NCBI GenBank assembly: GCA_903932865.1
Contig: CAIZHQ010000007.1
Location: forward strand, 1-64,000
Length of the DNA: 64,000 nt
Origin: an uncultured Burkholderiales bacterium
Lineage (GTDB): Bacteria > Pseudomonadota > Gammaproteobacteria > Burkholderiales > Burkholderiaceae_C
Reading direction: 5' to 3'
A program made the translations under genes and the position numbers. The notes below the pieces were generated by a model. It made no database searches. It was given only the letters and a program-made list of their open reading frames with translations, and was not told where the DNA came from. Below, piece after piece: positions 1 to 64,000 of this stretch. How positions within the stretch are numbered: the stretch's first letter is position 1; the number at the start of each line of letters is the position of its first letter.

Positions 1-79
1 GGGACTCACCTTTTTTCCAGCGTTCCCACATTAGGGCCTTCTGGCTATCAGAGTAGTAAATTCTAGGTCTTCGCTTCAT
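1..79 (-). CDS. IS30-type transposase, N-terminal 26 codons only (continues left of window)
   Basis: The first 26 codons read MKRRPRIYYSD followed by SQKALMWERWKKGES. This resembles the N-terminal helix-turn-helix entry of IS30-family transposases, which are usually about 320-390 aa. An AGAAGGAG ribosome site lies just upstream of the ATG. The rest is outside the window, so I cannot say whether the element is intact. Recognition rests on this short N-terminus alone. Confidence 0.6.
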   Translation of the reverse strand, partial: MKRRPRIYYSDSQKALMWERWKKGES

Positions 80-333
80 CTGCAACACTCCTTCTGCTAA
101 AGCAGTTTCTAGTGTGTTGCATCGACCGGTTGAATCCAAGAGCGATAGCAGTCATCGGTCCAAGTGGGCCCGCTGTCTGCAAACGGCCAAGAACGGACAT
201 CGAGCCCTATTGCTTGATATCCGTCAATGGACGAACTGTATGCCCGTTTACTGGTCACTCAGTTGGTTTAGTTGTATAGATGAGTTTGCTGGACTCCGAT
301 ACACCTAAGCTCGAGCGTTGTAGAAGCGACTGA
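80..333. other. Noncoding flank with probable IS30 terminus
   Basis: This stretch separates the transposase start from the aldehyde dehydrogenase stop. It should hold the terminal inverted repeat of the insertion element, probably within 108-140, where the bases GTGTTGCATCGACCGGTTGA resemble other IS30 ends; that is recollection, not a match I can verify. A 64-codon plus-strand ORF here has no ribosome site and no recognisable family, so I do not call it a gene. I see no other feature. Confidence 0.35.
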
Positions 334-1773
334 CTAAATTAGTTTCATTGTCACATTCTTCAATTGCATGTAATCGTGAAGCGCCGCCATTCCCTTCTCC
401 CGTCCGATACCACTTTTCTTGTAGCCGCCCATGGGCGCCTCAATCGCGCGTTCATGATATGTGTTGATATAGACGGTCCCCGCTTCCAACTGGGCCGCTA
501 CCCGGTGCGCGCGACTAGCGTCCTGCGTCCAGATACCTGAAGCAAGCCCATATTCCGTATCGTTTGCAATGCGGATGGCTTCTTCTTCAGTGTCAAAAGG
601 GATGAGCACACCCACCGGGCCAAAGATCTCTTCACGGACCACCTTCATGCTCGCCGTCACGTTGGTGAAGATAGTCGGCCTGATATAGAGGCCCTGATCC
701 AGGCCATCGCCGTTGGCGCGCTCCCCCCCCGTAAGACATGTAGCGCCTTCTTGGCGAGCGCTCTCGAAAAAACCAAGAATCTTCTCGAACTGTGGCTGGT
801 TCGCAATGGGACCCAGAGTCGGGAAAGGTCGATCGCGTCCTATCGGAAATTTAGACGCAGCGGCTGCAATCTTTGTGCTGAACTCATCGAATATCGTCCG
901 TTGAACCAGGACGCGCGTGCCAGAGGTACAAATCTGTCCACTGTTGAGGACGAAGCCCATCAGCACCATGGGAACTGCCGCATCCAACTTAGCGTCTTCA
1001 AAGACGATGTTAGGAGACTTTCCGCCAAGTTCCAACGTTAAGGGCATGATCTTGTGGGCTGCAATGGCGCCGATCGCCTGCCCCGTTTTGACCGATCCAG
1101 TAAAAGCCACCTTTCGAACCAACGGATGAACGACCAAGGGTGATCCTGCATTGGCACCATCCCCTGTGATGACGTTTAGAACCCCATTGGGCAGGCCTGC
1201 CTCTGTTGCCAGTCGCGCCATTTCCAGTGCAGTGATAGACGAAAATTCGCTGGGTTTGAGAACGACAGTGTTGCCGGCAGCCAAAGCTGGCGCCACGCTG
1301 CGAGCGGCTTGGTTAAGTGGGCCGTTCCATGGGGTGATGATGCCCACCACGCCATAGGGTTCATAGAGGTTGTAGCAAAAAATCTGGGGATTGATCGGAA
1401 TAGTGTCCCCGTGAATTGACGCGGCCAAGCCACCGTAATAGTCAAAAAATTTGGCCGACTCCACCACAATCATGGGCGACAGACTCGACGGCATGCCCAT
1501 TTCGTCTGACTCCAGCTTGCCCAGTTGTGCTGCGTTTTGAACCAGCAGGTCTGCCAACTTTCTAAGAATCCGGCCTCGCTCCAGTGGGTTCATCTCGGCC
1601 CACACGCGTTTTGCAGCAAATGCCGCTTGGACGGCCCGATCAATGTCCTCGGCATTGCCTTGCCCAACCCGGGCGATCAAAGTTCCATCTGCGGGGCTGA
1701 CGGAATCGAAGTATTGGCCTGAGCTGGGGGCCACAAATTGGCCATTGATATACATCTCATATTGTTGAGTCAT
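334..1773 (-). CDS. NAD(P)-dependent aldehyde dehydrogenase
   Basis: A 479-aa cytosolic class-3/4 aldehyde dehydrogenase that oxidises an aldehyde to a carboxylic acid. The catalytic set is complete: Asn150 (ITPWN), Lys173 (VVLKPSE), Glu248 (LELGGK) and nucleophile Cys282 (SGQICTSG). I chose the ATG giving MTQQYEMYIN because AGGAG sits eight bases before it; a longer frame adds 17 residues that overlap the upstream gene. It is the last gene of the 13-gene operon and follows the GMC oxidoreductase by 28 bp. That order suggests alcohol to aldehyde to acid before CoA activation. The substrate is not deducible from sequence. Confidence 0.93.
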   Translation of the reverse strand: MTQQYEMYINGQFVAPSSGQYFDSVSPADGTLIARVGQGNAEDIDRAVQAAFAAKRVWAEMNPLERGRILRKLADLLVQNAAQLGKLESDEMGMPSSLSPMIVVESAKFFDYYGGLAASIHGDTIPINPQIFCYNLYEPYGVVGIITPWNGPLNQAARSVAPALAAGNTVVLKPSEFSSITALEMARLATEAGLPNGVLNVITGDGANAGSPLVVHPLVRKVAFTGSVKTGQAIGAIAAHKIMPLTLELGGKSPNIVFEDAKLDAAVPMVLMGFVLNSGQICTSGTRVLVQRTIFDEFSTKIAAAASKFPIGRDRPFPTLGPIANQPQFEKILGFFESARQEGATCLTGGERANGDGLDQGLYIRPTIFTNVTASMKVVREEIFGPVGVLIPFDTEEEAIRIANDTEYGLASGIWTQDASRAHRVAAQLEAGTVYINTYHERAIEAPMGGYKKSGIGREKGMAALHDYMQLKNVTMKLI

Positions 1774-1801
1774 TGTGAGTCTCCTGAAGTTTGAATGAGC
1801 G

Positions 1802-3418
1802 TTAACGTGCTTTGTGGGCGGCAAGAATCATGGCGGCGCCCTTTTCACCAATCATGATGGTGGGTGCATTGGTATTGCAAGACGTGACGCGTGGCATCAC
1901 CGATGCATCGACTACCCGCAGGCCCTGTATGCCATGGACTTTGAGTTGAGGGTCGACTACGGACATGGAATCCGTACCCATCGCGCAGGTGCCTACCGGG
2001 TGGTAAACAGTTTGGGCTGAGTCGCGGATGTAGCCTTCCCATTGCGCATCAGTTCTGATCGATGAACCCGGTGCTACCTCCTTTTTAATGAGATTGGCCA
2101 TGGGTTTCGTTTCGAAAACCTTACGAATCCAACGCATGCCTTCGCGCATGACAGACAAGTCATCATCGTTGTCCAGATAATTGGCATAAATAAGTGCTTT
2201 ATCACACGGATCTGGGCTTGCCAAGCGAATCGATCCTCTTGCCTTTGGCCTGAGCAGGCTACAAGATGCGTTGATGCCTGGGAACGAGTCAAGAGCAACA
2301 GCACCAGATTTTGAGATGGTGATGCTCATCGGTCTAAAGCTGATTTCAACGTCTGGGCGATCTGCATTTTTGGCCACCCTGGGAAAGGCGGTGGCTTGAA
2401 CGGCACCGATGTTCATGTACCCACTGCGATTGATGAAGTACTTCAGCGCTTGAAAATACATTCTTGCGCCGGTCAACTGGTGATTGATTGAAATGGACTT
2501 GTCACATTCAGCCACGTAATAAACATACAAGTGGTCTTGCAAATTCGCACCGACACCCGGAAGGTCATGGACCACATTGATTCCCCGCTCCTGAAGATGC
2601 GCGCCAGGGCCTATGCCAGAGAGCATGAGCAACTGCGGTGAATTGATCACCCCGCCAGAAAGAATGACCTCTCTTCGGGATTTTGCTTCAAGAGTTTGGC
2701 CGCCCTTGGTATAGCTGATGCCTACGGCTCGGTTACCCTCAAGAAGGATTCGCCCAACCAAAGCCTCCACCACCACATGCAGGTTCTTGCGATGTCTGAC
2801 GGGATGCAAAAAAGCCTCAGAAGTTGAACTGCGGCGGCCCTTTCTGACGGTGACCTGCGCTCGACCGACACCCTCCTGGATGCCGTCATTGAGGTCCTTT
2901 CGAAATGGCAGGCCCGCATTCACAGCCGATTGAATGAACAGTCGTCCACCTTCATCGTCGATGGCGGGATCGCTCACGGCAAGCGGTCCGCCAGTACCGT
3001 GCATGGCGCTGGCGCCATGCTGTTGGTCCTCGCTCATTTTGAAGTAAGGCATGACATCGACCCAGGCCCAGCCAGGATTTCCAAGACGGGCCCACTCGTT
3101 GTAATCCTCCGGATGGCCACGGAGGTAGACCATGCCATTGATCGAACTTGAGCCGCCGAGGGTTCGCCCTCTTGGCCAGTAAATCTTTCGATTTCGCAAG
3201 TGCTTTTCAGGCTCGGTAAAGTAAGCCCAGTTCGTTGGCCCTGGCCCGATGACACGGGCCGCACCAGCGGGAATCTTCATCCAGATGCTCTTGTCTTCAG
3301 GACCAGCCTCTAAAAGTAAAACTGATACGGCAGGATCTTCTGACAATCGATTGGCAAGAACGCATCCGGCGGAGCCAGCGCCTACGATGATGTAGTCATA
3401 TTCGTGGGAGTCGGACAT
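1802..3418 (-). CDS. GMC-family FAD alcohol oxidoreductase (choline-dehydrogenase-like)
   Basis: A 538-aa flavoprotein of the glucose-methanol-choline family, predicted to oxidise a primary alcohol to an aldehyde. It opens with the FAD-binding GAGSAG motif at residues 13-18. The GMC signature GRTLGGSSSINGM follows, and the C-terminal active-site elements are His473 (YHPVGTCAMG) and Asn517 (TNAPT). No signal peptide is seen, so it is probably cytosolic or peripheral on the inner membrane. It lies between the importer's binding-protein gene and the aldehyde dehydrogenase. Annotation as choline dehydrogenase would be over-specific, since no betaine genes are nearby; alkanol, polyether or terpenoid alcohol oxidation are equally open. 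Confidence 0.92.
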   Translation of the reverse strand: MSDSHEYDYIIVGAGSAGCVLANRLSEDPAVSVLLLEAGPEDKSIWMKIPAGAARVIGPGPTNWAYFTEPEKHLRNRKIYWPRGRTLGGSSSINGMVYLRGHPEDYNEWARLGNPGWAWVDVMPYFKMSEDQQHGASAMHGTGGPLAVSDPAIDDEGGRLFIQSAVNAGLPFRKDLNDGIQEGVGRAQVTVRKGRRSSTSEAFLHPVRHRKNLHVVVEALVGRILLEGNRAVGISYTKGGQTLEAKSRREVILSGGVINSPQLLMLSGIGPGAHLQERGINVVHDLPGVGANLQDHLYVYYVAECDKSISINHQLTGARMYFQALKYFINRSGYMNIGAVQATAFPRVAKNADRPDVEISFRPMSITISKSGAVALDSFPGINASCSLLRPKARGSIRLASPDPCDKALIYANYLDNDDDLSVMREGMRWIRKVFETKPMANLIKKEVAPGSSIRTDAQWEGYIRDSAQTVYHPVGTCAMGTDSMSVVDPQLKVHGIQGLRVVDASVMPRVTSCNTNAPTIMIGEKGAAMILAAHKAR

Positions 3419-3470
3419 TACAAACTCGCTGCGGTCAGTTGATGTTGAACGGAGTGCATACGTTCCTGCA

Positions 3471-4757
3471 TTACTGGCCTATCCCGCTGCTGATGATGGG
3501 GCCGAACAGTTCCCATTGCTCGCCCTTCAGGCGCATCATCTGCATTTGTTGAATCGGGTAGAGGTCTGTTGGCGTGGTGTTGGCAACCACACCAGGAATC
3601 ATCAACTTGAACGGCACCTTGTTCAGATTCGCGGCCTGCTTCATCACGTTGGCACGAGACAAATCATTGCCACTTTGAGCAAGAATTTGCACCAGTGCCT
3701 GAGCAGTCACGTAACCGTAGACGTTCATCGAGTCTGCTTTGTTAGCGCCGGGTACGTACTTGTCCATGAAAGCAGACCAGACTTTCATGTCGGGGTGGTC
3801 TTTCCAACGTGCATCAGTAGATTCCATCAAATAAGCTGTGCTCAGAATGCCTTGGCTGTTCTCAATACCCGCCGGTTTCATGACCGCACCCACAGACACA
3901 GAAATGTTGATCAGATAGTGGGCTGGTTTCCAGCCAATTTCGGCAATCTTCTTGATCACCTGCGAGGCAAATTTAGGGGTCGTGATGTTGACCAGAACGT
4001 CAGCCCCAGAAGCCTTCAGCTTGAGTACCTGAGAATCCACCGTGGGGTCTGAAGGCTCGTAGGTCGCCGTTGAGACGATCATCGATGCCGCCTTTTGTCC
4101 CAACCCTTCTTTCAGACCGGCCAGATAGTCCTTGCCGAAATCATCATTTTGGGAAAGTACTGCAATCTTTGCGTTCGGTGTATTGGTCAGAATATGCTTT
4201 GCATAGATGGCACCTTCGCTGAAATAGGTCGGCTGCCACCCCATCGTCCACGGATATTTTTTGGGGTCTACCAGATGGGTCGCGCCTCCGCCCACCAGCA
4301 ACTGCGGGACTTGCTTGGCGTTGAGGTATTTTTGGGCTGCCAAATTAGCGGCAGTGCCAATCGTATTGAACATCGCCAAAACGTCATCGCTCTCCACCAA
4401 TTTTCGGGTTTGCTCAACGGTTTTGGGTGGGCTCAAGGCGTCGTCGTAGGAAATGAAGTTGATCTTTCGACCGTTGATGCCGCCATTGTCATTGATCATT
4501 TTGAAGTAGGCCGCCTCTACCTTAGCGATCGTGCTGTAGGCTGATCCTGGGCCGCTGTAGGGGCTGGTGTTGCCAATGCGGATCTCGGCATCGGTAACGC
4601 CAGGCAGCTGTGCCTTCTGTGCCCACGCGCCAGACAGCGCCATAATACTGAAGACGGCCGCCACAAAGGCTTTTCCAAATCGGCTGTGTGTCAAATTGCC
4701 CTGGCTTGCAAAGGCTCTCCGGGTCATTGGTTTGATGTTGTTTGTCATGTCGGTCAT
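3471..4757 (-). CDS. Branched-chain-type ABC importer, periplasmic binding protein
   Basis: A 428-aa type-I periplasmic binding protein (LivK/amide-binding superfamily) for the ABC system encoded just upstream. The mature part begins near QKAQLPGVTDAEIRIGNTSPYSGPGS, the usual ligand-domain opening, after a long signal region (FVAAVFSIMALSGAWA) with an Ala-x-Ala-like cleavage site. I chose the ATG preceded by AGGAG; a longer frame runs into the permease gene 19 bp away. Related Liv-type receptors in such clusters often bind aromatic acids or other non-amino-acid substrates, so a catabolic substrate of this operon is likely, by inference only. Confidence 0.9.
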   Translation of the reverse strand: MTDMTNNIKPMTRRAFASQGNLTHSRFGKAFVAAVFSIMALSGAWAQKAQLPGVTDAEIRIGNTSPYSGPGSAYSTIAKVEAAYFKMINDNGGINGRKINFISYDDALSPPKTVEQTRKLVESDDVLAMFNTIGTAANLAAQKYLNAKQVPQLLVGGGATHLVDPKKYPWTMGWQPTYFSEGAIYAKHILTNTPNAKIAVLSQNDDFGKDYLAGLKEGLGQKAASMIVSTATYEPSDPTVDSQVLKLKASGADVLVNITTPKFASQVIKKIAEIGWKPAHYLINISVSVGAVMKPAGIENSQGILSTAYLMESTDARWKDHPDMKVWSAFMDKYVPGANKADSMNVYGYVTAQALVQILAQSGNDLSRANVMKQAANLNKVPFKLMIPGVVANTTPTDLYPIQQMQMMRLKGEQWELFGPIISSGIGQ

Positions 4758-4776
4758 GTCTATCTCCTGGTTTTGC

Positions 4777-5766
4777 TTAGTTGGAAGTTCCGCTTTTGCG
4801 TTGGAACCGGTGAAAAATGAAATCCCGAAAAGTGCTTGCGCCTGCAGGCAAGAAAAAGATGAGGGCAATGAGAAATACCCCATAGATGGCACCCGACAAG
4901 CCCTTGGAGACGGTCTCAGCCACATTGGGTACGATCAGGACGAAGATGGCACCCAAAAAAGCCCCGGGCAACCAACCAACGCCGCCGACCACGAGGCCCA
5001 CCAAAATGGCGGCCGAAAGATAAAAGGTGAAGCTCTCCGGTGCGATGTACTGCACGGCCATGGCACTCAATGCGCCCGCGATGCCATTGAATGCTGCGCT
5101 CATACCAAAGGCCAGCGTTTTGTAAACCGACACATTGACCCCCATAGCCTTGGCAGCCACAGGGCTCTCTTTGACAGCCAATAGGGCCAAGCCGGTTCGG
5201 CTATTGATCAGATTTTTGGCGACGAGAAATAGAAAGCCGGTCGTGATCAGCGTGATGTAGTAAAGCCATTGATCCTCGGTCAGTGATAATCCAAAAGGGG
5301 CTTGCGGCTTATTGACTGCGATGCCCTGGGAGCCACCTGTCCATGATTCCAAAACCGAAAGTTTGATGACCTGCGGCATGGCAACGGCCAACGAAAAAGT
5401 AGCCATGGCGAGGTAGTGTCCCTCCAGACGCAGTGCGGGCAATCCAAACAAAAATCCAAATAGGAAGGCAATGACGCCTGCAGCGGGGATGGCCAAGCCG
5501 TAGTGCAAGTCAAATTGACCCATCGAAATGGCTGCTGTGTAAGCGCCGACTGAATAGAAAGCGCCATGACCCAGCGACAACTGGCCGCTGAAGCCCACCA
5601 AGAGATTCAGCCCCATGATGGCCACCGCAAAGATCATGACCTGGGTGGCTTGAAACAGTAGAAACCCCTTGGCGACTGCAGGTAGCACAACAGCCACCGC
5701 AAAAATCCCAATCATGAGCGCCATCCACTTGATGGACTGCCCTTGCGGATTCATTTGATTTTTCAT
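4777..5766 (-). CDS. ABC importer inner-membrane permease, LivM type
   Basis: A 329-aa polytopic permease with about eight to nine hydrophobic segments. It carries the LivM hallmark GLNLLVGFSGQLSLGHGAFYSVGAYTAA near residues 52-79 and ends in a short basic cytoplasmic tail. Its start overlaps the stop of the LivH-type permease by ATGA. It pairs with that protein to form the transmembrane channel, energised by the LivG/LivF ATPases upstream. The family identity is clear; the substrate is not. Confidence 0.92.
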   Translation of the reverse strand: MKNQMNPQGQSIKWMALMIGIFAVAVVLPAVAKGFLLFQATQVMIFAVAIMGLNLLVGFSGQLSLGHGAFYSVGAYTAAISMGQFDLHYGLAIPAAGVIAFLFGFLFGLPALRLEGHYLAMATFSLAVAMPQVIKLSVLESWTGGSQGIAVNKPQAPFGLSLTEDQWLYYITLITTGFLFLVAKNLINSRTGLALLAVKESPVAAKAMGVNVSVYKTLAFGMSAAFNGIAGALSAMAVQYIAPESFTFYLSAAILVGLVVGGVGWLPGAFLGAIFVLIVPNVAETVSKGLSGAIYGVFLIALIFFLPAGASTFRDFIFHRFQRKSGTSN

Positions 5767-6644
5767 ACGCGGTGCACCAGTTTTTTCCCCAAGAGACCTT
5801 GGGGCCGTATCACAAGAACCAAAACGATGGTGACCAGCGCCAACGTGAGCTTGAGTTCACCGCCGATGACGGGAATTAACGTGCCCACCAGGTTCTCCAG
5901 AACACCCACAATGAGTCCTCCAAGGACGGCGCCCGCAGGACTACTGAGCCCGCCGAGAACCGCACCTGCAAAGCCATAGACCAAGGTCCCCGCCATCATG
6001 TTGGGCTCCAGGAAAACGACGGGAGCGATCAGCATGCCCCCCACCGCGCCGATGGCCGCTGCCATGCCCCAGCCAAGTCCCTCAAGCGTTCTGACACGTA
6101 TACCTAAAAGGCGTGCAGAGGTTGGGTTGTTTGCGGCACCGCGCATGGCCAAGCCAACCCGGGTAGACCGAAAAAAGACAAACAGCAAGACCAGGATGAC
6201 CAGCGTGGTGGCCATCATTCCCGCTTGATGCTGGCTGATCAAGGCGCTGCCCAAAAATGGCGCTGTGCCGAATGGCGATGGAAATGGCTTGACCGTGAAG
6301 CTCCAGATATAACCTGCAACGCTGTTAATCGTCAGTAGCAACCCGATGAAGACAATGACAAGGCTCAGGGGTGGTGCATGTCGGAGTGGTCGCATCAAGA
6401 CGCGCTCCACCAGTACACCCAAAACAAATGACATCAAAACAGTCAATGGGAAGGCAACCCAATAGGACACGCCGTAGTCCATGATTTGCCAGGCGGCAAA
6501 GGTGGAGAGCATGGCCATCTCACCTTGGGCGAAGTTCACATGCCCGATGGATTGGTAAATCATGACGACAGCGAGCGCAACACAAGCGTAAATCGTGCCT
6601 GTGGATATGCCCGCGATCAGTTGCTGTGCAATAAGTTCCATCAT
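5763..6644 (-). CDS. ABC importer inner-membrane permease, LivH type
   Basis: A permease of about 293 aa with the LivH-typical opening (QLIAGISTGTIYACVALAVVMIYQSIGHVNFAQGEMAML) and the C-terminal GGLSSPAGAVLGGLIVGVLENL coupling region. The start overlaps the LivF stop as TGATG. A TTG codon one position upstream and a second ATG one position downstream are also possible, with trivial effect on the protein. It forms the membrane pore with the LivM-type partner. All five importer genes are present and contiguous, so the transporter looks complete. Confidence 0.91.
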   Translation of the reverse strand: MMELIAQQLIAGISTGTIYACVALAVVMIYQSIGHVNFAQGEMAMLSTFAAWQIMDYGVSYWVAFPLTVLMSFVLGVLVERVLMRPLRHAPPLSLVIVFIGLLLTINSVAGYIWSFTVKPFPSPFGTAPFLGSALISQHQAGMMATTLVILVLLFVFFRSTRVGLAMRGAANNPTSARLLGIRVRTLEGLGWGMAAAIGAVGGMLIAPVVFLEPNMMAGTLVYGFAGAVLGGLSSPAGAVLGGLIVGVLENLVGTLIPVIGGELKLTLALVTIVLVLVIRPQGLLGKKLVHRV

Positions 6645-7357
6645 CAATTCCCCAGATAGGCGCGTCGAATGCTGTCGTTTTTTCGGATCGCATCAGGTGT
6701 GCCCGAAAAAACAATCCGACCTGTTTCAAGCAAATAAGCCTTGTCTGCCAGATCCAAGGCGAGGTGAGCGTTTTGTTCAACCAATAGGATGCTGATGCCC
6801 TGCTCTTGGTTGAGCCGCCTGAAAATTTTGAAGAGTTCACGCACCATGAGTGGCGCTAAGCCAAAGGACGGTTCATCCAGCAGCAGCAAAGTGGGTCGCG
6901 CCATGAGTGAACGGCCTACGGCTAACATTTGTTGCTCACCGCCAGAAAGAGTCCCGGCTTGCTGAGAACTTCGTTTCCGAAGGATTGGAAAGTAGTCGTA
7001 AATCCGATCCATGTCCTGGCTGACGCTCAGCCTGTCACTTCGTCGAATGGCACCCAGTTGCAAATTTTCAGTCACGCTCAGTGCGCCGAAAGTCCCGCGT
7101 CCGTCCGGCACATGACCGACGCCCAGGCAAGCAATATCTTCAGTAGACAACTGCTCAATACGACGCCCGTCGAGTTCGATGTCGCCTTGACGCGACAGCA
7201 TGCCGCAGATGGCCCTCAGGGTACTGGTTTTACCGGCACCATTGGCCCCCAGCAGCGCGGTGATCTGACCCGCATTGACCCGAAGACTCAGGCCGTGCAG
7301 CACCTTGCTGCTCCCATAGGAGGCGGTCAAATCATGGATGCTTAATTGGCCTCTCAT
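6644..7357 (-). CDS. ABC importer ATPase, LivF type
   Basis: A 237-aa nucleotide-binding subunit. Walker A is GANGAGKT (residues 37-44), the ABC signature is LSGGEQQ, and Walker B is LLLLDEPSFGLAP, followed by the switch histidine region LLVEQNAH. Length and spacing are normal for LivF. It overlaps LivG by ATGA upstream and LivH by TGATG downstream, so translation is probably coupled through the whole importer. It hydrolyses ATP at the cytoplasmic face to drive import. Confidence 0.93.
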   Translation of the reverse strand: MRGQLSIHDLTASYGSSKVLHGLSLRVNAGQITALLGANGAGKTSTLRAICGMLSRQGDIELDGRRIEQLSTEDIACLGVGHVPDGRGTFGALSVTENLQLGAIRRSDRLSVSQDMDRIYDYFPILRKRSSQQAGTLSGGEQQMLAVGRSLMARPTLLLLDEPSFGLAPLMVRELFKIFRRLNQEQGISILLVEQNAHLALDLADKAYLLETGRIVFSGTPDAIRKNDSIRRAYLGN

Positions 7358-8193
7358 GCTGCGTCTCCACCCAGGTAGGCGGCAATCACGTCAGGATGCT
7401 GTTGCACTTGTTCAGGTGTGCCTTCTGCGATCCTTCGCCCGAAGTTCAGGGCCACGATGTGATCGGAAATGGTCATCACCAAACCCATGTGGTGCTCCAC
7501 CAGCAGCACCGTCAGATTGAAGTCCTTGCGAATCTTCTGAATGGTTTGCCCCAGTTCGTTCACTTCTTCATGGTTGAGTCCACAAGCAGGCTCATCCAGA
7601 AGCAATAGGGTTGGCTCAGTGGCCAACGCGCGGGCCAATTCAACGCGCTTTTGGGTGCCAAATGGCAGGTCCTTTACCTTGCTTGAGGCGAATTCCTGCA
7701 GATGGAGGTACTCGATCAGGCGATCTGCTGCCGCGTTGGAGGCGACGTTGGCCCGACGGGACAAGGGCAGGCACAGAGCATCGGCGATCAGGTTTCCCCG
7801 GGTGCGTGTGTGTGCCCCGATCCTGATGTTGTCTGTCACCGTCAAATTCTGAAAGAGCGCCAGGTTTTGGAACGTGCGACCAATACCTCGCTCGGCGATG
7901 TCTTGCGCCGCAGTGGCCAGAAGGGATTGACCTCGGTACAGGATGTCCCCTGAGTCGGGGGTGTACAGACGGCTCACACAGTTGAAGAGGGTTGTTTTGC
8001 CCGCACCATTGGGGCCGATGAGCGCGACCACCTTGCCCTCTGGAATCTTGAAACTCACGCGGTCGAGGGCGACTACGCCACCGAAAGTCACCACAACATT
8101 GCAGACGTCGAGCAGTGAAGGCGTTTGGGTCGTCGTAACACTCGCGGCGGACATGGCGGACCTCGTTCCTGAATTTTTGGTGGTGATGGACAT
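7354..8193 (-). CDS. ABC importer ATPase, LivG type
   Basis: A 279-aa ATPase with Walker A GPNGAGKT, a LivG-type segment (IGRTFQNLALFQNLTVTDNI), Walker B LLLLDEPACGLNHEE and the LivG-specific LLVEHHMGLVM. The first about 25 residues before LLDVCNVVVTFGGV are low-similarity padding. An internal ATG at 8154, preceded by GAGGT at proper distance, may be the true start, giving 266 aa. It pairs with LivF as the heterodimeric motor. It lies 14 bp after the enoyl-CoA hydratase gene. Confidence 0.91.
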   Translation of the reverse strand: MSITTKNSGTRSAMSAASVTTTQTPSLLDVCNVVVTFGGVVALDRVSFKIPEGKVVALIGPNGAGKTTLFNCVSRLYTPDSGDILYRGQSLLATAAQDIAERGIGRTFQNLALFQNLTVTDNIRIGAHTRTRGNLIADALCLPLSRRANVASNAAADRLIEYLHLQEFASSKVKDLPFGTQKRVELARALATEPTLLLLDEPACGLNHEEVNELGQTIQKIRKDFNLTVLLVEHHMGLVMTISDHIVALNFGRRIAEGTPEQVQQHPDVIAAYLGGDAA

Positions 8194-8207
8194 GGTGTTC
8201 AGACGAG

Positions 8208-8984
8208 TTACTTGCCTTTGAAGGCAGGTTTTCTCTTCTCAACGAAGGCGCTGCGTCCTTCAAGACGGTCCTCGCTGTTGCGAAGAATTCCAAACGACTG
8301 CTGCTCCAATTCGAGTCCTGCAGCCAAGGGGATCTCACGGCCCACAGTCGCCAGTCTCTTGACGGCAGCAACCGCCAGGGGGGCATTGGCTGCGATCTGC
8401 CGCGCTATGGACATGGCCGTCTCCATGAGCGCAGAGGGTGCGACCACGCGACTGACCAAGCCAATTCGCAAAGCTTCCTGGGCATCGATCCTTGCACCAG
8501 TGAGTAGCATCAGCATGGCATCTGATTGGCCGATTGCACGAACGATGCGTTGGGTCCCACCAGCACCTGGAATGCTGCCAATGCACACCTCAGGCAGCCC
8601 AAATTTCGCACCTTCTGAGGCAATTCTGATGTCGCACTGCAACGCGAGTTCGAGGCCACCACCCAAGGCGAAACCATTGATGGCGCCGATCACTGGCTTG
8701 CCGGTCTGCAATGTAGCCAGGCTTGGAGTCGGGCGAACTGACCCGAAGTGCAACTCGGCAAATGTTTCACTGGGTGGCTGAGTTTTCTTCAGGTCTGCAC
8801 CGGTACAAAATGAACGGTCGCCAGCACCGGTGAGAATCACGACCCGGATGTCGCTGTCAGATGAAATTTGTTGCCAGATGGCATGCAATTGCTCAACGGA
8901 CTCGGGGTCCAGTGCATTCATGGCTTCAGGTCGATTCAAGGTGACGGTTGCGATGTAGTCGCAGACTTCAATAGAGACTGTCAT
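8208..8984 (-). CDS. Enoyl-CoA hydratase/isomerase (crotonase family)
   Basis: A 258-aa crotonase-fold enzyme expected to hydrate, isomerise or otherwise act on a CoA-bound unsaturated acyl group. The CoA-binding and oxyanion-hole segment is present (GAINGFALGGGLELALQCDIRIAS), as is the second active-site region (GLPEVCIGSIPGAGGTQRIVR). It sits two bases after the CoA-transferase stop, so the two steps, CoA attachment then hydration, are probably coupled. Crotonases vary widely in chemistry; hydratase is the default call. Confidence 0.92.
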   Translation of the reverse strand: MTVSIEVCDYIATVTLNRPEAMNALDPESVEQLHAIWQQISSDSDIRVVILTGAGDRSFCTGADLKKTQPPSETFAELHFGSVRPTPSLATLQTGKPVIGAINGFALGGGLELALQCDIRIASEGAKFGLPEVCIGSIPGAGGTQRIVRAIGQSDAMLMLLTGARIDAQEALRIGLVSRVVAPSALMETAMSIARQIAANAPLAVAAVKRLATVGREIPLAAGLELEQQSFGILRNSEDRLEGRSAFVEKRKPAFKGK

Positions 8985-8986
8985 GT

Positions 8987-10189
8987 TCAGGATGCCTGTT
9001 GTTGATCGGTTTGCTTGGGCGAAAACAAGGCGTCAATTCGTGTGCTGCTGTGTCCCATCCCCAAAAGAACCTCGCGTGTGTGTTCACCCAAGCGGGGGGG
9101 GGGGCGACGTGCGGCGGGTAATTCACCGATCGCTTTGAGTGAAAAGCGTGGCATCGTGATGAGCCCTGCAGACGAGTGCTCCATTTGCTCACTCAGATTT
9201 GCCTCAACATAAGGCGGGGTGCGCACTACCTCGGCGTAGTTATTGATGGGGCCACAAATGATGTCAGCAGTCTCGAGCGCCTTGATCCACGCCTCCTTGG
9301 TTTGGAGACGCATCCGACATTCCAGTGCCATTACCAACTCCGCCCGGTGCTGAATTCGGCCAGCGAGTTCCATAAAGCGTGGATCTGTCAGTAACTCTGG
9401 CACCCCAACGATTTCACACAAGGCCTTCCACCGTGCGGGTTGGTAGGCCGCCACCATGATCCAGCCGTCAGCGCAACGCAAGGCTTCATTGGGGGCTGCA
9501 TAGGGGGCCGCACTGCCTATGCGTTCGGGGATGATCTGATCAGCAAGATAGGCTGCCAGTGCCGACTGCTGGAGGGCGACAGCACTGCCGAACATACTGA
9601 CATCAAGGTGCTGGCCTGTTCCAGTTTTTTCGCGTTGCGTTAGGGCGGCCAATACGCTCACCGCAGCCAAATAGCCTGTCACGATGTCCACTACTGGGAC
9701 CTGAATCTTGCAAGGCGGTGCATCGGCTGACCCGGTCACACTCATCAGCCCCGCGACTGCCTGGATGACGCCATCAACACCGGGCTTGTCTTTCCAAGGG
9801 CCGCTCTGGCCATAGGCTGACACAGAGCAATAAATCAGGCGCTGATTGTGTTGTTGAAGCTTCTCATGTCCCAGGCCAAGTCGCTCCATGACGCCAGGCC
9901 GAAAACTCTCCACCACCACATCTGCCTCCTGCAGGAGCTCCCGACATATCTGCAGGTGCGCCTGGTTTTTAAGGTCAAGTGCGATGCTGCGCTTGTTCCT
10001 GTTCATCGACATGAAAGTGACGCTCTCGCCATCAATCCATGGAACAAAGGCGCGCCCAAGTTCGCCACTGGGGGACTCGACTTTGATCACGTCAGCGCCC
10101 AAGTCGGCGAGCATCATGGTGCAAGTAGGTCCAGCCGCAATCTGCGTGAAATCTATGACCTTGAGTCCACTTAGAGACTGTGAAAGCAT
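8987..10189 (-). CDS. CaiB/BaiF-family (class III) CoA-transferase
   Basis: A 400-aa class III CoA-transferase that moves CoA from a donor thioester to a carboxylate. The N-terminal signature (LSGLKVIDFTQIAAGPTCTMMLADLGADVIKVESP) and the KPGVDGVIQAVAGL segment carrying the probable catalytic aspartate are clear. I chose the ATG giving MLSQSLSGLK; the open frame extends 32 codons further but has no homology-like sequence there. It is likely the CoA-activating step of the operon, since no AMP-forming ligase is encoded in it. Confidence 0.92.
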   Translation of the reverse strand: MLSQSLSGLKVIDFTQIAAGPTCTMMLADLGADVIKVESPSGELGRAFVPWIDGESVTFMSMNRNKRSIALDLKNQAHLQICRELLQEADVVVESFRPGVMERLGLGHEKLQQHNQRLIYCSVSAYGQSGPWKDKPGVDGVIQAVAGLMSVTGSADAPPCKIQVPVVDIVTGYLAAVSVLAALTQREKTGTGQHLDVSMFGSAVALQQSALAAYLADQIIPERIGSAAPYAAPNEALRCADGWIMVAAYQPARWKALCEIVGVPELLTDPRFMELAGRIQHRAELVMALECRMRLQTKEAWIKALETADIICGPINNYAEVVRTPPYVEANLSEQMEHSSAGLITMPRFSLKAIGELPAARRPPPRLGEHTREVLLGMGHSSTRIDALFSPKQTDQQQAS

Positions 10190-10217
10190 TTTTATGTTCC
10201 GAAGAAAAGTAAGTGGC

Positions 10218-11228
10218 TCATGAGCCTCGAATGTTGTTTTCACGAATGATTCGCGACCATTTTTCGGTCTCCAACCGCAAGGCACCGGCGGATTCGGTTG
10301 GCGACAAAGTCAAAGCTTCGAAGCCGATTCCAGACAAGTACGCTTTCATTTCCGAGCTGCTAATGACGCGGTCAATGGCTGTCCGAAGGCGTTGAATCAC
10401 ATCAATCGGTGTTCCTCGTGGCACCACCACGTGGTACCAAAATCCCGCTTCAAAGCCATCAACACCACTCTCGGCGATGGTTGGAATTTCACTGGCCAGT
10501 TGCGACCGGGTGGCGGAAGCCACGCCCAGAATTTTCAATTTGCCGCTACGGGCGTGCGGCAATAGGGAAGGGAGCCCGAGCATGGCGACAGGAATGTGCC
10601 CGCCCAGCAGATCGTTCAGCGCTGGAGCGGTACCCCGATACGGTGCATGAACCAGTGGTGCGCCAGTCATGGCGGAAAAATGAATGCCGGCAAGATGCAT
10701 GGGCGACGCGATGCCCACGGAGGCGTAAGCCAATGGAGTGGACAACCTACTTTTGGCGTAACTGATGAACTCTCTTATATTTTTTACAGGGACGTTATTT
10801 CCTACCGCGAGCGCAATCGGTGAACTGGCCAACGTTGATACAAAAACGAGATCCTGGCTTGGGTTAAACGACAGGTTGTCGTACAGCAGTGGCAACAGGG
10901 GGTCGCTGTTGCCACCTATTCCCATGGTGTATCCGTCAGGCGCAGCCCGGGCCACTTCAGCCAGTCCGATCGTTGTACCTGCGCCGGCCTTGTTGTCAAC
11001 AATGACCGCATGCCCCAGCGCGGCAGACAAGCGCTGCGCAAGCGCACGCGCCACGGTGTCAGTCCCGCCCCCAGGAGGAAACGGCACAATCATTTTCATG
11101 CTCTTGTTGGGGTAGCTTGCTTGAGCCATCAGTGGCAAGCTTGACACGATTAACGCACCAGTAGCCATCATTTGAATAGCGCTGCGCCGTGTTGGCGACT
11201 TGGTGGTCGGGAGAATTTTCTTGCTCAT
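10218..11228 (-). CDS. Bug-family (tripartite tricarboxylate) periplasmic binding protein
   Basis: A 336-aa extracytoplasmic solute receptor of the Bug/TctC family. A twin-arginine-like leader (TRRSAIQMMATGALIVSSLPLMAQA) precedes the family opening YPNKSMKMIVPFPPGGGTDTVARALAQRLSAALG, and the conserved VDNKAGAGTTIG follows. The start overlaps the SDR stop by ATGA. No TctA/TctB membrane partners are present in the window, which is common for these receptors; it may feed another transporter or act as a sensor. Having a Bug receptor and a full ABC importer in one operon is noteworthy. Confidence 0.93.
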   Translation of the reverse strand: MSKKILPTTKSPTRRSAIQMMATGALIVSSLPLMAQASYPNKSMKMIVPFPPGGGTDTVARALAQRLSAALGHAVIVDNKAGAGTTIGLAEVARAAPDGYTMGIGGNSDPLLPLLYDNLSFNPSQDLVFVSTLASSPIALAVGNNVPVKNIREFISYAKSRLSTPLAYASVGIASPMHLAGIHFSAMTGAPLVHAPYRGTAPALNDLLGGHIPVAMLGLPSLLPHARSGKLKILGVASATRSQLASEIPTIAESGVDGFEAGFWYHVVVPRGTPIDVIQRLRTAIDRVISSSEMKAYLSGIGFEALTLSPTESAGALRLETEKWSRIIRENNIRGS

Positions 11229-12016
11229 ACAGAGACACTGCTTAAACTGCGCCCGCCACACACGTAAAGCAATTGGCCAGTGATATACGTCGATGCAGGT
11301 TGTGAAAAAAATCGGACAGCGTTGGCGACATCTTCAGGTTGTCCGATACGTTGGACAGGAACCGAGCGTTTGAGGTCTTCAACGACTTTTTCTGTCAGGG
11401 TCTGAAAGAGTGGGGTCTCGGTGATGCCCGGTGCAATGGCATTGGCCGTGATGCCGTAACGGGCATATTCAAGTGCCAGACTGCGAGTGAAGCTGACCAC
11501 GGCACCCTTGGATGCCGAATAACTTGCTTGGCCGCGGTTACCGAGCCAAGCTCGAGATGAAATATTGATGATCCGCCCAAAGCGTTGATCCACCATATGA
11601 GGCAGTACAGCCTTTGCACAGATGAACTGAGAGTTGAGGTTAGTCTCGACAACGCGTTGCCAGAAATCGAGCGTCATCTTCTCTATCAGTTTGTCGCCGC
11701 CAATGCCGGCGTTATTGACCAGAATATCGACGCGTCCGGTTGTGTTGTGCAAGCGAGCGACCGCAAGCTCTACATCGTCCTGTGATGTCACGCTAACCTG
11801 CTGTGCGAAGACCTCAGCGCCCATTTGTTGCAACTCCGTGGTTGCCTGCGCCAAAGCAGTGATGTCAATGTCCCAAATGGCGATGCGGCAACCCTGACTG
11901 GCCAAGTCCTTCGCTATGCCAAGGCCGATTCCTTTTGCCCCACCGGTCACGATAGCGGTCAGTCCCTTAAGGGATTGTGGAATAGGTATGGCAGGTTCTT
12001 TTTTGCTGTCAGTCAT
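11225..12016 (-). CDS. Short-chain dehydrogenase/reductase (FabG-like)
   Basis: A 263-aa classical SDR. The Rossmann motif TGGAKGIG is near residue 24, NNAGIGG marks the active-site Asn region, and the catalytic Tyr/Lys are in YSASKGAV, followed by the IAPGITETPLF loop. It probably interconverts a 3-hydroxyacyl-CoA and a 3-ketoacyl-CoA, which fits between the hydratase and the thiolase. It overlaps the Bug gene by ATGA and follows the thiolase gene by 15 bp. Confidence 0.92.
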   Translation of the reverse strand: MTDSKKEPAIPIPQSLKGLTAIVTGGAKGIGLGIAKDLASQGCRIAIWDIDITALAQATTELQQMGAEVFAQQVSVTSQDDVELAVARLHNTTGRVDILVNNAGIGGDKLIEKMTLDFWQRVVETNLNSQFICAKAVLPHMVDQRFGRIINISSRAWLGNRGQASYSASKGAVVSFTRSLALEYARYGITANAIAPGITETPLFQTLTEKVVEDLKRSVPVQRIGQPEDVANAVRFFSQPASTYITGQLLYVCGGRSLSSVSV

Positions 12017-12031
12017 TGTGAATTTCCAGGT

Positions 12032-13168
12032 CTAAGTTGAAAATATGTGAATTGAGCAGGCTGCGTGGTCTACGCCCCAGATGCCACCACCTGTCACCTG
12101 ACTCAGGCCTAAGCGGGCACCTTGCACTTGGCGCTTGCCCGCGCGTTGTTGAAGTTGCTCGCAGATTTCAACGATCTGAGCCACACCCGTGGCACCAGGT
12201 GGATGACCCTTTGCAAGCAGACCACCGCTCGGGTTGACGGGAATGCGGCCGCCCAGCGAAGTAGCGCCGCTCGTCAACAGGTGCTGCGCCTCGCCTCGTT
12301 TGCACAAGCCCAAGGCTTCGTAATAAAGCAGCTCCGATATCGTGAAAGCATCATGGAGTTCGATGAGGCTCAGGTCCTCGGGGCCCACGCCTGCCTGCTC
12401 ATAGGCTAGGCGTGCTGCGCGCGCCGTAATCTCCGCTTCGGTCATATCGACGGGGCCCGTCTCGAATACACCAGACTGAACCACCGAGGCCAATACACGG
12501 ACAGGTTTCGCCAGTCCCTTGCCCGGCTTATTGGTCAGTACGACCGCTGCCGCACCATCCACAACACCTGGGCAGCATTGCAGTAAGGTGAGAGGCTCTG
12601 CGACAGGGCGAGAGGCCAGCACCTCCTCGTTAGTGACAACTTTGCAAAATGTAGCGATTGGATTCAAGGCGCCATGCCGCCGGTTTTTGACCGAGACTTC
12701 TGCAAGCACTTGCGGTGACACGCTGTAGTCGTGCATGTAGCGGTGTGCACGCATCGCATAGAGTGCGGGCATAACCATACCTCGGCGGTTATTCCAGTCA
12801 CGCTGACCCAGCGGCAGTGCCCCCCCGCCCAGCGTACTGAGTTGATCCATGCCAAACACCAGCACGGTGTCATTCTTGCCCGATTGAATGGCGTCAAGTG
12901 CCAACTGGAAGGCAGTCGCACCGCTGGAGCAGGCGTTGTCTATATTGAAAACAGCTTGGCCATTCGTATGTAATTCGCGCAAAGCACGCTGGCCTGGAAG
13001 GTGTCCGCCTGCGGCATTCCCGCAGTAAAAGGCATCGACATCTTTGATCGTGATGCCCGCATCACGCAGTGCCTCCATTACGGCGAATTGAGCCAGTACT
13101 TCTTCGGTCAAGTGGGGGAACTTTCCGAAGGCTGAAATACCTACGCCTGAGATGACCACTTCACTCAT
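12032..13168 (-). CDS. Thiolase of the SCP-x / non-classical acetyl-CoA acetyltransferase type
   Basis: A 378-aa thiolase-fold enzyme with nucleophile Cys80 (NIDNACSSGA), the HDAFT motif in LIELHDAFTISEL, and GHPPGATG near the C-terminus. This HDxF plus GHPxGATG pattern is typical of SCP-x-like thiolases, which usually work on branched or sterol-type side chains and are commonly paired with an OB-fold partner. That partner gene overlaps its start by ATGA here. It probably carries out the final thiolytic or retro-aldol cleavage of the pathway. Confidence 0.92.
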   Translation of the reverse strand: MSEVVISGVGISAFGKFPHLTEEVLAQFAVMEALRDAGITIKDVDAFYCGNAAGGHLPGQRALRELHTNGQAVFNIDNACSSGATAFQLALDAIQSGKNDTVLVFGMDQLSTLGGGALPLGQRDWNNRRGMVMPALYAMRAHRYMHDYSVSPQVLAEVSVKNRRHGALNPIATFCKVVTNEEVLASRPVAEPLTLLQCCPGVVDGAAAVVLTNKPGKGLAKPVRVLASVVQSGVFETGPVDMTEAEITARAARLAYEQAGVGPEDLSLIELHDAFTISELLYYEALGLCKRGEAQHLLTSGATSLGGRIPVNPSGGLLAKGHPPGATGVAQIVEICEQLQQRAGKRQVQGARLGLSQVTGGGIWGVDHAACSIHIFST

Positions 13169-13545
13169 GGTGTGGCTCCTGCGGCCTCTTGGAAAGCGTA
13201 ATCGGCTGAGCCATCTGGCAAGCTGTGATGTACCACTTGCATGGTTGCCCCAAGGCTTGGCTCTTTCCCTGCCTCATAGAGCATGGGTCCAAAAGCTCGA
13301 ACGCCGGGCTCAAAGTCCACCATGGCGAGTGCGTAAGGGCCACGCTCGCGATCTACGTGAACGATGCTGTAGGTGTAAAGCACGCCCTTGGGGCCCAAAA
13401 GTATTTCTTGATCCGGCGTCTCACCCAGGAAAAATTCCGCTGGCGGAAACTGCCAATCGAGGTGGTCTGCTTTGCGACTTGCAAGCAAAGTCAAGCCTTC
13501 CTGTGTTTCGACAATATGGCTTTTTGATCGCTTGTTAATCATCAT
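13165..13545 (-). CDS. OB-fold (DUF35-type) thiolase partner protein
   Basis: About 126 aa with the DUF35 OB-fold core (GVLYTYSIVHVDRERGPYALAMVDFEPGVRAFGPM). Proteins of this type form complexes with SCP-x-like thiolases, and the stop overlaps the thiolase start. The usual N-terminal zinc-ribbon cysteines are missing; the protein has no Cys at all. The start is uncertain: I prefer the ATG at 13545, while a GTG at 13602 adds 19 residues. Neither has a good ribosome site. It is the first gene of the 13-gene operon. Confidence 0.75.
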   Translation of the reverse strand: MMINKRSKSHIVETQEGLTLLASRKADHLDWQFPPAEFFLGETPDQEILLGPKGVLYTYSIVHVDRERGPYALAMVDFEPGVRAFGPMLYEAGKEPSLGATMQVVHHSLPDGSADYAFQEAAGATP

Positions 13546-13603
13546 TCTGGCTGCGTCCGCATCATTGAGTAAGTGCTTGAACTTTAGGTGCGGATAGCGC
13601 ACT

Positions 13604-13646
13604 AATCAATGCATGATTTCTCTGCTATTTGTTTAGACAGGCTAAA
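13604..13646. promoter_or_regulatory. Putative LysR operator in divergent promoter
   Basis: Between the LysR gene and the operon lies TTTAG-N5-CTAAA (13632-13646), a perfect dyad of the T-N11-A class recognised by LysR regulators. A second dyad, AATCA-N5-TGATT, occupies 13604-13618. The first is centred about 94 bp before the preferred operon start and 16 bp before the LysR ATG, which would suit activation one way and autorepression the other. The same TTTAG-N5-CTAAA core recurs before the iron-ADH gene. Confidence 0.5.
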
Positions 13647-13654
13647 ATATAAAC

Positions 13655-14548
13655 ATGCAAAGATCACACCTCCCCCTGCTCGGATTACGTGCCTTCGAGG
13701 CTACGGCTCGTCACCTGAGTGTTTCCAAAGCTGCAATGGAGTTGTGCGTGACGCCCGGCGCCATCAGTCAGCAGGTCAAGCTCTTGGAGGAAAGTATTGG
13801 GGTAGCGCTCATTCAGAGAAGCGGCCGCGCTATTGAGCTCACTGACGCCGGTCTGCTCTTGCAACCCCAACTGACACAGGCCCTGGACTGGATCAGCGTG
13901 GCACTCGACTCGGTGACCAGAAAACGCAGCAAATCCACCATCAAACTGACACTGTTGCCCACGCTGGCTGAAAAGTGGCTGATGCCCAGGTTGGCAAGAT
14001 TTCACGGCGCTCACCCTGAGCTGGACATTCAAATAATGACCAGCTTCCGATCCGTGGAGTTGGAGGAGGAGGATGTGGACATGGCCTCATGGATCGGCCC
14101 TAATCTTCCGCCAGGCGTCAGCGGTGTACGCTTGTTTGATGATGAATTTATGCCGGTGTGTAGTCCGGCACTGTTGAATGGGCCTATTCCCCTGCACAAG
14201 CCGAGTGATCTGGCCCGCTTCACGCTGCTCAAAGCGGTACCGCGGGCTGACTATTGGAGTGCCTGGTTAACGCAAGTCGGTGAACCAGATCTCAAGGCGG
14301 CCCACAGTCTGTCGTTCGGAAGTTCTTCCCTGGCCATTCAGGCGGCGATTGATGGTGTGGGCATTGCACTGGTTCAGTACGCCTACATCAAGACCAACCT
14401 TGCGGCAGGTACGCTCGTAGCGCCTTTTGACGTCAAGGTCCGCGGCAAGAACGGCTACTACTTAGGCTGGTCTGCTGCGAGACCCGTAAGCGAGGCTTTG
14501 GCACTTTTTCGAGACTGGATTCTTGAGGAGGTGAGTCGGCCAGACTGA
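13655..14548 (+). CDS. LysR-type transcriptional regulator (GcvA-like)
   Basis: A 297-aa LysR regulator. The N-terminal winged helix (residues 5-63: PLLGLRAFEATARHLSVSKAAMELCVTPGAISQQVKLLEE) is of the GcvA/AmpR subgroup, and the remainder is the periplasmic-binding-like effector domain. It is transcribed away from the 13-gene catabolic operon and converges on the iron-ADH gene 10 bp downstream. The location makes it the likely regulator of the operon, sensing a substrate or intermediate. The inducer is unknown. Confidence 0.93.
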   Translation: MQRSHLPLLGLRAFEATARHLSVSKAAMELCVTPGAISQQVKLLEESIGVALIQRSGRAIELTDAGLLLQPQLTQALDWISVALDSVTRKRSKSTIKLTLLPTLAEKWLMPRLARFHGAHPELDIQIMTSFRSVELEEEDVDMASWIGPNLPPGVSGVRLFDDEFMPVCSPALLNGPIPLHKPSDLARFTLLKAVPRADYWSAWLTQVGEPDLKAAHSLSFGSSSLAIQAAIDGVGIALVQYAYIKTNLAAGTLVAPFDVKVRGKNGYYLGWSAARPVSEALALFRDWILEEVSRPD

Positions 14549-14558
14549 GCTCAGCTTA

Positions 14559-15803
14559 TCAACGCAGGCTGACCGCCTCTTCAATGGCTTTCAGAATGAG
14601 CCCGGCGTGACCATCAAGATAGCGATCGTGGTTTGCGTTGAAATTTTTCAGTGCAAACTTGAGCAAGGTCGGGGCGTGCTCTAGGGGTATGGCGACTTCC
14701 TCCAGGGGCGTCTGCCAGCCCAGCAGATCGAAGTGCGCCTGAACTGCATGGGCCACTTTGTCGCCCAGTTGCACATCCTGCGGCTGAACCTGCAGGTCCA
14801 GTGCGGCGCCAATGGCCGCCGTGACCTTCGGGCAAAGGTGCCCGAGGTGCCGAATCACTGCAGGCGCCATACCCGCATAGCCGTGCGACTGTGTGATACC
14901 GGGGTATCGATTGAAGAGCGCGACCGAGACCGCATAGGCGGCGCGGACCAAAATGTGACACGACAAGGGTTTGCCACCATCTTCTTCGTCCCGATTTTGA
15001 AGCAGCGATGCAGCACAAAGATCAATTCGCGCAGCATGGTCAGACGGATCAACCAGGCGGGGGTAGGCATTGCGGGCCAGCCTCCAAGCCTGGTAGCGGC
15101 TGGCTTGAACCAATGGATTGGCCGTCTGTGCAGCGCCCATGCACATCAGTGCCCACCAGTAGGTTTCAAAGCTGGTCGAGCGCGCCAAGGAAACAGGGGC
15201 AGTTGCCAAGGCCGCACTGTCCCAGAAAATAGCCCGGGGTCGGGTCTTTGGATCAAAAAATTCCAGGTGATGGACATCGCCGTGGTGGCGCACTGCCGAC
15301 CCGCCCCTATTTTGAGCCGATGTGGGGGATGTCAGCACATTGAAAATCGGCACCTTGGGTGCGAGCAATTTTTGAGTCACAGGGGCTTGGCCGTCAACGT
15401 GCCGTGTCGCCATTTCCAGCAGTGGACGCTTCTCACCCATCAACATGGCGACGACCCGGGCGCCCTTGATGACGCTGCCTGCCCCGATGGCGACCAGAGC
15501 GTCAGCGCGCAACTTCAGGGCCATCTGCGCAGCCGCTTCGATGCTTTGGCTGGGCGCGCCTTCGGAAATATCTGGAAATACACCCACCAAACCGTCGCCA
15601 AGCAAGGCTGCAATTCGTTGTGTGAGTGTGGAGCGCTCATGCACGCTGCGGCCACACAGCACAAGGGCGCGGTTTGCGCCGTTGCGGGTCAACTCGTCCT
15701 TCAGGGCATCCAGTGCATCGTGTCCTGCATAGACTTTGAGTGGATAAGTGCGCGAAGTGAATTCATGTTGATTGGATCGGCTATCGGTGGTGATCATGGA
15801 CAA
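14559..15803 (-). CDS. Iron-containing alcohol dehydrogenase family protein with altered metal site
   Basis: A 414-aa protein whose layout matches group III Fe-ADH or maleylacetate-reductase proteins: an N-terminal Rossmann part (nucleotide loop AIGAGS at 105-110) and an all-helical C-terminal domain with His307 (QSHGYAGM) and His319. The family's GGGSxxDxAK reads GAGSVIKGAR, so the Asp is Lys113. The first metal segment, usually MDALTHA, reads FETYWWA, giving Glu213 and Trp217 in place of the Asp and His ligands. It may use another metal, no metal, or have lost activity. A LysR-like dyad lies upstream. Confidence 0.78.
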   Translation of the reverse strand: MSMITTDSRSNQHEFTSRTYPLKVYAGHDALDALKDELTRNGANRALVLCGRSVHERSTLTQRIAALLGDGLVGVFPDISEGAPSQSIEAAAQMALKLRADALVAIGAGSVIKGARVVAMLMGEKRPLLEMATRHVDGQAPVTQKLLAPKVPIFNVLTSPTSAQNRGGSAVRHHGDVHHLEFFDPKTRPRAIFWDSAALATAPVSLARSTSFETYWWALMCMGAAQTANPLVQASRYQAWRLARNAYPRLVDPSDHAARIDLCAASLLQNRDEEDGGKPLSCHILVRAAYAVSVALFNRYPGITQSHGYAGMAPAVIRHLGHLCPKVTAAIGAALDLQVQPQDVQLGDKVAHAVQAHFDLLGWQTPLEEVAIPLEHAPTLLKFALKNFNANHDRYLDGHAGLILKAIEEAVSLR

Positions 15804-15876
15804 GGCTTTTCAGGTTGAAGAGCCTGAAATTTTTGCTTGCCTCAAGCGCCTATGACAAGGCATGATTAATCACCCT

Positions 15877-15899
15877 ATACTTTAGTTTTGCTAAAGTAT
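15877..15899. promoter_or_regulatory. Perfect 9-bp dyad upstream of the iron-ADH gene
   Basis: Arms ATACTTTAG and CTAAAGTAT flank the 5-bp spacer TTTTG, a perfect palindrome centred 85 bp before the iron-ADH start. The core TTTAG-N5-CTAAA matches the dyad beside the LysR gene. The AT-rich stem and the absence of a T-run make an operator more likely than a terminator for the hydrolase gene that ends at 15931. Confidence 0.55.
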
Positions 15900-15930
15900 T
15901 TATCTTGGAAGTAAGCATCAAAACTTGGCG

Positions 15931-16956
15931 TCACAAAACCTTCACCACGGGTGTTCGCGATGAATAGAAATCCGTAAAGCGCGACAGGATCGACGCATGG
16001 CGATTCGGCCAGGTCTGTAAGCCACGCTCGCCATGCCCCAAGGCGTTGTGCATGAAGGCGGCAGTCAACTCGCAGGTGGCCTGTTTCACCTGCGCATTGA
16101 GTCGCAAGCCACCGGTGCCAGCCCGGTCGGTAAAGATGCTGTGCGAGCCACCAGTGAACACGGCCAGCATTTTTTGGGGGCTTCCGACCGCATCGAAAAT
16201 CGCAATGCGGTCCTCGGCTGCGCTGTAGTAGCCCGGAATCCTTATCACATCGTCGGTCGCCGTGATGTGCAAGGTAGGCAAGCGGACCGGCGTCAAGATG
16301 CCCTTGCTGGATAATTCACCATAAAAAGGGGGCGCCGATATCAATATGGCGGCTTGCAGGCGCGAATCGAGCAGATCAAGCATTTGCCCGTGCCGTTTGA
16401 CCTGGGCGCCTGCGGCCAACAGGGTGGTATTTGCACCGTAGGAGTGTCCGGCCGCCACGATGCGCTTGCTGTCGATCAAATGCCCAAGGTCGCCTCCCAA
16501 CACTTGGTTCAACGCAAAGCGCAAATCATGGGCACGAGCGATCGCCTCAGATTCCCGAGCAGCAGCGTGCAAGCGATCAACCACAGCGAAGGGGCTTCCC
16601 CCTGTCCAAACTTTACGGTCACTGCCGACATGCTGAAGGTGAAGGCTGGCAAATCCTTCGCTGGCCCAGTGCTGCCCAAGGTAGCTGTAGCTGTAGAGTG
16701 AGCCACCTATTCCATGGGAAAAAACGACGAGTGGTGCCTGGTAACTCTTGTCGGTTGCAAGCGGCAAGTACAAGCGTACTGGCACTGTTCGATTTCTCTG
16801 GCTGTCGTGCCAGTCCATATCCAACAGGCGATAGGTGAGAATTTTTGGCTCAGAAGTTATCGCATGTGCCGCCAGACCCAATGGCATGACCGCAGCGGCT
16901 GATAAAGCGCCAGTTAAGACGCTCCGGCGCGACAGCATGTCCAATGGTACTTTCAT
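15931..16956 (-). CDS. Exported alpha/beta hydrolase (PAF-acetylhydrolase/dienelactone-hydrolase-like)
   Basis: A 341-aa alpha/beta hydrolase with a twin-arginine leader (SRRSVLTGALSAAAVMPLGLAAHA), so probably periplasmic. The oxyanion segment FSHGIGG is at 79-85 and the nucleophile is Ser172 in GHSYG. Asp and His near TATDDVIRIPG and GGSHSIF could complete the triad. The fold resembles platelet-activating-factor acetylhydrolase isoform II relatives, which cleave small esters. It follows the membrane-protein gene by 13 bp and may belong to the molybdenum hydroxylase operon. The substrate is unknown. Confidence 0.82.
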   Translation of the reverse strand: MKVPLDMLSRRSVLTGALSAAAVMPLGLAAHAITSEPKILTYRLLDMDWHDSQRNRTVPVRLYLPLATDKSYQAPLVVFSHGIGGSLYSYSYLGQHWASEGFASLHLQHVGSDRKVWTGGSPFAVVDRLHAAARESEAIARAHDLRFALNQVLGGDLGHLIDSKRIVAAGHSYGANTTLLAAGAQVKRHGQMLDLLDSRLQAAILISAPPFYGELSSKGILTPVRLPTLHITATDDVIRIPGYYSAAEDRIAIFDAVGSPQKMLAVFTGGSHSIFTDRAGTGGLRLNAQVKQATCELTAAFMHNALGHGERGLQTWPNRHASILSRFTDFYSSRTPVVKVL

Positions 16957-16969
16957 TGAAGCGATCCCA

Positions 16970-17518
16970 TCACGGCTGCGAAATCAGCCATATCAGGTAG
17001 GCATCGCCGCGGCGCATTGCCGCCAGATCAAGGACCGCCGTGAAAACAGCCTGAATGGCCAGTCCCATTGCTGCGCCCCGAATGATGGTTCCGGGCGATG
17101 AGACCAGCAGCACCACAATGCTCAAGACCAACAAGCTCAGTTCAACGCCAAGGTAAATTTTGAAATTGAGGATCACCTTCTGCATCCGTGGTACCTCTTC
17201 AGATTTAATTTGTTGAGGAGCCGACTGAACCATTTGTTGCACACGCGCCGTATCCAACGGACTGCGCTGGTAGATCGTGATGCCAACGATGATCTGAAGC
17301 GCAGCCACCACCGATAGCGTGATCGCCATACCGTTGAAAAACGGCTTGCGAAGTACCAGCAGAAAGTAAGCCGACGCAGCCAGTGCCAATGCGCCGACCG
17401 CCATAAAAAGCATGCTCTCGTCTCGTTCAGCACTGAAGTAAGCGGCGATGGTTTCCATGATGTAGGTATTGGTTTGTAAGTGGGTTGGTTGACTTGGTTC
17501 TGCTGTAACCAGTGTCAC
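16970..17518 (-). CDS. Small inner-membrane protein of unknown function
   Basis: About 182 aa from a GTG that overlaps the hydroxylase stop (GTGA), or 162 aa from the ATG at 17458 giving METIAAYFSAERDES. Four hydrophobic segments are visible (LFMAVGALALAASAYFLLVL, FFNGMAITLSVVAALQIIVGI, LGVELSLLVLSIVVLLVSS, IIRGAAMGLAIQAVFTAVL) with a charged loop between the second and third. I do not recognise the family. Tight linkage to the molybdenum hydroxylase suggests an accessory or redox-partner role at the membrane, which is only inference. Confidence 0.7.
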   Translation of the reverse strand: MTLVTAEPSQPTHLQTNTYIMETIAAYFSAERDESMLFMAVGALALAASAYFLLVLRKPFFNGMAITLSVVAALQIIVGITIYQRSPLDTARVQQMVQSAPQQIKSEEVPRMQKVILNFKIYLGVELSLLVLSIVVLLVSSPGTIIRGAAMGLAIQAVFTAVLDLAAMRRGDAYLIWLISQP

Positions 17519-19755
17519 ACGAAGTCAATGTGTTTGCGCAGCGGTAGCTCACGAATGCGCTTGCCGGTGGCGTTGAATATGGCGTTGGCCAGCGCTGGGG
17601 CCGCTGGGGGTGTGCCGGGTTCACCTACGCCGCGAATAGGGCCACCGCCTTCCAATACCCTCACGTGAATTTTCGGTGATTGACCCATGCGCACAGCTTC
17701 ATATTGGTGAAAGTTGGTTTGTTCTACAGCGCCGTTGGCGAAGGTAATCTCTCCGAACATGGCCGCACTCAAACCAAAGATCACACCTGATTGCAATTGG
17801 GATTCAATGTTGCGTGGGTCCAGCGCAGTGCCCACGTCGGCAGCCACGAAGACCTGGTCGATGCGGACGCCGTCCTTCGTGATTGAAACCTCCACGACCT
17901 CAGCGGTTGGCACGCCAAAGGATAAATGAAATGCAACTCCACGCCCGCGCCCTTTCGGTAACGGCTTGTCCCAGTTCGACATCTCAGCCACTGCCATCAG
18001 CACATTGCGAGATGACTCATGGTTGATCAAAGACAGGCGCAGTTTCATTGGATCGGTACCGGCCTGTGCTGCCAATTCGTCCATGAAGCACTCCATAAAA
18101 AAGCCGTTGTATGAATTGCCAACCGACCGCCAACTGGCGATGGGTAGCAGCGCAGGCGTTCGGTAGCCGGTAGCCCTGTAGTTAGGAATTCCATAAGGCT
18201 GGTCATAGGTCCCTTCGGCAATCAGTTTGTCAGGGCCGGGCATGGCGATGCCGAGTCGACCGCCCTGCGACTCCAGCACGGATGGGCTAGCCACTTGCAC
18301 ATCAAGGAGCTGCACAGTCGCCTCCGATGTGGCGCCGCGCATGCGACCCACTGCGGCAGGACGGTATTGATCTTGCGTCATGTCCTCTTTGCGATCCCAA
18401 GTCAGCTTGACCGGTTTGCCCTTCATTGCTTTCGCCAAGTGCACCGCTTGCAGGACGTAGTCGGATTCGGCACGTCGACCGAATCCGCCGCCCATGAGCT
18501 GCGTGTGCACGAATACCTTGCTTCTGTCCAGGCCTGCCAGGGCTGCAGCCTGGTCGCGGGCGACCGTTGGCGCCTGGGTTCCGGTCCAAATATCCAGCCG
18601 ATCTTCTTGCAGCCAGGCCACTGCATTCATCGGCTCCATCGTGGCATGCGCCAGGAAGGGGACCCGGTATTGCGCCTCCAGCATCTTGGCTGTGGGCAAG
18701 GCCTGGGTCACATCGCCGTCGTTGCGAATGCGGCTGTCCTGGTGCTTGTCAACAAAGGACGCATCTATCGCTTCCATGAACACAGCGGTCGTTGCGCCAT
18801 GAACAGGTCCGGCCCAGTCGCATTGAATCGCTTGCGCAGCCTGGAAGGCACGCCATGTGTTGTCGGCTATCACGCCCACACCACCAGGCAGCGCCACCAC
18901 CTTAAGAACACCCTTCATCGCCTTGGCGGCTGTCGCCTCAAAGCCCTTGATGGGTGCACCAATGGCTGGGTTCATGCGCACGGTGGCAAACACCATTCCA
19001 GGGAGTCGTATGTCAATGCCGAAGGTTGCCGCGCCAGTGCACTTGCCCACCATATCGACCCGTGGCATGTTCTTGCCCAGGTAGCGCCACTGCTCGCGGG
19101 GCTTGAGTGGCGGGTTGTCGGGCAACTGCACCTTGGCCGCAGCAAGGGCCAGCTCGGTGTAGGGCAGGCGTTTTCCGTCACTGGCGATCACGGCGCCGTC
19201 CGCCGTTTTGAGTGTGGCTGCATTCACCCCCAAACGTTCGGCCGCAGCGGCCACCAAGGCAAAGCGTGCCGCTGCGCCAGCGACACGCATTTTGTCAAAC
19301 GCATCGGGCACGCTGGATGAGCCGCCGGTGCCCTGAATGCCCATGAACTTGGCCAAGACGCCCATGGTGCCGCGCATACCCTCGGCCATGCGGCTGTGGT
19401 CCAGGGAAGCAAACGGAACGCCCTCCTGCAGGAGCGACCGGTTGTAATATGCAGCGCCCGGAGCACCATGTTCGACACGAATACTGTCCCAGGCAACGTC
19501 CAGCTCTTCGGCAACCAAGGCCGCCAATGTTGTGTGGATACCCTGTCCCATTTCTGCACGTGGGGTGATGATCGTGACGCCTTGCGCATCAATTCGCACA
19601 TAAGGGGTGATGGCGCTTGCCCCTTCGGGGAGCTCATTGAGGAGCGGGTTGGGGTGGGGCTGACGGTACTTGTAAACACCAAAAACCGCACCGCCCACCA
19701 CGGCTGCGGACCCGATCAAAAAACTGCGCCGCGCGATAGTCCTGAGGCGGCTCAT
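17515..19755 (-). CDS. Molybdenum hydroxylase large subunit (isoquinoline 1-oxidoreductase beta/aldehyde oxidase type)
   Basis: A 746-aa molybdopterin-binding subunit of the xanthine dehydrogenase superfamily, IorB-like. The ATG giving [15 protein letters not shown] overlaps the small-subunit stop and starts a twin-arginine leader (Arg9-Arg10), so the enzyme is probably exported folded with its partner. Cofactor motifs include [21 protein letters not shown], and catalytic Glu712 lies in [19 protein letters not shown]. The enzyme hydroxylates an N-heterocycle or aldehyde using water. No cytochrome subunit is encoded beside it, so the electron acceptor is unclear. Confidence 0.92.
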
Positions 19756-20216
19756 GCTGCGACTCCATTTATACGTTTTGCGGCATCGTGAATGGCTGCG
19801 CGGATACGAGGATAAGCGCCGCACCGACATAGGTTGCCAGACATCGCCAGATCGATTTCGTCATCGGTCGGGGACTTGACTTGGTTAAGTAGCGCGACTG
19901 CGCTCATGATCTGGCCAGACTGGCAGTAGCCGCACTGAGCCACTTGGTGATCGATCCAGGCCGCCTGCACCTTGTGCAGTGCATCTGGCTTACCCAGACC
20001 CTCGATGGTTGTCACTGCACCGCTAATGGTGCCGATAGGTGTCACGCAAGACCGAACTGGTGTGCCGTCTACGAGGACCGTACACGCACCACACAAGGCC
20101 ATGCCACAGCCATACTTGGTGCCTGGCAGGTTCAACTCCTCCCGTAGCGCCCACAGCAGAGGCATTTCAGATTCCACATTCATTTCGTGTGGCTTGCCGT
20201 TCACAATCAACTTCAT
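19752..20216 (-). CDS. Molybdenum hydroxylase small subunit, two [2Fe-2S] clusters
   Basis: A 154-aa iron-sulfur subunit. The plant-ferredoxin cluster ligands are Cys37, Cys42, Cys45 and Cys57 (CGMALCGAC...C); the second cluster uses Cys95, Cys98, Cys130 and Cys132 (CGYC...CRC). The true start is the ATG with AAGGA upstream giving [10 protein letters not shown]; the much longer frame runs antisense through the MerR gene and is spurious. It overlaps the large subunit by ATGA and passes electrons from the molybdenum site. Confidence 0.94.
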
Positions 20217-20220
20217 AAGA

Positions 20221-20370
20221 TCAATCCTTTTGGAAATTTTTGGTAACGCTGCGTGTTGCCAACACGAGTTGGTAGCCGTCTTGAGCAACGTGATTGGCCA
20301 GCGCCATGACGGCGCCTGAGAAGGCGCCAGTGATGAGTGCTGTTTTGTGGGGTGTGGGGGCTGTGGCCAA
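20221..20370 (-). pseudogene. SDR N-terminal stub in the hydroxylase leader
   Basis: A TTG-started 49-codon frame with GGAG upstream encodes a truncated Rossmann start: [17 protein letters not shown] then [15 protein letters not shown], comparable to TGxxxGIG...LA..G..LVL.AR in short-chain dehydrogenases. It stops four bases before the iron-sulfur gene. The rest of a normal 250-aa SDR is missing, and the glycine motif has Val where Ile-Gly would be. I read it as a deletion remnant that may still act as a translated leader. Confidence 0.55.
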
Positions 20371-20406
20371 GATAAATCTCCAAAGGTGGTTTTGCCGATG
20401 GAAGGA

Positions 20407-20437
20407 TTTAAAACCCGGTACCTAGGTGCCATGTCAA
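20407..20437 (-). promoter_or_regulatory. MerR-type promoter for the molybdenum hydroxylase operon
   Basis: On the minus strand TTGACA and TTTAAA are separated by exactly 19 bp, and the spacer carries the near-perfect dyad GGCACC-TA-GGTACC. An overlong 19-bp spacer with an operator inside it is the known architecture of promoters activated by MerR regulators. The divergent MerR gene starts 134 bp away. Confidence 0.65.
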
Positions 20438-20474
20438 GGGATTTAATTGTTTTAATTAAGGTTGGTGAAACTCC

Positions 20475-20505
20475 TTGACTCGGCACTGGCGTGCCAAAAT
20501 TAAAA
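20475..20505 (+). promoter_or_regulatory. Probable MerR-type promoter for the merR-family gene itself
   Basis: TTGACT and TTAAAA on the plus strand are separated by 19 bp containing the dyad GGCAC-TGGC-GTGCC. The half-sites match those of the opposite promoter (GGCAC then GT(G/A)CC), which suggests one regulator binds both. The -10 match is modest. Confidence 0.5.
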
Positions 20506-20570
20506 CGATTTGACAATGCATAAAAACAACCCTGTTCCCAGCTCGAACCGCCACCCCACAACAGCAAAAT

Positions 20571-21032
20571 ATGAAAACAATCATCAATGAGAATGATTTC
20601 AAGTCGCTGCAGACGACCAGCGCATTGTGTAAAGCGGCTAACGTCACCCGGGGTCAATTGCGTTTGTATGAGACAGTGGGTTTGATTGCGCCGCAGTGTC
20701 GAACCGAAGCCGGTTATCGCCAATATGGCAGCGACACCATGAACCGGCTCAAGGCCATCATGCATATGAAAGAACTCGGCTTCACGCTTGCCGAAATCGC
20801 GCTGCTGCTCTCCGATCGCGATTACGGCGGGTTCGATGAGCCCGCAATTAAGCGCCTGGCTGAAGAGGTCCTGTCCAAAATCGATGAACGCATTGCCGGT
20901 CTGCAAGTCATAAGAGGCTATGTTGCACCCGTTGCCGTGGGTGACATGGGTGTGCTTGAGGATGAAGACTGCAACTTCGTTATTGATTTCATGACCGCTT
21001 TGTCCACAGATAAATCCAAACAACACGCTTGA
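20571..21032 (+). CDS. MerR-family transcriptional regulator
   Basis: A 153-aa MerR regulator. The N-terminal winged helix is clear ([62 protein letters not shown], residues 19-80) and is followed by a coiled-coil dimerisation helix. The C-terminal effector part is short and has a single Cys (DEDCNF), not the paired cysteines of metal sensors, so a small organic inducer is more likely. It is divergent from the molybdenum hydroxylase genes, its likely target. Confidence 0.9.
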
Positions 21033-21590
21033 ACTGGTCAGCGAAAGTTGATCGTGCACTCAAGTGGTTTAAGTCGGCATGGCAAACCTACCCAAGCAAT
21101 CCGACTTCAGGTTGGTTTGTGAGTCCTGCTTGCCAAGTCCTATTCAGGCTCAGTAATTAGGCTCTTACCAACTACCAAAGCGCTGTCCTCAACGCCCCAG
21201 TAATCCCCTCGTCCCAAATCCATGAGCTCTAAAAATTGCGAAAGAGCCGAATAACGCTTTGCATCGTATTACCGCTATGAGCCGGCTTTTGCTGGTCGCA
21301 AATTTGCTGCGATGGTCTGCTTACAGCCTGAACCGGACTTCAAGGGTAAAAATACCAACGACAGCCATTACCAGAAGCCGACCGCTAAATCTTGGGCAAT
21401 GCCTCGTGTAGTTGTTAAAAATAAAACGCTCAAAAACCAATAAGTCAGAGTGCCGCGTTCCCACTCAACTTCTCTGCAGCTTATTTGGACTAAAAAAATT
21501 GACCTTTGCTGTGAGGAACCACCATGAAGCTATCCCCCCACCCCCATGGTCTTGGGGGGCCTGTAGGGGGTAGGAACAAGTGTGTTGTGG
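21033..21590. other. Noncoding stretch with coding debris
   Basis: No supportable gene. A start-less plus-strand frame of about 60 codons ends at the TAA at 21441 and contains ...RKFAAMVCLQPEPDFKGK...; it looks like decayed coding sequence of unknown origin. AAGTCGG (from 21072) and CCGACTT form widely spaced inverted arms. The base composition looks more AT-rich than in the flanking operons. A short plus-strand ORF at 21524-21766 spans the repeat array and is not credible. Confidence 0.4.
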
Positions 21591-21718
21591 CTACTATCAC
21601 CAACTACTGTCATGCGGATCTACTATCAAGTGTGACTACTATCACCCAGCCCGAGATGCCTACTATCACTGCTGGCGCACCTACTATCATGGGAAATTCG
21701 GTTCGAGACTACTATCAC
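21591..21718. repeat. Array of seven CTACTATCAY direct repeats
   Basis: The decamer CTACTATCA(C/T/A) begins at 21591, 21604 (CTACTGTCAT), 21620, 21636, 21660, 21681 and 21709. All copies are in the same orientation, with unrelated 3-18 bp spacers. Read on the minus strand the unit is GTGATAGTAG. Such clusters are typical of multiple protein-binding sites: transposase sites at a transposon end, iterons, or a regulator array. It lies between the MerR gene and tRNA-Ser, with no gene of its own. Confidence 0.8.
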
Positions 21719-21820
21719 CACAATCATGCGGGGGGCGGCATTAAAAATGACGCGCCCGTTCACTGACGGCTCGATTGAACCACCTTAGAAAGGTGCGAGA
21801 ACAGTGCCGCTACCGTTGAA

Positions 21821-21844
21821 AAAATGGCCTACAAAATGGCCTAC
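21821..21844. repeat. Tandem duplicated 12-mer near tRNA-Ser
   Basis: AAAATGGCCTAC occurs twice with no gap, 44 bp downstream of the tRNA-Ser 3' end. Short tandem repeats at this position resemble integrase arm sites or a junction scar of an element inserted at the tRNA. No integrase gene is in the window, so the role is open. Confidence 0.6.
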
Positions 21845-21851
21845 AGAAACG

Positions 21852-21877
21852 AAAAATGCGCCAGAAGGCGCATTTTT
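21852..21877 (-). terminator. Rho-independent terminator of tRNA-Ser
   Basis: AAAAATGCGCC and GGCGCATTTTT form an 11-bp stem with an AGAA tetraloop, symmetrical enough to work in both directions. It lies 10 bp beyond the tRNA 3' end and should end its transcript. Confidence 0.85.
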
Positions 21878-21887
21878 ACTGGGTCGC

Positions 21888-21975
21888 TGGCGGAAGCGGT
21901 GAGATTCGAACTCACGGACCCTTTAGAGTCGCCGGTTTTCAAGACCGGTGCAATCGACCACTCTGCCACGCTTCC
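21888..21975 (-). tRNA. tRNA-Ser, anticodon UGA
   Basis: An 88-nt class II tRNA. The acceptor stem GGAAGCG pairs with CGCTTCC, followed by discriminator G and encoded CCA. The anticodon loop CTTGAAA gives UGA, reading UCA/UCG serine codons. A long variable arm (GACTCTAAAGGGTC) and T-loop TTCGAAT are present. The 3' end points to the accessory block at lower coordinates, a usual side for island insertion. Confidence 0.96.
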
Positions 21976-22036
21976 TTGGGGTGAGATTGTAGCCTTATCA
22001 AGGGGGGCAGCCCGAGAGCGCCCCCTGTTGAAAGCA

Positions 22037-23209
22037 TTATTTGCTGCCGGGTGCGGCCACTTGAACCCACTTGCCGCCTTTGATCTGGTCAATGGAGACC
22101 ATCTCTGGCCCAACATGATTGTTGGTGAAGCTTTGTCGCGTGAAGGTGGTGAAGTCCTGGTGGGCCACAGCGGGCATGGCCTTGGCCAAACCTGCCGAGC
22201 TCAGGTTGCGCCCGGCAGCTTGCAGGCCCGCAATGAACCAGGAGGTGTAGGAGTACGCATTGGCTGCGTTCTCATCGGCGTCCATGTTGAACTTGGTTTT
22301 GAAGTCGGCCATGAATTTCTTGGCCACCGGATCGCTGCTGTCGGCCTCGTGGAGTTTCCAGCCACCGATGCCATAAAGGCCTTCGACACTGTCTTTGCCC
22401 AATCGGGCCACGATGCTGGAGCGACCAGGAATGGTGGTCAATACCTTGACTTGCGACCAGTTGAGCTTTTTCACTTCGCTCATGACGCCCAGGGTTTCAC
22501 GCACCACGGTGCCTGCCACAATCAGGTCGACGTTGGCGGCCTTCATTTTGGCCACTTGGGATGAAAAATCGATGTCCCCCACTTTGTAAGCCGCTTCTGC
22601 CGCGACTGTGAAGCCACCGGCTTTGAGTGCCTGGTTGATGCCGCCACGCACCAGATCACCAAACGGGCCTTCCTGGTAAATCACGCCGACTTTTTGGGTT
22701 TTCCAGTTGTTCACGGCCCAGCTCAGCGCCGTGGCGGTGGTGGTGTCGTAGTTCATCACGGTGGTGAACAGCAAAGGGCTGTTGCCACTGACCTTCTGAA
22801 TGATGCCCGATGCACCCCATGGGGCAAAGACCATGACGCCTGCATCGTTGGCGAGTTTGACGGTGGCTGCATTGGGCCCGGAGCCAAAGGGGTTGACGAT
22901 GGCAAACACGTTGTCGCTTTTGATCAGCTTTTGCACGGCCCGCACCGCCAGTTGGGGCTGGCTGCCGTTGTCTTCCACAATCAGCCTGATCCTGCGGCCA
23001 TGAACCCCACCTGCGGCGTTGAGTTCGTCAATGCGCAGCTGCATGCCGTTGCGCAGCATGGGCATGCCGGGGGCGGCTGGGCCTGACAAGTCGATGTGGG
23101 TGCCGATCACGATTTCGTTGTCGCTCACCCCTTGGGTGGTTTGGGCTTGCACCCCGCTGGCCAGCATGCCAGTGGTGGCGAGGATTAGAAGTCTTCGGTT
23201 CAATTTCAT
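22037..23209 (-). CDS. Branched-chain-type ABC importer, periplasmic binding protein
   Basis: A 390-aa LivK-type receptor. The signal peptide LLILATTGMLASGVQA ends at an Ala-x-Ala-like site, and the mature protein begins TTQGVSDNEIVIGTHIDLSGPAAPGMP. It is the last gene of the 15-gene operon, 73 bp after the acyl-CoA synthetase. With LivF, LivG, LivM and LivH upstream it completes a second full importer. The operon context points to a hydrophobic acid or cleavage-pathway substrate, not an amino acid. Confidence 0.92.
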   Translation of the reverse strand: MKLNRRLLILATTGMLASGVQAQTTQGVSDNEIVIGTHIDLSGPAAPGMPMLRNGMQLRIDELNAAGGVHGRRIRLIVEDNGSQPQLAVRAVQKLIKSDNVFAIVNPFGSGPNAATVKLANDAGVMVFAPWGASGIIQKVSGNSPLLFTTVMNYDTTTATALSWAVNNWKTQKVGVIYQEGPFGDLVRGGINQALKAGGFTVAAEAAYKVGDIDFSSQVAKMKAANVDLIVAGTVVRETLGVMSEVKKLNWSQVKVLTTIPGRSSIVARLGKDSVEGLYGIGGWKLHEADSSDPVAKKFMADFKTKFNMDADENAANAYSYTSWFIAGLQAAGRNLSSAGLAKAMPAVAHQDFTTFTRQSFTNNHVGPEMVSIDQIKGGKWVQVAAPGSK

Positions 23210-23282
23210 GGTGGTCTCCTGATGGTTAAAAGATAGTCTCTAGGCCTGGTTTGCGCATGCGTGCTTACCCTGAGCGGCCACC

Positions 23283-25130
23283 TCAGTTCGGGTACATGCT
23301 GTCAATCAACGCCGCATATTTGCTGGCAATGACTTTGCGTTTGAGTTTCATGGTCGGGGTGAGCTCTTCGTCCTCGGCGGTGAGCAGCTCGGAGATGATT
23401 TTGAAAGACTTGATTTGCTCGACCCGTGCCAGTTGGGGGTTGATGCGTTCGATTTCGCTGTGGATCAGGGCGATCACTTCGGGGGCTCGCGTGAGGCTGC
23501 CAAAGTCGGTGTAGGGCACTTGGTGCTCCTGTGCATAACGGGCCACATGTTCCTGGTCGATCATGACCAGGCAAGTGAGGTATTTGCGGCCATCGCCAAT
23601 GACCACGGCATCGGTGATGTAGGGGCTGAACTTGAGCAGGCTCTCGATGTGGCTGGGGGTGATGTTCTTGCCGCCCGAGGTGATCAGGATGTCCTTGATG
23701 CGGTCGCGAATGGCCAGGTAGCCCTCGGCATTGATTTCGCCGCAATCGCCGGTGTGCAGCCAGCCTTCATCGTCCAGACTTTCCCGTGTTTTGTCGGGCA
23801 GGTTCCAGTAACCGCCAAACACGTTGGGGCCACGCACCAACACCTCGTTGTCCTTGCCAATTTGAATTTCGGTGCCTGGGGCTTTGACACCCGCCCAGCC
23901 CAGACGAATGGCGCCTTTGGGCGTGGCGGTGCAAAAGCCGGTGGTTTCGGTCATGCCGAAGGCTTCGCGCAGTTCGATGCCGCAGCCCAAATACCAGCGG
24001 ATCAAATCTGGGGGGACCGGCGCGGCACCGGTGAGCGCACTTTTGACGTTTTGCAAGCCCAAGAAAATCCGGACATTGCGCAAGGCCAGCCACTGCATGG
24101 CCCTGAGCAAAAGACCGGGTGGGGGGGTGGCTTGGCCCTGCAGTTGGGCTTCGACCCTGGCCGCACCCATGGCGCGTGTGGTGTGGTAAGCCCAACGGGC
24201 CGGTGCAATGGCATCGCGCATGAACAGGTCGATTTGGGAGTACATTTTTTCCCAGAAGCGGGGCGGTGCGAACACCAGATGCGGGGCCACCTCACGCATG
24301 TCGTTGAACACCGTGCCCGAGTTTTCCGGAAAGTGGACCACCAGCCCCAAAGCCAAGGGGTTGTAGACCGAGGACATGCGCTCGGCGATGTGGCAAAGCG
24401 GCAAAAAGGACACCGATTTGTCACCCGGCTGGATGTCCAGGTAGTCGGTGGCCAGGCTCAGTTGAAAGACCAAGTTGCGGTTGAGGGTCATGGCCCCCTT
24501 GGGTGCCCCCGTGGTGCCCGAGGTGTAGACCAAAAAAGCCAAGTCCTGGGCTTGGGTGGTGTCGATCGATTCGTCAAACAGGGCTTGTCGGGTTTGCGCC
24601 AAGGCTATTCCATGCGCTAGGAATTCATCAAAAAATTCTACATCGGGATCAGAAAAGCCTCGCAGGCCTTCGCGGTCCATCACCACAATGCGCTGCAGCT
24701 GCGGGCATTGGGCGCGAATCTCCATGGCCTTGTCGAGTTGCTCCTGGTTTTCAACAAACAGCAATCGGCTGCCCGAGTCCATCAGAATGTGTTGCAGCTG
24801 ACCCGCCGAAGAGGTGGGGTAAACGCCGTTGCCAACCAGGCCCATGCATTGGGCACCCATGTCGACGTAGAGCCATTCGGGTCGGTTTTCGGCCAGCACG
24901 CAGACCACTTGCCCGCGTTCAAGCCCCAGGGCTTGCATGGCCAAGCCGGTTGCCCGCGCGCGGGCAAAGTATTCGCCCCATGTCGTGCTTTGCCACAGGC
25001 CCCTTTGCTTGTAGCGCAAGGCCGGTTGATCGGCCCAGGTGCGACAGCGCTGGCGAAAGACTTTGGCAGGCGTGTCTTCGCCAAGATAGGAGATGGCGGC
25101 GGTAGCGTTCATGGTGTCTGAGGTGTTCAT
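23283..25130 (-). CDS. Long-chain-type acyl-CoA synthetase (AMP-forming)
   Basis: A 615-aa ANL-superfamily ligase that activates a carboxylic acid to its CoA thioester through an acyl-AMP. The AMP loop is VYTSGTTGAPKGAM, the adenine-binding region includes EAFGMTETTGFC, and the hinge/A8 region is WLHTGDCGEINAEGYLAIRDRIKDILITSGGKNITPSHIE. Length and the C-terminal PTMKLKRKVI Lys region fit the FadD15/long-chain group. It supplies the CoA entry step for the two thiolases of this operon. The ATG codons at 25130 and six codons later are both possible starts. Confidence 0.93.
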   Translation of the reverse strand: MNTSDTMNATAAISYLGEDTPAKVFRQRCRTWADQPALRYKQRGLWQSTTWGEYFARARATGLAMQALGLERGQVVCVLAENRPEWLYVDMGAQCMGLVGNGVYPTSSAGQLQHILMDSGSRLLFVENQEQLDKAMEIRAQCPQLQRIVVMDREGLRGFSDPDVEFFDEFLAHGIALAQTRQALFDESIDTTQAQDLAFLVYTSGTTGAPKGAMTLNRNLVFQLSLATDYLDIQPGDKSVSFLPLCHIAERMSSVYNPLALGLVVHFPENSGTVFNDMREVAPHLVFAPPRFWEKMYSQIDLFMRDAIAPARWAYHTTRAMGAARVEAQLQGQATPPPGLLLRAMQWLALRNVRIFLGLQNVKSALTGAAPVPPDLIRWYLGCGIELREAFGMTETTGFCTATPKGAIRLGWAGVKAPGTEIQIGKDNEVLVRGPNVFGGYWNLPDKTRESLDDEGWLHTGDCGEINAEGYLAIRDRIKDILITSGGKNITPSHIESLLKFSPYITDAVVIGDGRKYLTCLVMIDQEHVARYAQEHQVPYTDFGSLTRAPEVIALIHSEIERINPQLARVEQIKSFKIISELLTAEDEELTPTMKLKRKVIASKYAALIDSMYPN

Positions 25131-25141
25131 GGTGTGCAGTT

Positions 25142-25918
25142 TCAGCGCCAGGTTTTGCGGCGTTTCCAGCGTTGCGAAGTGCCGCTGATGCCTTGGGTGC
25201 TGTGACCGCCCAGATAGGCTTCGCGCACATCGGCTTTTTGACTCAACACGGCGCAGCTGTCGGCCGCCACGATGCGGCCCAGTTCCATGATGTAGCCATA
25301 GTCCGCATGCGCCAGTGCAATGGCGGCGTTTTGTTCCACCACCAAAACTGCGGTGCCCGTTTCCTGGCGGATGCGGCTGATGATGTTGAAGATTTCTTTG
25401 GTCAGCAAGGGCGACAGACCCAACGAGGGCTCATCGAGCATCAGCAGTTGTGGTTGCGCCATGTAGGCGCGGCCGATGGCCAGCATCTGCTGCTCGCCTC
25501 CGGACAACAAGCCAGCGTGTTGTTGCGCCCGTTCCAGCAAACGCGGAAACCATTGAAAGACGCGCTCCAGGTCTTGTCGAATCGCATCGGCGTCGCGGCG
25601 TGTGTAGGCCCCCATGTTGAGGTTTTCGCGCACACTGAGGAAGGGGTAGATTTGGCGACCTTCGGGCACCAGCACCAGACCCCGTCGGCAGACCTCATCG
25701 GCATCAAGTCCGTGAATGGCTTGGTCGTTCAGCAGGACTTGGCCTTTGAACGGGTCGATCACCCCGGCCAAGGTGTTGAGCAAGGTGGTTTTGCCCGCCC
25801 CATTGGCCCCCAGCACCGTGACCATTTGTCCTTTTACAACCTGCAGGTTGACCCCTTGCATGGCCGCAATGGGGCCGTACCAGGTTTCCAGGTTGCGTAC
25901 TTCCAGCAAGGCACTCAT
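25142..25918 (-). CDS. ABC importer ATPase, LivF type (second system)
   Basis: A 258-aa ATPase with Walker A GANGAGKT, signature LSGGEQQMLAIGRAYM and Walker B LLMLDEPSLGLSPLL. I chose the ATG giving MSALLEVRNLETWYG, two bases after the LivG stop; the longer frame lies inside livG. The C-terminus extends about 18 basic residues beyond the usual AYLGG end, which is slightly unusual. It couples ATP hydrolysis to import. Confidence 0.92.
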   Translation of the reverse strand: MSALLEVRNLETWYGPIAAMQGVNLQVVKGQMVTVLGANGAGKTTLLNTLAGVIDPFKGQVLLNDQAIHGLDADEVCRRGLVLVPEGRQIYPFLSVRENLNMGAYTRRDADAIRQDLERVFQWFPRLLERAQQHAGLLSGGEQQMLAIGRAYMAQPQLLMLDEPSLGLSPLLTKEIFNIISRIRQETGTAVLVVEQNAAIALAHADYGYIMELGRIVAADSCAVLSQKADVREAYLGGHSTQGISGTSQRWKRRKTWR

Positions 25919-25920
25919 GC

Positions 25921-26700
25921 TCAAGCTCCCAAATAAGCGGCAATCACGGCCGGATGACTTTGAACTTCGGTCGAACTGCCTTGGGCCAATACCCGGCCTT
26001 GGGCCATGCAAATGACCCGATCGGCCACGGCACTGACCAGGGACATGTCGTGTTCCACCATGACCACGGTGATGCCCAGTTCGCTGCGGATGTCATCGAT
26101 CCAGAAGGCCAGCTCACGCGTTTCTTCAGGGTTCAGGCCCGAGGCCGGTTCATCCAGAAACAAGAGTTCAGGCTGGGCGCACAAGGCACGACCGAGCTCC
26201 ACCACTTTGCGCACGCCATAAGGCAGGCCAGCAATGGGCGCATGTCGCCAGGGTGTGAGGTCCAGAAAGTCGATGATTTTTTCCACTTCGGTGTGGGCCG
26301 CCTCTTCGAGTCGGGTCAGGGCCGGTGTGCGCAAAACTTGTTGCCACCAATGGCCCTGAAAGAAGCGATGGCGACCGAGCAAAAGGTTGTCCAGCACCGT
26401 GGCCGCTTCGAACAGCTCAATGTTCTGGAAGGTGCGCGCAATGCCAAGGGAGGCAATTTGGTGGCGCTGCATTTGGGTCAGGTCTTGACCCTTGAAGTGG
26501 ATTTGTCCGCCACTGGGGTCGAACACGCGGGTGACCGCATTGAGCAGCGAGGTTTTGCCAGCGCCATTGGGGCCGATCACGGCCAGCACTTCGCCGGGCC
26601 TGACGTCCAGGCTCAAATCGGCAATGGCTTGCACGCCGCCAAAAGTGAGAGACAGTTTGTCCACTGTCAGCAGCGGGGGGGTGGCGTTGGATGTTTTCAA
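25921..26700 (-). CDS. ABC importer ATPase, LivG type (second system)
   Basis: A 259-aa ATPase with Walker A GPNGAGKT, the LivG segment LGIARTFQNIELFEAATVLDNLLLGRH, Walker B LLFLDEPASGLNPEET and VVMVEHDMSLVS. It overlaps the LivM stop by ATGA. It forms the motor with LivF of the same cluster. It is more like the textbook LivG than the copy at 7.4-8.2 kb because it lacks the long N-terminal tail. Confidence 0.93.
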   Translation of the reverse strand: MKTSNATPPLLTVDKLSLTFGGVQAIADLSLDVRPGEVLAVIGPNGAGKTSLLNAVTRVFDPSGGQIHFKGQDLTQMQRHQIASLGIARTFQNIELFEAATVLDNLLLGRHRFFQGHWWQQVLRTPALTRLEEAAHTEVEKIIDFLDLTPWRHAPIAGLPYGVRKVVELGRALCAQPELLFLDEPASGLNPEETRELAFWIDDIRSELGITVVMVEHDMSLVSAVADRVICMAQGRVLAQGSSTEVQSHPAVIAAYLGA

Positions 26701-27773
26701 CGGTAACGCTCCGATTTCATATAACGCTTGTTGCGCTTGAAAGTGTCTTTTCGGTAAATCGGAAAAGATTCCAGCAGGCTGCGGATCTTGAGCCAGCGGC
26801 CGTTCAGACCCATGGGCTCAAACAGCACAAAAAGGGCCAGTACCAAGCCAAAGATGAAGGTCTCCAGGCCGAACTGTTTGGCCACGCTGTCGGGCAAAAA
26901 CGGTTTGATGCGGGAGATGGCGGTGGGCAGGGAACTGATGAGAATGGCCCCCAGCACCGCGCCGCGCAAACTGCCCAGGCCGCCAATCACAACCATGAGC
27001 ACAAGCTCCAGAGACAGCAGCAAGGTGAAGCCATCGGGCGTGAGGTATTTCAGGTGGTGTGCCAGCATGCTGCCCGCCAGCCCGGTGATGCCCGCTGACA
27101 AGGCAAAAGCACCTGCCTTCATGCGCTCGACCGGGATGCCCAAGGCGTAAGAGGCCGCTTCGGATTCACGCACGCCGATCAGGGCGCGGCCCATGCCCGA
27201 TCGCAAGATGTTGAGCAAGACCACCAGCACCAGCACCAGCGTGATCAGACAGAAATAATAAAAAGCCTTGGAGCCGCTCAGCGACAGGCCCAGAAAGACG
27301 GGATCGTTCACCGCCAGGCCGGTAAAACCGCCGGTGACCGAGCTCCAGTGGCCGATGATTTGCTCGACGATGATGGCGAACGCCATGGTCACCATGGCCA
27401 GGTAGAGACCGGAGACGCGGATAGCGGGAATGCCCACCAGCAAACCGGCAGCGGCGCTGAGCAGTGCGGCCATCACCATGGAGACCGGCAAGGGCACGCC
27501 TTTGGACAGGAACCAGGCGTGGCCGTAGGCCCCAATCGCAATGAAGGCGGCATGACCCAAGGACACCTGTCCGGTCAGGCCGGTCAGCGACATCAAGCCC
27601 AGGCTGGCCACGCACAGTATGAAGACATAGGCCATCTCGCCGAGCACGAAAGGCGTCATGAACCAGGGCAGGGCACACAAGCCCAGCAGCAGCAAGGCAT
27701 AAAGGTTGCGGTCAAAGGGGCTGCGCCACAGGGCGAAGCCTTCGCGGTATTGGGTGTGGTAATCAAAACGCAT
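26697..27773 (-). CDS. ABC importer permease, LivM type (second system)
   Basis: A 358-aa permease with about ten membrane segments. The hallmark SLTGLTGQVSLGHAAFIAIGAYGHAWFL and the EAA-like GVRESEAASYALGIPVERMKAGAFALSAGITGLAGSML are clear. A hydrophilic N-terminal stretch (MRFDYHTQYREGFALWRSPFDR) precedes the first helix. It lies 20 bp after the LivH gene. Confidence 0.92.
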   Translation of the reverse strand: MRFDYHTQYREGFALWRSPFDRNLYALLLLGLCALPWFMTPFVLGEMAYVFILCVASLGLMSLTGLTGQVSLGHAAFIAIGAYGHAWFLSKGVPLPVSMVMAALLSAAAGLLVGIPAIRVSGLYLAMVTMAFAIIVEQIIGHWSSVTGGFTGLAVNDPVFLGLSLSGSKAFYYFCLITLVLVLVVLLNILRSGMGRALIGVRESEAASYALGIPVERMKAGAFALSAGITGLAGSMLAHHLKYLTPDGFTLLLSLELVLMVVIGGLGSLRGAVLGAILISSLPTAISRIKPFLPDSVAKQFGLETFIFGLVLALFVLFEPMGLNGRWLKIRSLLESFPIYRKDTFKRNKRYMKSERYR

Positions 27774-27793
27774 CGGTGGGGTTCTTTCTTGGT

Positions 27794-28690
27794 TCAGACG
27801 CGCCGGCCATGGGCTTCACCCAGCAAGCCATGGGGTCGCACAATGAGCACCGCGATCAGCACCAGGTAGGCCACGATGTCTTTGGTGCCGTCGGGCATGT
27901 ACACCCCGGCGTACTGTTCGATGAGGCCAATCAGAAGTCCGCCCACAATCGCCCCCGGAATGCTGCCAAAGCCGCCCAACACCAGGGCTGATAAGGCCTT
28001 GAGGGTGACAAACCACAAGCTGATGTCCACCAAGGTGATGGGCGCCAACAGCACGCCTGCAAAGGCCGCTGTGACACCGCCCAGGGCCCAGACCATGGAG
28101 TTGACGCGCTTGACGCGCACACCGTTCAGGTAAGCGGCCAGCTGGTTTTGTGAAGCCGCCTGCATGGCCACACCGAGTCGGGTGAATCGGAAAAAGAAGA
28201 ACAGCACCAAGGTCACCATCATGGACACGCCCAGAATGACCAGTTGCAAGTTGGCGATCGACAGGCCGGCCAATTGCGTGCTTTGCTGGCTCCAGGGTGT
28301 GGGGTAGTTGCGTGACTCAGAGCCAAACAGCATGCTCACAGCACCCCGGATCATGAAGGCCAGTGCAATGGTCAGCATCACGCCTGCAAATTGCGGTTGG
28401 CCTGCAATGCGACGAATGACCAAGGCATCCAGTGCAAAAGCAAACAGGGCCACACCCAGCACGGTGATCATCAAGGCCAGCCAAAACGGCAAGCCCCACA
28501 CCGTGATCAAGCCCCAGGCACTGAAGGCCGAGACCACCAGCAAGTCCCCATGGGCAAAGTTGAGCACTTCGGTGGCTTTGTAAATCAGCACAATGCCCAG
28601 CGCCACCAGCGCATAGATGGCCCCCACGGCGATGCCGTTGACGGTCAGCTGGGCAAAGGTTAGCCAAAAATCATTCATGGCGTTTTCCAT
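27794..28690 (-). CDS. ABC importer permease, LivH type (second system)
   Basis: A permease of up to 298 aa with LivH features: NGIAVGAIYALVALGIVLIYKATEVLNFAHGDLLVV near the N-terminus and GGFGSIPGAIVGGLLIGLIEQYAGVYM near the C-terminus. The start overlaps the end of the HxlR gene by up to 20 bp; an ATG at 28678 (MNDFWLTFAQ) is an alternative. The regulator is therefore inside the operon it probably controls. Confidence 0.91.
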   Translation of the reverse strand: MENAMNDFWLTFAQLTVNGIAVGAIYALVALGIVLIYKATEVLNFAHGDLLVVSAFSAWGLITVWGLPFWLALMITVLGVALFAFALDALVIRRIAGQPQFAGVMLTIALAFMIRGAVSMLFGSESRNYPTPWSQQSTQLAGLSIANLQLVILGVSMMVTLVLFFFFRFTRLGVAMQAASQNQLAAYLNGVRVKRVNSMVWALGGVTAAFAGVLLAPITLVDISLWFVTLKALSALVLGGFGSIPGAIVGGLLIGLIEQYAGVYMPDGTKDIVAYLVLIAVLIVRPHGLLGEAHGRRV

Positions 28691-29615
28691 TGGATGTCGG
28701 GAAGGAAACTTCCCAGGGGTTCAGGTTTTGGTGACAGTGATCGCAAGCCACCATGGGTAAGAAGCGGTGTTGACACGCGCGGTGGCGGGGGCGAATCGAA
28801 CTTTGTTCGTGCAAATGCGATTCACTGGCCCAGTTGGACAGGCACACGATGTAGCCAAACAGATCCCGGCTGCTGGGGGTCAGCCGGTACAGCCTGCGGC
28901 GGGCATCCTGTCCATCGGTTTCGCAGCTGAGCAAGTGGGACTCGACCATGTCCGAGAGGCGGCGCGACAGAACTTTGGGCCCGATGCCGAGCACATGGGT
29001 GATTTGGTCAAAGTAATGACAACCGAGCACCACCGCCGTGAGGATCAACAAACTCCAGCGGTCAACGCGCAAACCCAGACTCATGTCGCGGGCCTCCCGC
29101 ACGGACATCCGTGGGGTGCGAAGCCCCTGCAGCGGTTGGTGTCGCAAGCGGGGATTGGGCACGAGGCTGTAGTCCAGGTCCTTCATGCTGATCTCTTCAC
29201 CGCAGGCTTTGCAGCACAGCACTGGATTGAAGTGGTGTTGACAAGTTTGGTGGAAAAGTTTTTTGGGCAGGTCTTGCGCGCGCTTGCCCCATTTCTTTTC
29301 CCAGGCCCAAATCATCAGGGTGGCGTCGTACAAACCCAAGCCTTTGCGGGTCAGGTGGTATTCATGACGGGGGGGGTTGTCCTGGTACAGGCGTGGCTTG
29401 ATGACCCCGATTTGCACCAAAGAGCGCAAACGGTCTGACAAAGTGGGGCGGGGAAAGTTGGAAAAGCTTTGAAGCTCGTCGAACCGTCGAATCCCCAGAA
29501 AAGCCGACAGCATGACCTGCACCGTCCAGCGGTCACCCAAGACCTTCAGGCCGTGGCTGAGCGTGCTGGATGCCAGCGCGGCATGCGTCAGTTCCAGGTC
29601 GGGGTTGCTGACCAT
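28671..29615 (-). CDS. Tandem HxlR-type winged-helix regulator with duplicated Cys/His motifs
   Basis: A 314-aa protein with two HxlR-like winged helices. The first spans about residues 18-110 (LKVLGDRWTVQVMLSAFLG...LSDRLRSLVQIGVI); the second about 178-262 (LRVDRWSLLILTAVVLG...LSRRLSDMVESHLL). Each is followed by the same C-x-H-x7-C-x2-C motif, at Cys125/His127/Cys135/Cys138 and Cys281/His283/Cys291/Cys294, which looks like a zinc site. Usual HxlR proteins have one domain of about 110-150 aa and act as dimers, so this may be a fused pseudo-dimer. It lies 30 bp after the thiolase and probably regulates this cluster. Confidence 0.85.
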   Translation of the reverse strand: MVSNPDLELTHAALASSTLSHGLKVLGDRWTVQVMLSAFLGIRRFDELQSFSNFPRPTLSDRLRSLVQIGVIKPRLYQDNPPRHEYHLTRKGLGLYDATLMIWAWEKKWGKRAQDLPKKLFHQTCQHHFNPVLCCKACGEEISMKDLDYSLVPNPRLRHQPLQGLRTPRMSVREARDMSLGLRVDRWSLLILTAVVLGCHYFDQITHVLGIGPKVLSRRLSDMVESHLLSCETDGQDARRRLYRLTPSSRDLFGYIVCLSNWASESHLHEQSSIRPRHRACQHRFLPMVACDHCHQNLNPWEVSFPTSNGKRHE

Positions 29616-29645
29616 GATTTCACCAGAGCTTATGGAGGAGGGCGT

Positions 29646-30845
29646 TCAGACGCGCTCAACCACCATGGCCACCGCCAAGCCGGCGGCGCCACACAGGCTG
29701 ATGACAGCACGGCGTGCTTGCCGGGCTTCCAGTTCGTCCAGTGCCATGCCCACGAGGGTGCTGCCAGTGGAGCCCATGGCATGGCCCAGGGCAATGGCAC
29801 CGCCATTGACATTGAGCTTGCTGTGAGGAACGTCCAGGTGTTTCATGTAATGCAGCATCAAGGCGGCAAAGGACTCATTCACCTCAAACAGATCAATGTC
29901 ATGCACTGCCAGGCCCGCCAGGGCCAGGGCCTTTTCAGTGGCTTGCACCGCGCCTGTCAGGGCCAGGGTGCGGTCCACGCTCACCGTGGCGGTGGCCAGG
30001 ATGCGTGCTCGGGCTTTCAGCCCCAAGCGCTGTGCAGCAGCAGGACTGGCAAGCAGAACGGCCGAGGCACCATCGGCCATGGTGGGGGAGTTGCCTGCGT
30101 GCTGCACATGGTCAATGCGGCTCAGCCCATAGCGTTGGCACATGAGCTTGTCGATGCCGTATTTCTCTGCCATGGCTGCGAAGGAAGGGGACAGCTGGCC
30201 CAGACTCTCGAGTGTGGTTTGTGCCCTGGGCGTTTCGTCTTGTGCCAGCAGCACACCGCCATCGGCATCCAGTACGGGCATGACCGAACGGTAGCGACCG
30301 GATTGCAAAGCCGCCACGGCACGTTGCTGGGAAGCCAGCGCATAGGCGTCGCATTGGGCGCGGTCAAAACCTTCGAGTGAGGCAATCGTGTCGGCGGAAA
30401 TGCCAATGGGCACCAGCGTGGTCTGCTGCTGGAACTCGAAGTCGTGTGTCAGAGGACCTTGGTCAGACGCCATGGGCACGCGCGACATCATCTCCACCCC
30501 CCCACCCACAGCCAAGCTGTCGTTGTCCATCGCCTGCTGCGCAGCCAGGTGAACAGCGCTCAGGCCTGAGGCGCAATAGCGGTTGATGCTCAGCCCGGGC
30601 ACCTGATCGCTCCAGCCAGCCCGCACCAGGGCGAGTTTGGCGATGTTGGCACCTTGATCGGCCGTTTGCGTGACACAGCCGATGATGGCGTCACTCACCT
30701 GGGCCGTATCGATGCCGGTTTGCTGGGCCAGTGCCTTGAGTTGCCTGGCCAGCAAATCCACGGGTTTGAGGCTGCGCAGCGCGCCTTTGTCATTGCCTCT
30801 CCCACGGGGGGTACGCAGGGCTTCGATGATGAGAGCTTGGCTCAT
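29646..30845 (-). CDS. Thiolase (acetyl-CoA acyltransferase)
   Basis: A 399-aa classical thiolase. The nucleophile is Cys91 (NRYCASGLSAVHLAAQQ), His355 is in GGAIALGHAMGSTGS, and Cys385 is in SLCGAAG. The start is the ATG giving MSQALIIEALRTPRG; the longer frame reads antisense-like sequence across the membrane-protein gene. The start overlaps the stop of the steroid-reductase-fold gene. It would cleave 3-ketoacyl-CoA to a shortened acyl-CoA and acetyl-CoA. Confidence 0.93.
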   Translation of the reverse strand: MSQALIIEALRTPRGRGNDKGALRSLKPVDLLARQLKALAQQTGIDTAQVSDAIIGCVTQTADQGANIAKLALVRAGWSDQVPGLSINRYCASGLSAVHLAAQQAMDNDSLAVGGGVEMMSRVPMASDQGPLTHDFEFQQQTTLVPIGISADTIASLEGFDRAQCDAYALASQQRAVAALQSGRYRSVMPVLDADGGVLLAQDETPRAQTTLESLGQLSPSFAAMAEKYGIDKLMCQRYGLSRIDHVQHAGNSPTMADGASAVLLASPAAAQRLGLKARARILATATVSVDRTLALTGAVQATEKALALAGLAVHDIDLFEVNESFAALMLHYMKHLDVPHSKLNVNGGAIALGHAMGSTGSTLVGMALDELEARQARRAVISLCGAAGLAVAMVVERV

Positions 30846-31816
30846 GCGTTGTCCTTGGGTTGAGATGTCTTGGCCTTCAGGCGCGGAAAAAAGGCCGGCA
30901 CATTGGCGCAATAGTCTGCATAGCCGGGTTTGCTTTTGGCCATGTGCCGTTCCATGAGCGAGGTGGCAGACCCTTTGTTCATGAACCAGGTCACATAGGC
31001 CAACGGGAACAGGGACAGCCAGCCCCAAGGATGGGACAGCGCGAACACGCCATAACCCCACCACATGCAGGTTTGACCAAAATAGTTGGGGTGGCGTGTC
31101 AGAGCCCACAAGCCCGTGTTGAGCAATTGGGACTTGTCTGTGCGCAGGCGTTTGAACCGGCTCAGCTGCCAGTCCGCACCGGCTTCGAAGACAAAACCGA
31201 CCCACCAGACCAAAGCCCCTGCCACATGCCAAAAGCCAATGGGGCCGGAAGAGGTCATGCCAAACAACAAGGGAATGGCCCACACCCAGATCACCACGCC
31301 TTGCAGCAAAAAGACCTGGAAATAACTCCACCACCAAAAGCGTGTGCCCGAGCGTTGACGCCAGCGGGCGTAGCGCGGGTCTTCACCGTGCGGCAGATTG
31401 CGCCACAGAATGTAGAGCGAATAACGGCCAAAGCCCACGGTGGTCATGGCCAGCAAGAGCAGATGCGAATCCTGCCCGTCAGCCCCCAAATGCTGGTAAA
31501 GCCACCAGGGTGCGGCCAGCAACAGCAGGCCGTAGGCGATGTCCATGATGCTGGCATCGCGTTTGACCAGGCTGATGACCCACACCACGGTCAACCCCAG
31601 CCACAGCCACAGGCCTAACTGCAAAAAATCAGCCAAAAAGTCCGTTGCCAGTTGGCCGCTGGCCGCCACAGCTGCCACCGCCAGGGGCAGCACTGGGTAG
31701 GCCCGGTCAATCCAGCGGATGTTGTCGCGCGGCATGGCCCACAGCCACACGGCGGCGAGCAAGGCCCAGGCCAGCAGCAAATGTTGGCTGTGTTGCTGCC
31801 ATAGGGACTGGATCAT
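30842..31816 (-). CDS. DUF1295 / steroid 5-alpha-reductase-fold membrane enzyme
   Basis: A 324-aa polytopic protein of the DUF1295 family, whose C-terminal domain resembles steroid 5-alpha reductases and isoprenylcysteine methyltransferases. The diagnostic region is LLNTGLWALTRHPNYFGQTCMWWGYGVFAL, followed by MNKGSATSLMERHMAKSKPGYADYCANVPAFFP. Eight to nine hydrophobic segments are visible. Relatives reduce activated double bonds of lipids with NADPH, so reduction of an enone in a terpenoid or sterol-like intermediate would fit. It overlaps both neighbours by ATGA. Confidence 0.85.
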   Translation of the reverse strand: MIQSLWQQHSQHLLLAWALLAAVWLWAMPRDNIRWIDRAYPVLPLAVAAVAASGQLATDFLADFLQLGLWLWLGLTVVWVISLVKRDASIMDIAYGLLLLAAPWWLYQHLGADGQDSHLLLLAMTTVGFGRYSLYILWRNLPHGEDPRYARWRQRSGTRFWWWSYFQVFLLQGVVIWVWAIPLLFGMTSSGPIGFWHVAGALVWWVGFVFEAGADWQLSRFKRLRTDKSQLLNTGLWALTRHPNYFGQTCMWWGYGVFALSHPWGWLSLFPLAYVTWFMNKGSATSLMERHMAKSKPGYADYCANVPAFFPRLKAKTSQPKDNA

Positions 31817-33051
31817 GCTTGTCCTGACTCCACCACAAAACTCACCACCGTGGCGCAGGAGCCGCCGATGTTCAGGGTTTGGATGCGCTTGGCGCCTTCA
31901 ATCTGACAGGCCCCGGCTTGGCCGGTGACTTGGCGCGTGGCATCCCACAGCATCCGCGTACCGGTGGCGCCCACCGGGTGGCCACAGCCAATCAGGCCGC
32001 CACTCATGTTCACGGGGCAGCGTCCCCCTGGGGCAATCGTGCCGTCTTCGACCGCTTGCCAGCTTTGGCCGGGAGCCGTCAGGCCCAGGTGGTCAATGGC
32101 CATGTATTCGGTGGTGGTGAAGCAGTCGTGGGTTTCGATGCCGCTCATGGCGTCAATGCCCGACACACCGGCACGGCGCCAGGCGTCTTCGATGGTTTGC
32201 CGTACATGGGGGAACACAAAGGGCTGGCCCTGGCTGCGTTCGATTTTGTCGCGCAGGCGCAGACCCGCGTTGCGGTGACCCCAGCCCGCAATGCGGGCAA
32301 GTGTGTCCAGGCCGTGGCCGCGTTTTTGGGCATAGGCCTGTGCAAAACGGGCGGAAGCCAGCACCACGGCGCAGGCCCCGTCGGTGATCTGGCCGCAGTC
32401 TTGGCGGCGTGTGCCGGGTTCGATGATCGGGTTGGCCTCGTCGTCATCGGTGAAGCTCAGTGCATCGAATTGCCAAGCGCGGGTTTGTGCCAGCGGGTTG
32501 CGTTTGGCGTTGCCATAGTTGATTTCGGAAATGCGGTTCAGGTGCTTGCGGTCCAGGCCGTAGCGCCGCTCATATTCTTGAGCCAGCAAGCCAAAAGCGG
32601 CGGGCCACATGTAGGTGCAGTCAATGTCTTCGTGCCCCTGCCAGGCCGCAGCGTTCTGGTTGACCGAGGCCACATTGCCCGAGGTGTTTTTGAATTCTTC
32701 GACGCCCATCACCAACACACAGTCGTAACGGCCCGCTTCGATTTCGGCCATGGCCGCCAGCACACCCAGGGACGAAGATGCGCAGGCGCCCTCATGGCGC
32801 ATGGCGGGCACGCCCCAGAGTTCGGGGGTCATTTGCGCCACCATGGAGCCCAAGTGGGCTTGCTGGCGTTGCAGTTCGCCAAAGGCATTGCCCACATGGA
32901 TGCTCTCGATGGCCGAGGTGTCCAAGCCTGCGTTGTTCAGCACGCCTTGCGTGGCTTCTTGCACCATGTCAGAAATGTCCTGACCCTGACGCGACCAGGA
33001 CTTGGCAAAGTCGGACTGGTAGCCGCCCAAAATGTAAACGGGTGCGCTCAT
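31813..33051 (-). CDS. SCP-x-like thiolase
   Basis: A 412-aa thiolase-fold enzyme. The likely nucleophile is Cys90 (HEGACASSSLG), the second motif is ETHDCFTTTEYMA (HDCF in place of HDAF), and NMSGGLIGCGHPVGATG closes the active site. These are SCP-x-type features associated with thiolysis of branched or ring-bearing CoA esters. Unlike the thiolase at 12-13 kb it has no OB-fold partner gene next to it. It overlaps the nitronate-monooxygenase-like gene by ATGA. Confidence 0.9.
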   Translation of the reverse strand: MSAPVYILGGYQSDFAKSWSRQGQDISDMVQEATQGVLNNAGLDTSAIESIHVGNAFGELQRQQAHLGSMVAQMTPELWGVPAMRHEGACASSSLGVLAAMAEIEAGRYDCVLVMGVEEFKNTSGNVASVNQNAAAWQGHEDIDCTYMWPAAFGLLAQEYERRYGLDRKHLNRISEINYGNAKRNPLAQTRAWQFDALSFTDDDEANPIIEPGTRRQDCGQITDGACAVVLASARFAQAYAQKRGHGLDTLARIAGWGHRNAGLRLRDKIERSQGQPFVFPHVRQTIEDAWRRAGVSGIDAMSGIETHDCFTTTEYMAIDHLGLTAPGQSWQAVEDGTIAPGGRCPVNMSGGLIGCGHPVGATGTRMLWDATRQVTGQAGACQIEGAKRIQTLNIGGSCATVVSFVVESGQA

Positions 33052-34052
33052 TGGAAACTCCTTTGGGGATAGGGCAGGGCTTGTAAACGCTGCGTGGCGG
33101 TGGTGTATTCAAGGGCCAGTTGCTCCACGATGCTGGCCATGGAGGCGGTTTGGTGGATGGTGCCCAGGCCCTGGCCTGCTGCCCAAACATCCAACCATTT
33201 CTTGCCTGCAAAGGAAGCACTGCTGTCGTATTGGCGGGAAGGGGCATCGGGCATGTTGTCCGGGTCCAGGCCGTTCAGCCGAAGCGAGGGCTTGAGCCAG
33301 CTGGCCAATGTGCCGGTCACCCCTGCGCTGACGATCAGGTCGTCCACGGTGCTGTCGACAACCATTTGTTTGTAGGCCTCGGGCGCCATGCTTTCGGTGG
33401 CCGGAATGAAGCGCGTGCCCATGTACACATAATCGGCCCCCGCTGCGATGGCCCCAGCAATGCCCCAGCCGTCGCTGATGCCACCGCCCAAAACCACTTC
33501 GCCATCGAAGAACTCGCGGATGGCGCTGACAAAAGCAAACGGCGACAAAAAGCCGGTGTGTCCCCCTGCACCAGCCGAGACGCAAGCCAGGCCATCGGCC
33601 CCGGCCTTGACGGCTTTTTGGGCCAGCGTCAGGTTGATGACGTCGGCAAACACACGGCCGCCATAGCCATGCACCACTTCGATGGCGGGTTTGGGGCTGC
33701 CCAAAGCCGTGACCACCACCGGCGGTTGGTAGCGGGCAATCAATTCCAAGTCTTGCGTCAAGCGGGTGTTGGACGAGTGGGTGACGAGGTTGGCACACCA
33801 GGGGCCTACCGTGTCTGCGCCTTGCACATCACGGGCGGCCGCCAGGCCTTCGGTGATGGTTTTCATCCACGCGTCGAGTTTGTCGATGGGCCGTGCATTG
33901 GGGGTGGGAAAGGCCCCCACAATGCCAGCCTTGCAAGCGGCCATCACCATCTCGGGGCCCGAGATCAAAAACATCGGTGCAGCAAACACCGGCAGTCTCA
34001 GAGGCAAGCGCGGGTGGGTCATGCGACCGGGGGTCATGTCTTCGTGGGTCAT
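33048..34052 (-). CDS. Nitronate monooxygenase-family FMN protein
   Basis: A 334-aa TIM-barrel FMN protein of the 2-nitropropane dioxygenase group. Motifs include LPVFAAPMFLISGPEMVMAACKAG at the N-terminus, AGAGGHTGFLSPFAFVSAIREFF, and the phosphate-binding GGGISDGWGIAGAIAAGADYVYMGTRFIPATES. Homologues in CoA-catabolic clusters are often not true nitronate oxidisers and may be enoyl reductases or reactive-nitro detoxifiers. It overlaps both neighbouring genes by ATGA. Confidence 0.88.
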   Translation of the reverse strand: MTHEDMTPGRMTHPRLPLRLPVFAAPMFLISGPEMVMAACKAGIVGAFPTPNARPIDKLDAWMKTITEGLAAARDVQGADTVGPWCANLVTHSSNTRLTQDLELIARYQPPVVVTALGSPKPAIEVVHGYGGRVFADVINLTLAQKAVKAGADGLACVSAGAGGHTGFLSPFAFVSAIREFFDGEVVLGGGISDGWGIAGAIAAGADYVYMGTRFIPATESMAPEAYKQMVVDSTVDDLIVSAGVTGTLASWLKPSLRLNGLDPDNMPDAPSRQYDSSASFAGKKWLDVWAAGQGLGTIHQTASMASIVEQLALEYTTATQRLQALPYPQRSFQ

Positions 34053-35749
34053 GGGGTGATACCGCTTTCCTGCGTGACCGGCCGGCGCGACTGCACAACG
34101 CCAAACCGACCGGCCACAAAAGCCAAGTTGGTCAGCGTCGCGTTGCCGGCAGGGTTCAGACCCGTGACGTGGTAATCGCTGTAGGCCGCTGCAAAGTTCA
34201 AAGGCATCGCCCCCACCAGGTTGATGGTCAGCTGGGCCCCTGCGCGGGCATAGGCGGCCTCGGCCTGGGCGATGAAGTCTTCACTCGTGGAATACAAAAA
34301 TGCGGTCAAACCGCCTTGGCTGCGGGCGTCATGCGTGGCTTGCTTGAGGGCATCTTGTGCGTCCTCACAGGCGATGACAAAACTGATCGGGCCGAAGCGT
34401 TCTTCGGCATACAGATCACGCTCGCGCGTGCTGACCTGCAGCATGAGGGGCGTGCTGGTGCGGGCGCCCGGGAATTCCGGGTGCTTATAAGGCTGGGGTG
34501 ACAGCAGCACTTGGCCGCGCTGCTGGCCTTGGCGTTGCATGTCTTGCAGCAAGGCCAGGGTTTGCGGCGACTGGATGGTGGCCAAGATCATGGACGCTTT
34601 TTTGGGGTCCGCGGTCAGGGCCTCAACGGCTGCGGCCAGGCGTTGGGCGACCTCGTGGAAGGGCACCATGCCTTGCGGAGTGTCCACCCCCGATTGCGGG
34701 ATGTAGATGTTTTGTGGGCTGGTGCACATTTGCGCGCTGAACAGGCACATGGTGGTGGCCAGATTGCGCAAAGCCGCGTCGAGGTCTTGCGCCGATTCCA
34801 GCACCACGGTGTTGCAGCCGGCTGTTTCGGTGAAGGCCAATGCAGGATGGGCGTTTTGCTCCACCCATTGGCCAAAACGCACACTGCCGGTGAAGTCCAC
34901 GATCGCCGCTTTGGGGTGCTTGATCAGCACTTTGCCAATCGGCTCGCTGGCCGTGTCGATGGCCAGGGTCACCAGGTTGGGGTCAAAGCCTGCGGCCTGC
35001 AGCACTTGGCGAAAGGCCTTGACCGTGATGGCCATGGGCAGCACGGTGGCCGGGTGGGGTTTGACGATCACCGGGTTGCCGGTGGCCAGGCTGGCCATCA
35101 TGGAAGGCCAGGCGTTCCAGGTGGGAAAGCTGGCGCACGAAAAGCATACCGCTGTGCCACGGGGCACCAGCCTGTAGGTTTTTTGTAAGTGGATGTCAGA
35201 ACTGCCAAAGCGCCTGGACCAGTGGGCAGACGGGGCCACCGAGCGCATGGCTTGTTCGGCATACACCAGGGCTTCGATGCTGCGGTCGAGTGCGTTCACA
35301 CCCGAGCCGGCATAAGCCATGTTGTAGCTTTGCCCTGCGGTGTGCATGACCGCGTGCAAGACTTCAAAAAGGTGGTCACGGTACAGGACTTCGAGCACTT
35401 CCATCAGTACGCCAATGCGCTGCGTGTAAGGCGCTTGTGCCCAGCTGTCCATGGCTTTTTCGGCGGCTTCGAACAGCGGGTTGATGTCCGATTGCGGGTA
35501 AAGCACGCCCAGCGCCTGCTGGGTGTAAGGCGATAGTTCTTCGCCAATCCAGCCGGTGATGCCGGGTTGGTCCAGTTCAAATCGGCCGTTTTTCAGGTGC
35601 TGTTCGAAAGCCGCAAGGCCCGCGCTTTTGGCATGCGCAGCCTCCGGGTATTTGTCGGGCATTTCTGGATAGGGGCTCCAGCAGTGGCGCGTGGCACAGG
35701 CTTGCTGGGCCCGCTCAAAGCGAGCCTGGTGTTTTTCGAAAAGGGTCAT
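34049..35749 (-). CDS. PaaN-like aldehyde dehydrogenase
   Basis: A 566-aa aldehyde dehydrogenase longer than the usual 480-500 aa and resembling the PaaN group of phenylacetate clusters. Active-site residues are Asn212 (TWNAWP), Lys230 (VIVKPHP), Glu308 (TETAGC, where others have ELGG) and Cys342 (SAQMCTSP). About 95 extra residues precede the ALDH domain. The ATG is preceded by TTTGGAG and overlaps the lipocalin-like stop (TGATG). There are no paaA-E or paaZ genes nearby, so it probably oxidises an aldehyde made by the oxygenases of this operon. Confidence 0.87.
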   Translation of the reverse strand: MTLFEKHQARFERAQQACATRHCWSPYPEMPDKYPEAAHAKSAGLAAFEQHLKNGRFELDQPGITGWIGEELSPYTQQALGVLYPQSDINPLFEAAEKAMDSWAQAPYTQRIGVLMEVLEVLYRDHLFEVLHAVMHTAGQSYNMAYAGSGVNALDRSIEALVYAEQAMRSVAPSAHWSRRFGSSDIHLQKTYRLVPRGTAVCFSCASFPTWNAWPSMMASLATGNPVIVKPHPATVLPMAITVKAFRQVLQAAGFDPNLVTLAIDTASEPIGKVLIKHPKAAIVDFTGSVRFGQWVEQNAHPALAFTETAGCNTVVLESAQDLDAALRNLATTMCLFSAQMCTSPQNIYIPQSGVDTPQGMVPFHEVAQRLAAAVEALTADPKKASMILATIQSPQTLALLQDMQRQGQQRGQVLLSPQPYKHPEFPGARTSTPLMLQVSTRERDLYAEERFGPISFVIACEDAQDALKQATHDARSQGGLTAFLYSTSEDFIAQAEAAYARAGAQLTINLVGAMPLNFAAAYSDYHVTGLNPAGNATLTNLAFVAGRFGVVQSRRPVTQESGITP

Positions 35750-36213
35750 CAACGTCTCCAAATCAGTCGGTGGTGGCGCAAGATGGGGGAACCTGGCACA
35801 GGGTCGGATGCCGACAGGGTCAGCGTGCCATCGGCTGCAAAGTCCATGTTGCGAACCTGCTGGCTGCCCACAAAGTTGGGGTTCAGCGCATGGCTGACCT
35901 GGTGAACCACCTGGGCCCGACCTTCGTGTTGACGCACTTCATAACGCCCGGCGTATTGAAAGAAACTTTCGAATGCGGCCAGGCGTTCGGCCTCGGGTGC
36001 GCTGCGCACGCTGGCGCTGGACAGGGGTGCGCGACCTGCGCGGGCGATGCAGGCGGCCATGCCGCCGTCGTGCGTGTACTGGATCAGGCCGGTGGCGTCC
36101 GGGCCAAAAGGGTAGGTGGTGGGGCGACCATCGTCGTAGGTGATTTCCCAGCGCACCAGGGTCCAGACACCCAACAAGTCCTGGGCTGTTCGCATGGTTG
36201 TGAAAGTGCTCAT
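35749..36213 (-). CDS. Lipocalin-like domain protein
   Basis: A 154-aa protein with the lipocalin-like pattern LLGVWTLVRWEITYDDGRPTTYPFGPDATGLIQYTHDGGMAACIAR, then AFESFFQYAGRYEV and VVHQVSHALNPNFVGSQQVRNMDF. These domains form small beta-barrels that hold hydrophobic ligands. No signal peptide is seen from the chosen ATG, so it is probably cytoplasmic. It lies between the oxygenases and the aldehyde dehydrogenase, where it could carry or bind a hydrophobic substrate or the cleavage aldehyde. That role is inference. Confidence 0.8.
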   Translation of the reverse strand: MSTFTTMRTAQDLLGVWTLVRWEITYDDGRPTTYPFGPDATGLIQYTHDGGMAACIARAGRAPLSSASVRSAPEAERLAAFESFFQYAGRYEVRQHEGRAQVVHQVSHALNPNFVGSQQVRNMDFAADGTLTLSASDPVPGSPILRHHRLIWRR

Positions 36214-36229
36214 GCTGTATGTTCCCGAA

Positions 36230-37705
36230 TCAGGCCTGTGGCAAGAAGGATTCACGCACCCAGGTGCTGTGAAAACCATGGGGCACGCGCTGAGGCAAGA
36301 TGACCCGAGCAACTGGCCCATGGCCCACGTGTTGTGCATCGATGATCCAGACCTCCGAGCGGTCTTTCAGGCCGTTCCAGACAAAGCCGATCAGGTAACC
36401 GTCGTCTTCGGCCTGCGGGTTGTCCCGTGAGGCAAATGGGGCTTCGCTGAACCAGTAACCTTCGCCGGGGTGGTAGGTCACCGCACTGCCGGTGTCCAGG
36501 TCGTACTTCGCCAAACCTGCAAAGTGGGGTTGCTCCACGGTGCGCGTACGGCCCATCAGCACATGGTAGGTGTAGCGGTTTTTGTAGCCTTGGTACCAGG
36601 CGTTGATCATCGGGAACTCGGTGTTCAGGATGTCGTCCACCACACTTTCGCGGGTCTGGCCGGTGGCCAGGTTGAAACGCCATTGGTAGAACTCGTATTC
36701 GGTGCCTTGGGTGCCGATGGTGAACAGCAAGCGCTTGACATCCAGGCTGCCGTCAAATTGCTTGGGCATGGCGTAGGGCGTGCCCAGCATGACGATTTCG
36801 GTTTCACCTTGGTCGTTGACCTCTTCCCAAGCATTGGCCACATGCAGCATGTAGCGCGGGTCGGCTTCAAACCAGCGGATGTCTTGCGCGCTGCCGTGTC
36901 TCGGGATGACGGCAAAGCGCGACTTCCACTCGGGGTGAAACTCCAGGCTGTAGCGGCCCGCCTTCAAGGCCTCGGGGTTGTTGATCAGTGGGAAGTCATG
37001 TAAGACACTGTAGTTGGCCGTGATGGCCATGTCGTGCGGCAAGCGTGGGCCTGGCAATTCCACCGGAACCAGGGTTTGCAATTGACCTTGCGCGTTGACC
37101 ACGCCGTAATGCATGTAGGGGTGCTTGTTGCCATAGGCAAAAAACAGGTATTCGCCCGTGCGCTCGTCCACGCGTGAGTGGGCCGAAATTTGCAGACCCT
37201 TCAGGCGTGGATCGGACTCAAGCTTGCCAACCGTCTGCAGCGTCAAGGGATCAACCTGGTAGACCGCGCCACCGCGGTACCACATGGAGAGCAATTTGCC
37301 GTTGTGAAATTTCACATCGGTGTTGGAGGTATTTTTGAGCGCATCGTCGGGCAAAGCACCTTCGGGCAGACGTTGTTTGAGTCCGGGTGCCAGGCTAACG
37401 CCTGCCGCTTGGTCGGCCTGCAAACCGTCGGTGTTGACCCAGCGGTTGCGGTAAGTGACCTGTCCTTTTTGAAAATGCACCGCGTGCAACATGCCGTCGC
37501 CGTCGTACCAGTGGTATTTCCCTTTGGGCGTGTGCTGAGGCACAGGGCCGTTGCGCACGTACATGCCGCTGAAATCTTTGGGGATCTCGCCAATGACTTC
37601 AAAATCATGCACCACCAACTCTTGGTCCACAGGGGCAAACCCTCCCTGCAAATTCGGGTTATCGATCAGATAGGGGGGTGCTTCAACGAAGGTTTCAAGT
37701 CCCAT
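36230..37705 (-). CDS. Carotenoid-cleavage-type (RPE65/lignostilbene) dioxygenase, copy 1
   Basis: A 491-aa non-heme iron oxygenase that cleaves C=C bonds to two carbonyls. The four iron histidines appear intact: His176 (ISAHSRVDE), His224 (LPHDMAIT), His288 (YMLHVANAWEE) and His479 (GFHSTWV). Blade motifs GMYVRNGP and HWYDGDGMLH are present. I chose the ATG with GGAG before it; a longer frame adds 18 residues. It lies 50 bp after its paralogue. The substrate could be an apocarotenoid, stilbenoid or phenylpropenoid. Confidence 0.9.
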   Translation of the reverse strand: MGLETFVEAPPYLIDNPNLQGGFAPVDQELVVHDFEVIGEIPKDFSGMYVRNGPVPQHTPKGKYHWYDGDGMLHAVHFQKGQVTYRNRWVNTDGLQADQAAGVSLAPGLKQRLPEGALPDDALKNTSNTDVKFHNGKLLSMWYRGGAVYQVDPLTLQTVGKLESDPRLKGLQISAHSRVDERTGEYLFFAYGNKHPYMHYGVVNAQGQLQTLVPVELPGPRLPHDMAITANYSVLHDFPLINNPEALKAGRYSLEFHPEWKSRFAVIPRHGSAQDIRWFEADPRYMLHVANAWEEVNDQGETEIVMLGTPYAMPKQFDGSLDVKRLLFTIGTQGTEYEFYQWRFNLATGQTRESVVDDILNTEFPMINAWYQGYKNRYTYHVLMGRTRTVEQPHFAGLAKYDLDTGSAVTYHPGEGYWFSEAPFASRDNPQAEDDGYLIGFVWNGLKDRSEVWIIDAQHVGHGPVARVILPQRVPHGFHSTWVRESFLPQA

Positions 37706-37755
37706 GGTTTTCTCCAAATCAGGGTACGTTTCGGGGGGCGGGCGGTGAGGCTTGA

Positions 37756-39246
37756 TCAACGCGCTTGCCCGGAGAGCAAACCGCCGCGTGCCAAATCAGT
37801 CCCGCTGGCCCAGCAGGCATGCGTGCCGCTGCACAGTTTGTGCGGTAACTCGATGCGGCAGATCGGGCCGGCGTCAAACTTTTTGGAGTCAATCAGGATG
37901 ATTTCCGAGCGCTGGGTTTTTTCGTTGGTGATGAAGCTCACCAGGTAACCGTCGTCTTCATCCTTGGCATTCACGCGTGGGGCAAAGGGGGCTTCGCTGG
38001 CGTACTGGCCTTCGGGCAAGCGGATCTCCCAGGAGTCGCCAGTTTGCAAGTCGTGTTTGACATAGCCATGGAACAAGAACCAGCCGGGTACTTGTACGGC
38101 ACTGTAGGCGTAGCGGTAAGGTTTGGTGGCGAAGCGCTGGTTGAACATGCCGAATTCCAAAATGCGCTCGTCCAGACGCTTTTCGGTGGTCTTGCCGGTT
38201 TTGAGATTGAAGCGCCAGCGGTGCAGGTGGCAGCCCATTTTTTTCTGGTCCAGGTAAGACATCATGCGCTCGTAGCCAGCAGGCGCGCCTTCGTAATTGC
38301 GCGGCATGGGGTTGTCTTGGAAATAGCCGTCGAGCACGATCTCGTCGCCCTCTTCATAGGCATTGAGCCAGTGCAGCACAAAGGTGGGCGCGGCTTCAAA
38401 CCAGAGGATGTCTTGGGTTTGACCGCGCCGTGGAATGATGGCAATGCGTGAAGGCGTGTCTTTGAAAAAGCGCACCACATGCTTGCCTTGGGCCAGCAAC
38501 TCGGGATCCCAGTACAGCGGAAAGTCGTTGAGGATGGCGTAGTTTTCGGTGTAGGCCATGTCGTGTGGCAAGCGCGGACCTGGCAACGGAATGGGCACGT
38601 AATGCACCAGCTTGTCGTGCTTGTCGACCACGCCGTAATGCATGTAGGGCGCATGCTTGGAATAGTTGAAAAACAGCAGTTCGCCGTTGCTTTCGTCCAC
38701 TTTGCAATGGGCAGAAATGCCGTCCAGTGGCGACCAGGGCGCAACGCCTTGCTGTTCCAGACTCAGCGGGTCCAGGCGATAGCCTTCGCCGCATTGGTAA
38801 AAGGTGGTGAGCGCCCGGCCCGCGTGCACCACCACATCGGTGCTCGACGAGTCCTTGAGACGGCCATGAGCGCCCCAGCCTGCGCGCTCGGACAAGGCCG
38901 GGTCTTCCATCAAGCCCGCCCACAAGGCCCGGCCCGCTTCCAGTTCGGCTTGCAGGCCCTTGGTTTGGATGAAGCGGTTGCGGTAGCTGACCTGGCCATT
39001 TTTGAAGGCCGCCATGTGCAACATCCCATCGCCATCAAAGGGGTGGTATTTGCCTTTGGCCTGTAAAACCGGGTTTTCAGTATTGCGCAAATAGACGCCA
39101 TCGATGTCCATCGGAATGGCGCCTTCCAGGACCTTCAGATCGGTCGCGTTGACTTCTTCGAGCAAGGGTGTCCAGGCGCCTTGAAGATAGGGGTGGTCGC
39201 CCGGCACCAAGTTGGTGGTGAGGGTGTTCACAATGTCGATGCTCAT
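37756..39246 (-). CDS. Carotenoid-cleavage-type dioxygenase, copy 2
   Basis: A 496-aa paralogue with all four candidate iron ligands: His180 (ISAHCKVDE), His228 (LPHDMAYT), His292 (VLHWLNAYEE) and His476 (GTHACWA). It shares GKYHPFDGDGMLHMAAF and PYMHYGVV with copy 1 but is clearly diverged, so the two probably act on different substrates or successive bonds. It is the promoter-proximal gene of the 15-gene operon, with GGGGACGAG before the ATG. No signal peptide is seen, so cleavage would be cytoplasmic. Confidence 0.9.
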   Translation of the reverse strand: MSIDIVNTLTTNLVPGDHPYLQGAWTPLLEEVNATDLKVLEGAIPMDIDGVYLRNTENPVLQAKGKYHPFDGDGMLHMAAFKNGQVSYRNRFIQTKGLQAELEAGRALWAGLMEDPALSERAGWGAHGRLKDSSSTDVVVHAGRALTTFYQCGEGYRLDPLSLEQQGVAPWSPLDGISAHCKVDESNGELLFFNYSKHAPYMHYGVVDKHDKLVHYVPIPLPGPRLPHDMAYTENYAILNDFPLYWDPELLAQGKHVVRFFKDTPSRIAIIPRRGQTQDILWFEAAPTFVLHWLNAYEEGDEIVLDGYFQDNPMPRNYEGAPAGYERMMSYLDQKKMGCHLHRWRFNLKTGKTTEKRLDERILEFGMFNQRFATKPYRYAYSAVQVPGWFLFHGYVKHDLQTGDSWEIRLPEGQYASEAPFAPRVNAKDEDDGYLVSFITNEKTQRSEIILIDSKKFDAGPICRIELPHKLCSGTHACWASGTDLARGGLLSGQAR

Positions 39247-39275
39247 CTCGTCCCCAAGTTGATGACTGTCTCTAA

Positions 39276-39298
39276 TGAACTCAGATTAAGTCAGTTCA
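39276..39298. promoter_or_regulatory. Perfect inverted repeat in the divergent oxygenase/SDR promoter region
   Basis: TGAACT and AGTTCA are separated by 11 bp, a perfect 6-bp-arm dyad 30-52 bp upstream of the copy-2 oxygenase ATG. Size and place suit an operator for a winged-helix regulator; the tandem HxlR protein of the same operon is an obvious candidate. No GC-rich stem or T-run suggests a terminator. Confidence 0.5.
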
Positions 39299-39444
39299 GC
39301 AAGGAAAGCAACGGGGTTGGAGCGGATGCGCAGTAACGTAGGTGACTACTTTTTGATCCGCTTCCCGCATTCAATCCAGTTTGTTTCCAAGGGCAGGCCT
39401 TGAGCCTTTGCGTGATGCGTCCGGTTTACAAAAGAGGAGATTTC

Positions 39445-40338
39445 ATGACCGAAACAAGCCAAGCCACCTCCACCTCATTGACCGGGCGTGTCGTGATCGT
39501 GACCGGCGCAGGCAAGGGCATCGGCCGGGCTGTCAGCCTGCAATTGGCCAGCCGTGGGGCCAGGGTGCTGGTCAACAATCGGCGTCATCCGGGGGAGCTG
39601 GATGAGCAGACCAGCGCTGCAACGGTGGTGGCGATGATCCGCGCGCAAGGTGGGCAGGCACAAGCCAACCATGACGATGCGCTGAACCCCGATGCGGGTG
39701 TCCGCATGGTCGAACAAGCCCTGAACACATGGGGTCGACTGGACATGGTGTATGCCAATGCGGCCGTGGCCCAGCAGGCGGCCTTTCATACCCTGAGCCT
39801 GAATGAACTCAGAACCATCATCGACTCGGGTGTGGTCAGCACTTTGTCCTTGCTGCATGCGGCGTGGCCATTGTTCCGTGCGCAGGGGTATGGCCGGGCA
39901 CTGGTCAGCTCTTCAAGCGCTGGCCGATTTGGCAACCACGGCTTGAGCGCTTATGCGGCCTCCAAAGGGGCGATTGAAGCATTGATGCGTTCACTGGCTT
40001 TGGAGGGGGGCAAGCACGGCATCCATTGCAATGCTTTGTCGCCCTATGCGCATTCGCAAATTACAGCAGATCATCTGCCAGCGGCCTGGGTGGATGTTTT
40101 GGCCCCCGATGCGCTGGCCTGTGCGGCCGTCTGGTTGCTCAGTCCCGAATGCGCGCTCAACGGTCAAGTGTTGGTGGCGGGAGGTGGGCGTTATGCCCGG
40201 TCTTGGCCGGTCGAGACGCCATCTGTGGCCGGTTCAGACATGGACCAGGTTTGGTCGCAATTGCTGGATTTGCAGGGGCAAACCCATGTGGATTCGGTCA
40301 CGGCCTTCAGGCGCTTCATGGCCGATGGTGGCCATTGA
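39445..40338 (+). CDS. Short-chain dehydrogenase/reductase
   Basis: A 297-aa SDR with VTGAGKGIGRAV near residue 17, an active-site serine region (LVSSSSAGRFG), and Tyr/Lys in YAASKGAIEALM. The typical C-terminal PG motif is replaced by NALSPYAHSQIT, and about 45 extra C-terminal residues follow. The ATG is preceded by AGAGGAGA; an earlier in-frame ATG has no ribosome site. It is transcribed away from the oxygenase operon, sharing its regulatory region, and converges on ureG 20 bp away. It may process an alcohol or ketone of the same pathway. Confidence 0.88.
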   Translation: MTETSQATSTSLTGRVVIVTGAGKGIGRAVSLQLASRGARVLVNNRRHPGELDEQTSAATVVAMIRAQGGQAQANHDDALNPDAGVRMVEQALNTWGRLDMVYANAAVAQQAAFHTLSLNELRTIIDSGVVSTLSLLHAAWPLFRAQGYGRALVSSSSAGRFGNHGLSAYAASKGAIEALMRSLALEGGKHGIHCNALSPYAHSQITADHLPAAWVDVLAPDALACAAVWLLSPECALNGQVLVAGGGRYARSWPVETPSVAGSDMDQVWSQLLDLQGQTHVDSVTAFRRFMADGGH

Positions 40339-40358
40339 GGCTGGTGTGCGGCTGGGGT

Positions 40359-41021
40359 TTATGCCAGCAACATGCCACGTTTTTCGATGAAGGCCACCAC
40401 CGCTGCCAAGCCGTCCAGGGTTTTCAGGTTGGTCATGACCCAAGGCCGGGTCTCTGGGTTGGGCCGCATGCGCTGGGTGTCGTCGCGCATGACCTGCAGG
40501 TCAGCGCCCACGTGCGGGGCCAGGTCGGTTTTGTTGATGACGAACAAATCGCTCTTGGTGATGCCGGGGCCGCCTTTGCGCGGGATTTTCTCGCCTGCGG
40601 CCACGTCGATCACATAAATGGTGAGGTCGGAGAGTTCGGGGCTGAAAGTGGCGGCCAGGTTGTCGCCGCCGCTCTCGATGAAGACCACGTCGGCGTTGGG
40701 GAATTTTTCCAGCATGCGGTCGATCGCTTCAAGGTTGATCGACGCGTCTTCGCGGATGGCGGTGTGGGGGCAGCCGCCGGTTTCCACGCCCATGATGCGC
40801 TCGGCAGGCAGGGCGCCGCTCACCGTGAGCAGGCGTTGGTCTTCTTTGGTGTAAATGTCGTTGGTGATGGCGATCAGGTCCCAGCGCTCGCGCATGTCTT
40901 TGCACAGCATCTCGAGCAGGGTGGTTTTGCCCGAGCCCACAGGCCCGCCGATGCCCACGCGCAGGGGCGGCAATTTTTTGGTGCGGTGGGGAATATGGTG
41001 CAGTGCAGACGAGGTGTTCAT
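40359..41021 (-). CDS. ureG: Urease accessory GTPase UreG
   Basis: A 220-aa GTPase that powers nickel insertion into urease. The P-loop is GPVGSGKTT (residues 26-34), and the nickel-binding dyad is Cys84/His86 in [23 protein letters not shown] and the guanine motif NKTD are present. The start overlaps the ureF stop by ATGA; the longer frame is spurious. It works as the UreG-UreF-UreD complex on apo-urease in the cytoplasm. Confidence 0.97.
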
Positions 41022-41707
41022 GATCGGAAAATGCGGGAGTATTGGGTTTCGTGGCGGGATGACAAGATGGCCAACATGGGGCTGAAGGCTTGACGTTCGT
41101 CGTCGGGCAAGTTCATGGCCGTTTGCACCGCGAGTGGAATTTCTCGGGCCAATCGCGCCAGCATGCGCTGGCCTGCGCTTTGGCCCAAAGGCACGGCCTT
41201 GAGCGCGGCCTGGGTCATGTTTTCGGCCCAGCCAAAGGCACCCGCTTGCAGGGCCTGGTCCAGCGGAGCATTCGCCAGAGACAAGGCCAGCGCCATGGCC
41301 AGCGGGTAAGTCGGTGGCAGTTGGGCGCAGCATTGCAGCTGTGCGTCGCTGGCTTGCTCCAGGTTGCGCAGCCAGTCAAGCAGCGAGCGGCCCATTTGCT
41401 CGGCTTGCAGACGCATTTCGGCGGTTTCGCGGGTGCTCATGACCCAGTCGTTGAGCGCTTGCAGGCGCGCAATGTCCATGACTTGCCAAGCGGGAATGGC
41501 TTGCGCCATGACGGCCATGTCGCCGCGCGATTGCGTCAGGTGCAGCTGGTCCACCACCCATTCGGTGGCGCTGGCTTCGTGGTGCACCAGGCCTTGTTCG
41601 ATGGCGGCTTCCAGCCCTTCCGAATACGAAAAACCGCCGATGGGCAGGGCGGGTGATGCCAGCCAGATCAGTTGCAGCAGGGCCGAGGGCGCGGTTTCAG
41701 TGCTCAT
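41018..41707 (-). CDS. ureF: Urease accessory protein UreF
   Basis: A 229-aa helical UreF with the N-terminal [32 protein letters not shown] and the central [21 protein letters not shown] regions. It bridges UreD and UreG and gates GTPase activity during nickel loading. The ATG giving [11 protein letters not shown] overlaps the last 11 bp of ureE; the longer frame is the out-of-phase reading of the ureE histidine tail. Confidence 0.95.
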
Positions 41708-42382
41708 GACCGCAGCCGGGGCCGTGCACATGCGGTGCAGCAGGGGCGGCGCGGACCGGGATGGCGATGCGTTTGCCTGCTGGCGGTGTTGCTGCCGGGG
41801 CCGCATGCTCGTGCTGGCAGTCGGGACCGTGCACATGGGGCTCGGCGTGGGCTGCGTGCCCATGACCTGCGTGCCCATGCTCGTGACTGTGCGCATGATC
41901 ATGCCCATGCCCATGTGAAGACGCGCCATGGTCGCCATAGGCACCGTTTTCGGGTTCGAAAGGTTCAGATACCGCCACCACCGTCATGTGCATGGCCCGC
42001 AGCATGTCGGCCAGCACATGGTCGGGCTCAATTTTCAGGTGGTCGGGTTTGAGTTCAATCGGCACATGGCGGTTGCCCAAGTGGTACGCGGCGCGTGTCA
42101 AGTCAAAGGGCGAGCCGTGCTCGGCGCAAGCGGTGATGCGCAGCACGGCTTGCGGCGCGGCTTGAACCCGCAACAGCGAGCCGTCTTCGGCCACCAACAC
42201 ATCGCCGCCACGCACCACGGCGCCACGGGGCAAAAACACGCCAAGGGCGCGGCCTTGGCTGTCGGTGGCGTCGAAGCGGCTTTTCTGGCGCGTGTCCCAG
42301 TCCAGGGTCAGGGTGCTGGCGCGTTGCACCAGCACGCGGGCCAGGCCGCGGCCTTGGGGCATGAGTTTGGAGCAAATGATCA

Positions 42383-42383
<1 letters not shown>
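41697..42383 (-). CDS. ureE: Urease nickel metallochaperone UreE with extended His-rich tail
   Basis: A 228-aa UreE. Residues 1-147 hold the two UreE domains, including [32 protein letters not shown] with the conserved metal His. The tail from residue 150 has 20 histidines in 77 residues and includes an 11-residue unit twice, [11 protein letters not shown] and [11 protein letters not shown]. It delivers nickel to the UreG complex and may also store it. The start overlaps the ureC stop (TGATG); an ATG seven codons in is an alternative. Confidence 0.94.
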
Positions 42384-44101
<1,718 letters not shown>

Positions 44102-44102
44102 G

Positions 44103-44432
44103 TCAGTTGCCTTGTGTTGTGTGCGTGTCGAGTGCGCCGTGGGTCAGACCTCGAAAGCCGTACACCACGCGATCGCCCGCATAGTCCACCAGCTCCACCG
44201 TGCGTTGCTGCCCCGGCTCAAAGCGCACGGCCATGCCCGAAGCGATGTTCAGGCGCATGCCTTGTGCGGCAGCGCGGTCAAAGCTGAGGCCCGCGTTGGT
44301 CTCGGCAAAGTGGTAATGCGAGCCCACCTGGATGGGGCGGTCGCTGGCGTTGTGCACCACCAGCGTGCAGGTGCGTCGGCCCACGTTCAGGGCGTGTTGG
44401 CCGGGGTCGATCAGAAATTCACCGGGGATCAT
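44103..44432 (-). CDS. ureB: Urease beta subunit UreB
   Basis: A 109-aa UreB ([53 protein letters not shown]). It has normal length and the conserved [15 protein letters not shown] segment. The chosen ATG is the standard MIPGE start; the longer open frame reads the upstream small gene out of phase. It sits between the small membrane peptide gene (7 bp) and ureC. Confidence 0.97.
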
Positions 44433-44439
44433 GCAAGCC

Positions 44440-44601
44440 TCACTTTTTGCCAAAGTAAACGGCCACAGCCACCAAGGCGGCGGCGACCACAAAACCCAGC
44501 ACATCGGTGGCGTGCCAATGGGTGCTGCCCAGGCCGTGGCCATCGTGAGCGACAGCGGCAGTACTGAGGGCAGATGCGAGCATGACATTGATTTTCTTCA
44601 T
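44440..44601 (-). CDS. 53-aa His-rich single-span membrane peptide in the urease operon
   Basis: A short gene with GGAG eight bases before its ATG, encoding [18 protein letters not shown] then [15 protein letters not shown], a hydrophobic helix ([17 protein letters not shown]) and GKK. It has a signal-like N-terminus, five histidines (H19, H22, H28 and H30, plus their spacing as HDGH and HWH) if read through the loop, and one C-terminal membrane span. The His-rich periplasmic stretch resembles the start of HupE/UreJ nickel permeases. It lies between ureA and ureB, so a nickel-handling role is plausible but unproven. Confidence 0.75.
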
Positions 44602-44621
44602 GGGGGTTCTCCGGGTCTGGG

Positions 44622-44924
44622 TCAGACGATGGGTTGGTGCACGGTCACCAATTTGGTGCCATCGGGGAAAGTCGCTTCGATCTGGATGTCGGGGATCATC
44701 TCGGCGATGCCCTCCATCACATCGGCACGCGTCAACACGGTGCGGCCTTCGCTCATGAGTTGGGCCACGGTTTTGCCGTCGCGTGCACCTTCCATTACGG
44801 CGGCGCTGATCAGGGCGATGGCTTCGGGGTAGTTGAGCTTCAGGCCACGGGCCTTGCGGCGTTCGGCCAATAAGCCTGCCGTGAAGATCAACAACTTGTC
44901 TTTTTCGCGGGGAGTGAGTTCCAT
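44622..44924 (-). CDS. ureA: Urease gamma subunit UreA
   Basis: A 100-aa UreA of standard length ([39 protein letters not shown], ending VTVHQPIV). It is the first gene of the ureA-X-B-C-E-F-G operon, where X is the 53-aa peptide. ureD, usually next to ureA, is absent here and found at 54.4-55.2 kb. A sigma-54 promoter match lies 46 bp upstream. Confidence 0.97.
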
Positions 44925-44969
44925 CTTGGTGCGCTGGGTTGGGTTTGGTGCATTGAATATAAGGTACGA

Positions 44970-44985
44970 AGCAAAGAGCGTGCCC
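44970..44985 (-). promoter_or_regulatory. Sigma-54 (-24/-12) promoter for the ureA operon
   Basis: The minus strand reads GGGCACG-CTCT-TTGCT against the consensus TGGCACG-N4-TTGCW, with the required GG and GC exactly 10 bp apart. Only the first base differs. The predicted transcription start is about 35 bp before the ureA ATG, consistent with nitrogen control. Confidence 0.7.
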
Positions 44986-45027
44986 TTTATAGAGGGTCCG
45001 AAAAACTCCCTAGAAAAAATACGGTTT

Positions 45028-45041
45028 TAGGGTTCTCCCTA
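45028..45041. promoter_or_regulatory. TAGGG-N4-CCCTA dyad and CTCCCTAG repeats in the ure/urt divergent region
   Basis: A perfect TAGGG-TTCT-CCCTA dyad lies three bases before the urtA -24 element. The octamer CTCCCTAG occurs at 45006 and again at 45035 (29 bp apart). No canonical NtrC dyad (GCACC-N5-GGTGC) is visible here, so these may be sites for another regulator. Confidence 0.4.
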
Positions 45042-45044
45042 GGG

Positions 45045-45061
45045 TTGGCACGGTGATTGCA
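45045..45061 (+). promoter_or_regulatory. Sigma-54 (-24/-12) promoter for the urtABCDE operon
   Basis: TTGGCACG-GTGA-TTGCA matches the sigma-54 consensus YTGGCACG-N4-TTGCW at every defined position. The predicted start of transcription is near 45073, leaving a leader of about 56 nt before urtA. Urea transport under sigma-54/NtrC control is known in proteobacteria. Confidence 0.85.
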
Positions 45062-45128
45062 GGTTGTCGGACAGCGCTGTTTTTCGGTGCGTGTTTGAAC
45101 AACCTTCTTTCCTGATTGGAGTGATCTC

Positions 45129-46409
45129 ATGATGAATCGACGTGGCAACCTCAAAGCCCTCGCGACCGCAGCCGCTATCGCAGCGGGCAGTTTGACTTTT
45201 GCGCACCAAGCCCAAGCGCAAGCGGGCAACACCATCAAGGTCGGCGTGCTGCACAGCTTGTCCGGCACCATGGCCATTTCCGAGACCGTGTTGAAAGACA
45301 CCGTGCTCATGGCCATTGACGAGATCAACGCCAAGGGCGGTGTGCTGGGCAAAAAGCTCGAGCCCGTGATCGTGGACCCGGCCTCTAACTGGCCTTTGTT
45401 CGCTGAAAAAACCAAGCAATTGCTAGGTCAAGACAAAGTCTCGGTCATCTTCGGTTGCTGGACTTCGGTGTCGCGCAAATCGGTGTTGCCGGTCGTTGAA
45501 GAAATGAACGGCTTGCTGTTTTACCCCGTGCAGTACGAAGGTGAAGAGCTGTCCAAAAACGTGTTCTACACCGGCGCTGCACCCAACCAGCAAGCGATTC
45601 CCGCGGTGGATTATTTGATGAGCAAAGAAGGCGGCGGCGCCAAGCGCTGGGTCTTGCTGGGCACCGATTATGTGTACCCCCGCACCACCAACAAAATCTT
45701 GCGCGCTTACTTGAAAAGCAAGGGCGTTAAAGACAGCGACATCGACGAAAAATACACCCCGTTTGGCCACTCGGATTACCAAACCATCGTGGCCGATGTG
45801 AAGAAGTTTTCTGCCGGTGGCAAGACCGCCGTGGTGTCCACCATCAACGGTGACTCCAATGTGCCTTTCTACAAAGAACTGGGCAACGCGGGCTTGAAGG
45901 CCAAAGACGTGCCCGTGGTGGCCTTCTCGGTGGGTGAAGAAGAGCTGCGCGGCGTGGACACCAAGCCTTTGGTGGGTCACCTGGCCGCATGGAACTACTT
46001 CATGTCCATCAAGAACCCGGCCAACGACGAGTTCACCAAAAAGTGGGCTGCTTATGCCAAGGCCAAAAACATCGCCGGTCACAAAGACAAGCCTTTGACG
46101 AACGATCCGATGGAAGCCACCTACATCGGGATCAACATGTGGAAGCAAGCGGTGGAAAAAGCCAAGTCCACCGACACCGACAAAGTGATCGCGGCCATGG
46201 CCGGCCAAACCTTCAAAGCGCCCAGCGGCATCACCAGCAAGATGGACGAGAAAAACCACCACCTGCACAAGTCGGTGTTCATTGGCGAGATCAAGGCCGA
46301 CGGCCAGTTCAACGTGGTGTGGAAGACACCCGGCCCTGTGAAAGCCAAGCCATGGAGCCCCTTCATCGAAGGCAACGACAAGAAGCCTGACGAGCCAGCC
46401 AAGAAGTGA
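45129..46409 (+). CDS. urtA: Urea ABC transporter, periplasmic urea-binding protein UrtA
   Basis: A 426-aa receptor with a signal peptide (LKALATAAAIAAGSLTFAHQAQAQA). The UrtA-specific opening is IKVGVLHSLSGTMAISETVLKDTVLMAIDEIN, followed by IVDPASNWPLFAEK, FGCWTSVSRKSVLPV and LFYPVQYEGEE. GGAG precedes two adjacent ATG codons. It delivers urea to UrtB-UrtC. It is divergent from the urease genes, so uptake and hydrolysis are controlled side by side. Confidence 0.97.
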   Translation: MMNRRGNLKALATAAAIAAGSLTFAHQAQAQAGNTIKVGVLHSLSGTMAISETVLKDTVLMAIDEINAKGGVLGKKLEPVIVDPASNWPLFAEKTKQLLGQDKVSVIFGCWTSVSRKSVLPVVEEMNGLLFYPVQYEGEELSKNVFYTGAAPNQQAIPAVDYLMSKEGGGAKRWVLLGTDYVYPRTTNKILRAYLKSKGVKDSDIDEKYTPFGHSDYQTIVADVKKFSAGGKTAVVSTINGDSNVPFYKELGNAGLKAKDVPVVAFSVGEEELRGVDTKPLVGHLAAWNYFMSIKNPANDEFTKKWAAYAKAKNIAGHKDKPLTNDPMEATYIGINMWKQAVEKAKSTDTDKVIAAMAGQTFKAPSGITSKMDEKNHHLHKSVFIGEIKADGQFNVVWKTPGPVKAKPWSPFIEGNDKKPDEPAKK

Positions 46410-46430
46410 TGGTTTGAAAGTGTGAGTGCG

Positions 46431-46492
46431 TGTCGGGGCTCAAGCGCCGACCTACATGGTCTTCAGGTAGGTCGGTGGCTTGAGCCCCGACA
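46431..46492. repeat. Long REP-like stem-loop between urtA and urtB
   Basis: TGTCGGGGCTCAAGC (46431-46445) pairs perfectly with 46478-46492, and inside it CCGACCTAC pairs with GTAGGTCGG (46467-46475) around an 11-nt loop: 24 base pairs in all with only a small bulge. Each arm itself is a REP-like unit. It probably protects urtA mRNA or attenuates read-through so that the binding protein is made in excess over the permeases. Confidence 0.8.
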
Positions 46493-46514
46493 TGTACGGT
46501 GGTCAGACCCAGAA

Positions 46515-48107
46515 ATGAGCATGATGAAAAGATGGATGTTGAAAGCGGCGTTGATCGCCAGCGCTTTGTGGGGCCTGTCGGTTGCACAAGCCCTGACGAT
46601 GGACGAAGCCAGAGGAATGGCTGTGGGCGAGAGCGATGCCCGCGTGGAGGCCATCTCCAAAGCGGTGGCCCAAGGCAGCGAAAAAACCGCTGCCTATTTG
46701 CAAGCATTGGCCGATGACGTGGTCAAGATGGCGGGCGATCAGGTGATCGTGGTGCGTGACGGTCAAGGCCTGAACCCTGTCACTGGACAAGCGGCCCCCG
46801 TACCACCAGACGCCGAAGAGGTGATGTTGAACAACCGCCTGCGCGGCGAGATCGACACGGCCCTGGCGGCCTTGAAGTTGTTCAGTTCGGATGTGAAGCT
46901 GCGCAGGCAAGCGGCCTTGGCGCTGCTCAAAGAACCCGATGCCAGCCGCCAGCCCTTGCTCGACAAAGCTTTGGCGGCTGAAAAAGACCCCACGGTGCAA
47001 AGCTTGGTGCGCCAAGCCCGCGCAGCGGCCATGCTGAACAGCGGTGCGGCGAATGACCGATTGCAGGCCACACGCGAATTGGCCCAGAGCAAGCAGCCCG
47101 AGACCCTGCTGCTGCTGAACCAGCAACTGACCCAAGAGCAAGACCCTGCTGTCCAAAAACAACTCCAGTCCGCTGTGGCCCAAGTGCAGGACAGCCTGCG
47201 CTGGGGTGAGCGCTTGGGGGCCATGTTCACCGGGCTCAGCCTGGGCTCGATTTTGTTGTTGGTGGCGCTGGGCCTGGCCATCACCTATGGCTTGATGGGC
47301 GTCATCAACATGGCGCATGGCGAGTTGATGATGATCGGCGCTTATGCCACCTATGTGGTGCAGGCGCTGTTTCGCGAGCATTTGCCGGGCGTGTTTGATG
47401 TTTACCTTTTTGTGGCGATGCCGGTGGCCTTCCTCACAGCGGCCTTGGTGGGTGCGGTGATGGAGCGCACGGTGCTGCAGCATTTGTATGGTCGCCCGCT
47501 CGAGACGCTACTGGCCACCTGGGGCATCAGCCTGGTGCTGATGCAAGGCGTGCGCAGCCTGTTTGGCGCGCAAAACGTGGGTGTGGAAAACCCCTCGTGG
47601 ATGAGCGGATCGCTGCAGCTGTTGCCCAATTTGCAGCTGCCCTGGAACCGGGTGCTGATCATCGTGTTCGCGATGGCGGTGTTGGTGGGGGTGGCGCTCT
47701 TGATTGGCAAAACCCGGCTGGGTCTGTTTGTGCGCGGTGTCACGCAAAACCGCCCCATGGCCTCGTGCATGGGCGTGAACACTGCGCGCATCGATACCTA
47801 TGCCTTTGCATTGGGTTCGGGCATCGCAGGCTTGGCGGGCTGTGCGCTCAGCCAGGTGGGCAATGTGGGGCCTGACCTGGGCCAAAGCTACATCGTGGAC
47901 GCGTTCATGGTGGTGGTGCTGGGTGGTGTGGGGCAGCTGGCAGGTACGGTGTATGCCGCGCTGGGCCTGGGCCTGGTCAACAAGTTGCTGGAAGGCTGGA
48001 CGGGCGCGGTGCTCGCCAAGATTGCCGTGCTGGTGTTCATCATCATCTTCATCCAAAAGCGCCCGCAGGGCATCTTCGCGATGAAGGGGCGCAGCGCGGA
48101 GGCATGA
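46515..48107 (+). CDS. urtB: Urea ABC transporter permease UrtB
   Basis: A 530-aa UrtB. An exported N-terminal domain of about 230 aa (signal LKAALIASALWGLSVAQA, then helical sequence with VMLNNRLRGEIDTALAALKLFSSD) precedes the LivH-like permease, as is usual for UrtB. The permease part begins LGSILLLVALGLAITYGLMGVINMAHGELMMIGAYATYVVQ. I chose the ATG after the hairpin; the longer frame crosses it. Alternative start two codons on (MMKRW). It overlaps urtC by ATGA. Confidence 0.95.
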   Translation: MSMMKRWMLKAALIASALWGLSVAQALTMDEARGMAVGESDARVEAISKAVAQGSEKTAAYLQALADDVVKMAGDQVIVVRDGQGLNPVTGQAAPVPPDAEEVMLNNRLRGEIDTALAALKLFSSDVKLRRQAALALLKEPDASRQPLLDKALAAEKDPTVQSLVRQARAAAMLNSGAANDRLQATRELAQSKQPETLLLLNQQLTQEQDPAVQKQLQSAVAQVQDSLRWGERLGAMFTGLSLGSILLLVALGLAITYGLMGVINMAHGELMMIGAYATYVVQALFREHLPGVFDVYLFVAMPVAFLTAALVGAVMERTVLQHLYGRPLETLLATWGISLVLMQGVRSLFGAQNVGVENPSWMSGSLQLLPNLQLPWNRVLIIVFAMAVLVGVALLIGKTRLGLFVRGVTQNRPMASCMGVNTARIDTYAFALGSGIAGLAGCALSQVGNVGPDLGQSYIVDAFMVVVLGGVGQLAGTVYAALGLGLVNKLLEGWTGAVLAKIAVLVFIIIFIQKRPQGIFAMKGRSAEA

Positions 48108-49222
48108 ACATGAAAACATTTGAACTCCCCACCCCGGCCCCTTTGATGGGACGCCAGGCATGGTCGGCATTTTTGCTGGCGCTGATCGTGGTTGGCGTGC
48201 TGGCCCCGATTTTCAACCTGTGGGTGCCCGAGAGCAGCGCCTTCCATTTGAGCGACTATGCGATTGCACTGATCGGCAAGATCATGTGCTACGCCATCTG
48301 CGCGTTGGCCATGGACTTGATCTGGGGCTACACCGGCATCCTGTCGTTGGGGCACGGCTTGTTTTTCGCTTTAGGCGGCTATGTGATGGGCATGTACCTC
48401 ATGCGGCAGATTGGCCAGGACGGCAACTACAAAAGCGACTTGCCCGACTTCATGGTGTTTCTGGATTGGAAAGTGCTGCCCTGGCACTGGATGCTGTCGG
48501 ACAGCTTTGTGGCCACGCTGGCGCTGGTGGTGCTGGTGCCCGGTGTGATCGCTTTTGTGTTCGGCTATTTTGCCTTTCGCTCGCGCATCAAAGGCGTGTA
48601 CTTTTCCATCATCACCCAGGCCCTGACCTATGCGGCCATGCTCTTGTTTTTTCGCAACGAAACCGGGTTGGGCGGTAACAACGGCTTTACCGACTTCAAG
48701 CGCATTCTTGACTTGCCCATTGCCACGCCCAGCATGCGCATGACGTTGTTTGTCATCACCGGCTTGACCTTGTTGGGCTTTTATCTGTTCTCGCGCTGGC
48801 TGGTGGGCAGCAAGTACGGCCGCGTGTTGATGGCCATCCGGGATGCCGAAACACGGGTCATGTTCTCGGGCTATTCGCCGCTGCCCTACAAGCTGAGCAT
48901 CTGGGTGATTTCGGCGGTGATGTGCGGCATTGCCGGGGCTTTGTATGTGCCGCAAGTGGGCATCATCAACCCTGGTGAGATGAGCGCAGCCAACTCGATC
49001 GAGATCGCGGTGTGGGCGGCGGTCGGCGGGCGAGGCACCTTGATTGGCCCCATCGTGGGGGCGTTTTTGGTCAACGGTGCCAAAAGTTGGCTGACAGTGA
49101 GTGCACCTGAGTTTTGGCTGTATTTTTTGGGCGCATTGTTCATTGCGGTGACTTTGTATTTGCCGCAAGGCGTGGTGGGGTTGGTCGCCAAACTCAAAAA
49201 GAAGAAAGGCGGTGCCTCTTGA
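48104..49222 (+). CDS. urtC: Urea ABC transporter permease UrtC
   Basis: A 372-aa LivM-like permease with AMDLIWGYTGILSLGHGLFFALGGYVMGMYLMRQIG and the UrtC-typical insertion GNYKSDLPDFMVFLDWKVLPWHW. It ends in a lysine-rich tail (KLKKKKGGAS). It overlaps urtB (ATGA) and urtD (TTGA). It forms the urea channel with UrtB. Confidence 0.96.
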   Translation: MNMKTFELPTPAPLMGRQAWSAFLLALIVVGVLAPIFNLWVPESSAFHLSDYAIALIGKIMCYAICALAMDLIWGYTGILSLGHGLFFALGGYVMGMYLMRQIGQDGNYKSDLPDFMVFLDWKVLPWHWMLSDSFVATLALVVLVPGVIAFVFGYFAFRSRIKGVYFSIITQALTYAAMLLFFRNETGLGGNNGFTDFKRILDLPIATPSMRMTLFVITGLTLLGFYLFSRWLVGSKYGRVLMAIRDAETRVMFSGYSPLPYKLSIWVISAVMCGIAGALYVPQVGIINPGEMSAANSIEIAVWAAVGGRGTLIGPIVGAFLVNGAKSWLTVSAPEFWLYFLGALFIAVTLYLPQGVVGLVAKLKKKKGGAS

Positions 49223-50094
49223 CGCCCGACCTGCTGAAGAAAGGCGCTGAACGTGTGGCCGGGCACGCCAAGCGGGAGGTCGAATCGACCGAGTCTGGTG
49301 GCCGCAGCGCTGGCTATGGCCGTGTGATGCAAGACGCGGATGAAGTGGATGTGACCCATGGCCGAATTTTGTATCTGGAAGATGTGAGCGTGAGCTTTGA
49401 TGGCTTCAAGGCCATCAACAAGCTGTCGCTCGACATCGCACCCGGCGAGCTGCGCTGCATCATTGGCCCCAACGGCGCGGGCAAGACCACGATGATGGAC
49501 ATCATCACCGGCAAAACCCGCCCCGACGAAGGCCGCGTGTTCTTTGGCAGCACCATCGACTTGCTGCGCCACAACGAACCCGCCATTGCGCAACTGGGCA
49601 TTGGCCGAAAATTCCAAAAGCCCACGGTGTTCGAGCACCTGAGCGTGTTCGAAAACCTCGAACTCGCTTTGAAGACCCCCAAGGGCGTGAAGGCCTCGAT
49701 GTTCTTCAAGCTCGACTCTCGCCAAAGCGACCGCCTGGCCGAAGTGCTGCACACCATCCATTTGGCGGACAGCGTGCGGGTGCAGGCGGGCACACTCAGC
49801 CACGGGCAAAAGCAGTGGTTGGAGATCGGCATGCTGCTCATGCAAGACCCGCAGTTGCTGCTGCTCGATGAACCGGTGGCAGGCATGACCGACTTTGAGA
49901 CCGAGCGCACCGCCGAGCTGTTCCTCACGCTCAAAGGCAAGCACTCGCTGATGGTGGTGGAGCACGACATGGGCTTCATCCGAACCATCTCGGACATCGT
50001 CACGGTGCTGTGTGATGGCTCGGTGCTGGCGCAAGGCACGCTCGACCAAGTGCAGGCCGACGAGCGGGTGATTGAAGTGTATTTGGGACGATGA
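49219..50094 (+). CDS. urtD: Urea ABC transporter ATPase UrtD
   Basis: A 291-aa ATPase read from a TTG overlapping the urtC stop (TTGA), giving MTPDLLKKGAERVAGH, with GGCGG in place as ribosome site. Walker A is GPNGAGKT, the signature is replaced by LSHGQKQWLEIGMLLM as typical of UrtD, and Walker B is LLLLDEPVAGMT. About 60 residues precede the ATPase core. The TTG start is the main uncertainty; GTG and ATG codons further in would remove part of this leader. Confidence 0.93.
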   Translation: MTPDLLKKGAERVAGHAKREVESTESGGRSAGYGRVMQDADEVDVTHGRILYLEDVSVSFDGFKAINKLSLDIAPGELRCIIGPNGAGKTTMMDIITGKTRPDEGRVFFGSTIDLLRHNEPAIAQLGIGRKFQKPTVFEHLSVFENLELALKTPKGVKASMFFKLDSRQSDRLAEVLHTIHLADSVRVQAGTLSHGQKQWLEIGMLLMQDPQLLLLDEPVAGMTDFETERTAELFLTLKGKHSLMVVEHDMGFIRTISDIVTVLCDGSVLAQGTLDQVQADERVIEVYLGR

Positions 50095-50801
50095 CGATGC
50101 TTGAAGTCAAAAACATTCATCAGTATTACGGCGGCTCGCACATCTTGCGCGATGTGGGCCTCACCGCCACAGAAGGCCAAGTCACGGTGCTGTTGGGGCG
50201 CAACGGCGTGGGCAAAACCACCTTGCTCAAATCACTCATGGGGCTGGTGCCTATCAAGGGCGGCAGCGTCGCATTGGCGGGTCAAGACCTGACCACCGCC
50301 AAGCCTTATGAACGCGCCGCAGCGGGTGTGGGCTATGTGCCCCAAGGCCGCGAAATTTTTGCCCGCCTCACGGTGGAAGACAACCTGCGCATGGGCCTGG
50401 CCACGCAGCCTGGCGGAACACCCATCCCGCCTGAGTTGTTCCAGTTGTTCCCGGTTCTGAAGCAAATGCTGCACCGCCGAGGCGGTGACCTGTCGGGCGG
50501 TCAGCAACAGCAACTGGCGATCGCCCGTGCTTTGGCGGCCAAGCCGCGTTTGCTGATCCTGGACGAACCCACCGAAGGCATTCAGCCCAGCATCATCAAG
50601 GAAATCGGCCGCGTGATCCGCCAACTGGCCGACGTGGGCCTGCAAGGCCAGCGAATGGCGGTACTGCTGTGCGAGCAGTACTACGACTTTGCCGAAGAAC
50701 TGGCCGACCAGTACCTGGTGATGGAGCGCGGCGAGGTGATCGCGCGCGGGCCGGGCAGCGAGATGAAGGACAAGAACATTCAGCAGTTGGTGGCGATTTA
50801 A
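50091..50801 (+). CDS. urtE: Urea ABC transporter ATPase UrtE
   Basis: A 236-aa ATPase with the UrtE-type opening MLEVKNIHQYYGGSHILRDVGL, Walker A GRNGVGKT, signature LSGGQQQQLAIARALA and Walker B LLILDEPTEGIQPSII. It starts by ATGA overlap with urtD and ends the operon. It converges on the flavoprotein gene 64 bp away; GGGG-TCTAA-CCCC in that gap is a weak stem without a T-run. Confidence 0.96.
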   Translation: MTMLEVKNIHQYYGGSHILRDVGLTATEGQVTVLLGRNGVGKTTLLKSLMGLVPIKGGSVALAGQDLTTAKPYERAAAGVGYVPQGREIFARLTVEDNLRMGLATQPGGTPIPPELFQLFPVLKQMLHRRGGDLSGGQQQQLAIARALAAKPRLLILDEPTEGIQPSIIKEIGRVIRQLADVGLQGQRMAVLLCEQYYDFAEELADQYLVMERGEVIARGPGSEMKDKNIQQLVAI

Positions 50802-50865
50802 CGGTGCTTCAGGCCATGGGGGAGGTCTGATTTGCAAGATGGGGTCTAACCCCCGAATGGTGAGG

Positions 50866-52866
50866 TCAAATTTTGAGGGCGACGGCATTGCCATCCGAGG
50901 TGGCCTGCATGACAGAACCTGCTACTTTGCAGTCCCCAATCTCGTGAACAATCAAGCCCGCGCTCAAGAGTTCGGTTGTCAATTGGTTGTTGGGTTTTCT
51001 AGGGCTGGACCAAGAAAAGAAAACGGCGCCTTCTATGGGGGAAGGTTCACCGCCAAATACACTGATGGACCCTATGCCGCCATCTTCACTGAATGCAGGA
51101 GAGAACCAAGGCTCACACAAATACCTGACTTCAATGTGGTTCTCAAAAATGGCGCGTTGAATTTTTTGACGCGTCACCAGTGGTGTTTCCTGCGCCACGC
51201 CTTCTCTTGGTGTGATCAGTATGACTTTGCTGAACTTTTTCGCCAACAAAAAAGCAGCGGCGTAGGTGCCTTCGGTTTGGTCCATGTCAAAAAGAACAGC
51301 GCAGCCCGATTGCTGTGATTTGATAGCGTGAATCGTTTGAAGAGAGTCACGGATATCCATGAACAAACCTTCATCCAACACACTTTTCGGCAAACACCGA
51401 GGCACACTCATTTGGGCGCCTGTGGCCAAGATCACTTCATCAGGGTTGTGCGCAACAATTTTCTCTAGGTTGGCGATGGCCCCCAATTCAAAGGTAACCC
51501 CAGCCTTATTGCATGCATTCCATTGCCAATCGTAAATGCTGCTGAGCGATTCGCTGTGGGGCAGTTCCGCATGACGGCGTGTACTGCCGCCCACTTCTTC
51601 AGATTTGCCCATGACGACAACATGATGGCCCCTGGATGCAGCGATCCAAGCGGCTTCTAGACCTGCAACCCCTGAGCCCACCACCACGATGATTTTTCTT
51701 TTCAGCGCAGCAGGTGGTTGCCACAACAATTCATCAGGTTCAGCCACCCTTGGGTTGTTGTCACAGGCGATGGGCATTTGATGAACGATGGTGTTCCAAC
51801 AACTGTTGGCGGCCACGCAGTAGCGAATGTCGCGTGCTTTGCCATTTGCCGCTTTGAGTGGCCACGCTGGGTCGGTGATGAGTGCGCGACCCAAAGCAAC
51901 CAAGTCAACCTGACCACCGGCCACAAGTTGATCCGCTTCGGATGGATCCGTAATGCGTGCCACGGCCATGAGCGGCAGGTTGGGAGCGGCCATTCTGAGT
52001 CTGTTGAAGATGCTGCGATATGGAACCCGCGAATACTGATCGTTGGGCATGTGCATTTCAAGGGAGGGACCATGAGACCCTTGTGTTGGGCACAAATACT
52101 GAATTTTTCCGGCTTTCTCAAGATGCTGGGCTATGCGGCAAGACTCTTCTATGTCGATGCCTCCTCTGACGCCGTCGTCTCCGGGTAACTTCACGCCAAT
52201 GATGAAGTGTGAGTTGGTTGAAGCGCGAATGGCATCCACCAATTCATCCAATATTCGAATTCTGTTGATCAGTTCGCCACCATATCGATCTTCGCGCAGG
52301 TTCGACCAGGGTGATAAAAATTGATGCCATAGATGACCGTGCCCGGCAGAAATTTCAATTCCGCTGTAGCCGCATCTGTGAAGCCTGGTGGCTGCTTGCG
52401 CAAAAGACGCTATGACTTCTTCAATCCCAGAGATGCTCAGCTCGCGTGGCATGGACCAACTCAAATCGTCTGCGACTGGCGATGCACCAATCGCATCCTT
52501 CAGTCGACCGCCAACGTGTCTTGCACGCCCAGGGTCTTGAATTTGGGCAAGGATGCGACAGTCATGCCTTTCAACGCTGTCGGCCAAGCGTGCCAGGCCC
52601 GACAGCTCACTGTCATTCCAAGCACAGACACGTGCCGATGACTGGTGTCGAGTCAATGCACCGACCGGTTCCGTCACGATCATGGCCGCGCCACCTTTGG
52701 CGCGGTTTGAATAGTAGTTGACCAGCCTGTCTGTCACGCGCCCCTTTTGAGCCAGCGCTGTCAAAATGGCTGCGTGCACGATGCGATTCTTCAAAGGTTT
52801 ACCTGCCAAAGCAAACGGCTTGAATAACTCTGGATAAGCTGGCGTGTCAGGAAAAATTTGGTTCAT
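50866..52866 (-). CDS. Old-Yellow-Enzyme-type NADH:flavin oxidoreductase (2,4-dienoyl-CoA reductase/TMADH family)
   Basis: A 666-aa multidomain flavoprotein. Residues 1-345 form the FMN TIM barrel (AGHGHLWHQFLSPWSNLREDRYGG), followed by an iron-sulfur linker and a C-terminal FAD/NAD domain with GSGVAG at 397-402. The linker normally has CxxCxxC-x11-C; here it reads Cys350-Val-Ala-Ala353-Asn-Ser-Cys356 with Cys368, so the second Cys ligand is Ala. The cluster may be [3Fe-4S] or lost. Relatives reduce dienoyl-CoA or demethylate amines. It lies alone between urtE and a Bug gene in a stretch that looks AT-richer. Confidence 0.88.
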   Translation of the reverse strand: MNQIFPDTPAYPELFKPFALAGKPLKNRIVHAAILTALAQKGRVTDRLVNYYSNRAKGGAAMIVTEPVGALTRHQSSARVCAWNDSELSGLARLADSVERHDCRILAQIQDPGRARHVGGRLKDAIGASPVADDLSWSMPRELSISGIEEVIASFAQAATRLHRCGYSGIEISAGHGHLWHQFLSPWSNLREDRYGGELINRIRILDELVDAIRASTNSHFIIGVKLPGDDGVRGGIDIEESCRIAQHLEKAGKIQYLCPTQGSHGPSLEMHMPNDQYSRVPYRSIFNRLRMAAPNLPLMAVARITDPSEADQLVAGGQVDLVALGRALITDPAWPLKAANGKARDIRYCVAANSCWNTIVHQMPIACDNNPRVAEPDELLWQPPAALKRKIIVVVGSGVAGLEAAWIAASRGHHVVVMGKSEEVGGSTRRHAELPHSESLSSIYDWQWNACNKAGVTFELGAIANLEKIVAHNPDEVILATGAQMSVPRCLPKSVLDEGLFMDIRDSLQTIHAIKSQQSGCAVLFDMDQTEGTYAAAFLLAKKFSKVILITPREGVAQETPLVTRQKIQRAIFENHIEVRYLCEPWFSPAFSEDGGIGSISVFGGEPSPIEGAVFFSWSSPRKPNNQLTTELLSAGLIVHEIGDCKVAGSVMQATSDGNAVALKI

Positions 52867-53242
52867 ATGCCAGATAGGTGAGCTCAGATGAGGATCTGAT
52901 TCGTACCTTATAAGCCCACATTAAATTTGTCGCGCTGTTCTTGTTTATTCACTGAGCTTGTTGGATTCGGTTGGCGAATCCTTGAAGTTTTTCAAAAACA
53001 CAACAGCAGATGTCGTCGTCATCTTGGGCACCGGATCACCCATTTTGGATTGTCTATTGTGGGCACCTCAATGACTTTACAAGCCTTTGACTTCCTGCAA
53101 TCTGGCGCTTGTATGGAACTGCGCCAATGTCTCCCATCCTGCTTTTGATTCCAAGCAGTTTTTTTGAACGGTATTGAAGGCAATCATTGGAGACAGCGCG
53201 ATTCAGAACGCTGTCTTTGAACTTCTCTTGACGTGATGTGGG
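52867..53242. other. Intergenic region upstream of the flavoprotein gene
   Basis: This AT-richer gap should contain the promoter of the flavoprotein gene and the 3' end of the Bug transcript. AGACAGCG (53191) and CGCTGTCT (53209) form an 8-bp stem with a 10-nt loop, 27 bp past the Bug stop; it lacks a T-run on the minus strand, so it is a weak terminator at best. A 73-codon plus-strand ORF has no family features. Nothing else is evident. Confidence 0.4.
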
Positions 53243-54196
53243 TCAGTCGACTTTGATTTTGGCAGTGCTGATCACTTGCGCCCACTTTCTGCGTTCGCCC
53301 ACCAGGTAGTTTTTGAAATCTTCTTTTGAGCCACCGACAGGTTCTACGCCTATGGAGGTCATGCGGTCTTTAATTTCAGGCGCATTCAATGCTGCAGCAA
53401 AGGCGGAATGAAGTTTGTTGACAACTGCTGCCGGTGTACCTGCAGGCAAGAGTGCGCCATACCATCCGTTGCCATCAACATCCTGAATGCCGAAGTCGCC
53501 AAGGCTGGGAATTTCAGGGGCAAGTGAGGAACGCTTGGGCGCTAAAACCGCAAGCGGTTTGAGCTTCCCAGAACGAATCAATTCGCTCAAGCCGCCCAGT
53601 CCATCTACGCCGAGGGGAAGGTGACTGCCCAGCAGGTCTGTTTTCAAGGGGCCAGAACCTTTGTAGGGAATATGGGGGACGTTGATGGCCGCGCGCTGTG
53701 CAAGCAATTCCATCGCCAAGTGTGAGTTGGAGCCAGTTCCAGCAGAGCCAAATGACAAAGTACCTGGCGCTGATTTGGCTCTGGCGATCATTTGCTCGAG
53801 GCTGGTAAATGGTGTGCCGGGAGCTGCAACTAAAAAATTGCCGTAGCGGGCCAAATGGATGAGGGGTATGAAGTCTTCAAAGCGCCATCCTAATTTGTCA
53901 AACAAAGCTTCGCTGGTGGTGAAATTGGGTGCTGTCACCAAAATGGTGTAGCCATCGGCAGGGGCCTTGGCCACAAATTCAGTACCGATGTTGGCCGACG
54001 CGCCAGCTTTGTTTTCGACAATGACTTGTTGACCCAATGCATTTGAAATGTGAGCTGCCATGAGCCGTGCCACGGTATCCGTTCCCCCGCCAGGGCTGTA
54101 TGGCACAACCATTCGAATGGGTTTGATGGGATAGTCCTGCGCCTGTGCGGTGAAGCCAAAGAACAAAGAGACGAGCAGAGTGAAAACTATTTTCAT
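53243..54196 (-). CDS. Bug-family periplasmic binding protein
   Basis: A 317-aa Bug/TctC-type receptor with a Sec signal peptide (IVFTLLVSLFFGFTAQAQ), the family opening YPIKPIRMVVPYSPGGGTDTVARLMAAHISNALGQQVIVENKAGASANIG, and YLVGERRKWAQVI near the end. No TctAB partner is encoded nearby. It precedes the flavoprotein in the same direction, with 376 bp between them, so they may be cotranscribed or independent. Ligands of such proteins are usually carboxylates. Confidence 0.93.
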   Translation of the reverse strand: MKIVFTLLVSLFFGFTAQAQDYPIKPIRMVVPYSPGGGTDTVARLMAAHISNALGQQVIVENKAGASANIGTEFVAKAPADGYTILVTAPNFTTSEALFDKLGWRFEDFIPLIHLARYGNFLVAAPGTPFTSLEQMIARAKSAPGTLSFGSAGTGSNSHLAMELLAQRAAINVPHIPYKGSGPLKTDLLGSHLPLGVDGLGGLSELIRSGKLKPLAVLAPKRSSLAPEIPSLGDFGIQDVDGNGWYGALLPAGTPAAVVNKLHSAFAAALNAPEIKDRMTSIGVEPVGGSKEDFKNYLVGERRKWAQVISTAKIKVD

Positions 54197-54401
54197 GATG
54201 CTGGCTTTCGGGTTATTGCTGTTGATCCGATCATGTTACCCACAAAGCTCTTTTTGAGGATTAGGGTTTCAATTGGGACATTTGGAGAATTGGGGGGTAT
54301 TTTTGTTTCGGTGGTTAAAAAAGCATCGTTCAAAACCGATGGATTTTTTTGATGAGATATCCAGCTTGTTGGCAAGAAAGCTCAAACCAAACCAAACCTT
54401 C

Positions 54402-55232
54402 TCAAAGGTTCCACAGCCTTGGCACAGCCCCCGGCAAACCCCACATTTCGCGACGCCATGCGGCCCACACTTGCCTCAGCAGCTGAATGGCTGGCTCGGT
54501 CACCGGTGACAGGGTGCGCAGCACGATGACTTGCGGGTGAGGAGACGTGGCACCCGCTGTCAGGCGCAGCGGTGAGGCTTCAAGCGCCTCACGCGCTACG
54601 GCCAGTGCGCGCTCGCTGCGTTCAGCCCTGATGGCGCTGCCCGCAGCAAACACCAACGTGGCCATGCAGCGCTGGCCTGCCAGGCCCAGCGGGCTGTCCA
54701 TCAGGCGGGTGTCGTTGGCGTTCAGGGTGCCGCGCTCGAGCCACACGCCAGGGATTTCTAAATGTTGGCGGAACGTGCCTTTCACATAGGGCAAGTTGGC
54801 CGCAGGCAGCCCAAACGCGGTGATGTCCCAGGCCATCATTTCTGCGCCGGCGGCCAGGTCAAAGACGGCGCGGTTGAGCGCATCGCATTGGTTGTAGGCA
54901 ATGGCCTCCAACGGCAGCCATTCCAGCCGTGCGCCAGATTCGACACGTGCATGCACTTGTTGTGTGGCCAGCCCGGCTTCAGACCGGTAAAAGCGCGTGG
55001 CGCCGGGCGTGGTCACCAGGCCATGTGCCCCTGAGCCCACGGTGACTTGCATGTCCAGGGTATCGCCGCCGACCAAGCCGCTGGGCGGGTGCACCAGCAC
55101 GTTGTGGCAGACCACATCGCCTTCGGGGTAGAGGCTTTGCAAGATGCGCAGCGGCCCGTTGTGCAGGTAACGGGCGACGCTGCGGTTGGACTCCAGCGTG
55201 TAGTCGAGCTGCAGGCTGGCGAGCCAGGTCAT
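54402..55232 (-). CDS. ureD: Urease accessory protein UreD
   Basis: A 276-aa UreD (UreH) with GDVVCHNVLVHPPSGLVGGDTLDMQVTVGSGAHGLVTTPGATRFYRS and LEWLPLEAIAYNQCDALNRAVFDLAAGAEMMAWDITAFGLPA, all conserved in the family. It is the nickel-delivery scaffold that joins UreF-UreG to apo-urease. It is 9.5 kb from ureA and is the last gene of a four-gene operon, 22 bp after an ABC permease. This displaced position is unusual. Confidence 0.95.
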   Translation of the reverse strand: MTWLASLQLDYTLESNRSVARYLHNGPLRILQSLYPEGDVVCHNVLVHPPSGLVGGDTLDMQVTVGSGAHGLVTTPGATRFYRSEAGLATQQVHARVESGARLEWLPLEAIAYNQCDALNRAVFDLAAGAEMMAWDITAFGLPAANLPYVKGTFRQHLEIPGVWLERGTLNANDTRLMDSPLGLAGQRCMATLVFAAGSAIRAERSERALAVAREALEASPLRLTAGATSPHPQVIVLRTLSPVTEPAIQLLRQVWAAWRREMWGLPGAVPRLWNL

Positions 55233-55254
55233 GCCTTTGTGTCTTTTGTGGGCT

Positions 55255-56022
55255 TTATTCGCCTTGCGAGCCGCGGTGGGCCCAGCCGGTGGTGCGCTTT
55301 TCGATGGCGCTGAACAGCTCGTACATGGCCATGGCCATGGCTCCCACCACCACCAAACCCGAGAAGGCCAAGCCCATTTGCATGGCCGAGCCCGCCGAGA
55401 TCAGCAGGTAGCCAATGCCTTCGTTCGAGGCCGTCATCTCGGATACGGTGGTGCCCACAAAGGCCAAGGTGATGGCGACTTTGAGCGAGCCATAAAAGTA
55501 AGGCATGGAGCGGGGCAGGCCGACTTTGACCAGCACGTCCCAGCGCTTGGCGCCCAGCACGCGCAGCACGTCTTCCAGCTCAGGCTCCAGTGTGGCCAAA
55601 CCGGTGGCGATGTTCACCATGATGGGGAAGAAGCTGATGAGGAAAGCAGTGAGGATGGCGGGACCGATACCGATGCCAAACCACACCACCAAGATGGGCA
55701 CAAAGGCCGCTTTGGGCAAGGCGTTGAAGGCGGTCATGAGCGGGTACACGGCGGCATAGGCCAGGCGTGAGCTGCCGATGATGAAGCCGAGCAGCACGCC
55801 CACCACGATGGCGATGCCAAAGCCGACCATGGTCACCCAAAAAGTGCGCCAGGCGTGGCCCGCGATCACGTCACGGTACTCGATGGTTTGTTGTGCGATG
55901 CGCGAGGGGCTGGGGAAAACGAATTCCGACACGTTGAAGGCGCGGCACAGGCCCTCCCAAATCAGTATGCTCAGCACCAGCAAGATCCAGGGGGACCAGC
56001 TTTCGAGGGATTTCTTGTTCAT
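55255..56022 (-). CDS. ABC permease, SsuC/TauC/NrtB type
   Basis: A 255-aa permease with about six membrane spans. The EAA motif is LEDVLRVLGAKRWDVLVKVGLPRSMPYFYGSLKVAITLAFVGTTVSEM. I chose the ATG preceded by GGGAG; the longer frame overlaps the ATPase gene 13 bp upstream. It forms the channel of the importer and, by operon linkage to ureD and its sigma-54 promoter, probably imports a nitrogen compound, such as a pyrimidine, hydantoin or ureide. Confidence 0.92.
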   Translation of the reverse strand: MNKKSLESWSPWILLVLSILIWEGLCRAFNVSEFVFPSPSRIAQQTIEYRDVIAGHAWRTFWVTMVGFGIAIVVGVLLGFIIGSSRLAYAAVYPLMTAFNALPKAAFVPILVVWFGIGIGPAILTAFLISFFPIMVNIATGLATLEPELEDVLRVLGAKRWDVLVKVGLPRSMPYFYGSLKVAITLAFVGTTVSEMTASNEGIGYLLISAGSAMQMGLAFSGLVVVGAMAMAMYELFSAIEKRTTGWAHRGSQGE

Positions 56023-56035
56023 GTGGGGCTCCCGC

Positions 56036-56854
56036 TCATTGGTTGATGGCTGCACCGGTCTTGCGCATGGCACCGATGTGGCCGCGCAGCTCGTGCACGA
56101 TGTTGGTGAATTCAGGGGTGTAGGTGATCTCCAGGTCGCGCGGGCGCGGCAGGTCGATTTCTTTTTTCACCACAAAGCGGCCGGGGCTCTTGCTCATCAC
56201 GTACACCGTGTCGGCCAAAAACACCGATTCGCGCAGGTCGTGTGTGACCAAAATCACGTTGAACTTTTGCTCAGTCCACAGGTCGCGCAAGATGCACCAG
56301 AGTTCTTCGCGGGTGAAGGCGTCGAGCGCACCGAAAGGCTCGTCGAGCAACAGCATTTTGGGCTCGTGGATCAAGGCGCGGCAGATGCTGGCGCGTTGCT
56401 GCATGCCGCCCGACAGTTGCCATGGGAATTTGTCTTCGTAGCCGCCCAAGCCCACGGTGTTCAGCAGTTTGCGGGCGCGTTCTGCGTACTCTTCTTTCTT
56501 TTGCTTGAAGTTCGTGCGGTAGGGCTCCACGATTTCGAGCGGCAACAGCACGTTGTCGAGCGTGGTGCGCCAAGGCAAGAGTGATGACGCCTGAAAAGCC
56601 ATGCCGCTGATCTTGAGCGGACCGGTGACGGGCTGGCCGTCAACCAGAATCCGGCCCTTGCTGGGCATCTTCAGGCCGGTGGTCAGCTTCATGAAGGTGG
56701 ACTTGCCACAGCCCGAGGGGCCGACAATGGCGATGAATTCGCCTTGTTTGACCTGCAGGTTGATGTCTTCCACCGCAAAGTGGTTTTGCGCCAGCAACTC
56801 GTCGTTATAGGCCAGCCAGACATTCTGGAAATCAACGAATGGTTCTTGGGTCAT
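56036..56854 (-). CDS. ABC ATPase, SsuB/TauB/NrtD type
   Basis: A 272-aa ATPase with Walker A GPSGCGKS, signature LSGGMQQRASICRALI, Walker B MLLLDEPFGALD and the switch region LVTHDLRES. A 25-residue insertion (IVEPYRTNFKQKKEEYAERARKLLNTV) follows the Q-loop. The start gives MTQEPFVDFQNVWLAYND. It is separated from the binding-protein gene by 126 bp that hold hairpins. Confidence 0.93.
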   Translation of the reverse strand: MTQEPFVDFQNVWLAYNDELLAQNHFAVEDINLQVKQGEFIAIVGPSGCGKSTFMKLTTGLKMPSKGRILVDGQPVTGPLKISGMAFQASSLLPWRTTLDNVLLPLEIVEPYRTNFKQKKEEYAERARKLLNTVGLGGYEDKFPWQLSGGMQQRASICRALIHEPKMLLLDEPFGALDAFTREELWCILRDLWTEQKFNVILVTHDLRESVFLADTVYVMSKSPGRFVVKKEIDLPRPRDLEITYTPEFTNIVHELRGHIGAMRKTGAAINQ

Positions 56855-56908
56855 GGTGAAAGCTTGGAAAATGGTGTTCGAAAGTGTATACACGCTTCGC
56901 CCTGTAAA

Positions 56909-56966
56909 AGCCCACCGACCCGTGCAGGGTGGGGGTGGGCTCATCAAGCCGGGGCGGCATGCCCCG
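56909..56966. other. Intergenic hairpins between binding-protein and ATPase genes
   Basis: Two stems stand in the gap: AGCCCACC (56909) with GGTGGGCT (56934), enclosing ACCC/GGGT around GTGCA, and CGGGGC (56950) with GCCCCG (56961) around GGCAT. There is no T-run. As in the urtA-urtB gap, they probably stabilise or attenuate the message so that more binding protein is made than transporter core. Confidence 0.55.
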
Positions 56967-56980
56967 AAGCGGGTGCTGGT

Positions 56981-58015
56981 TTACTTCTTGCCCTTGGGCA
57001 GGATGTCCAGTTCTTTGGCGGTGGGCAAGAACGAACCGTTCCAGATGTCTTCGGACTTGACACGGGTCTTGGTGTTGAAGGCGTCCGATACTTCGGATGC
57101 CATCAACGACAGGCGTGGGGCGTTGATCTGGCCAAAGCCTTCGGCGCGGGCCGAGGGACTGTTGATCACGGTGTCAATGGCCAACTGAAGGCGGCGAGTT
57201 TCGAGCGGCACGTTGATGATGCCGTCTCGGGCCTTGACCGATTCAATGGCTTTGGCCGGATCGGCCATCACGTCCTTGGCGCCCTTGGTGAAGGCAGCGA
57301 GGAAGGCTTTCACGGCGGCTGGGTTTTCTTTCAGGATCTTGGGCGAGGCGATGATCGCATTGCCGTAGAGTTTGACGCCGAAATCGGGGTACTGCATGAC
57401 CACCACGTCTTCGACCTTCACGCCTCGCGCTTCGATGTTGAGCAGCGAGGTGAAGGTGAAGCCCGTGATGGCATCCACGTCACCGCGCACCAACATGGTT
57501 TCACGCAGCGGTGGGTCCATCGCAGTCCAGGCCACATTGCCGATGTTGTTGACTTTCTGGAAGATGGGGAAGGCGCGTCGGCCAGCGTCGAACACTGGGG
57601 CACCCATTTTTTTGCCAACCAGGTCGGCAGGCGTTTTGATGCCAGACTTCTTCAAGGCCATCACCGAGGCAGGGGTGTTGTTGTAGACCATCATGATGGC
57701 CACGGGCTTGTTGGGGGCGTCGGGGTTGTTGGCGTGGAATTCCATCAGGGCGGCCAAGTCGGCAAAGCCCAGGTCGTAAGTGCCCGAAGCCACGCGGGTG
57801 ACCGCGCCACCCGAGCCGTTGCCCGAGTCCACTGTCACGTCCAGTTTGGCATCCTTGAAATAGCCCTTGGCCGCAGGCAGCAAGAAGAAAGCCGATGGGC
57901 CTTCAAAGCGCCAGTCGAGCTGGAACTTGATGGGGGTGCTTTGGGCTTGCGCCAGGCCAAAAGAAGCAACTGCTGCCAGTGCGGCCGTGGCCTTGAGTAA
58001 GAAACGCTTGTTCAT
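56981..58015 (-). CDS. NMT1/THI5-like ABC substrate-binding protein
   Basis: A 344-aa periplasmic receptor with a signal peptide (LLKATAALAAVASFGLAQAQ) and the NMT1/THI5-like opening IKFQLDWRFEGPSAFFLLPAAKGYFKDAKLDVTVDSGNGSG, with MVYNNTPASVMALKKSGIKTPADLVGKKMGAP following. Relatives bind thiamine precursors, riboflavin, pyrimidines, nitrate or sulfonates. It is the first gene of the operon that ends with ureD, behind a sigma-54 promoter, so a nitrogenous ligand is likely. The exact ligand cannot be read from sequence. Confidence 0.92.
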   Translation of the reverse strand: MNKRFLLKATAALAAVASFGLAQAQSTPIKFQLDWRFEGPSAFFLLPAAKGYFKDAKLDVTVDSGNGSGGAVTRVASGTYDLGFADLAALMEFHANNPDAPNKPVAIMMVYNNTPASVMALKKSGIKTPADLVGKKMGAPVFDAGRRAFPIFQKVNNIGNVAWTAMDPPLRETMLVRGDVDAITGFTFTSLLNIEARGVKVEDVVVMQYPDFGVKLYGNAIIASPKILKENPAAVKAFLAAFTKGAKDVMADPAKAIESVKARDGIINVPLETRRLQLAIDTVINSPSARAEGFGQINAPRLSLMASEVSDAFNTKTRVKSEDIWNGSFLPTAKELDILPKGKK

Positions 58016-58053
58016 GAGGGGCTCCAGGGACTGATAAACGGTGAAATATGTAT

Positions 58054-58069
58054 AGCAAAATCGGTGCCA
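58054..58069 (-). promoter_or_regulatory. Sigma-54 (-24/-12) promoter for the ABC-ureD operon
   Basis: The minus strand reads TGGCACC-GATT-TTGCT, with GG and GC exactly 10 bp apart; one defined base differs from the consensus. The predicted transcript begins near 58043, about 28 bp before the binding-protein ATG. Confidence 0.75.
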
Positions 58070-58126
58070 TTATCCGACAAGTACCTGACGGTGTATGTCA
58101 GGTTCATCCCCTATAAACCGCCTGTT

Positions 58127-58158
58127 TTGGTGCCAGATTTGACTGAAATAGGCACCAA
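58127..58158. promoter_or_regulatory. TTGGTGCC-N16-GGCACCAA enhancer-like dyad
   Basis: Perfect 8-bp arms centred about 100 bp upstream of the predicted sigma-54 start, the usual distance of an enhancer. The half-site TGGTGC equals an NtrC half-site, but the arms are oriented opposite to the standard NtrC dyad and are further apart, so the regulator is uncertain. Confidence 0.45.
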
Positions 58159-58196
58159 TTTGGGGTTTTTTGGGGTTGGGCCTGTTTTTTGGCCGC

Positions 58197-60497
58197 TCAG
58201 CTGCGCACGCCAGCTGCTGCCAGTGCGGTCATGTTGAGCACCCGGCGTACGGTGGCGGCTGGGGTCAGGATGTGCGCGGTGGCTGCCGTGCCCATCAAAA
58301 TGGGGCCCACCGTCACGCCGCCGCTGGTGGTGGTTTTCAGCACGTTGTACAAAATGTTGGCCGCGTCCAGGTTGGGACAGACCAACAAATTGGCCGAGCC
58401 GCTCAGCGTGCTGTCTTCCAAGTACACGTTGCGGATTTCAGGCTGCAAGGCGGCATCGCCGTGCAGCTCGCCATCGCACTCGATGTCGGGGTGCTGCGCG
58501 ACGAACAGGTCACGCGCCAGACGCATCTTGCGGGCCGATGCGCGCTTGGACGAGCCGTAGCTCGAATGCGAGAGGAAAGCCACCTTGGGGACGATGCCAA
58601 AGCGCTGAATCTCCTTGACCGCCATGGCCGCGATCTCGGCCAATTGTTCGGCGCTGGGGTCTTCGTTGACATAGGTGTCGGTGATGAACAGTGGCCCCAA
58701 GTCACTCACGAGCGCGTTCACGGCAGCGTAGTTGGTCACGCCCGTGCGTTTGCCCAAAATGCTGTCGATGCGCTCCAGGTGCGTCATGTAGCTGCCCGTG
58801 AGGCCGCAGATCAGGCCATCGGCATCACCCAGCGACACCATCAAGGCACCAATGATGGTGTTGGAGCGGCGCACCGCGGCCTTGGCCACCGCGGGTGTGG
58901 CGCCGTTGCGCTTCATCAGCTGGTGGTAATGCTCCCAGTACTGGCGAAAGCGCCCATCGTCTTCCGGGTTGACGTTGTTCACATCCACCCCCAAGCGCAT
59001 GCGCAGACCGGCTTTTTCGATCCGGGCAGCGATCACGCTGGGACGGCCGATCAGGATGGGGTGGGCCAGTTGGTCGTCGATGGCCATTTGGGCGGCACGC
59101 AGTGCGCGCTCGTCCTCGCCATCGGCATAGGCCACGCGCTTGGCATTTTGGGGCACCGCCTTGGCGGCGTTGAAGATGGGGCGCATCAACAAGCCGGTTT
59201 GCGAGACAAAGCTTTGCAGCTGCTGGCGGTAGGCATCCATGTCGGTGATGGGGCGCGTGGCGACACCCGAGTCGGCGGCGGCCTGCGCCACAGCGGGCGC
59301 GATGCGCAAGATCAAACGCGAGTCAAAAGGCGTGGGGATCAGGTAGTCGCGCCCAAAAGACAGCTCTTTGCCGGCATAAGCGCTGGCCACTTCTTCGCTG
59401 ATGTCGGCCTTGGCCAGGTCGGCAATTTGGCGCACACAAGCGAGCTTCATGGCTTCGGTGATTTTGGTCGCGCCGCAGTCCAGAGCGCCCCGGAAAATGT
59501 AGGGGAAACACAGCACGTTGTTGACCTGGTTCGGGTAGTCCGAACGGCCGGTGGCGATGATGCAGTCCGGCCGAGCGGCTTTGGCCAGCTCAGGGCGGAT
59601 CTCGGGCTCGGGGTTGGCCAGCGCCAAGATCACCGGGTCACGGGCCATGGTCTTGATCATGTCCACCGTCATCACGCCGGGGGCCGAGCAGCCCAAGAAA
59701 ACGTCGGCTTCGTTGACCGCGTCGGCGAGTGTGCGGGCGTCCGTTTTTTGGGCGTAACGTGCTTTGGATTCGTCGTAGCCACCGGGGCGGCCTTCGTAGA
59801 CCACGCCCTTGGAGTCGCAGACAAAAATGTTCTCGACCTTCACGCCCAGGCCCACCATCACATCGAGGCAAGCGATGGACGCAGCCCCTGCGCCCGACAC
59901 AGCCAGCTTGATGCTGCCGATGTCCTTGCCCACCAGTTCCAGACCGTTGAGCATGGCGGCCGAGGCGATGATGGCCGTGCCGTGCTGGTCGTCGTGAAAG
60001 ACCGGGATGTTCATGCGCTCGCGCAACTTCTTCTCAATGTAGAAGCACTCGGGCGCCTTGATGTCTTCGAGGTTGATGCCGCCCAACGTGGGCTCCATGG
60101 CGGCAATGATGTCCACCAGCTTGTCTGGGTCACGCTCGGCCAGCTCGATGTCAAACACGTCGATGCCCGCAAACTTCTTGAACAGGCAACCCTTGCCTTC
60201 CATCACGGGCTTGGCCGCCAGCGGGCCGATGTCGCCCAGGCCCAGCACAGCCGTGCCGTTGGTGATCACGGCCACCAGGTTGCCGCGCGAGGTGAAGTCA
60301 AACGCTTTGGACGGGTCTGCCTCGATGTCCAAACAGGGATAAGCCACGCCGGGCGAATAGGCCAGCGACAAATCGCGCTGGTTGGACAGGGGCTTGGTCG
60401 GGTTGACCGAAACCTTGCCGCGCGTGGGAAAGCGGTGGTAATCGCGGGCCGCGTCGCGCAGGGCTTCTTCGGCGGGGGAAAGTGGTTTTTGGCTCAT
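58197..60497 (-). CDS. maeB: NADP-dependent malic enzyme with phosphotransacetylase-like domain
   Basis: A 766-aa MaeB-type fusion. Residues 1 to about 430 are the malic enzyme ([65 protein letters not shown]-like [12 protein letters not shown]), and the rest is a phosphotransacetylase-like regulatory domain ([21 protein letters not shown] ... [35 protein letters not shown]). It decarboxylates malate to pyruvate with NADPH formation. The gene stands alone. An 819-codon open frame on the opposite strand is a compositional shadow. Confidence 0.95.
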
Positions 60498-60589
60498 GAA
60501 AAGTGTCTCTTTGGCTCAGTAAGGGAATCCATTAGAAAGCCTAACCCATTTGGAGGGCCCAATACCCTGCGGATTACCTGCATAAAAAG

Positions 60590-60617
60590 CAAAAAAGCCA
60601 AGCGCTGGGCTTGGCTT
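60590..60617 (-). terminator. Rho-independent terminator of the dioxygenase/deacylase operon
   Basis: On the minus strand AAGCCAAGC and GCTTGGCTT form a 9-bp stem with a CCAGC loop, followed by a run of six T and further T-rich sequence. It lies about 130 bp past the stop of the phytanoyl-CoA-dioxygenase-like gene. The rest of the gap up to maeB (60498-60589) should hold the maeB promoter; I see no clear -35/-10 pair. Confidence 0.85.
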
Positions 60618-60743
60618 ATGGGTGAGTAAAGCATGTCATACCCGGTTTGACCGGGTCTTGATCTGCAACGAAGACATCGTTGCTGTCGCCGTTGGAGCCA
60701 TTGAAGAACAAGTAGACGGCGTTTTCAATGCACGCAGGTCAAT

Positions 60744-61580
60744 TCAAACCGACATCAAGGGGAACAGTGGATGGTCCATCGGCACGCCTGCAGGCAGCTC
60801 TTGTTCCAGCCCAGGAAAGGGCGGCGAGGTGATCCAGGGCCGTGGGGCATGGGTCATGTCGTCGCCCAAAAACCGCACCGAGTACACGCGCCTGCGGTGG
60901 GTACCGTCCACCCCGGCCGAGGCGTGCAGGCTGAGCATGTGAAAGCACACCAAATCGCCCGGATGCAAGTCCCAGCCCAGGACGGAGAAGTCCGCGCGGT
61001 GGTTGTCGATGTCGGGCAATTCGGCCAGCGTGCCTTCCGGGAACCATTTGGCTTGGTTCGTCATGAAGGTGCGCGGCATCAGCCAGGGGCCACGGTGTGA
61101 GCCCGCGATGAACTCCAGCGTGGAGGCGCGTGACACTGGGTCCACCGGAATCCAGAAGCTGATGTTTTGCAGACCGTCCACGTTGTAATAAGGCTGGTCC
61201 TGGTGCCAGGGCGTGCGCTGGCGCGTGCCGGGCTCCTTGACCAGCAGGTGGTCGTGGTACAGCCGCACGGTGGTGCTTTTCATCAAGCGTTGCGCCAATG
61301 CCGCGAGGGGCGTGTCAAAAATGAAGCGCTTGAATTGCGCAATGTCTTGCCAGTTGCAAAAGTCTTCAAAAAACCGCCCCGGATCATCCGGCCGACTGGC
61401 CACCATGCCGCGCGGGCTGGGGTGGGCCAGGTTGGTTTCGATGCCGTTTTTAAGCAGTTCAACTTCATCTGGCGTGAACAAGTTGCGGATGCACACCGCG
61501 CCATCGCGCTGGTAATCGACCACGTCTTGGTCGGTGGCGCAGGCTTGTACGCGCTGGCGCAAGGTCTGAACCTCCGGCAC
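60744..61580 (-). CDS. Phytanoyl-CoA dioxygenase-family Fe(II)/2-oxoglutarate oxygenase
   Basis: A 278-aa PhyH-type dioxygenase. The iron triad is His126-x-Asp128 (TPWHQDQPYYN) and His219 (LHASAG), with an Arg cluster (RRRVYSVRFLGDD) for 2-oxoglutarate. I prefer the GTG at 61580 because AAGGG lies seven bases before it; a TTG two codons earlier is too close to that site. It follows the deacylase by about 11 bp. Family members hydroxylate CoA esters or small metabolites; the substrate here is unknown but may be linked to the ureide/amide hydrolases of the operon. Confidence 0.88.
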   Translation of the reverse strand: MPEVQTLRQRVQACATDQDVVDYQRDGAVCIRNLFTPDEVELLKNGIETNLAHPSPRGMVASRPDDPGRFFEDFCNWQDIAQFKRFIFDTPLAALAQRLMKSTTVRLYHDHLLVKEPGTRQRTPWHQDQPYYNVDGLQNISFWIPVDPVSRASTLEFIAGSHRGPWLMPRTFMTNQAKWFPEGTLAELPDIDNHRADFSVLGWDLHPGDLVCFHMLSLHASAGVDGTHRRRVYSVRFLGDDMTHAPRPWITSPPFPGLEQELPAGVPMDHPLFPLMSV

Positions 61581-61591
61581 GGTCAAGCCCT

Positions 61592-62857
61592 TCAGGCCAG
61601 CAAATCCAGCAGCGTGCGCGCAATCACCTTGGTCGCGCGGCGCAGGTCTTCCAACTGCACATGTTCGTCGGCGCGTTTGGCGTTGGATTCGAGCACGGTG
61701 CGCGGGCCTGCGCCGTAGATCACGCCAGGGATGCCGCGCTCCACGTACAGGCGCACGTCGGTGTACAGCGGCGTGCCCAAGGCTGGGATGGCTTCGCCGA
61801 AGACTTGTTCGCCGTGTTTTTGGATGGCGCTGACCAGGGGCTGGTTGCCCGCCAGGGGTTTCATGGCGTTGGCCAGCAGCATGCGGCGCACATCCACTTT
61901 CAACGCATGGCCACCGCGTGGGGGCTTGAAGCTGGCCGCAGCCTCGGCAATGGTTTGGCGGATGCTGGCTTCGACTTCTGCCGGATTCTCTTCGGGGATC
62001 ATGCGGCGATCGAGCTTGAAGCTGACTTTGCCGGGCACCACGTTGGTGTTGGTGCCGCCTTCGATCAGGCCCACGTTCAGATAGGGGTGGCTGATGCCCT
62101 CAACCTGGGACTTGACCTTGAGGTATTGCGTGTTGAGCGCGAGCAGGGCGTTCAGGATGTGCACCGCGCCTTGCAATGCGTCGGTGCCGCTGTCGGGAAT
62201 GGCCGCGTGCGACATCTCGCCTTGGACGGTGACTTCCATTTGCAGGCAGCCGTTGTGCGCGGTGACGACCTGGTAACTGAAGCCTGCCGCGATCATCAGG
62301 TCAGGCTTGGTGAGGCCCTTGGCCAGCAGCCAGCCGGGGCCCATTTCGCCGCCAAACTCTTCGTCGTAGGTGAAGTGCAGTTCCACGCCACCCTTCAATT
62401 TGGCATTGAGCGATTCGAGCGCCCGCGTGGCAAAGGTGAAGGTGGAAAAGTCACACTTGCTCACGGCGGTGGCGCGGCCGTACATCGCGCCGTTGTGAAT
62501 TTCGCCGCCGTAGGGCGGGTGGGTCCAGCCTTCGCCGGGGGGCACCACGTCGCCGTGGGCGTTCAGGGCAATGGTTTTGCCCTCGCCGTATTTGCGGCGC
62601 ACGATCAGGTTGGTGATGGACTCCAGGCCATAGGCTTTGACTTCAGAGGCGGGCACCGGGTGCTTTTCGGCCATAAAGCCCATGGGTGCGAGCAGATCGG
62701 CGGTGCGTTCGGCGTGCGGCGCGTTGTTGCCGGGCGGGGTGTCGGTGGGCACCTGCACCAGTGCCTGCATGAACTTGACCTGTTCGTCAAAGTGCGCGTC
62801 GATCCAAGTGTCGAGTTGTGCGTATTGTTGTGAGTGATTGACGTTGGGGGCGCTCAT
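61592..62857 (-). CDS. M20-family ArgE/DapE-type deacylase
   Basis: A 421-aa zinc amidohydrolase. Metal and catalytic residues include His101 and Asp103 (LNAHGDVVPPG) and Glu166-Glu167 (TYDEEFGGEMG). The bridging-Asp region, typically GRGxxDxKG, reads GRATAVSKCDF, so the bridging Asp is displaced to position 136 or missing. The lid domain contains GEMSHAAIPDSGTDAL. The ATG overlaps the upstream stop (ATGA); the longer frame lies within the neighbouring gene. It removes an acyl or carbamoyl group from an amino-acid-like compound. Confidence 0.88.
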   Translation of the reverse strand: MSAPNVNHSQQYAQLDTWIDAHFDEQVKFMQALVQVPTDTPPGNNAPHAERTADLLAPMGFMAEKHPVPASEVKAYGLESITNLIVRRKYGEGKTIALNAHGDVVPPGEGWTHPPYGGEIHNGAMYGRATAVSKCDFSTFTFATRALESLNAKLKGGVELHFTYDEEFGGEMGPGWLLAKGLTKPDLMIAAGFSYQVVTAHNGCLQMEVTVQGEMSHAAIPDSGTDALQGAVHILNALLALNTQYLKVKSQVEGISHPYLNVGLIEGGTNTNVVPGKVSFKLDRRMIPEENPAEVEASIRQTIAEAAASFKPPRGGHALKVDVRRMLLANAMKPLAGNQPLVSAIQKHGEQVFGEAIPALGTPLYTDVRLYVERGIPGVIYGAGPRTVLESNAKRADEHVQLEDLRRATKVIARTLLDLLA

Positions 62858-64000
62858 GACAGTTCCTGAGAGAGTTGGTTCAAAACATGGGTGAAGGCGT
62901 CGACACACAGTTGCATGTCGTCGCTGGTGGTCGATTCGCGTGGGTTGTGGCTGATACCCCCGTTTTCGCCGCGCACAAACAGCATGGCTTGCGGCATGAC
63001 TTCGTGCAGCTTCATCGCGTCGTGGCCTGCGCCGCTGGGCAACTTGAACAGCGGCACGCCCAAGGCTCTCACCGCGCGTTCCCAACGCGCTTGCCATTCG
63101 GGGGCGCTGGGGGCGGCGGTGGCGCTCATGGTCAACTCGGTTTTGACGCGCACGCCACGGCGCTCGGCAATTTGGTCAAGCTGGCTCATCACGTCGGCCA
63201 CCAGTGCGTCGCGCTGCGCATCGGTGGGCGCGCGCATGTCTAGGCTGAACAGGCAGCGGCCCGGCACCACGTTGATCGAGCCATTGGGCACCTGCAGCTG
63301 GCCCATCGTCGCCACGCTGTCGCCGTCTTTCGCGGCGCGTTTCTCCATGTAGAGCGCGAGTTCTGCTGCGGCGCAGGCCGCGTCGCGGCGGCGGTCCATG
63401 GGGGTGGTGCCTGCATGGCTGGCGGTGCCGAAGACCTCGCACAGGTAGCGCACGCTGCCGTTGATCGAGGTGACCACACCCAGCGGAATGTTCACTTCGT
63501 TGAGCACTGGGCCTTGTTCGATGTGCACTTCGATAAAGCCCAGGTACTGTGCCGGGTCGCGCTGGATTTTGGGGATGTCGTCGATGCACAGGCCCGCGTG
63601 TTGCATGGCGGCACGCATGGTGATGCCGTCGGCGTCTTGCTGGTCTAGCCAAGCGGGGTTGAACTGGCCAATGAGTGCGCCAGAGCCCAAGAAGGTGGCT
63701 TTGTAGCGCTGGCCTTCTTCTTCGGCAAAGGCCACAACCTCGATGCCAAAGGGCAGGCGTTGGCCTTGTTGGTGCAATTGCTGCACGCAGGCCATGGGCA
63801 CAAAGATGCCCAAGCGGCCGTCGTACTTGCCGCCGTTGCGCACGGTGTCATAGTGGCTGCCGGTCATCAGGTATTTGCCGCCCGCGGTGGCCGGGTGGTA
63901 TCGCCCCACCACATTGCCCACCGCATCGGTATCCACCTCGTCAAAACCGCAGTCGCGCATGTTTTGGGTGATGCGCTGGGCGCAGGCGCGGTGCGCGTCG
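62854..64000 (-). CDS. Allantoate amidohydrolase / N-carbamoyl amino acid hydrolase family, 5' end outside window
   Basis: At least 382 codons of an M20 hydrolase; the frame stays open through the right edge (DAHRACAQRITQNMRDCGFDEV), so the N-terminus is missing. Metal-site motifs are GSHYDTVRNGGKYDGRLG, AEEEGQRY, EVHIEQGP and GISHNPRE, as in allantoate amidohydrolases (AllC) and L-carbamoylases. FLPFGIEVVAF-type and SGAGHDAM segments favour the AllC/HyuC group. It would release ammonia and carbon dioxide from a ureide in the cytoplasm, suiting the urea and nitrogen genes nearby. Confidence 0.85.
   Translation of the reverse strand, partial: DAHRACAQRITQNMRDCGFDEVDTDAVGNVVGRYHPATAGGKYLMTGSHYDTVRNGGKYDGRLGIFVPMACVQQLHQQGQRLPFGIEVVAFAEEEGQRYKATFLGSGALIGQFNPAWLDQQDADGITMRAAMQHAGLCIDDIPKIQRDPAQYLGFIEVHIEQGPVLNEVNIPLGVVTSINGSVRYLCEVFGTASHAGTTPMDRRRDAACAAAELALYMEKRAAKDGDSVATMGQLQVPNGSINVVPGRCLFSLDMRAPTDAQRDALVADVMSQLDQIAERRGVRVKTELTMSATAAPSAPEWQARWERAVRALGVPLFKLPSGAGHDAMKLHEVMPQAMLFVRGENGGISHNPRESTTSDDMQLCVDAFTHVLNQLSQELS

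Follow-up and report, generated by a model that had tools for sequence, protein, structure and literature searches.

A conserved gene cluster around two carotenoid-oxygenase-family enzymes in an uncultured Burkholderiales bacterium: a candidate CoA-dependent pathway for imported unsaturated compounds

Gene content of the cluster

The DNA analyzed here is a stretch of 64,000 nucleotides (positions 1 to 64,000 of contig CAIZHQ010000007.1, assembly GCA_903932865.1) from an uncultured Burkholderiales bacterium of the Burkholderiaceae_C, and this whole stretch is called the window. At positions 22037-39246 it contains 15 closely packed genes, all on the minus strand. After start-codon correction, adjacent genes share at most ~20 bases or have gaps of no more than 73 bases between them. 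A preliminary description of this DNA had reported a one-strand cluster of 15 genes; all 15 were found at the coordinates given, on the minus strand, and its assignments are backed by Pfam matches, or by NCBIfam for the SCPx-type thiolase, so that the gene content is established. It overlooked a divergent SDR gene on the plus strand, whose homologues (43-44% identity) lie within the CCDa modules of two relatives, G082 and G186. The genes are as follows:

39400..40338, plus strand: SDR-family oxidoreductase (Pfam adh_short, 123.5 bits), divergent from the operon and a tentative member
37756..39246, minus strand: CCDa, carotenoid-oxygenase family (PF03055, 405.5 bits, cut-off 27)
36230..37759, minus strand: CCDb, second carotenoid-oxygenase-family enzyme (PF03055, 412.2 bits, cut-off 27)
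35749..36213, minus strand: Lipocalin_5-domain protein (PF13924, 111.8 bits)
34049..35761, minus strand: long aldehyde dehydrogenase (ALDH), PaaN-like (Aldedh; TIGR02288, 602.4 bits, cut-off 578.75)
33048..34052, minus strand: FMN enzyme of NMO/FabK type, candidate double-bond reductase (PF03060, 77.1 bits)
31813..33051, minus strand: SCPx-type thiolase (NCBIfam PRK06289, 593.6 bits, above the cut-off of 375)
30842..31816, minus strand: DUF1295 membrane protein, steroid-reductase-like, candidate reductase (PF06966, 153.8 bits)
29646..30845, minus strand: classical thiolase (PF00108, 154.3 bits; PF02803, 114.2 bits)
28671..29615, minus strand: tandem HxlR transcription regulator (PF01638, two stretches)
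27794..28690, minus strand: LivH-type permease (PF02653, 121.6 bits)
26697..27773, minus strand: LivM-type permease (PF02653, 127.8 bits)
25921..26700, minus strand: LivG-type ATPase (PF00005 and PF12399)
25142..25918, minus strand: LivF-type ATPase (PF00005)
23283..25130, minus strand: acyl-CoA ligase, long-chain type (PF00501, 226.2 bits, and PF23562)
22037..23209, minus strand: LivK-type periplasmic binding protein (PF13458, 225.9 bits)

By these Pfam matches the Liv-type ABC importer is complete, with a binding protein, two permeases and two ATPases. Three of the starts differ from the open reading frames listed by program: reading of the translations makes 36213 the likelier start of the lipocalin-like gene (listed as 35749-36339) and 25918 the likely start of LivF (25142-26011), and the thiolase frame 29646-31337 is over-long, because the thiolase domain begins only at about residue 165-169, which puts the true start near 30845. 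The closer identity of some of the enzymes is less sharply defined. The first PDB match of the FMN enzyme is a FabK chain and the second a chain named nitroalkan dioxygenase, and it scores 90 bits against the FabK model (cut-off 453); the DUF1295 protein matches Steroid_dh weakly (24.0 bits, cut-off 22.6); and the acyl-CoA ligase reaches 394.3 bits with the FadD11 model, under its cut-off of 950. In scans of positions 21700-40500, 0 consensus promoter sites were found where 4.5 were expected from shuffles, and the 22 terminators found were at chance level (21.3 expected).

Residues and fold of the two oxygenases

By the scores listed above, both oxygenases belong to the family PF03055. They share 43% identity, and CCDb forms a clade of its own in the oxygenase tree. 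For residue analysis 126 sequences were aligned, 86 of them from named loci (the best 80 of at least 569 matches) and the other 40 from family genomes plus three plasmids; they are not fully independent, because G082 and L130 are, by length and position, the same contig. The four iron-binding His residues, which had been recognized in both window proteins in the preliminary description, are found in both by alignment and in 125 of the 126 sequences, the exception being L071 with Pro at the fourth position.

In lignostilbene dioxygenases (LSDs), Tyr101 and Lys134 are described as key catalytic residues (PMC8191317). At the equivalent positions Tyr is present in 0/126 sequences (one has a gap) and Lys in 0/126. 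The lack of these phenol-binding residues and the conservation of the iron ligands are both established. The same source describes three acidic second-shell residues, Glu135, Glu353 and Glu418 in LSD4, the first of them acidic throughout the family (PMC8191317). In our alignment the first position is non-acidic in all 126 sequences (Gln in 96, Arg in 14, Leu in 8, Met in 7 and Val in 1), with Gln in CCDa (residue 151) and Arg in CCDb, while the second is Glu in 126/126 and the third in 125/126, both matched to LSD4 by motif. The three-acid pattern of the family is thus broken at its first position. Among CCDa-type sequences 97/98 have an acidic residue 3 positions further on, and 21/28 of the CCDb type have none from -3 to +5. 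Replacement of this Glu could alter the chemistry of the enzymes.

The pair stays below the cut-offs of three curated models. CCDa and CCDb score 212.4 and 248.3 bits with the NCBIfam equivalog for lignostilbene dioxygenase (cut-off 800), 175.9 and 201.4 bits with the NOV2 model (cut-off 650), and 223.1 and 249.4 bits with the equivalog for 8'-apo-carotenoid 13,14-cleaving dioxygenase (NF052295, cut-off 675). On the missing Tyr101 and Lys134 and the missed cut-offs we rejected membership of the lignostilbene dioxygenases. The predicted structure of CCDa (pLDDT 91.4) has plant CCD1 as its best PDB match by fold E-value, and CCD1 is also the nearest solved relative by sequence score, whereas the TM-scores put it a little closer to LsdA (0.84) than to CCD1 (0.81).

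The preliminary description counted one pair of oxygenases, which is correct for the cluster, and overlooked a second pair that lies on this contig beyond the window, at a distance of about 75 kb (C7:114232-122375), in a locus that also contains an acyl-CoA ligase, an alpha/beta hydrolase and TctC-type proteins. The identities of the host's four oxygenases are low both to LsdA (28-30%) and to CCD1 (33-37%).

The aldehyde dehydrogenase is distinct from PaaN

The ALDH passes the PaaN model TIGR02288 only narrowly, and it is the host's sole PaaN-like match at E<=1e-20. Across 42 genomes (one with a partial gene) the PaaN-like scores are bimodal, with true PaaN at 793-914 bits and an oxygenase-linked group at 575-630 bits; 13/13 of the latter lie no more than 4.2 kb from an oxygenase, against 0/28 of the true PaaN. 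In the ALDH tree (midpoint rooting) 17 sequences stand apart from 8 true PaaN, with a support of 1.0 for the PaaN branch and 0.46 for the other. The window ALDH belongs to the same overall family as PaaN (~42% identity) on this separate branch, and its relatives in Alpha- and Gammaproteobacteria have 48-53% identity. The host has its own PaaZ (1005.7 bits) and PaaA/PaaC-family genes elsewhere. Given the separate score group and branch and these other genes, we rejected a role of the ALDH in the phenylacetate pathway; the curated PaaN model is shown to take in an oxygenase-linked aldehyde dehydrogenase. The lipocalin-like gene adjoins the ALDH gene in seven relatives (G082, G132, G109, G148, G005, G062 and G252).

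Linkage in related genomes

In 299 genomes of the host's family, CCDa-like oxygenases, counted at E<=1e-60, were found in 21 and the SCPx gene in 18. The two lie within 6.2 kb of each other in 15 of the 18 SCPx-bearing genomes, and their co-occurrence by genome has a p of about 6e-18 with kinship ignored. The three SCPx-bearing genomes without a CCDa-like match are G294, G003 and G205, the last with a fragment at the end of a contig. Long HxlR matches occur in 10/299 genomes (in two pieces in G205), nine of which carry a CCDa-like oxygenase. CCDa orthologues with 77-80% identity are present in five family genomes. Co-occurrence and proximity of oxygenases, ALDH, SCPx and HxlR in the family are beyond chance, and a chance neighbourhood was therefore rejected: the gene linkage around the oxygenases is real, and its conservation is established.

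Outside the family set we looked at named loci, the best 80 of at least 569 confirmed matches, some on short contigs and mostly from Alpha-, Beta- and Gammaproteobacteria. Related genes also occur in the culturable Pararhodobacter aggregans and Cupriavidus necator. The preliminary description had staked its reading on the oxygenases keeping the same company elsewhere; among these best 80 loci this stood for the 35 with at least three of six partner families and did not for the 25 with none. The partners counted in the same 80 are SCPx (37 loci), HxlR (34), DUF1295 (32), thiolase (26) and NMO (21), and LivH is present in 4. Neighbour genes were picked by a simple script, and the window's own DUF1295 gene dropped out because the over-long thiolase frame hid it; the DUF1295 community is labelled by sequence likeness and tblastn, and most other communities by one scanned member each. 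In this 80-locus analysis the window's genes flanking the cluster, the SDR excepted, are in no family with at least five genes, and the cluster's LivM, FadD and LivK are also under that size.

Two recurring modules surround the oxygenases in relatives. In the stretches fetched, module A is without a close homologue of the window importer in seven genomes (G132, G109, G110, G105, G194, G062 and G252). The order CCDa, thiolase, HxlR, complete importer, FadD and LivK is kept in G148, G188 and G147; in G188 and G147 additional genes separate CCDa from the thiolase. In G082 the importer comes after the thiolase and HxlR is upstream of CCDa, and in G005 the importer comes after SCPx. Some relatives have extra beta-oxidation genes: G147 and G188 an enoyl-CoA hydratase, L121 a FadB-type protein.

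Proposed pathway and its alternatives

We are about evenly inclined to accept and to doubt that the 15 genes form one catabolic operon for an imported non-phenolic compound, probably an isoprenoid or polyene, whose C=C bonds are cleaved and whose aldehyde fragments are oxidized to acids and broken down by CoA thiolysis. The Liv-type importer would take up the unsaturated compound, probably as a carboxylate, and the iron enzymes CCDa and CCDb would cut its conjugated C=C bonds using O2. The dedicated aldehyde dehydrogenase may turn the resulting aldehydes into acids, for which the acyl-CoA ligases of the window and of the second oxygenase locus would form CoA esters. Leftover double bonds could be reduced by the FMN enzyme and the DUF1295 protein, and the SCPx-type and classical thiolases would shorten the acids; the SCPx-type thiolase family acts on methyl-branched chains. 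The tandem HxlR protein may detect the substrate or an intermediate. We infer these individual reactions, their order, the substrate class and the role of the regulator. This succession from import to thiolysis had already been drawn in the preliminary description, and it agrees with the close co-occurrence of oxygenases, ALDH, SCPx and HxlR and the recurrence of NMO, DUF1295 and thiolase beside them. As substrate class we consider conjugated, non-phenolic isoprenoids most likely, for example apocarotenoids or polyene acids. Tentatively, and with somewhat more doubt than belief, a bacterial pathway can be suggested that is dedicated to mineralizing carotenoid-derived polyenes and has spread horizontally, with altered second-shell oxygenases, an oxygenase-specific ALDH and branched-chain CoA thiolysis of isoprenoid acids, in which ALDH and thiolase would serve as genome markers.

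One alternative, which we regard as unlikely, is stilbenoid or phenylpropenoid catabolism, in which LSD-like oxygenases would yield aromatic aldehydes and the CoA genes would process a cinnamoyl-type side product. The enzymes are of the same superfamily, the LSD models score near the apocarotenoid model (212 vs 223 and 248 vs 249 bits), the CCDa fold is close to LsdA, and the host has five LigB-family matches. One member of a ligase community of 13 loci best matches PRK12582, presumably like feruloyl-CoA synthase (631.7 bits, under the cut-off of 777), a possible hint at an aromatic acid. The alphaproteobacterial versions contain SnoaL-like, SDR and TonB genes, and NTF2-superfamily and SDR enzymes also serve lignin-dimer pathways (PMC12997858). 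Yet both phenol-binding residues are absent from all 126 sequences, which weakens the phenylpropenoid/stilbene option of the preliminary description, and the LSD cut-offs are missed by far. The recurring identified partners are CoA and thiolase genes, and 0 ring-cleavage genes were seen among the neighbours scanned, of which a minority were annotated.

Also unlikely is the catabolism of a cyclic terpenoid or steroid side chain, whose alkene would be cut by the oxygenases and whose remainder would be degraded by the steroid-type reductase, the FMN enzyme and the SCPx thiolase. The weak Steroid_dh match of DUF1295 fits this, as do the loci shared by SCPx-type thiolase, SnoaL-like proteins, SDRs and NMO (e.g., L075 and L095), but no steroid ring-degradation gene was recognized among the proteins scanned, and we know of no carotenoid oxygenase that cleaves isolated alkenes.

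Two unrelated adjacent operons, one of oxygenase and thiolase genes and one for general Liv/FadD uptake of fatty or aromatic acids, would explain the seven genomes with module A and no close importer homologue, and the rarity of LivH in the best 80 loci; the importer positions kept in G148, G188, G147, G082 and G005 make this very unlikely. Recycling of its own carotenoids by the host is highly improbable: the host is phototrophic by its reaction-centre and crtB/crtI-like genes, and phototrophs make up 7/21 oxygenase-bearing family genomes vs 48/299 overall (p 0.03, kinship ignored), but reaction-centre matches are absent in 14/21 oxygenase genomes and in 10/15 with linked SCPx, and the operon includes a five-gene importer.

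Comparison with known systems

Carotenoids and their breakdown products are a huge output of plants, algae and phototrophic bacteria. The preliminary description knew of no pathway with the whole gene set; our mostly surface-level search of the open-access literature likewise found none, nor any genetically described bacterial pathway that consumes carotenoids or their breakdown products via CoA, and it found no characterized enzyme of the CCDa/CCDb branch. If the substrate class is right, the cluster supplies defined genes and genome markers with which to test CoA-dependent bacterial consumption of carotenoids and their breakdown products. Whatever the substrate, a large branch of carotenoid-oxygenase-family enzymes without assignment gains a functional context, and the altered second-shell residue of these natural enzymes can help to study how such iron enzymes select substrates and reactions.

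The sphingomonad LSDs (LsdA, LSD4) are the nearest catabolic parallel, with four His ligands, several paralogues per genome and aldehyde products, which are presumed here. They differ in keeping Tyr101, Lys134 and an acidic residue at Glu135, and the recurring partners in our cluster are CoA ligases and thiolases. CCD1 of Osmanthus fragrans (7vud; our reference sequence is the two-residue variant 9m3e), the closest solved relative, is a plant enzyme that retains the second-shell Glu. The bacterial apocarotenoid oxygenases (NF052295; Synechocystis ACO) share the family and the fold, and ACO structures are among the matches. ACO has Glu150, and Gln at this position is known from the laboratory mutant structure 5kjd; CCDa apparently carries the equivalent Gln naturally. 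A Liv-type importer together with an acyl-CoA ligase is also present in p-coumarate uptake systems, which use the same transporter type for organic acids, whereas the window importer is linked to oxygenases and thiolases.

The Oxygenase Gene Cluster

All 15 genes of the one-strand cluster proposed in the preliminary description are identified by Pfam, and they run in a single direction on the minus strand from 39246 to 22037. In transcription order they encode CCDa and CCDb (two carotenoid-oxygenase-family enzymes), a lipocalin-like protein, ALDH (a long PaaN-like aldehyde dehydrogenase), an FMN enzyme of the NMO/FabK type, SCPx (an SCPx-type thiolase), a DUF1295 membrane protein, a classical thiolase and a tandem HxlR regulator, followed by LivH, LivM, LivG, LivF, a long-chain-type acyl-CoA ligase and LivK. 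Short overlaps between many adjoining genes suggest that the cluster is one operon; a promoter scan of the region gave no useful result. The main features are:

17515-21059 (-), molybdenum-cofactor oxidase-like large subunit and [2Fe-2S] protein, just past a tRNA-Ser that follows the last cluster gene
31813-33051 (-), SCPx
34049-35761 (-), ALDH
36230-37759 (-), CCDb
37756-39246 (-), CCDa
39400-40338, SDR gene divergent from the cluster, absent from the preliminary description
40359-44101 (-), urease accessory and alpha-subunit genes, upstream past the SDR gene and unrelated to the cluster

The molybdenum-cofactor oxidase-like protein is possibly a second aldehyde oxidase. A molybdenum enzyme is also found near an HxlR-oxygenase-SCPx-DUF1295-thiolase block at another locus (L089).

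The cluster is genuine, conserved and of a recognisable catabolic type; its oxygenases form a distinct branch and its aldehyde dehydrogenase is a dedicated one. It is undescribed within the open-access literature searched, where no account of the cluster was found under the cluster itself or its likely substrates (subscription journals fall mostly outside this coverage). Lignin-dimer pathways employ lignostilbene dioxygenases (PMC12997858), and that text contains neither "thiolase" nor "nitronate". A carotenoid-oxygenase paper lists bacterial enzymes assayed in vitro (PMC5133782), and the word "operon" is absent from it.

Linkage in the Host's Family

A CCDa-like protein is present in 21 of 299 family genomes (E<=1e-60) and an SCPx orthologue in 18 (E<=1e-100), 15 of which also have the oxygenase. 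In all 15 the two genes lie at most 6.2 kb apart, and in seven at most 55 bases. G205, an SCPx genome without a CCDa-like match, has an oxygenase fragment at a contig end, while G294 and G003 have SCPx and no oxygenase. The genome-level overlap gives p ~6e-18, or 7e-17 without the host's own genome, with phylogeny ignored. Long tandem HxlR matches were found in ten of the 299 genomes (nine near full length, that of G205 as two pieces), and the oxygenase is present in nine of these ten. Two oxygenase matches, G082:C4:5962-7404 and G045:C185:41761-43221, each contain one in-frame TGA; these may be matches that run past a stop or broken genes.

The Aldehyde Dehydrogenase

ALDH passes the NCBIfam PaaN model (TIGR02288) only narrowly, with 602.4 bits against a cut-off of 578.75. 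PaaN-like matches occur in 42 of the 299 family genomes (E<=1e-120), with 28 scoring 793-914 bits, 13 scoring 575-630 and one partial gene 482, and no genome has both kinds. An oxygenase match lies within 4.2 kb of all 13 lower-scoring genes and within 10 kb of none of the 28 high-scoring, true PaaN genes. A tree also took in L078 (Qipengyuania), L081 (uncultured Erythrobacter) and L092 (uncultured Woeseia), whose identity to the window's ALDH is 48-53%. In it these sequences group with the lower-scoring ones, apart from the eight of 28 true PaaN that were included; under midpoint rooting node support is 1.0 for PaaN and 0.46 for the remainder. Mean identity between the lower-scoring group and true PaaN is 42%. 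ALDH is thus an oxygenase-linked aldehyde dehydrogenase, in support of an aldehyde-to-acid step. The curated TIGR02288 model scores 12 of the 13 oxygenase-linked genes above its cut-off (G082 falls below), and such genes may therefore be misannotated as PaaN.

Oxygenase Residues and Structure

CCDa and CCDb are 43% identical. The alignment has 126 sequences: the best 80 of the 569 loci confirmed in a scan of one genome per species supplied 86 of them, and family genomes plus three plasmids the remaining 40. Positions follow the lignostilbene dioxygenase LSD4 (PMC8191317, which names Tyr101 and Lys134 as central to catalysis in such enzymes and gives Glu135, Glu353 and Glu418 as acidic second-shell residues). 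The four His iron ligands are kept in 125 of 126; the exception, on a metagenome-assembled contig (L071, match 7898-9358), has Pro at the fourth ligand, either a variant or a sequence error. The phenol-binding pair is missing, with no Tyr at position 101 (one gap) and no Lys at 134 in any of the 126, and Phe59 is kept or is Tyr in the groups counted. No sequence has an acid at position 135 (Gln 96, Arg 14, Leu 8, Met 7, Val 1), while the other two second-shell acids persist in 126 and 125. A one-residue insertion adjoins positions 134-135 in the alignment. The placement of the residues is supported by scores against CCDa, where the PDB sequence of the Glu150Gln mutant of Synechocystis apocarotenoid oxygenase (ACO; 140.4 bits) exceeds the wild type (139.0) and Glu150Asp falls below it (138.1). 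CCDa residue 151 is a natural Gln where ACO appears to have Glu150; structure 5kjd carries this change as a laboratory mutation. An acid lies three residues beyond position 135 in 97 of 98 CCDa-type enzymes and might replace the missing one; 21 of 28 CCDb-type enzymes have no acid nearby.

The structure predicted for CCDa has high confidence (pLDDT 91.4). Its top PDB match by E-value is the plant carotenoid dioxygenase CCD1, and the highest query TM-score among the 50 matches listed is that of the lignostilbene dioxygenase LsdA (0.84 vs 0.81 for CCD1).

Modules, Host and Proposed Pathway

Two gene sets recur in family genomes, with single members missing from some. Module A comprises a CCDb-type oxygenase, ALDH, lipocalin, ligase, alpha/beta hydrolase, TctC-type protein, FMN enzyme and SCPx, often with HxlR; module B comprises CCDa, DUF1295, thiolase, HxlR, a complete Liv importer, ligase and LivK. 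The window cluster is a fusion of both, except that the ligase and hydrolase of module A are missing; homologues of these two lie in a second locus of the host.

The host's 3.77-Mb genome encodes four carotenoid-oxygenase-family enzymes. The window takes up the first 64 kb of contig C7 (136 kb), and the second pair of oxygenases sits on that contig as well, at C7:114232-122375, some 75 kb away from the window cluster. Two host loci outside the window are relevant:

C7:114232-123287 (L037), second oxygenase locus: oxygenase pair, two TctC-type binding proteins, flavin reductase, alpha/beta hydrolase, AMP-forming ligase and IclR regulator
C16:744573-756699 (L165), photosynthesis genes: PufL/M-type reaction centre, with mutually adjacent crtB/crtI-like, DUF3623 and rubrerythrin-domain genes

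Homologues of second-locus and window genes share one region in G082, G147 and G186, so the host may have a single pathway divided between two loci. The photosynthesis genes suggest that the host is a pigmented phototroph.

In the proposed pathway an oxygenase would cut a conjugated alkene into alpha,beta-unsaturated aldehydes. Once oxidised and loaded onto CoA, these would already be enoyl-CoA, making an acyl-CoA dehydrogenase unnecessary; the Pfam scan recognised none in the window cluster. Some relatives' loci have hydratase genes, and one a FadB-type protein. SCPx-type thiolases act in peroxisomes on methyl-branched 3-oxoacyl-CoA substrates, which fits isoprenoid acids. With the phenol pair also missing, an isoprenoid polyene of non-phenolic type is the favoured candidate substrate.

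Distribution Beyond the Family

The best 80 of the 569 loci are, by title, mostly from Alpha-, Beta- and Gammaproteobacteria, with one labelled Acidimicrobiales. Their partners are SCPx (37), HxlR (34), DUF1295 (32), thiolase (26), NMO (21) and ligase (19), and more rarely ALDH (8), lipocalin (4) and LivH (4). At least three of the first six families are present in 35 of these 80 and none in 25; several of the 25 share a different conserved synteny, so part of the oxygenase branch sits in another context. At L109, L110, L112, L115 and L128 and at Erythrobacter-type loci (e.g., L113, L116, L119, L125, L127 and L131), oxygenases ~55-59% identical to CCDa stand in other conserved contexts without thiolase partners and possibly have another function.

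Pararhodobacter aggregans (Alphaproteobacteria) has adjacent CCDa and CCDb at 72-73% identity, plus lipocalin, which suggests horizontal transfer. Plasmid-borne relatives in Cupriavidus, Polaromonas and Sphingopyxis are 43-56% identical. Some alphaproteobacterial loci have additional genes for a TonB receptor, an MFS transporter, SnoaL-like proteins and SDRs. A ligase community is found in 13 loci, and its one scanned member, from Brevundimonas bullata, best matches PRK12582.
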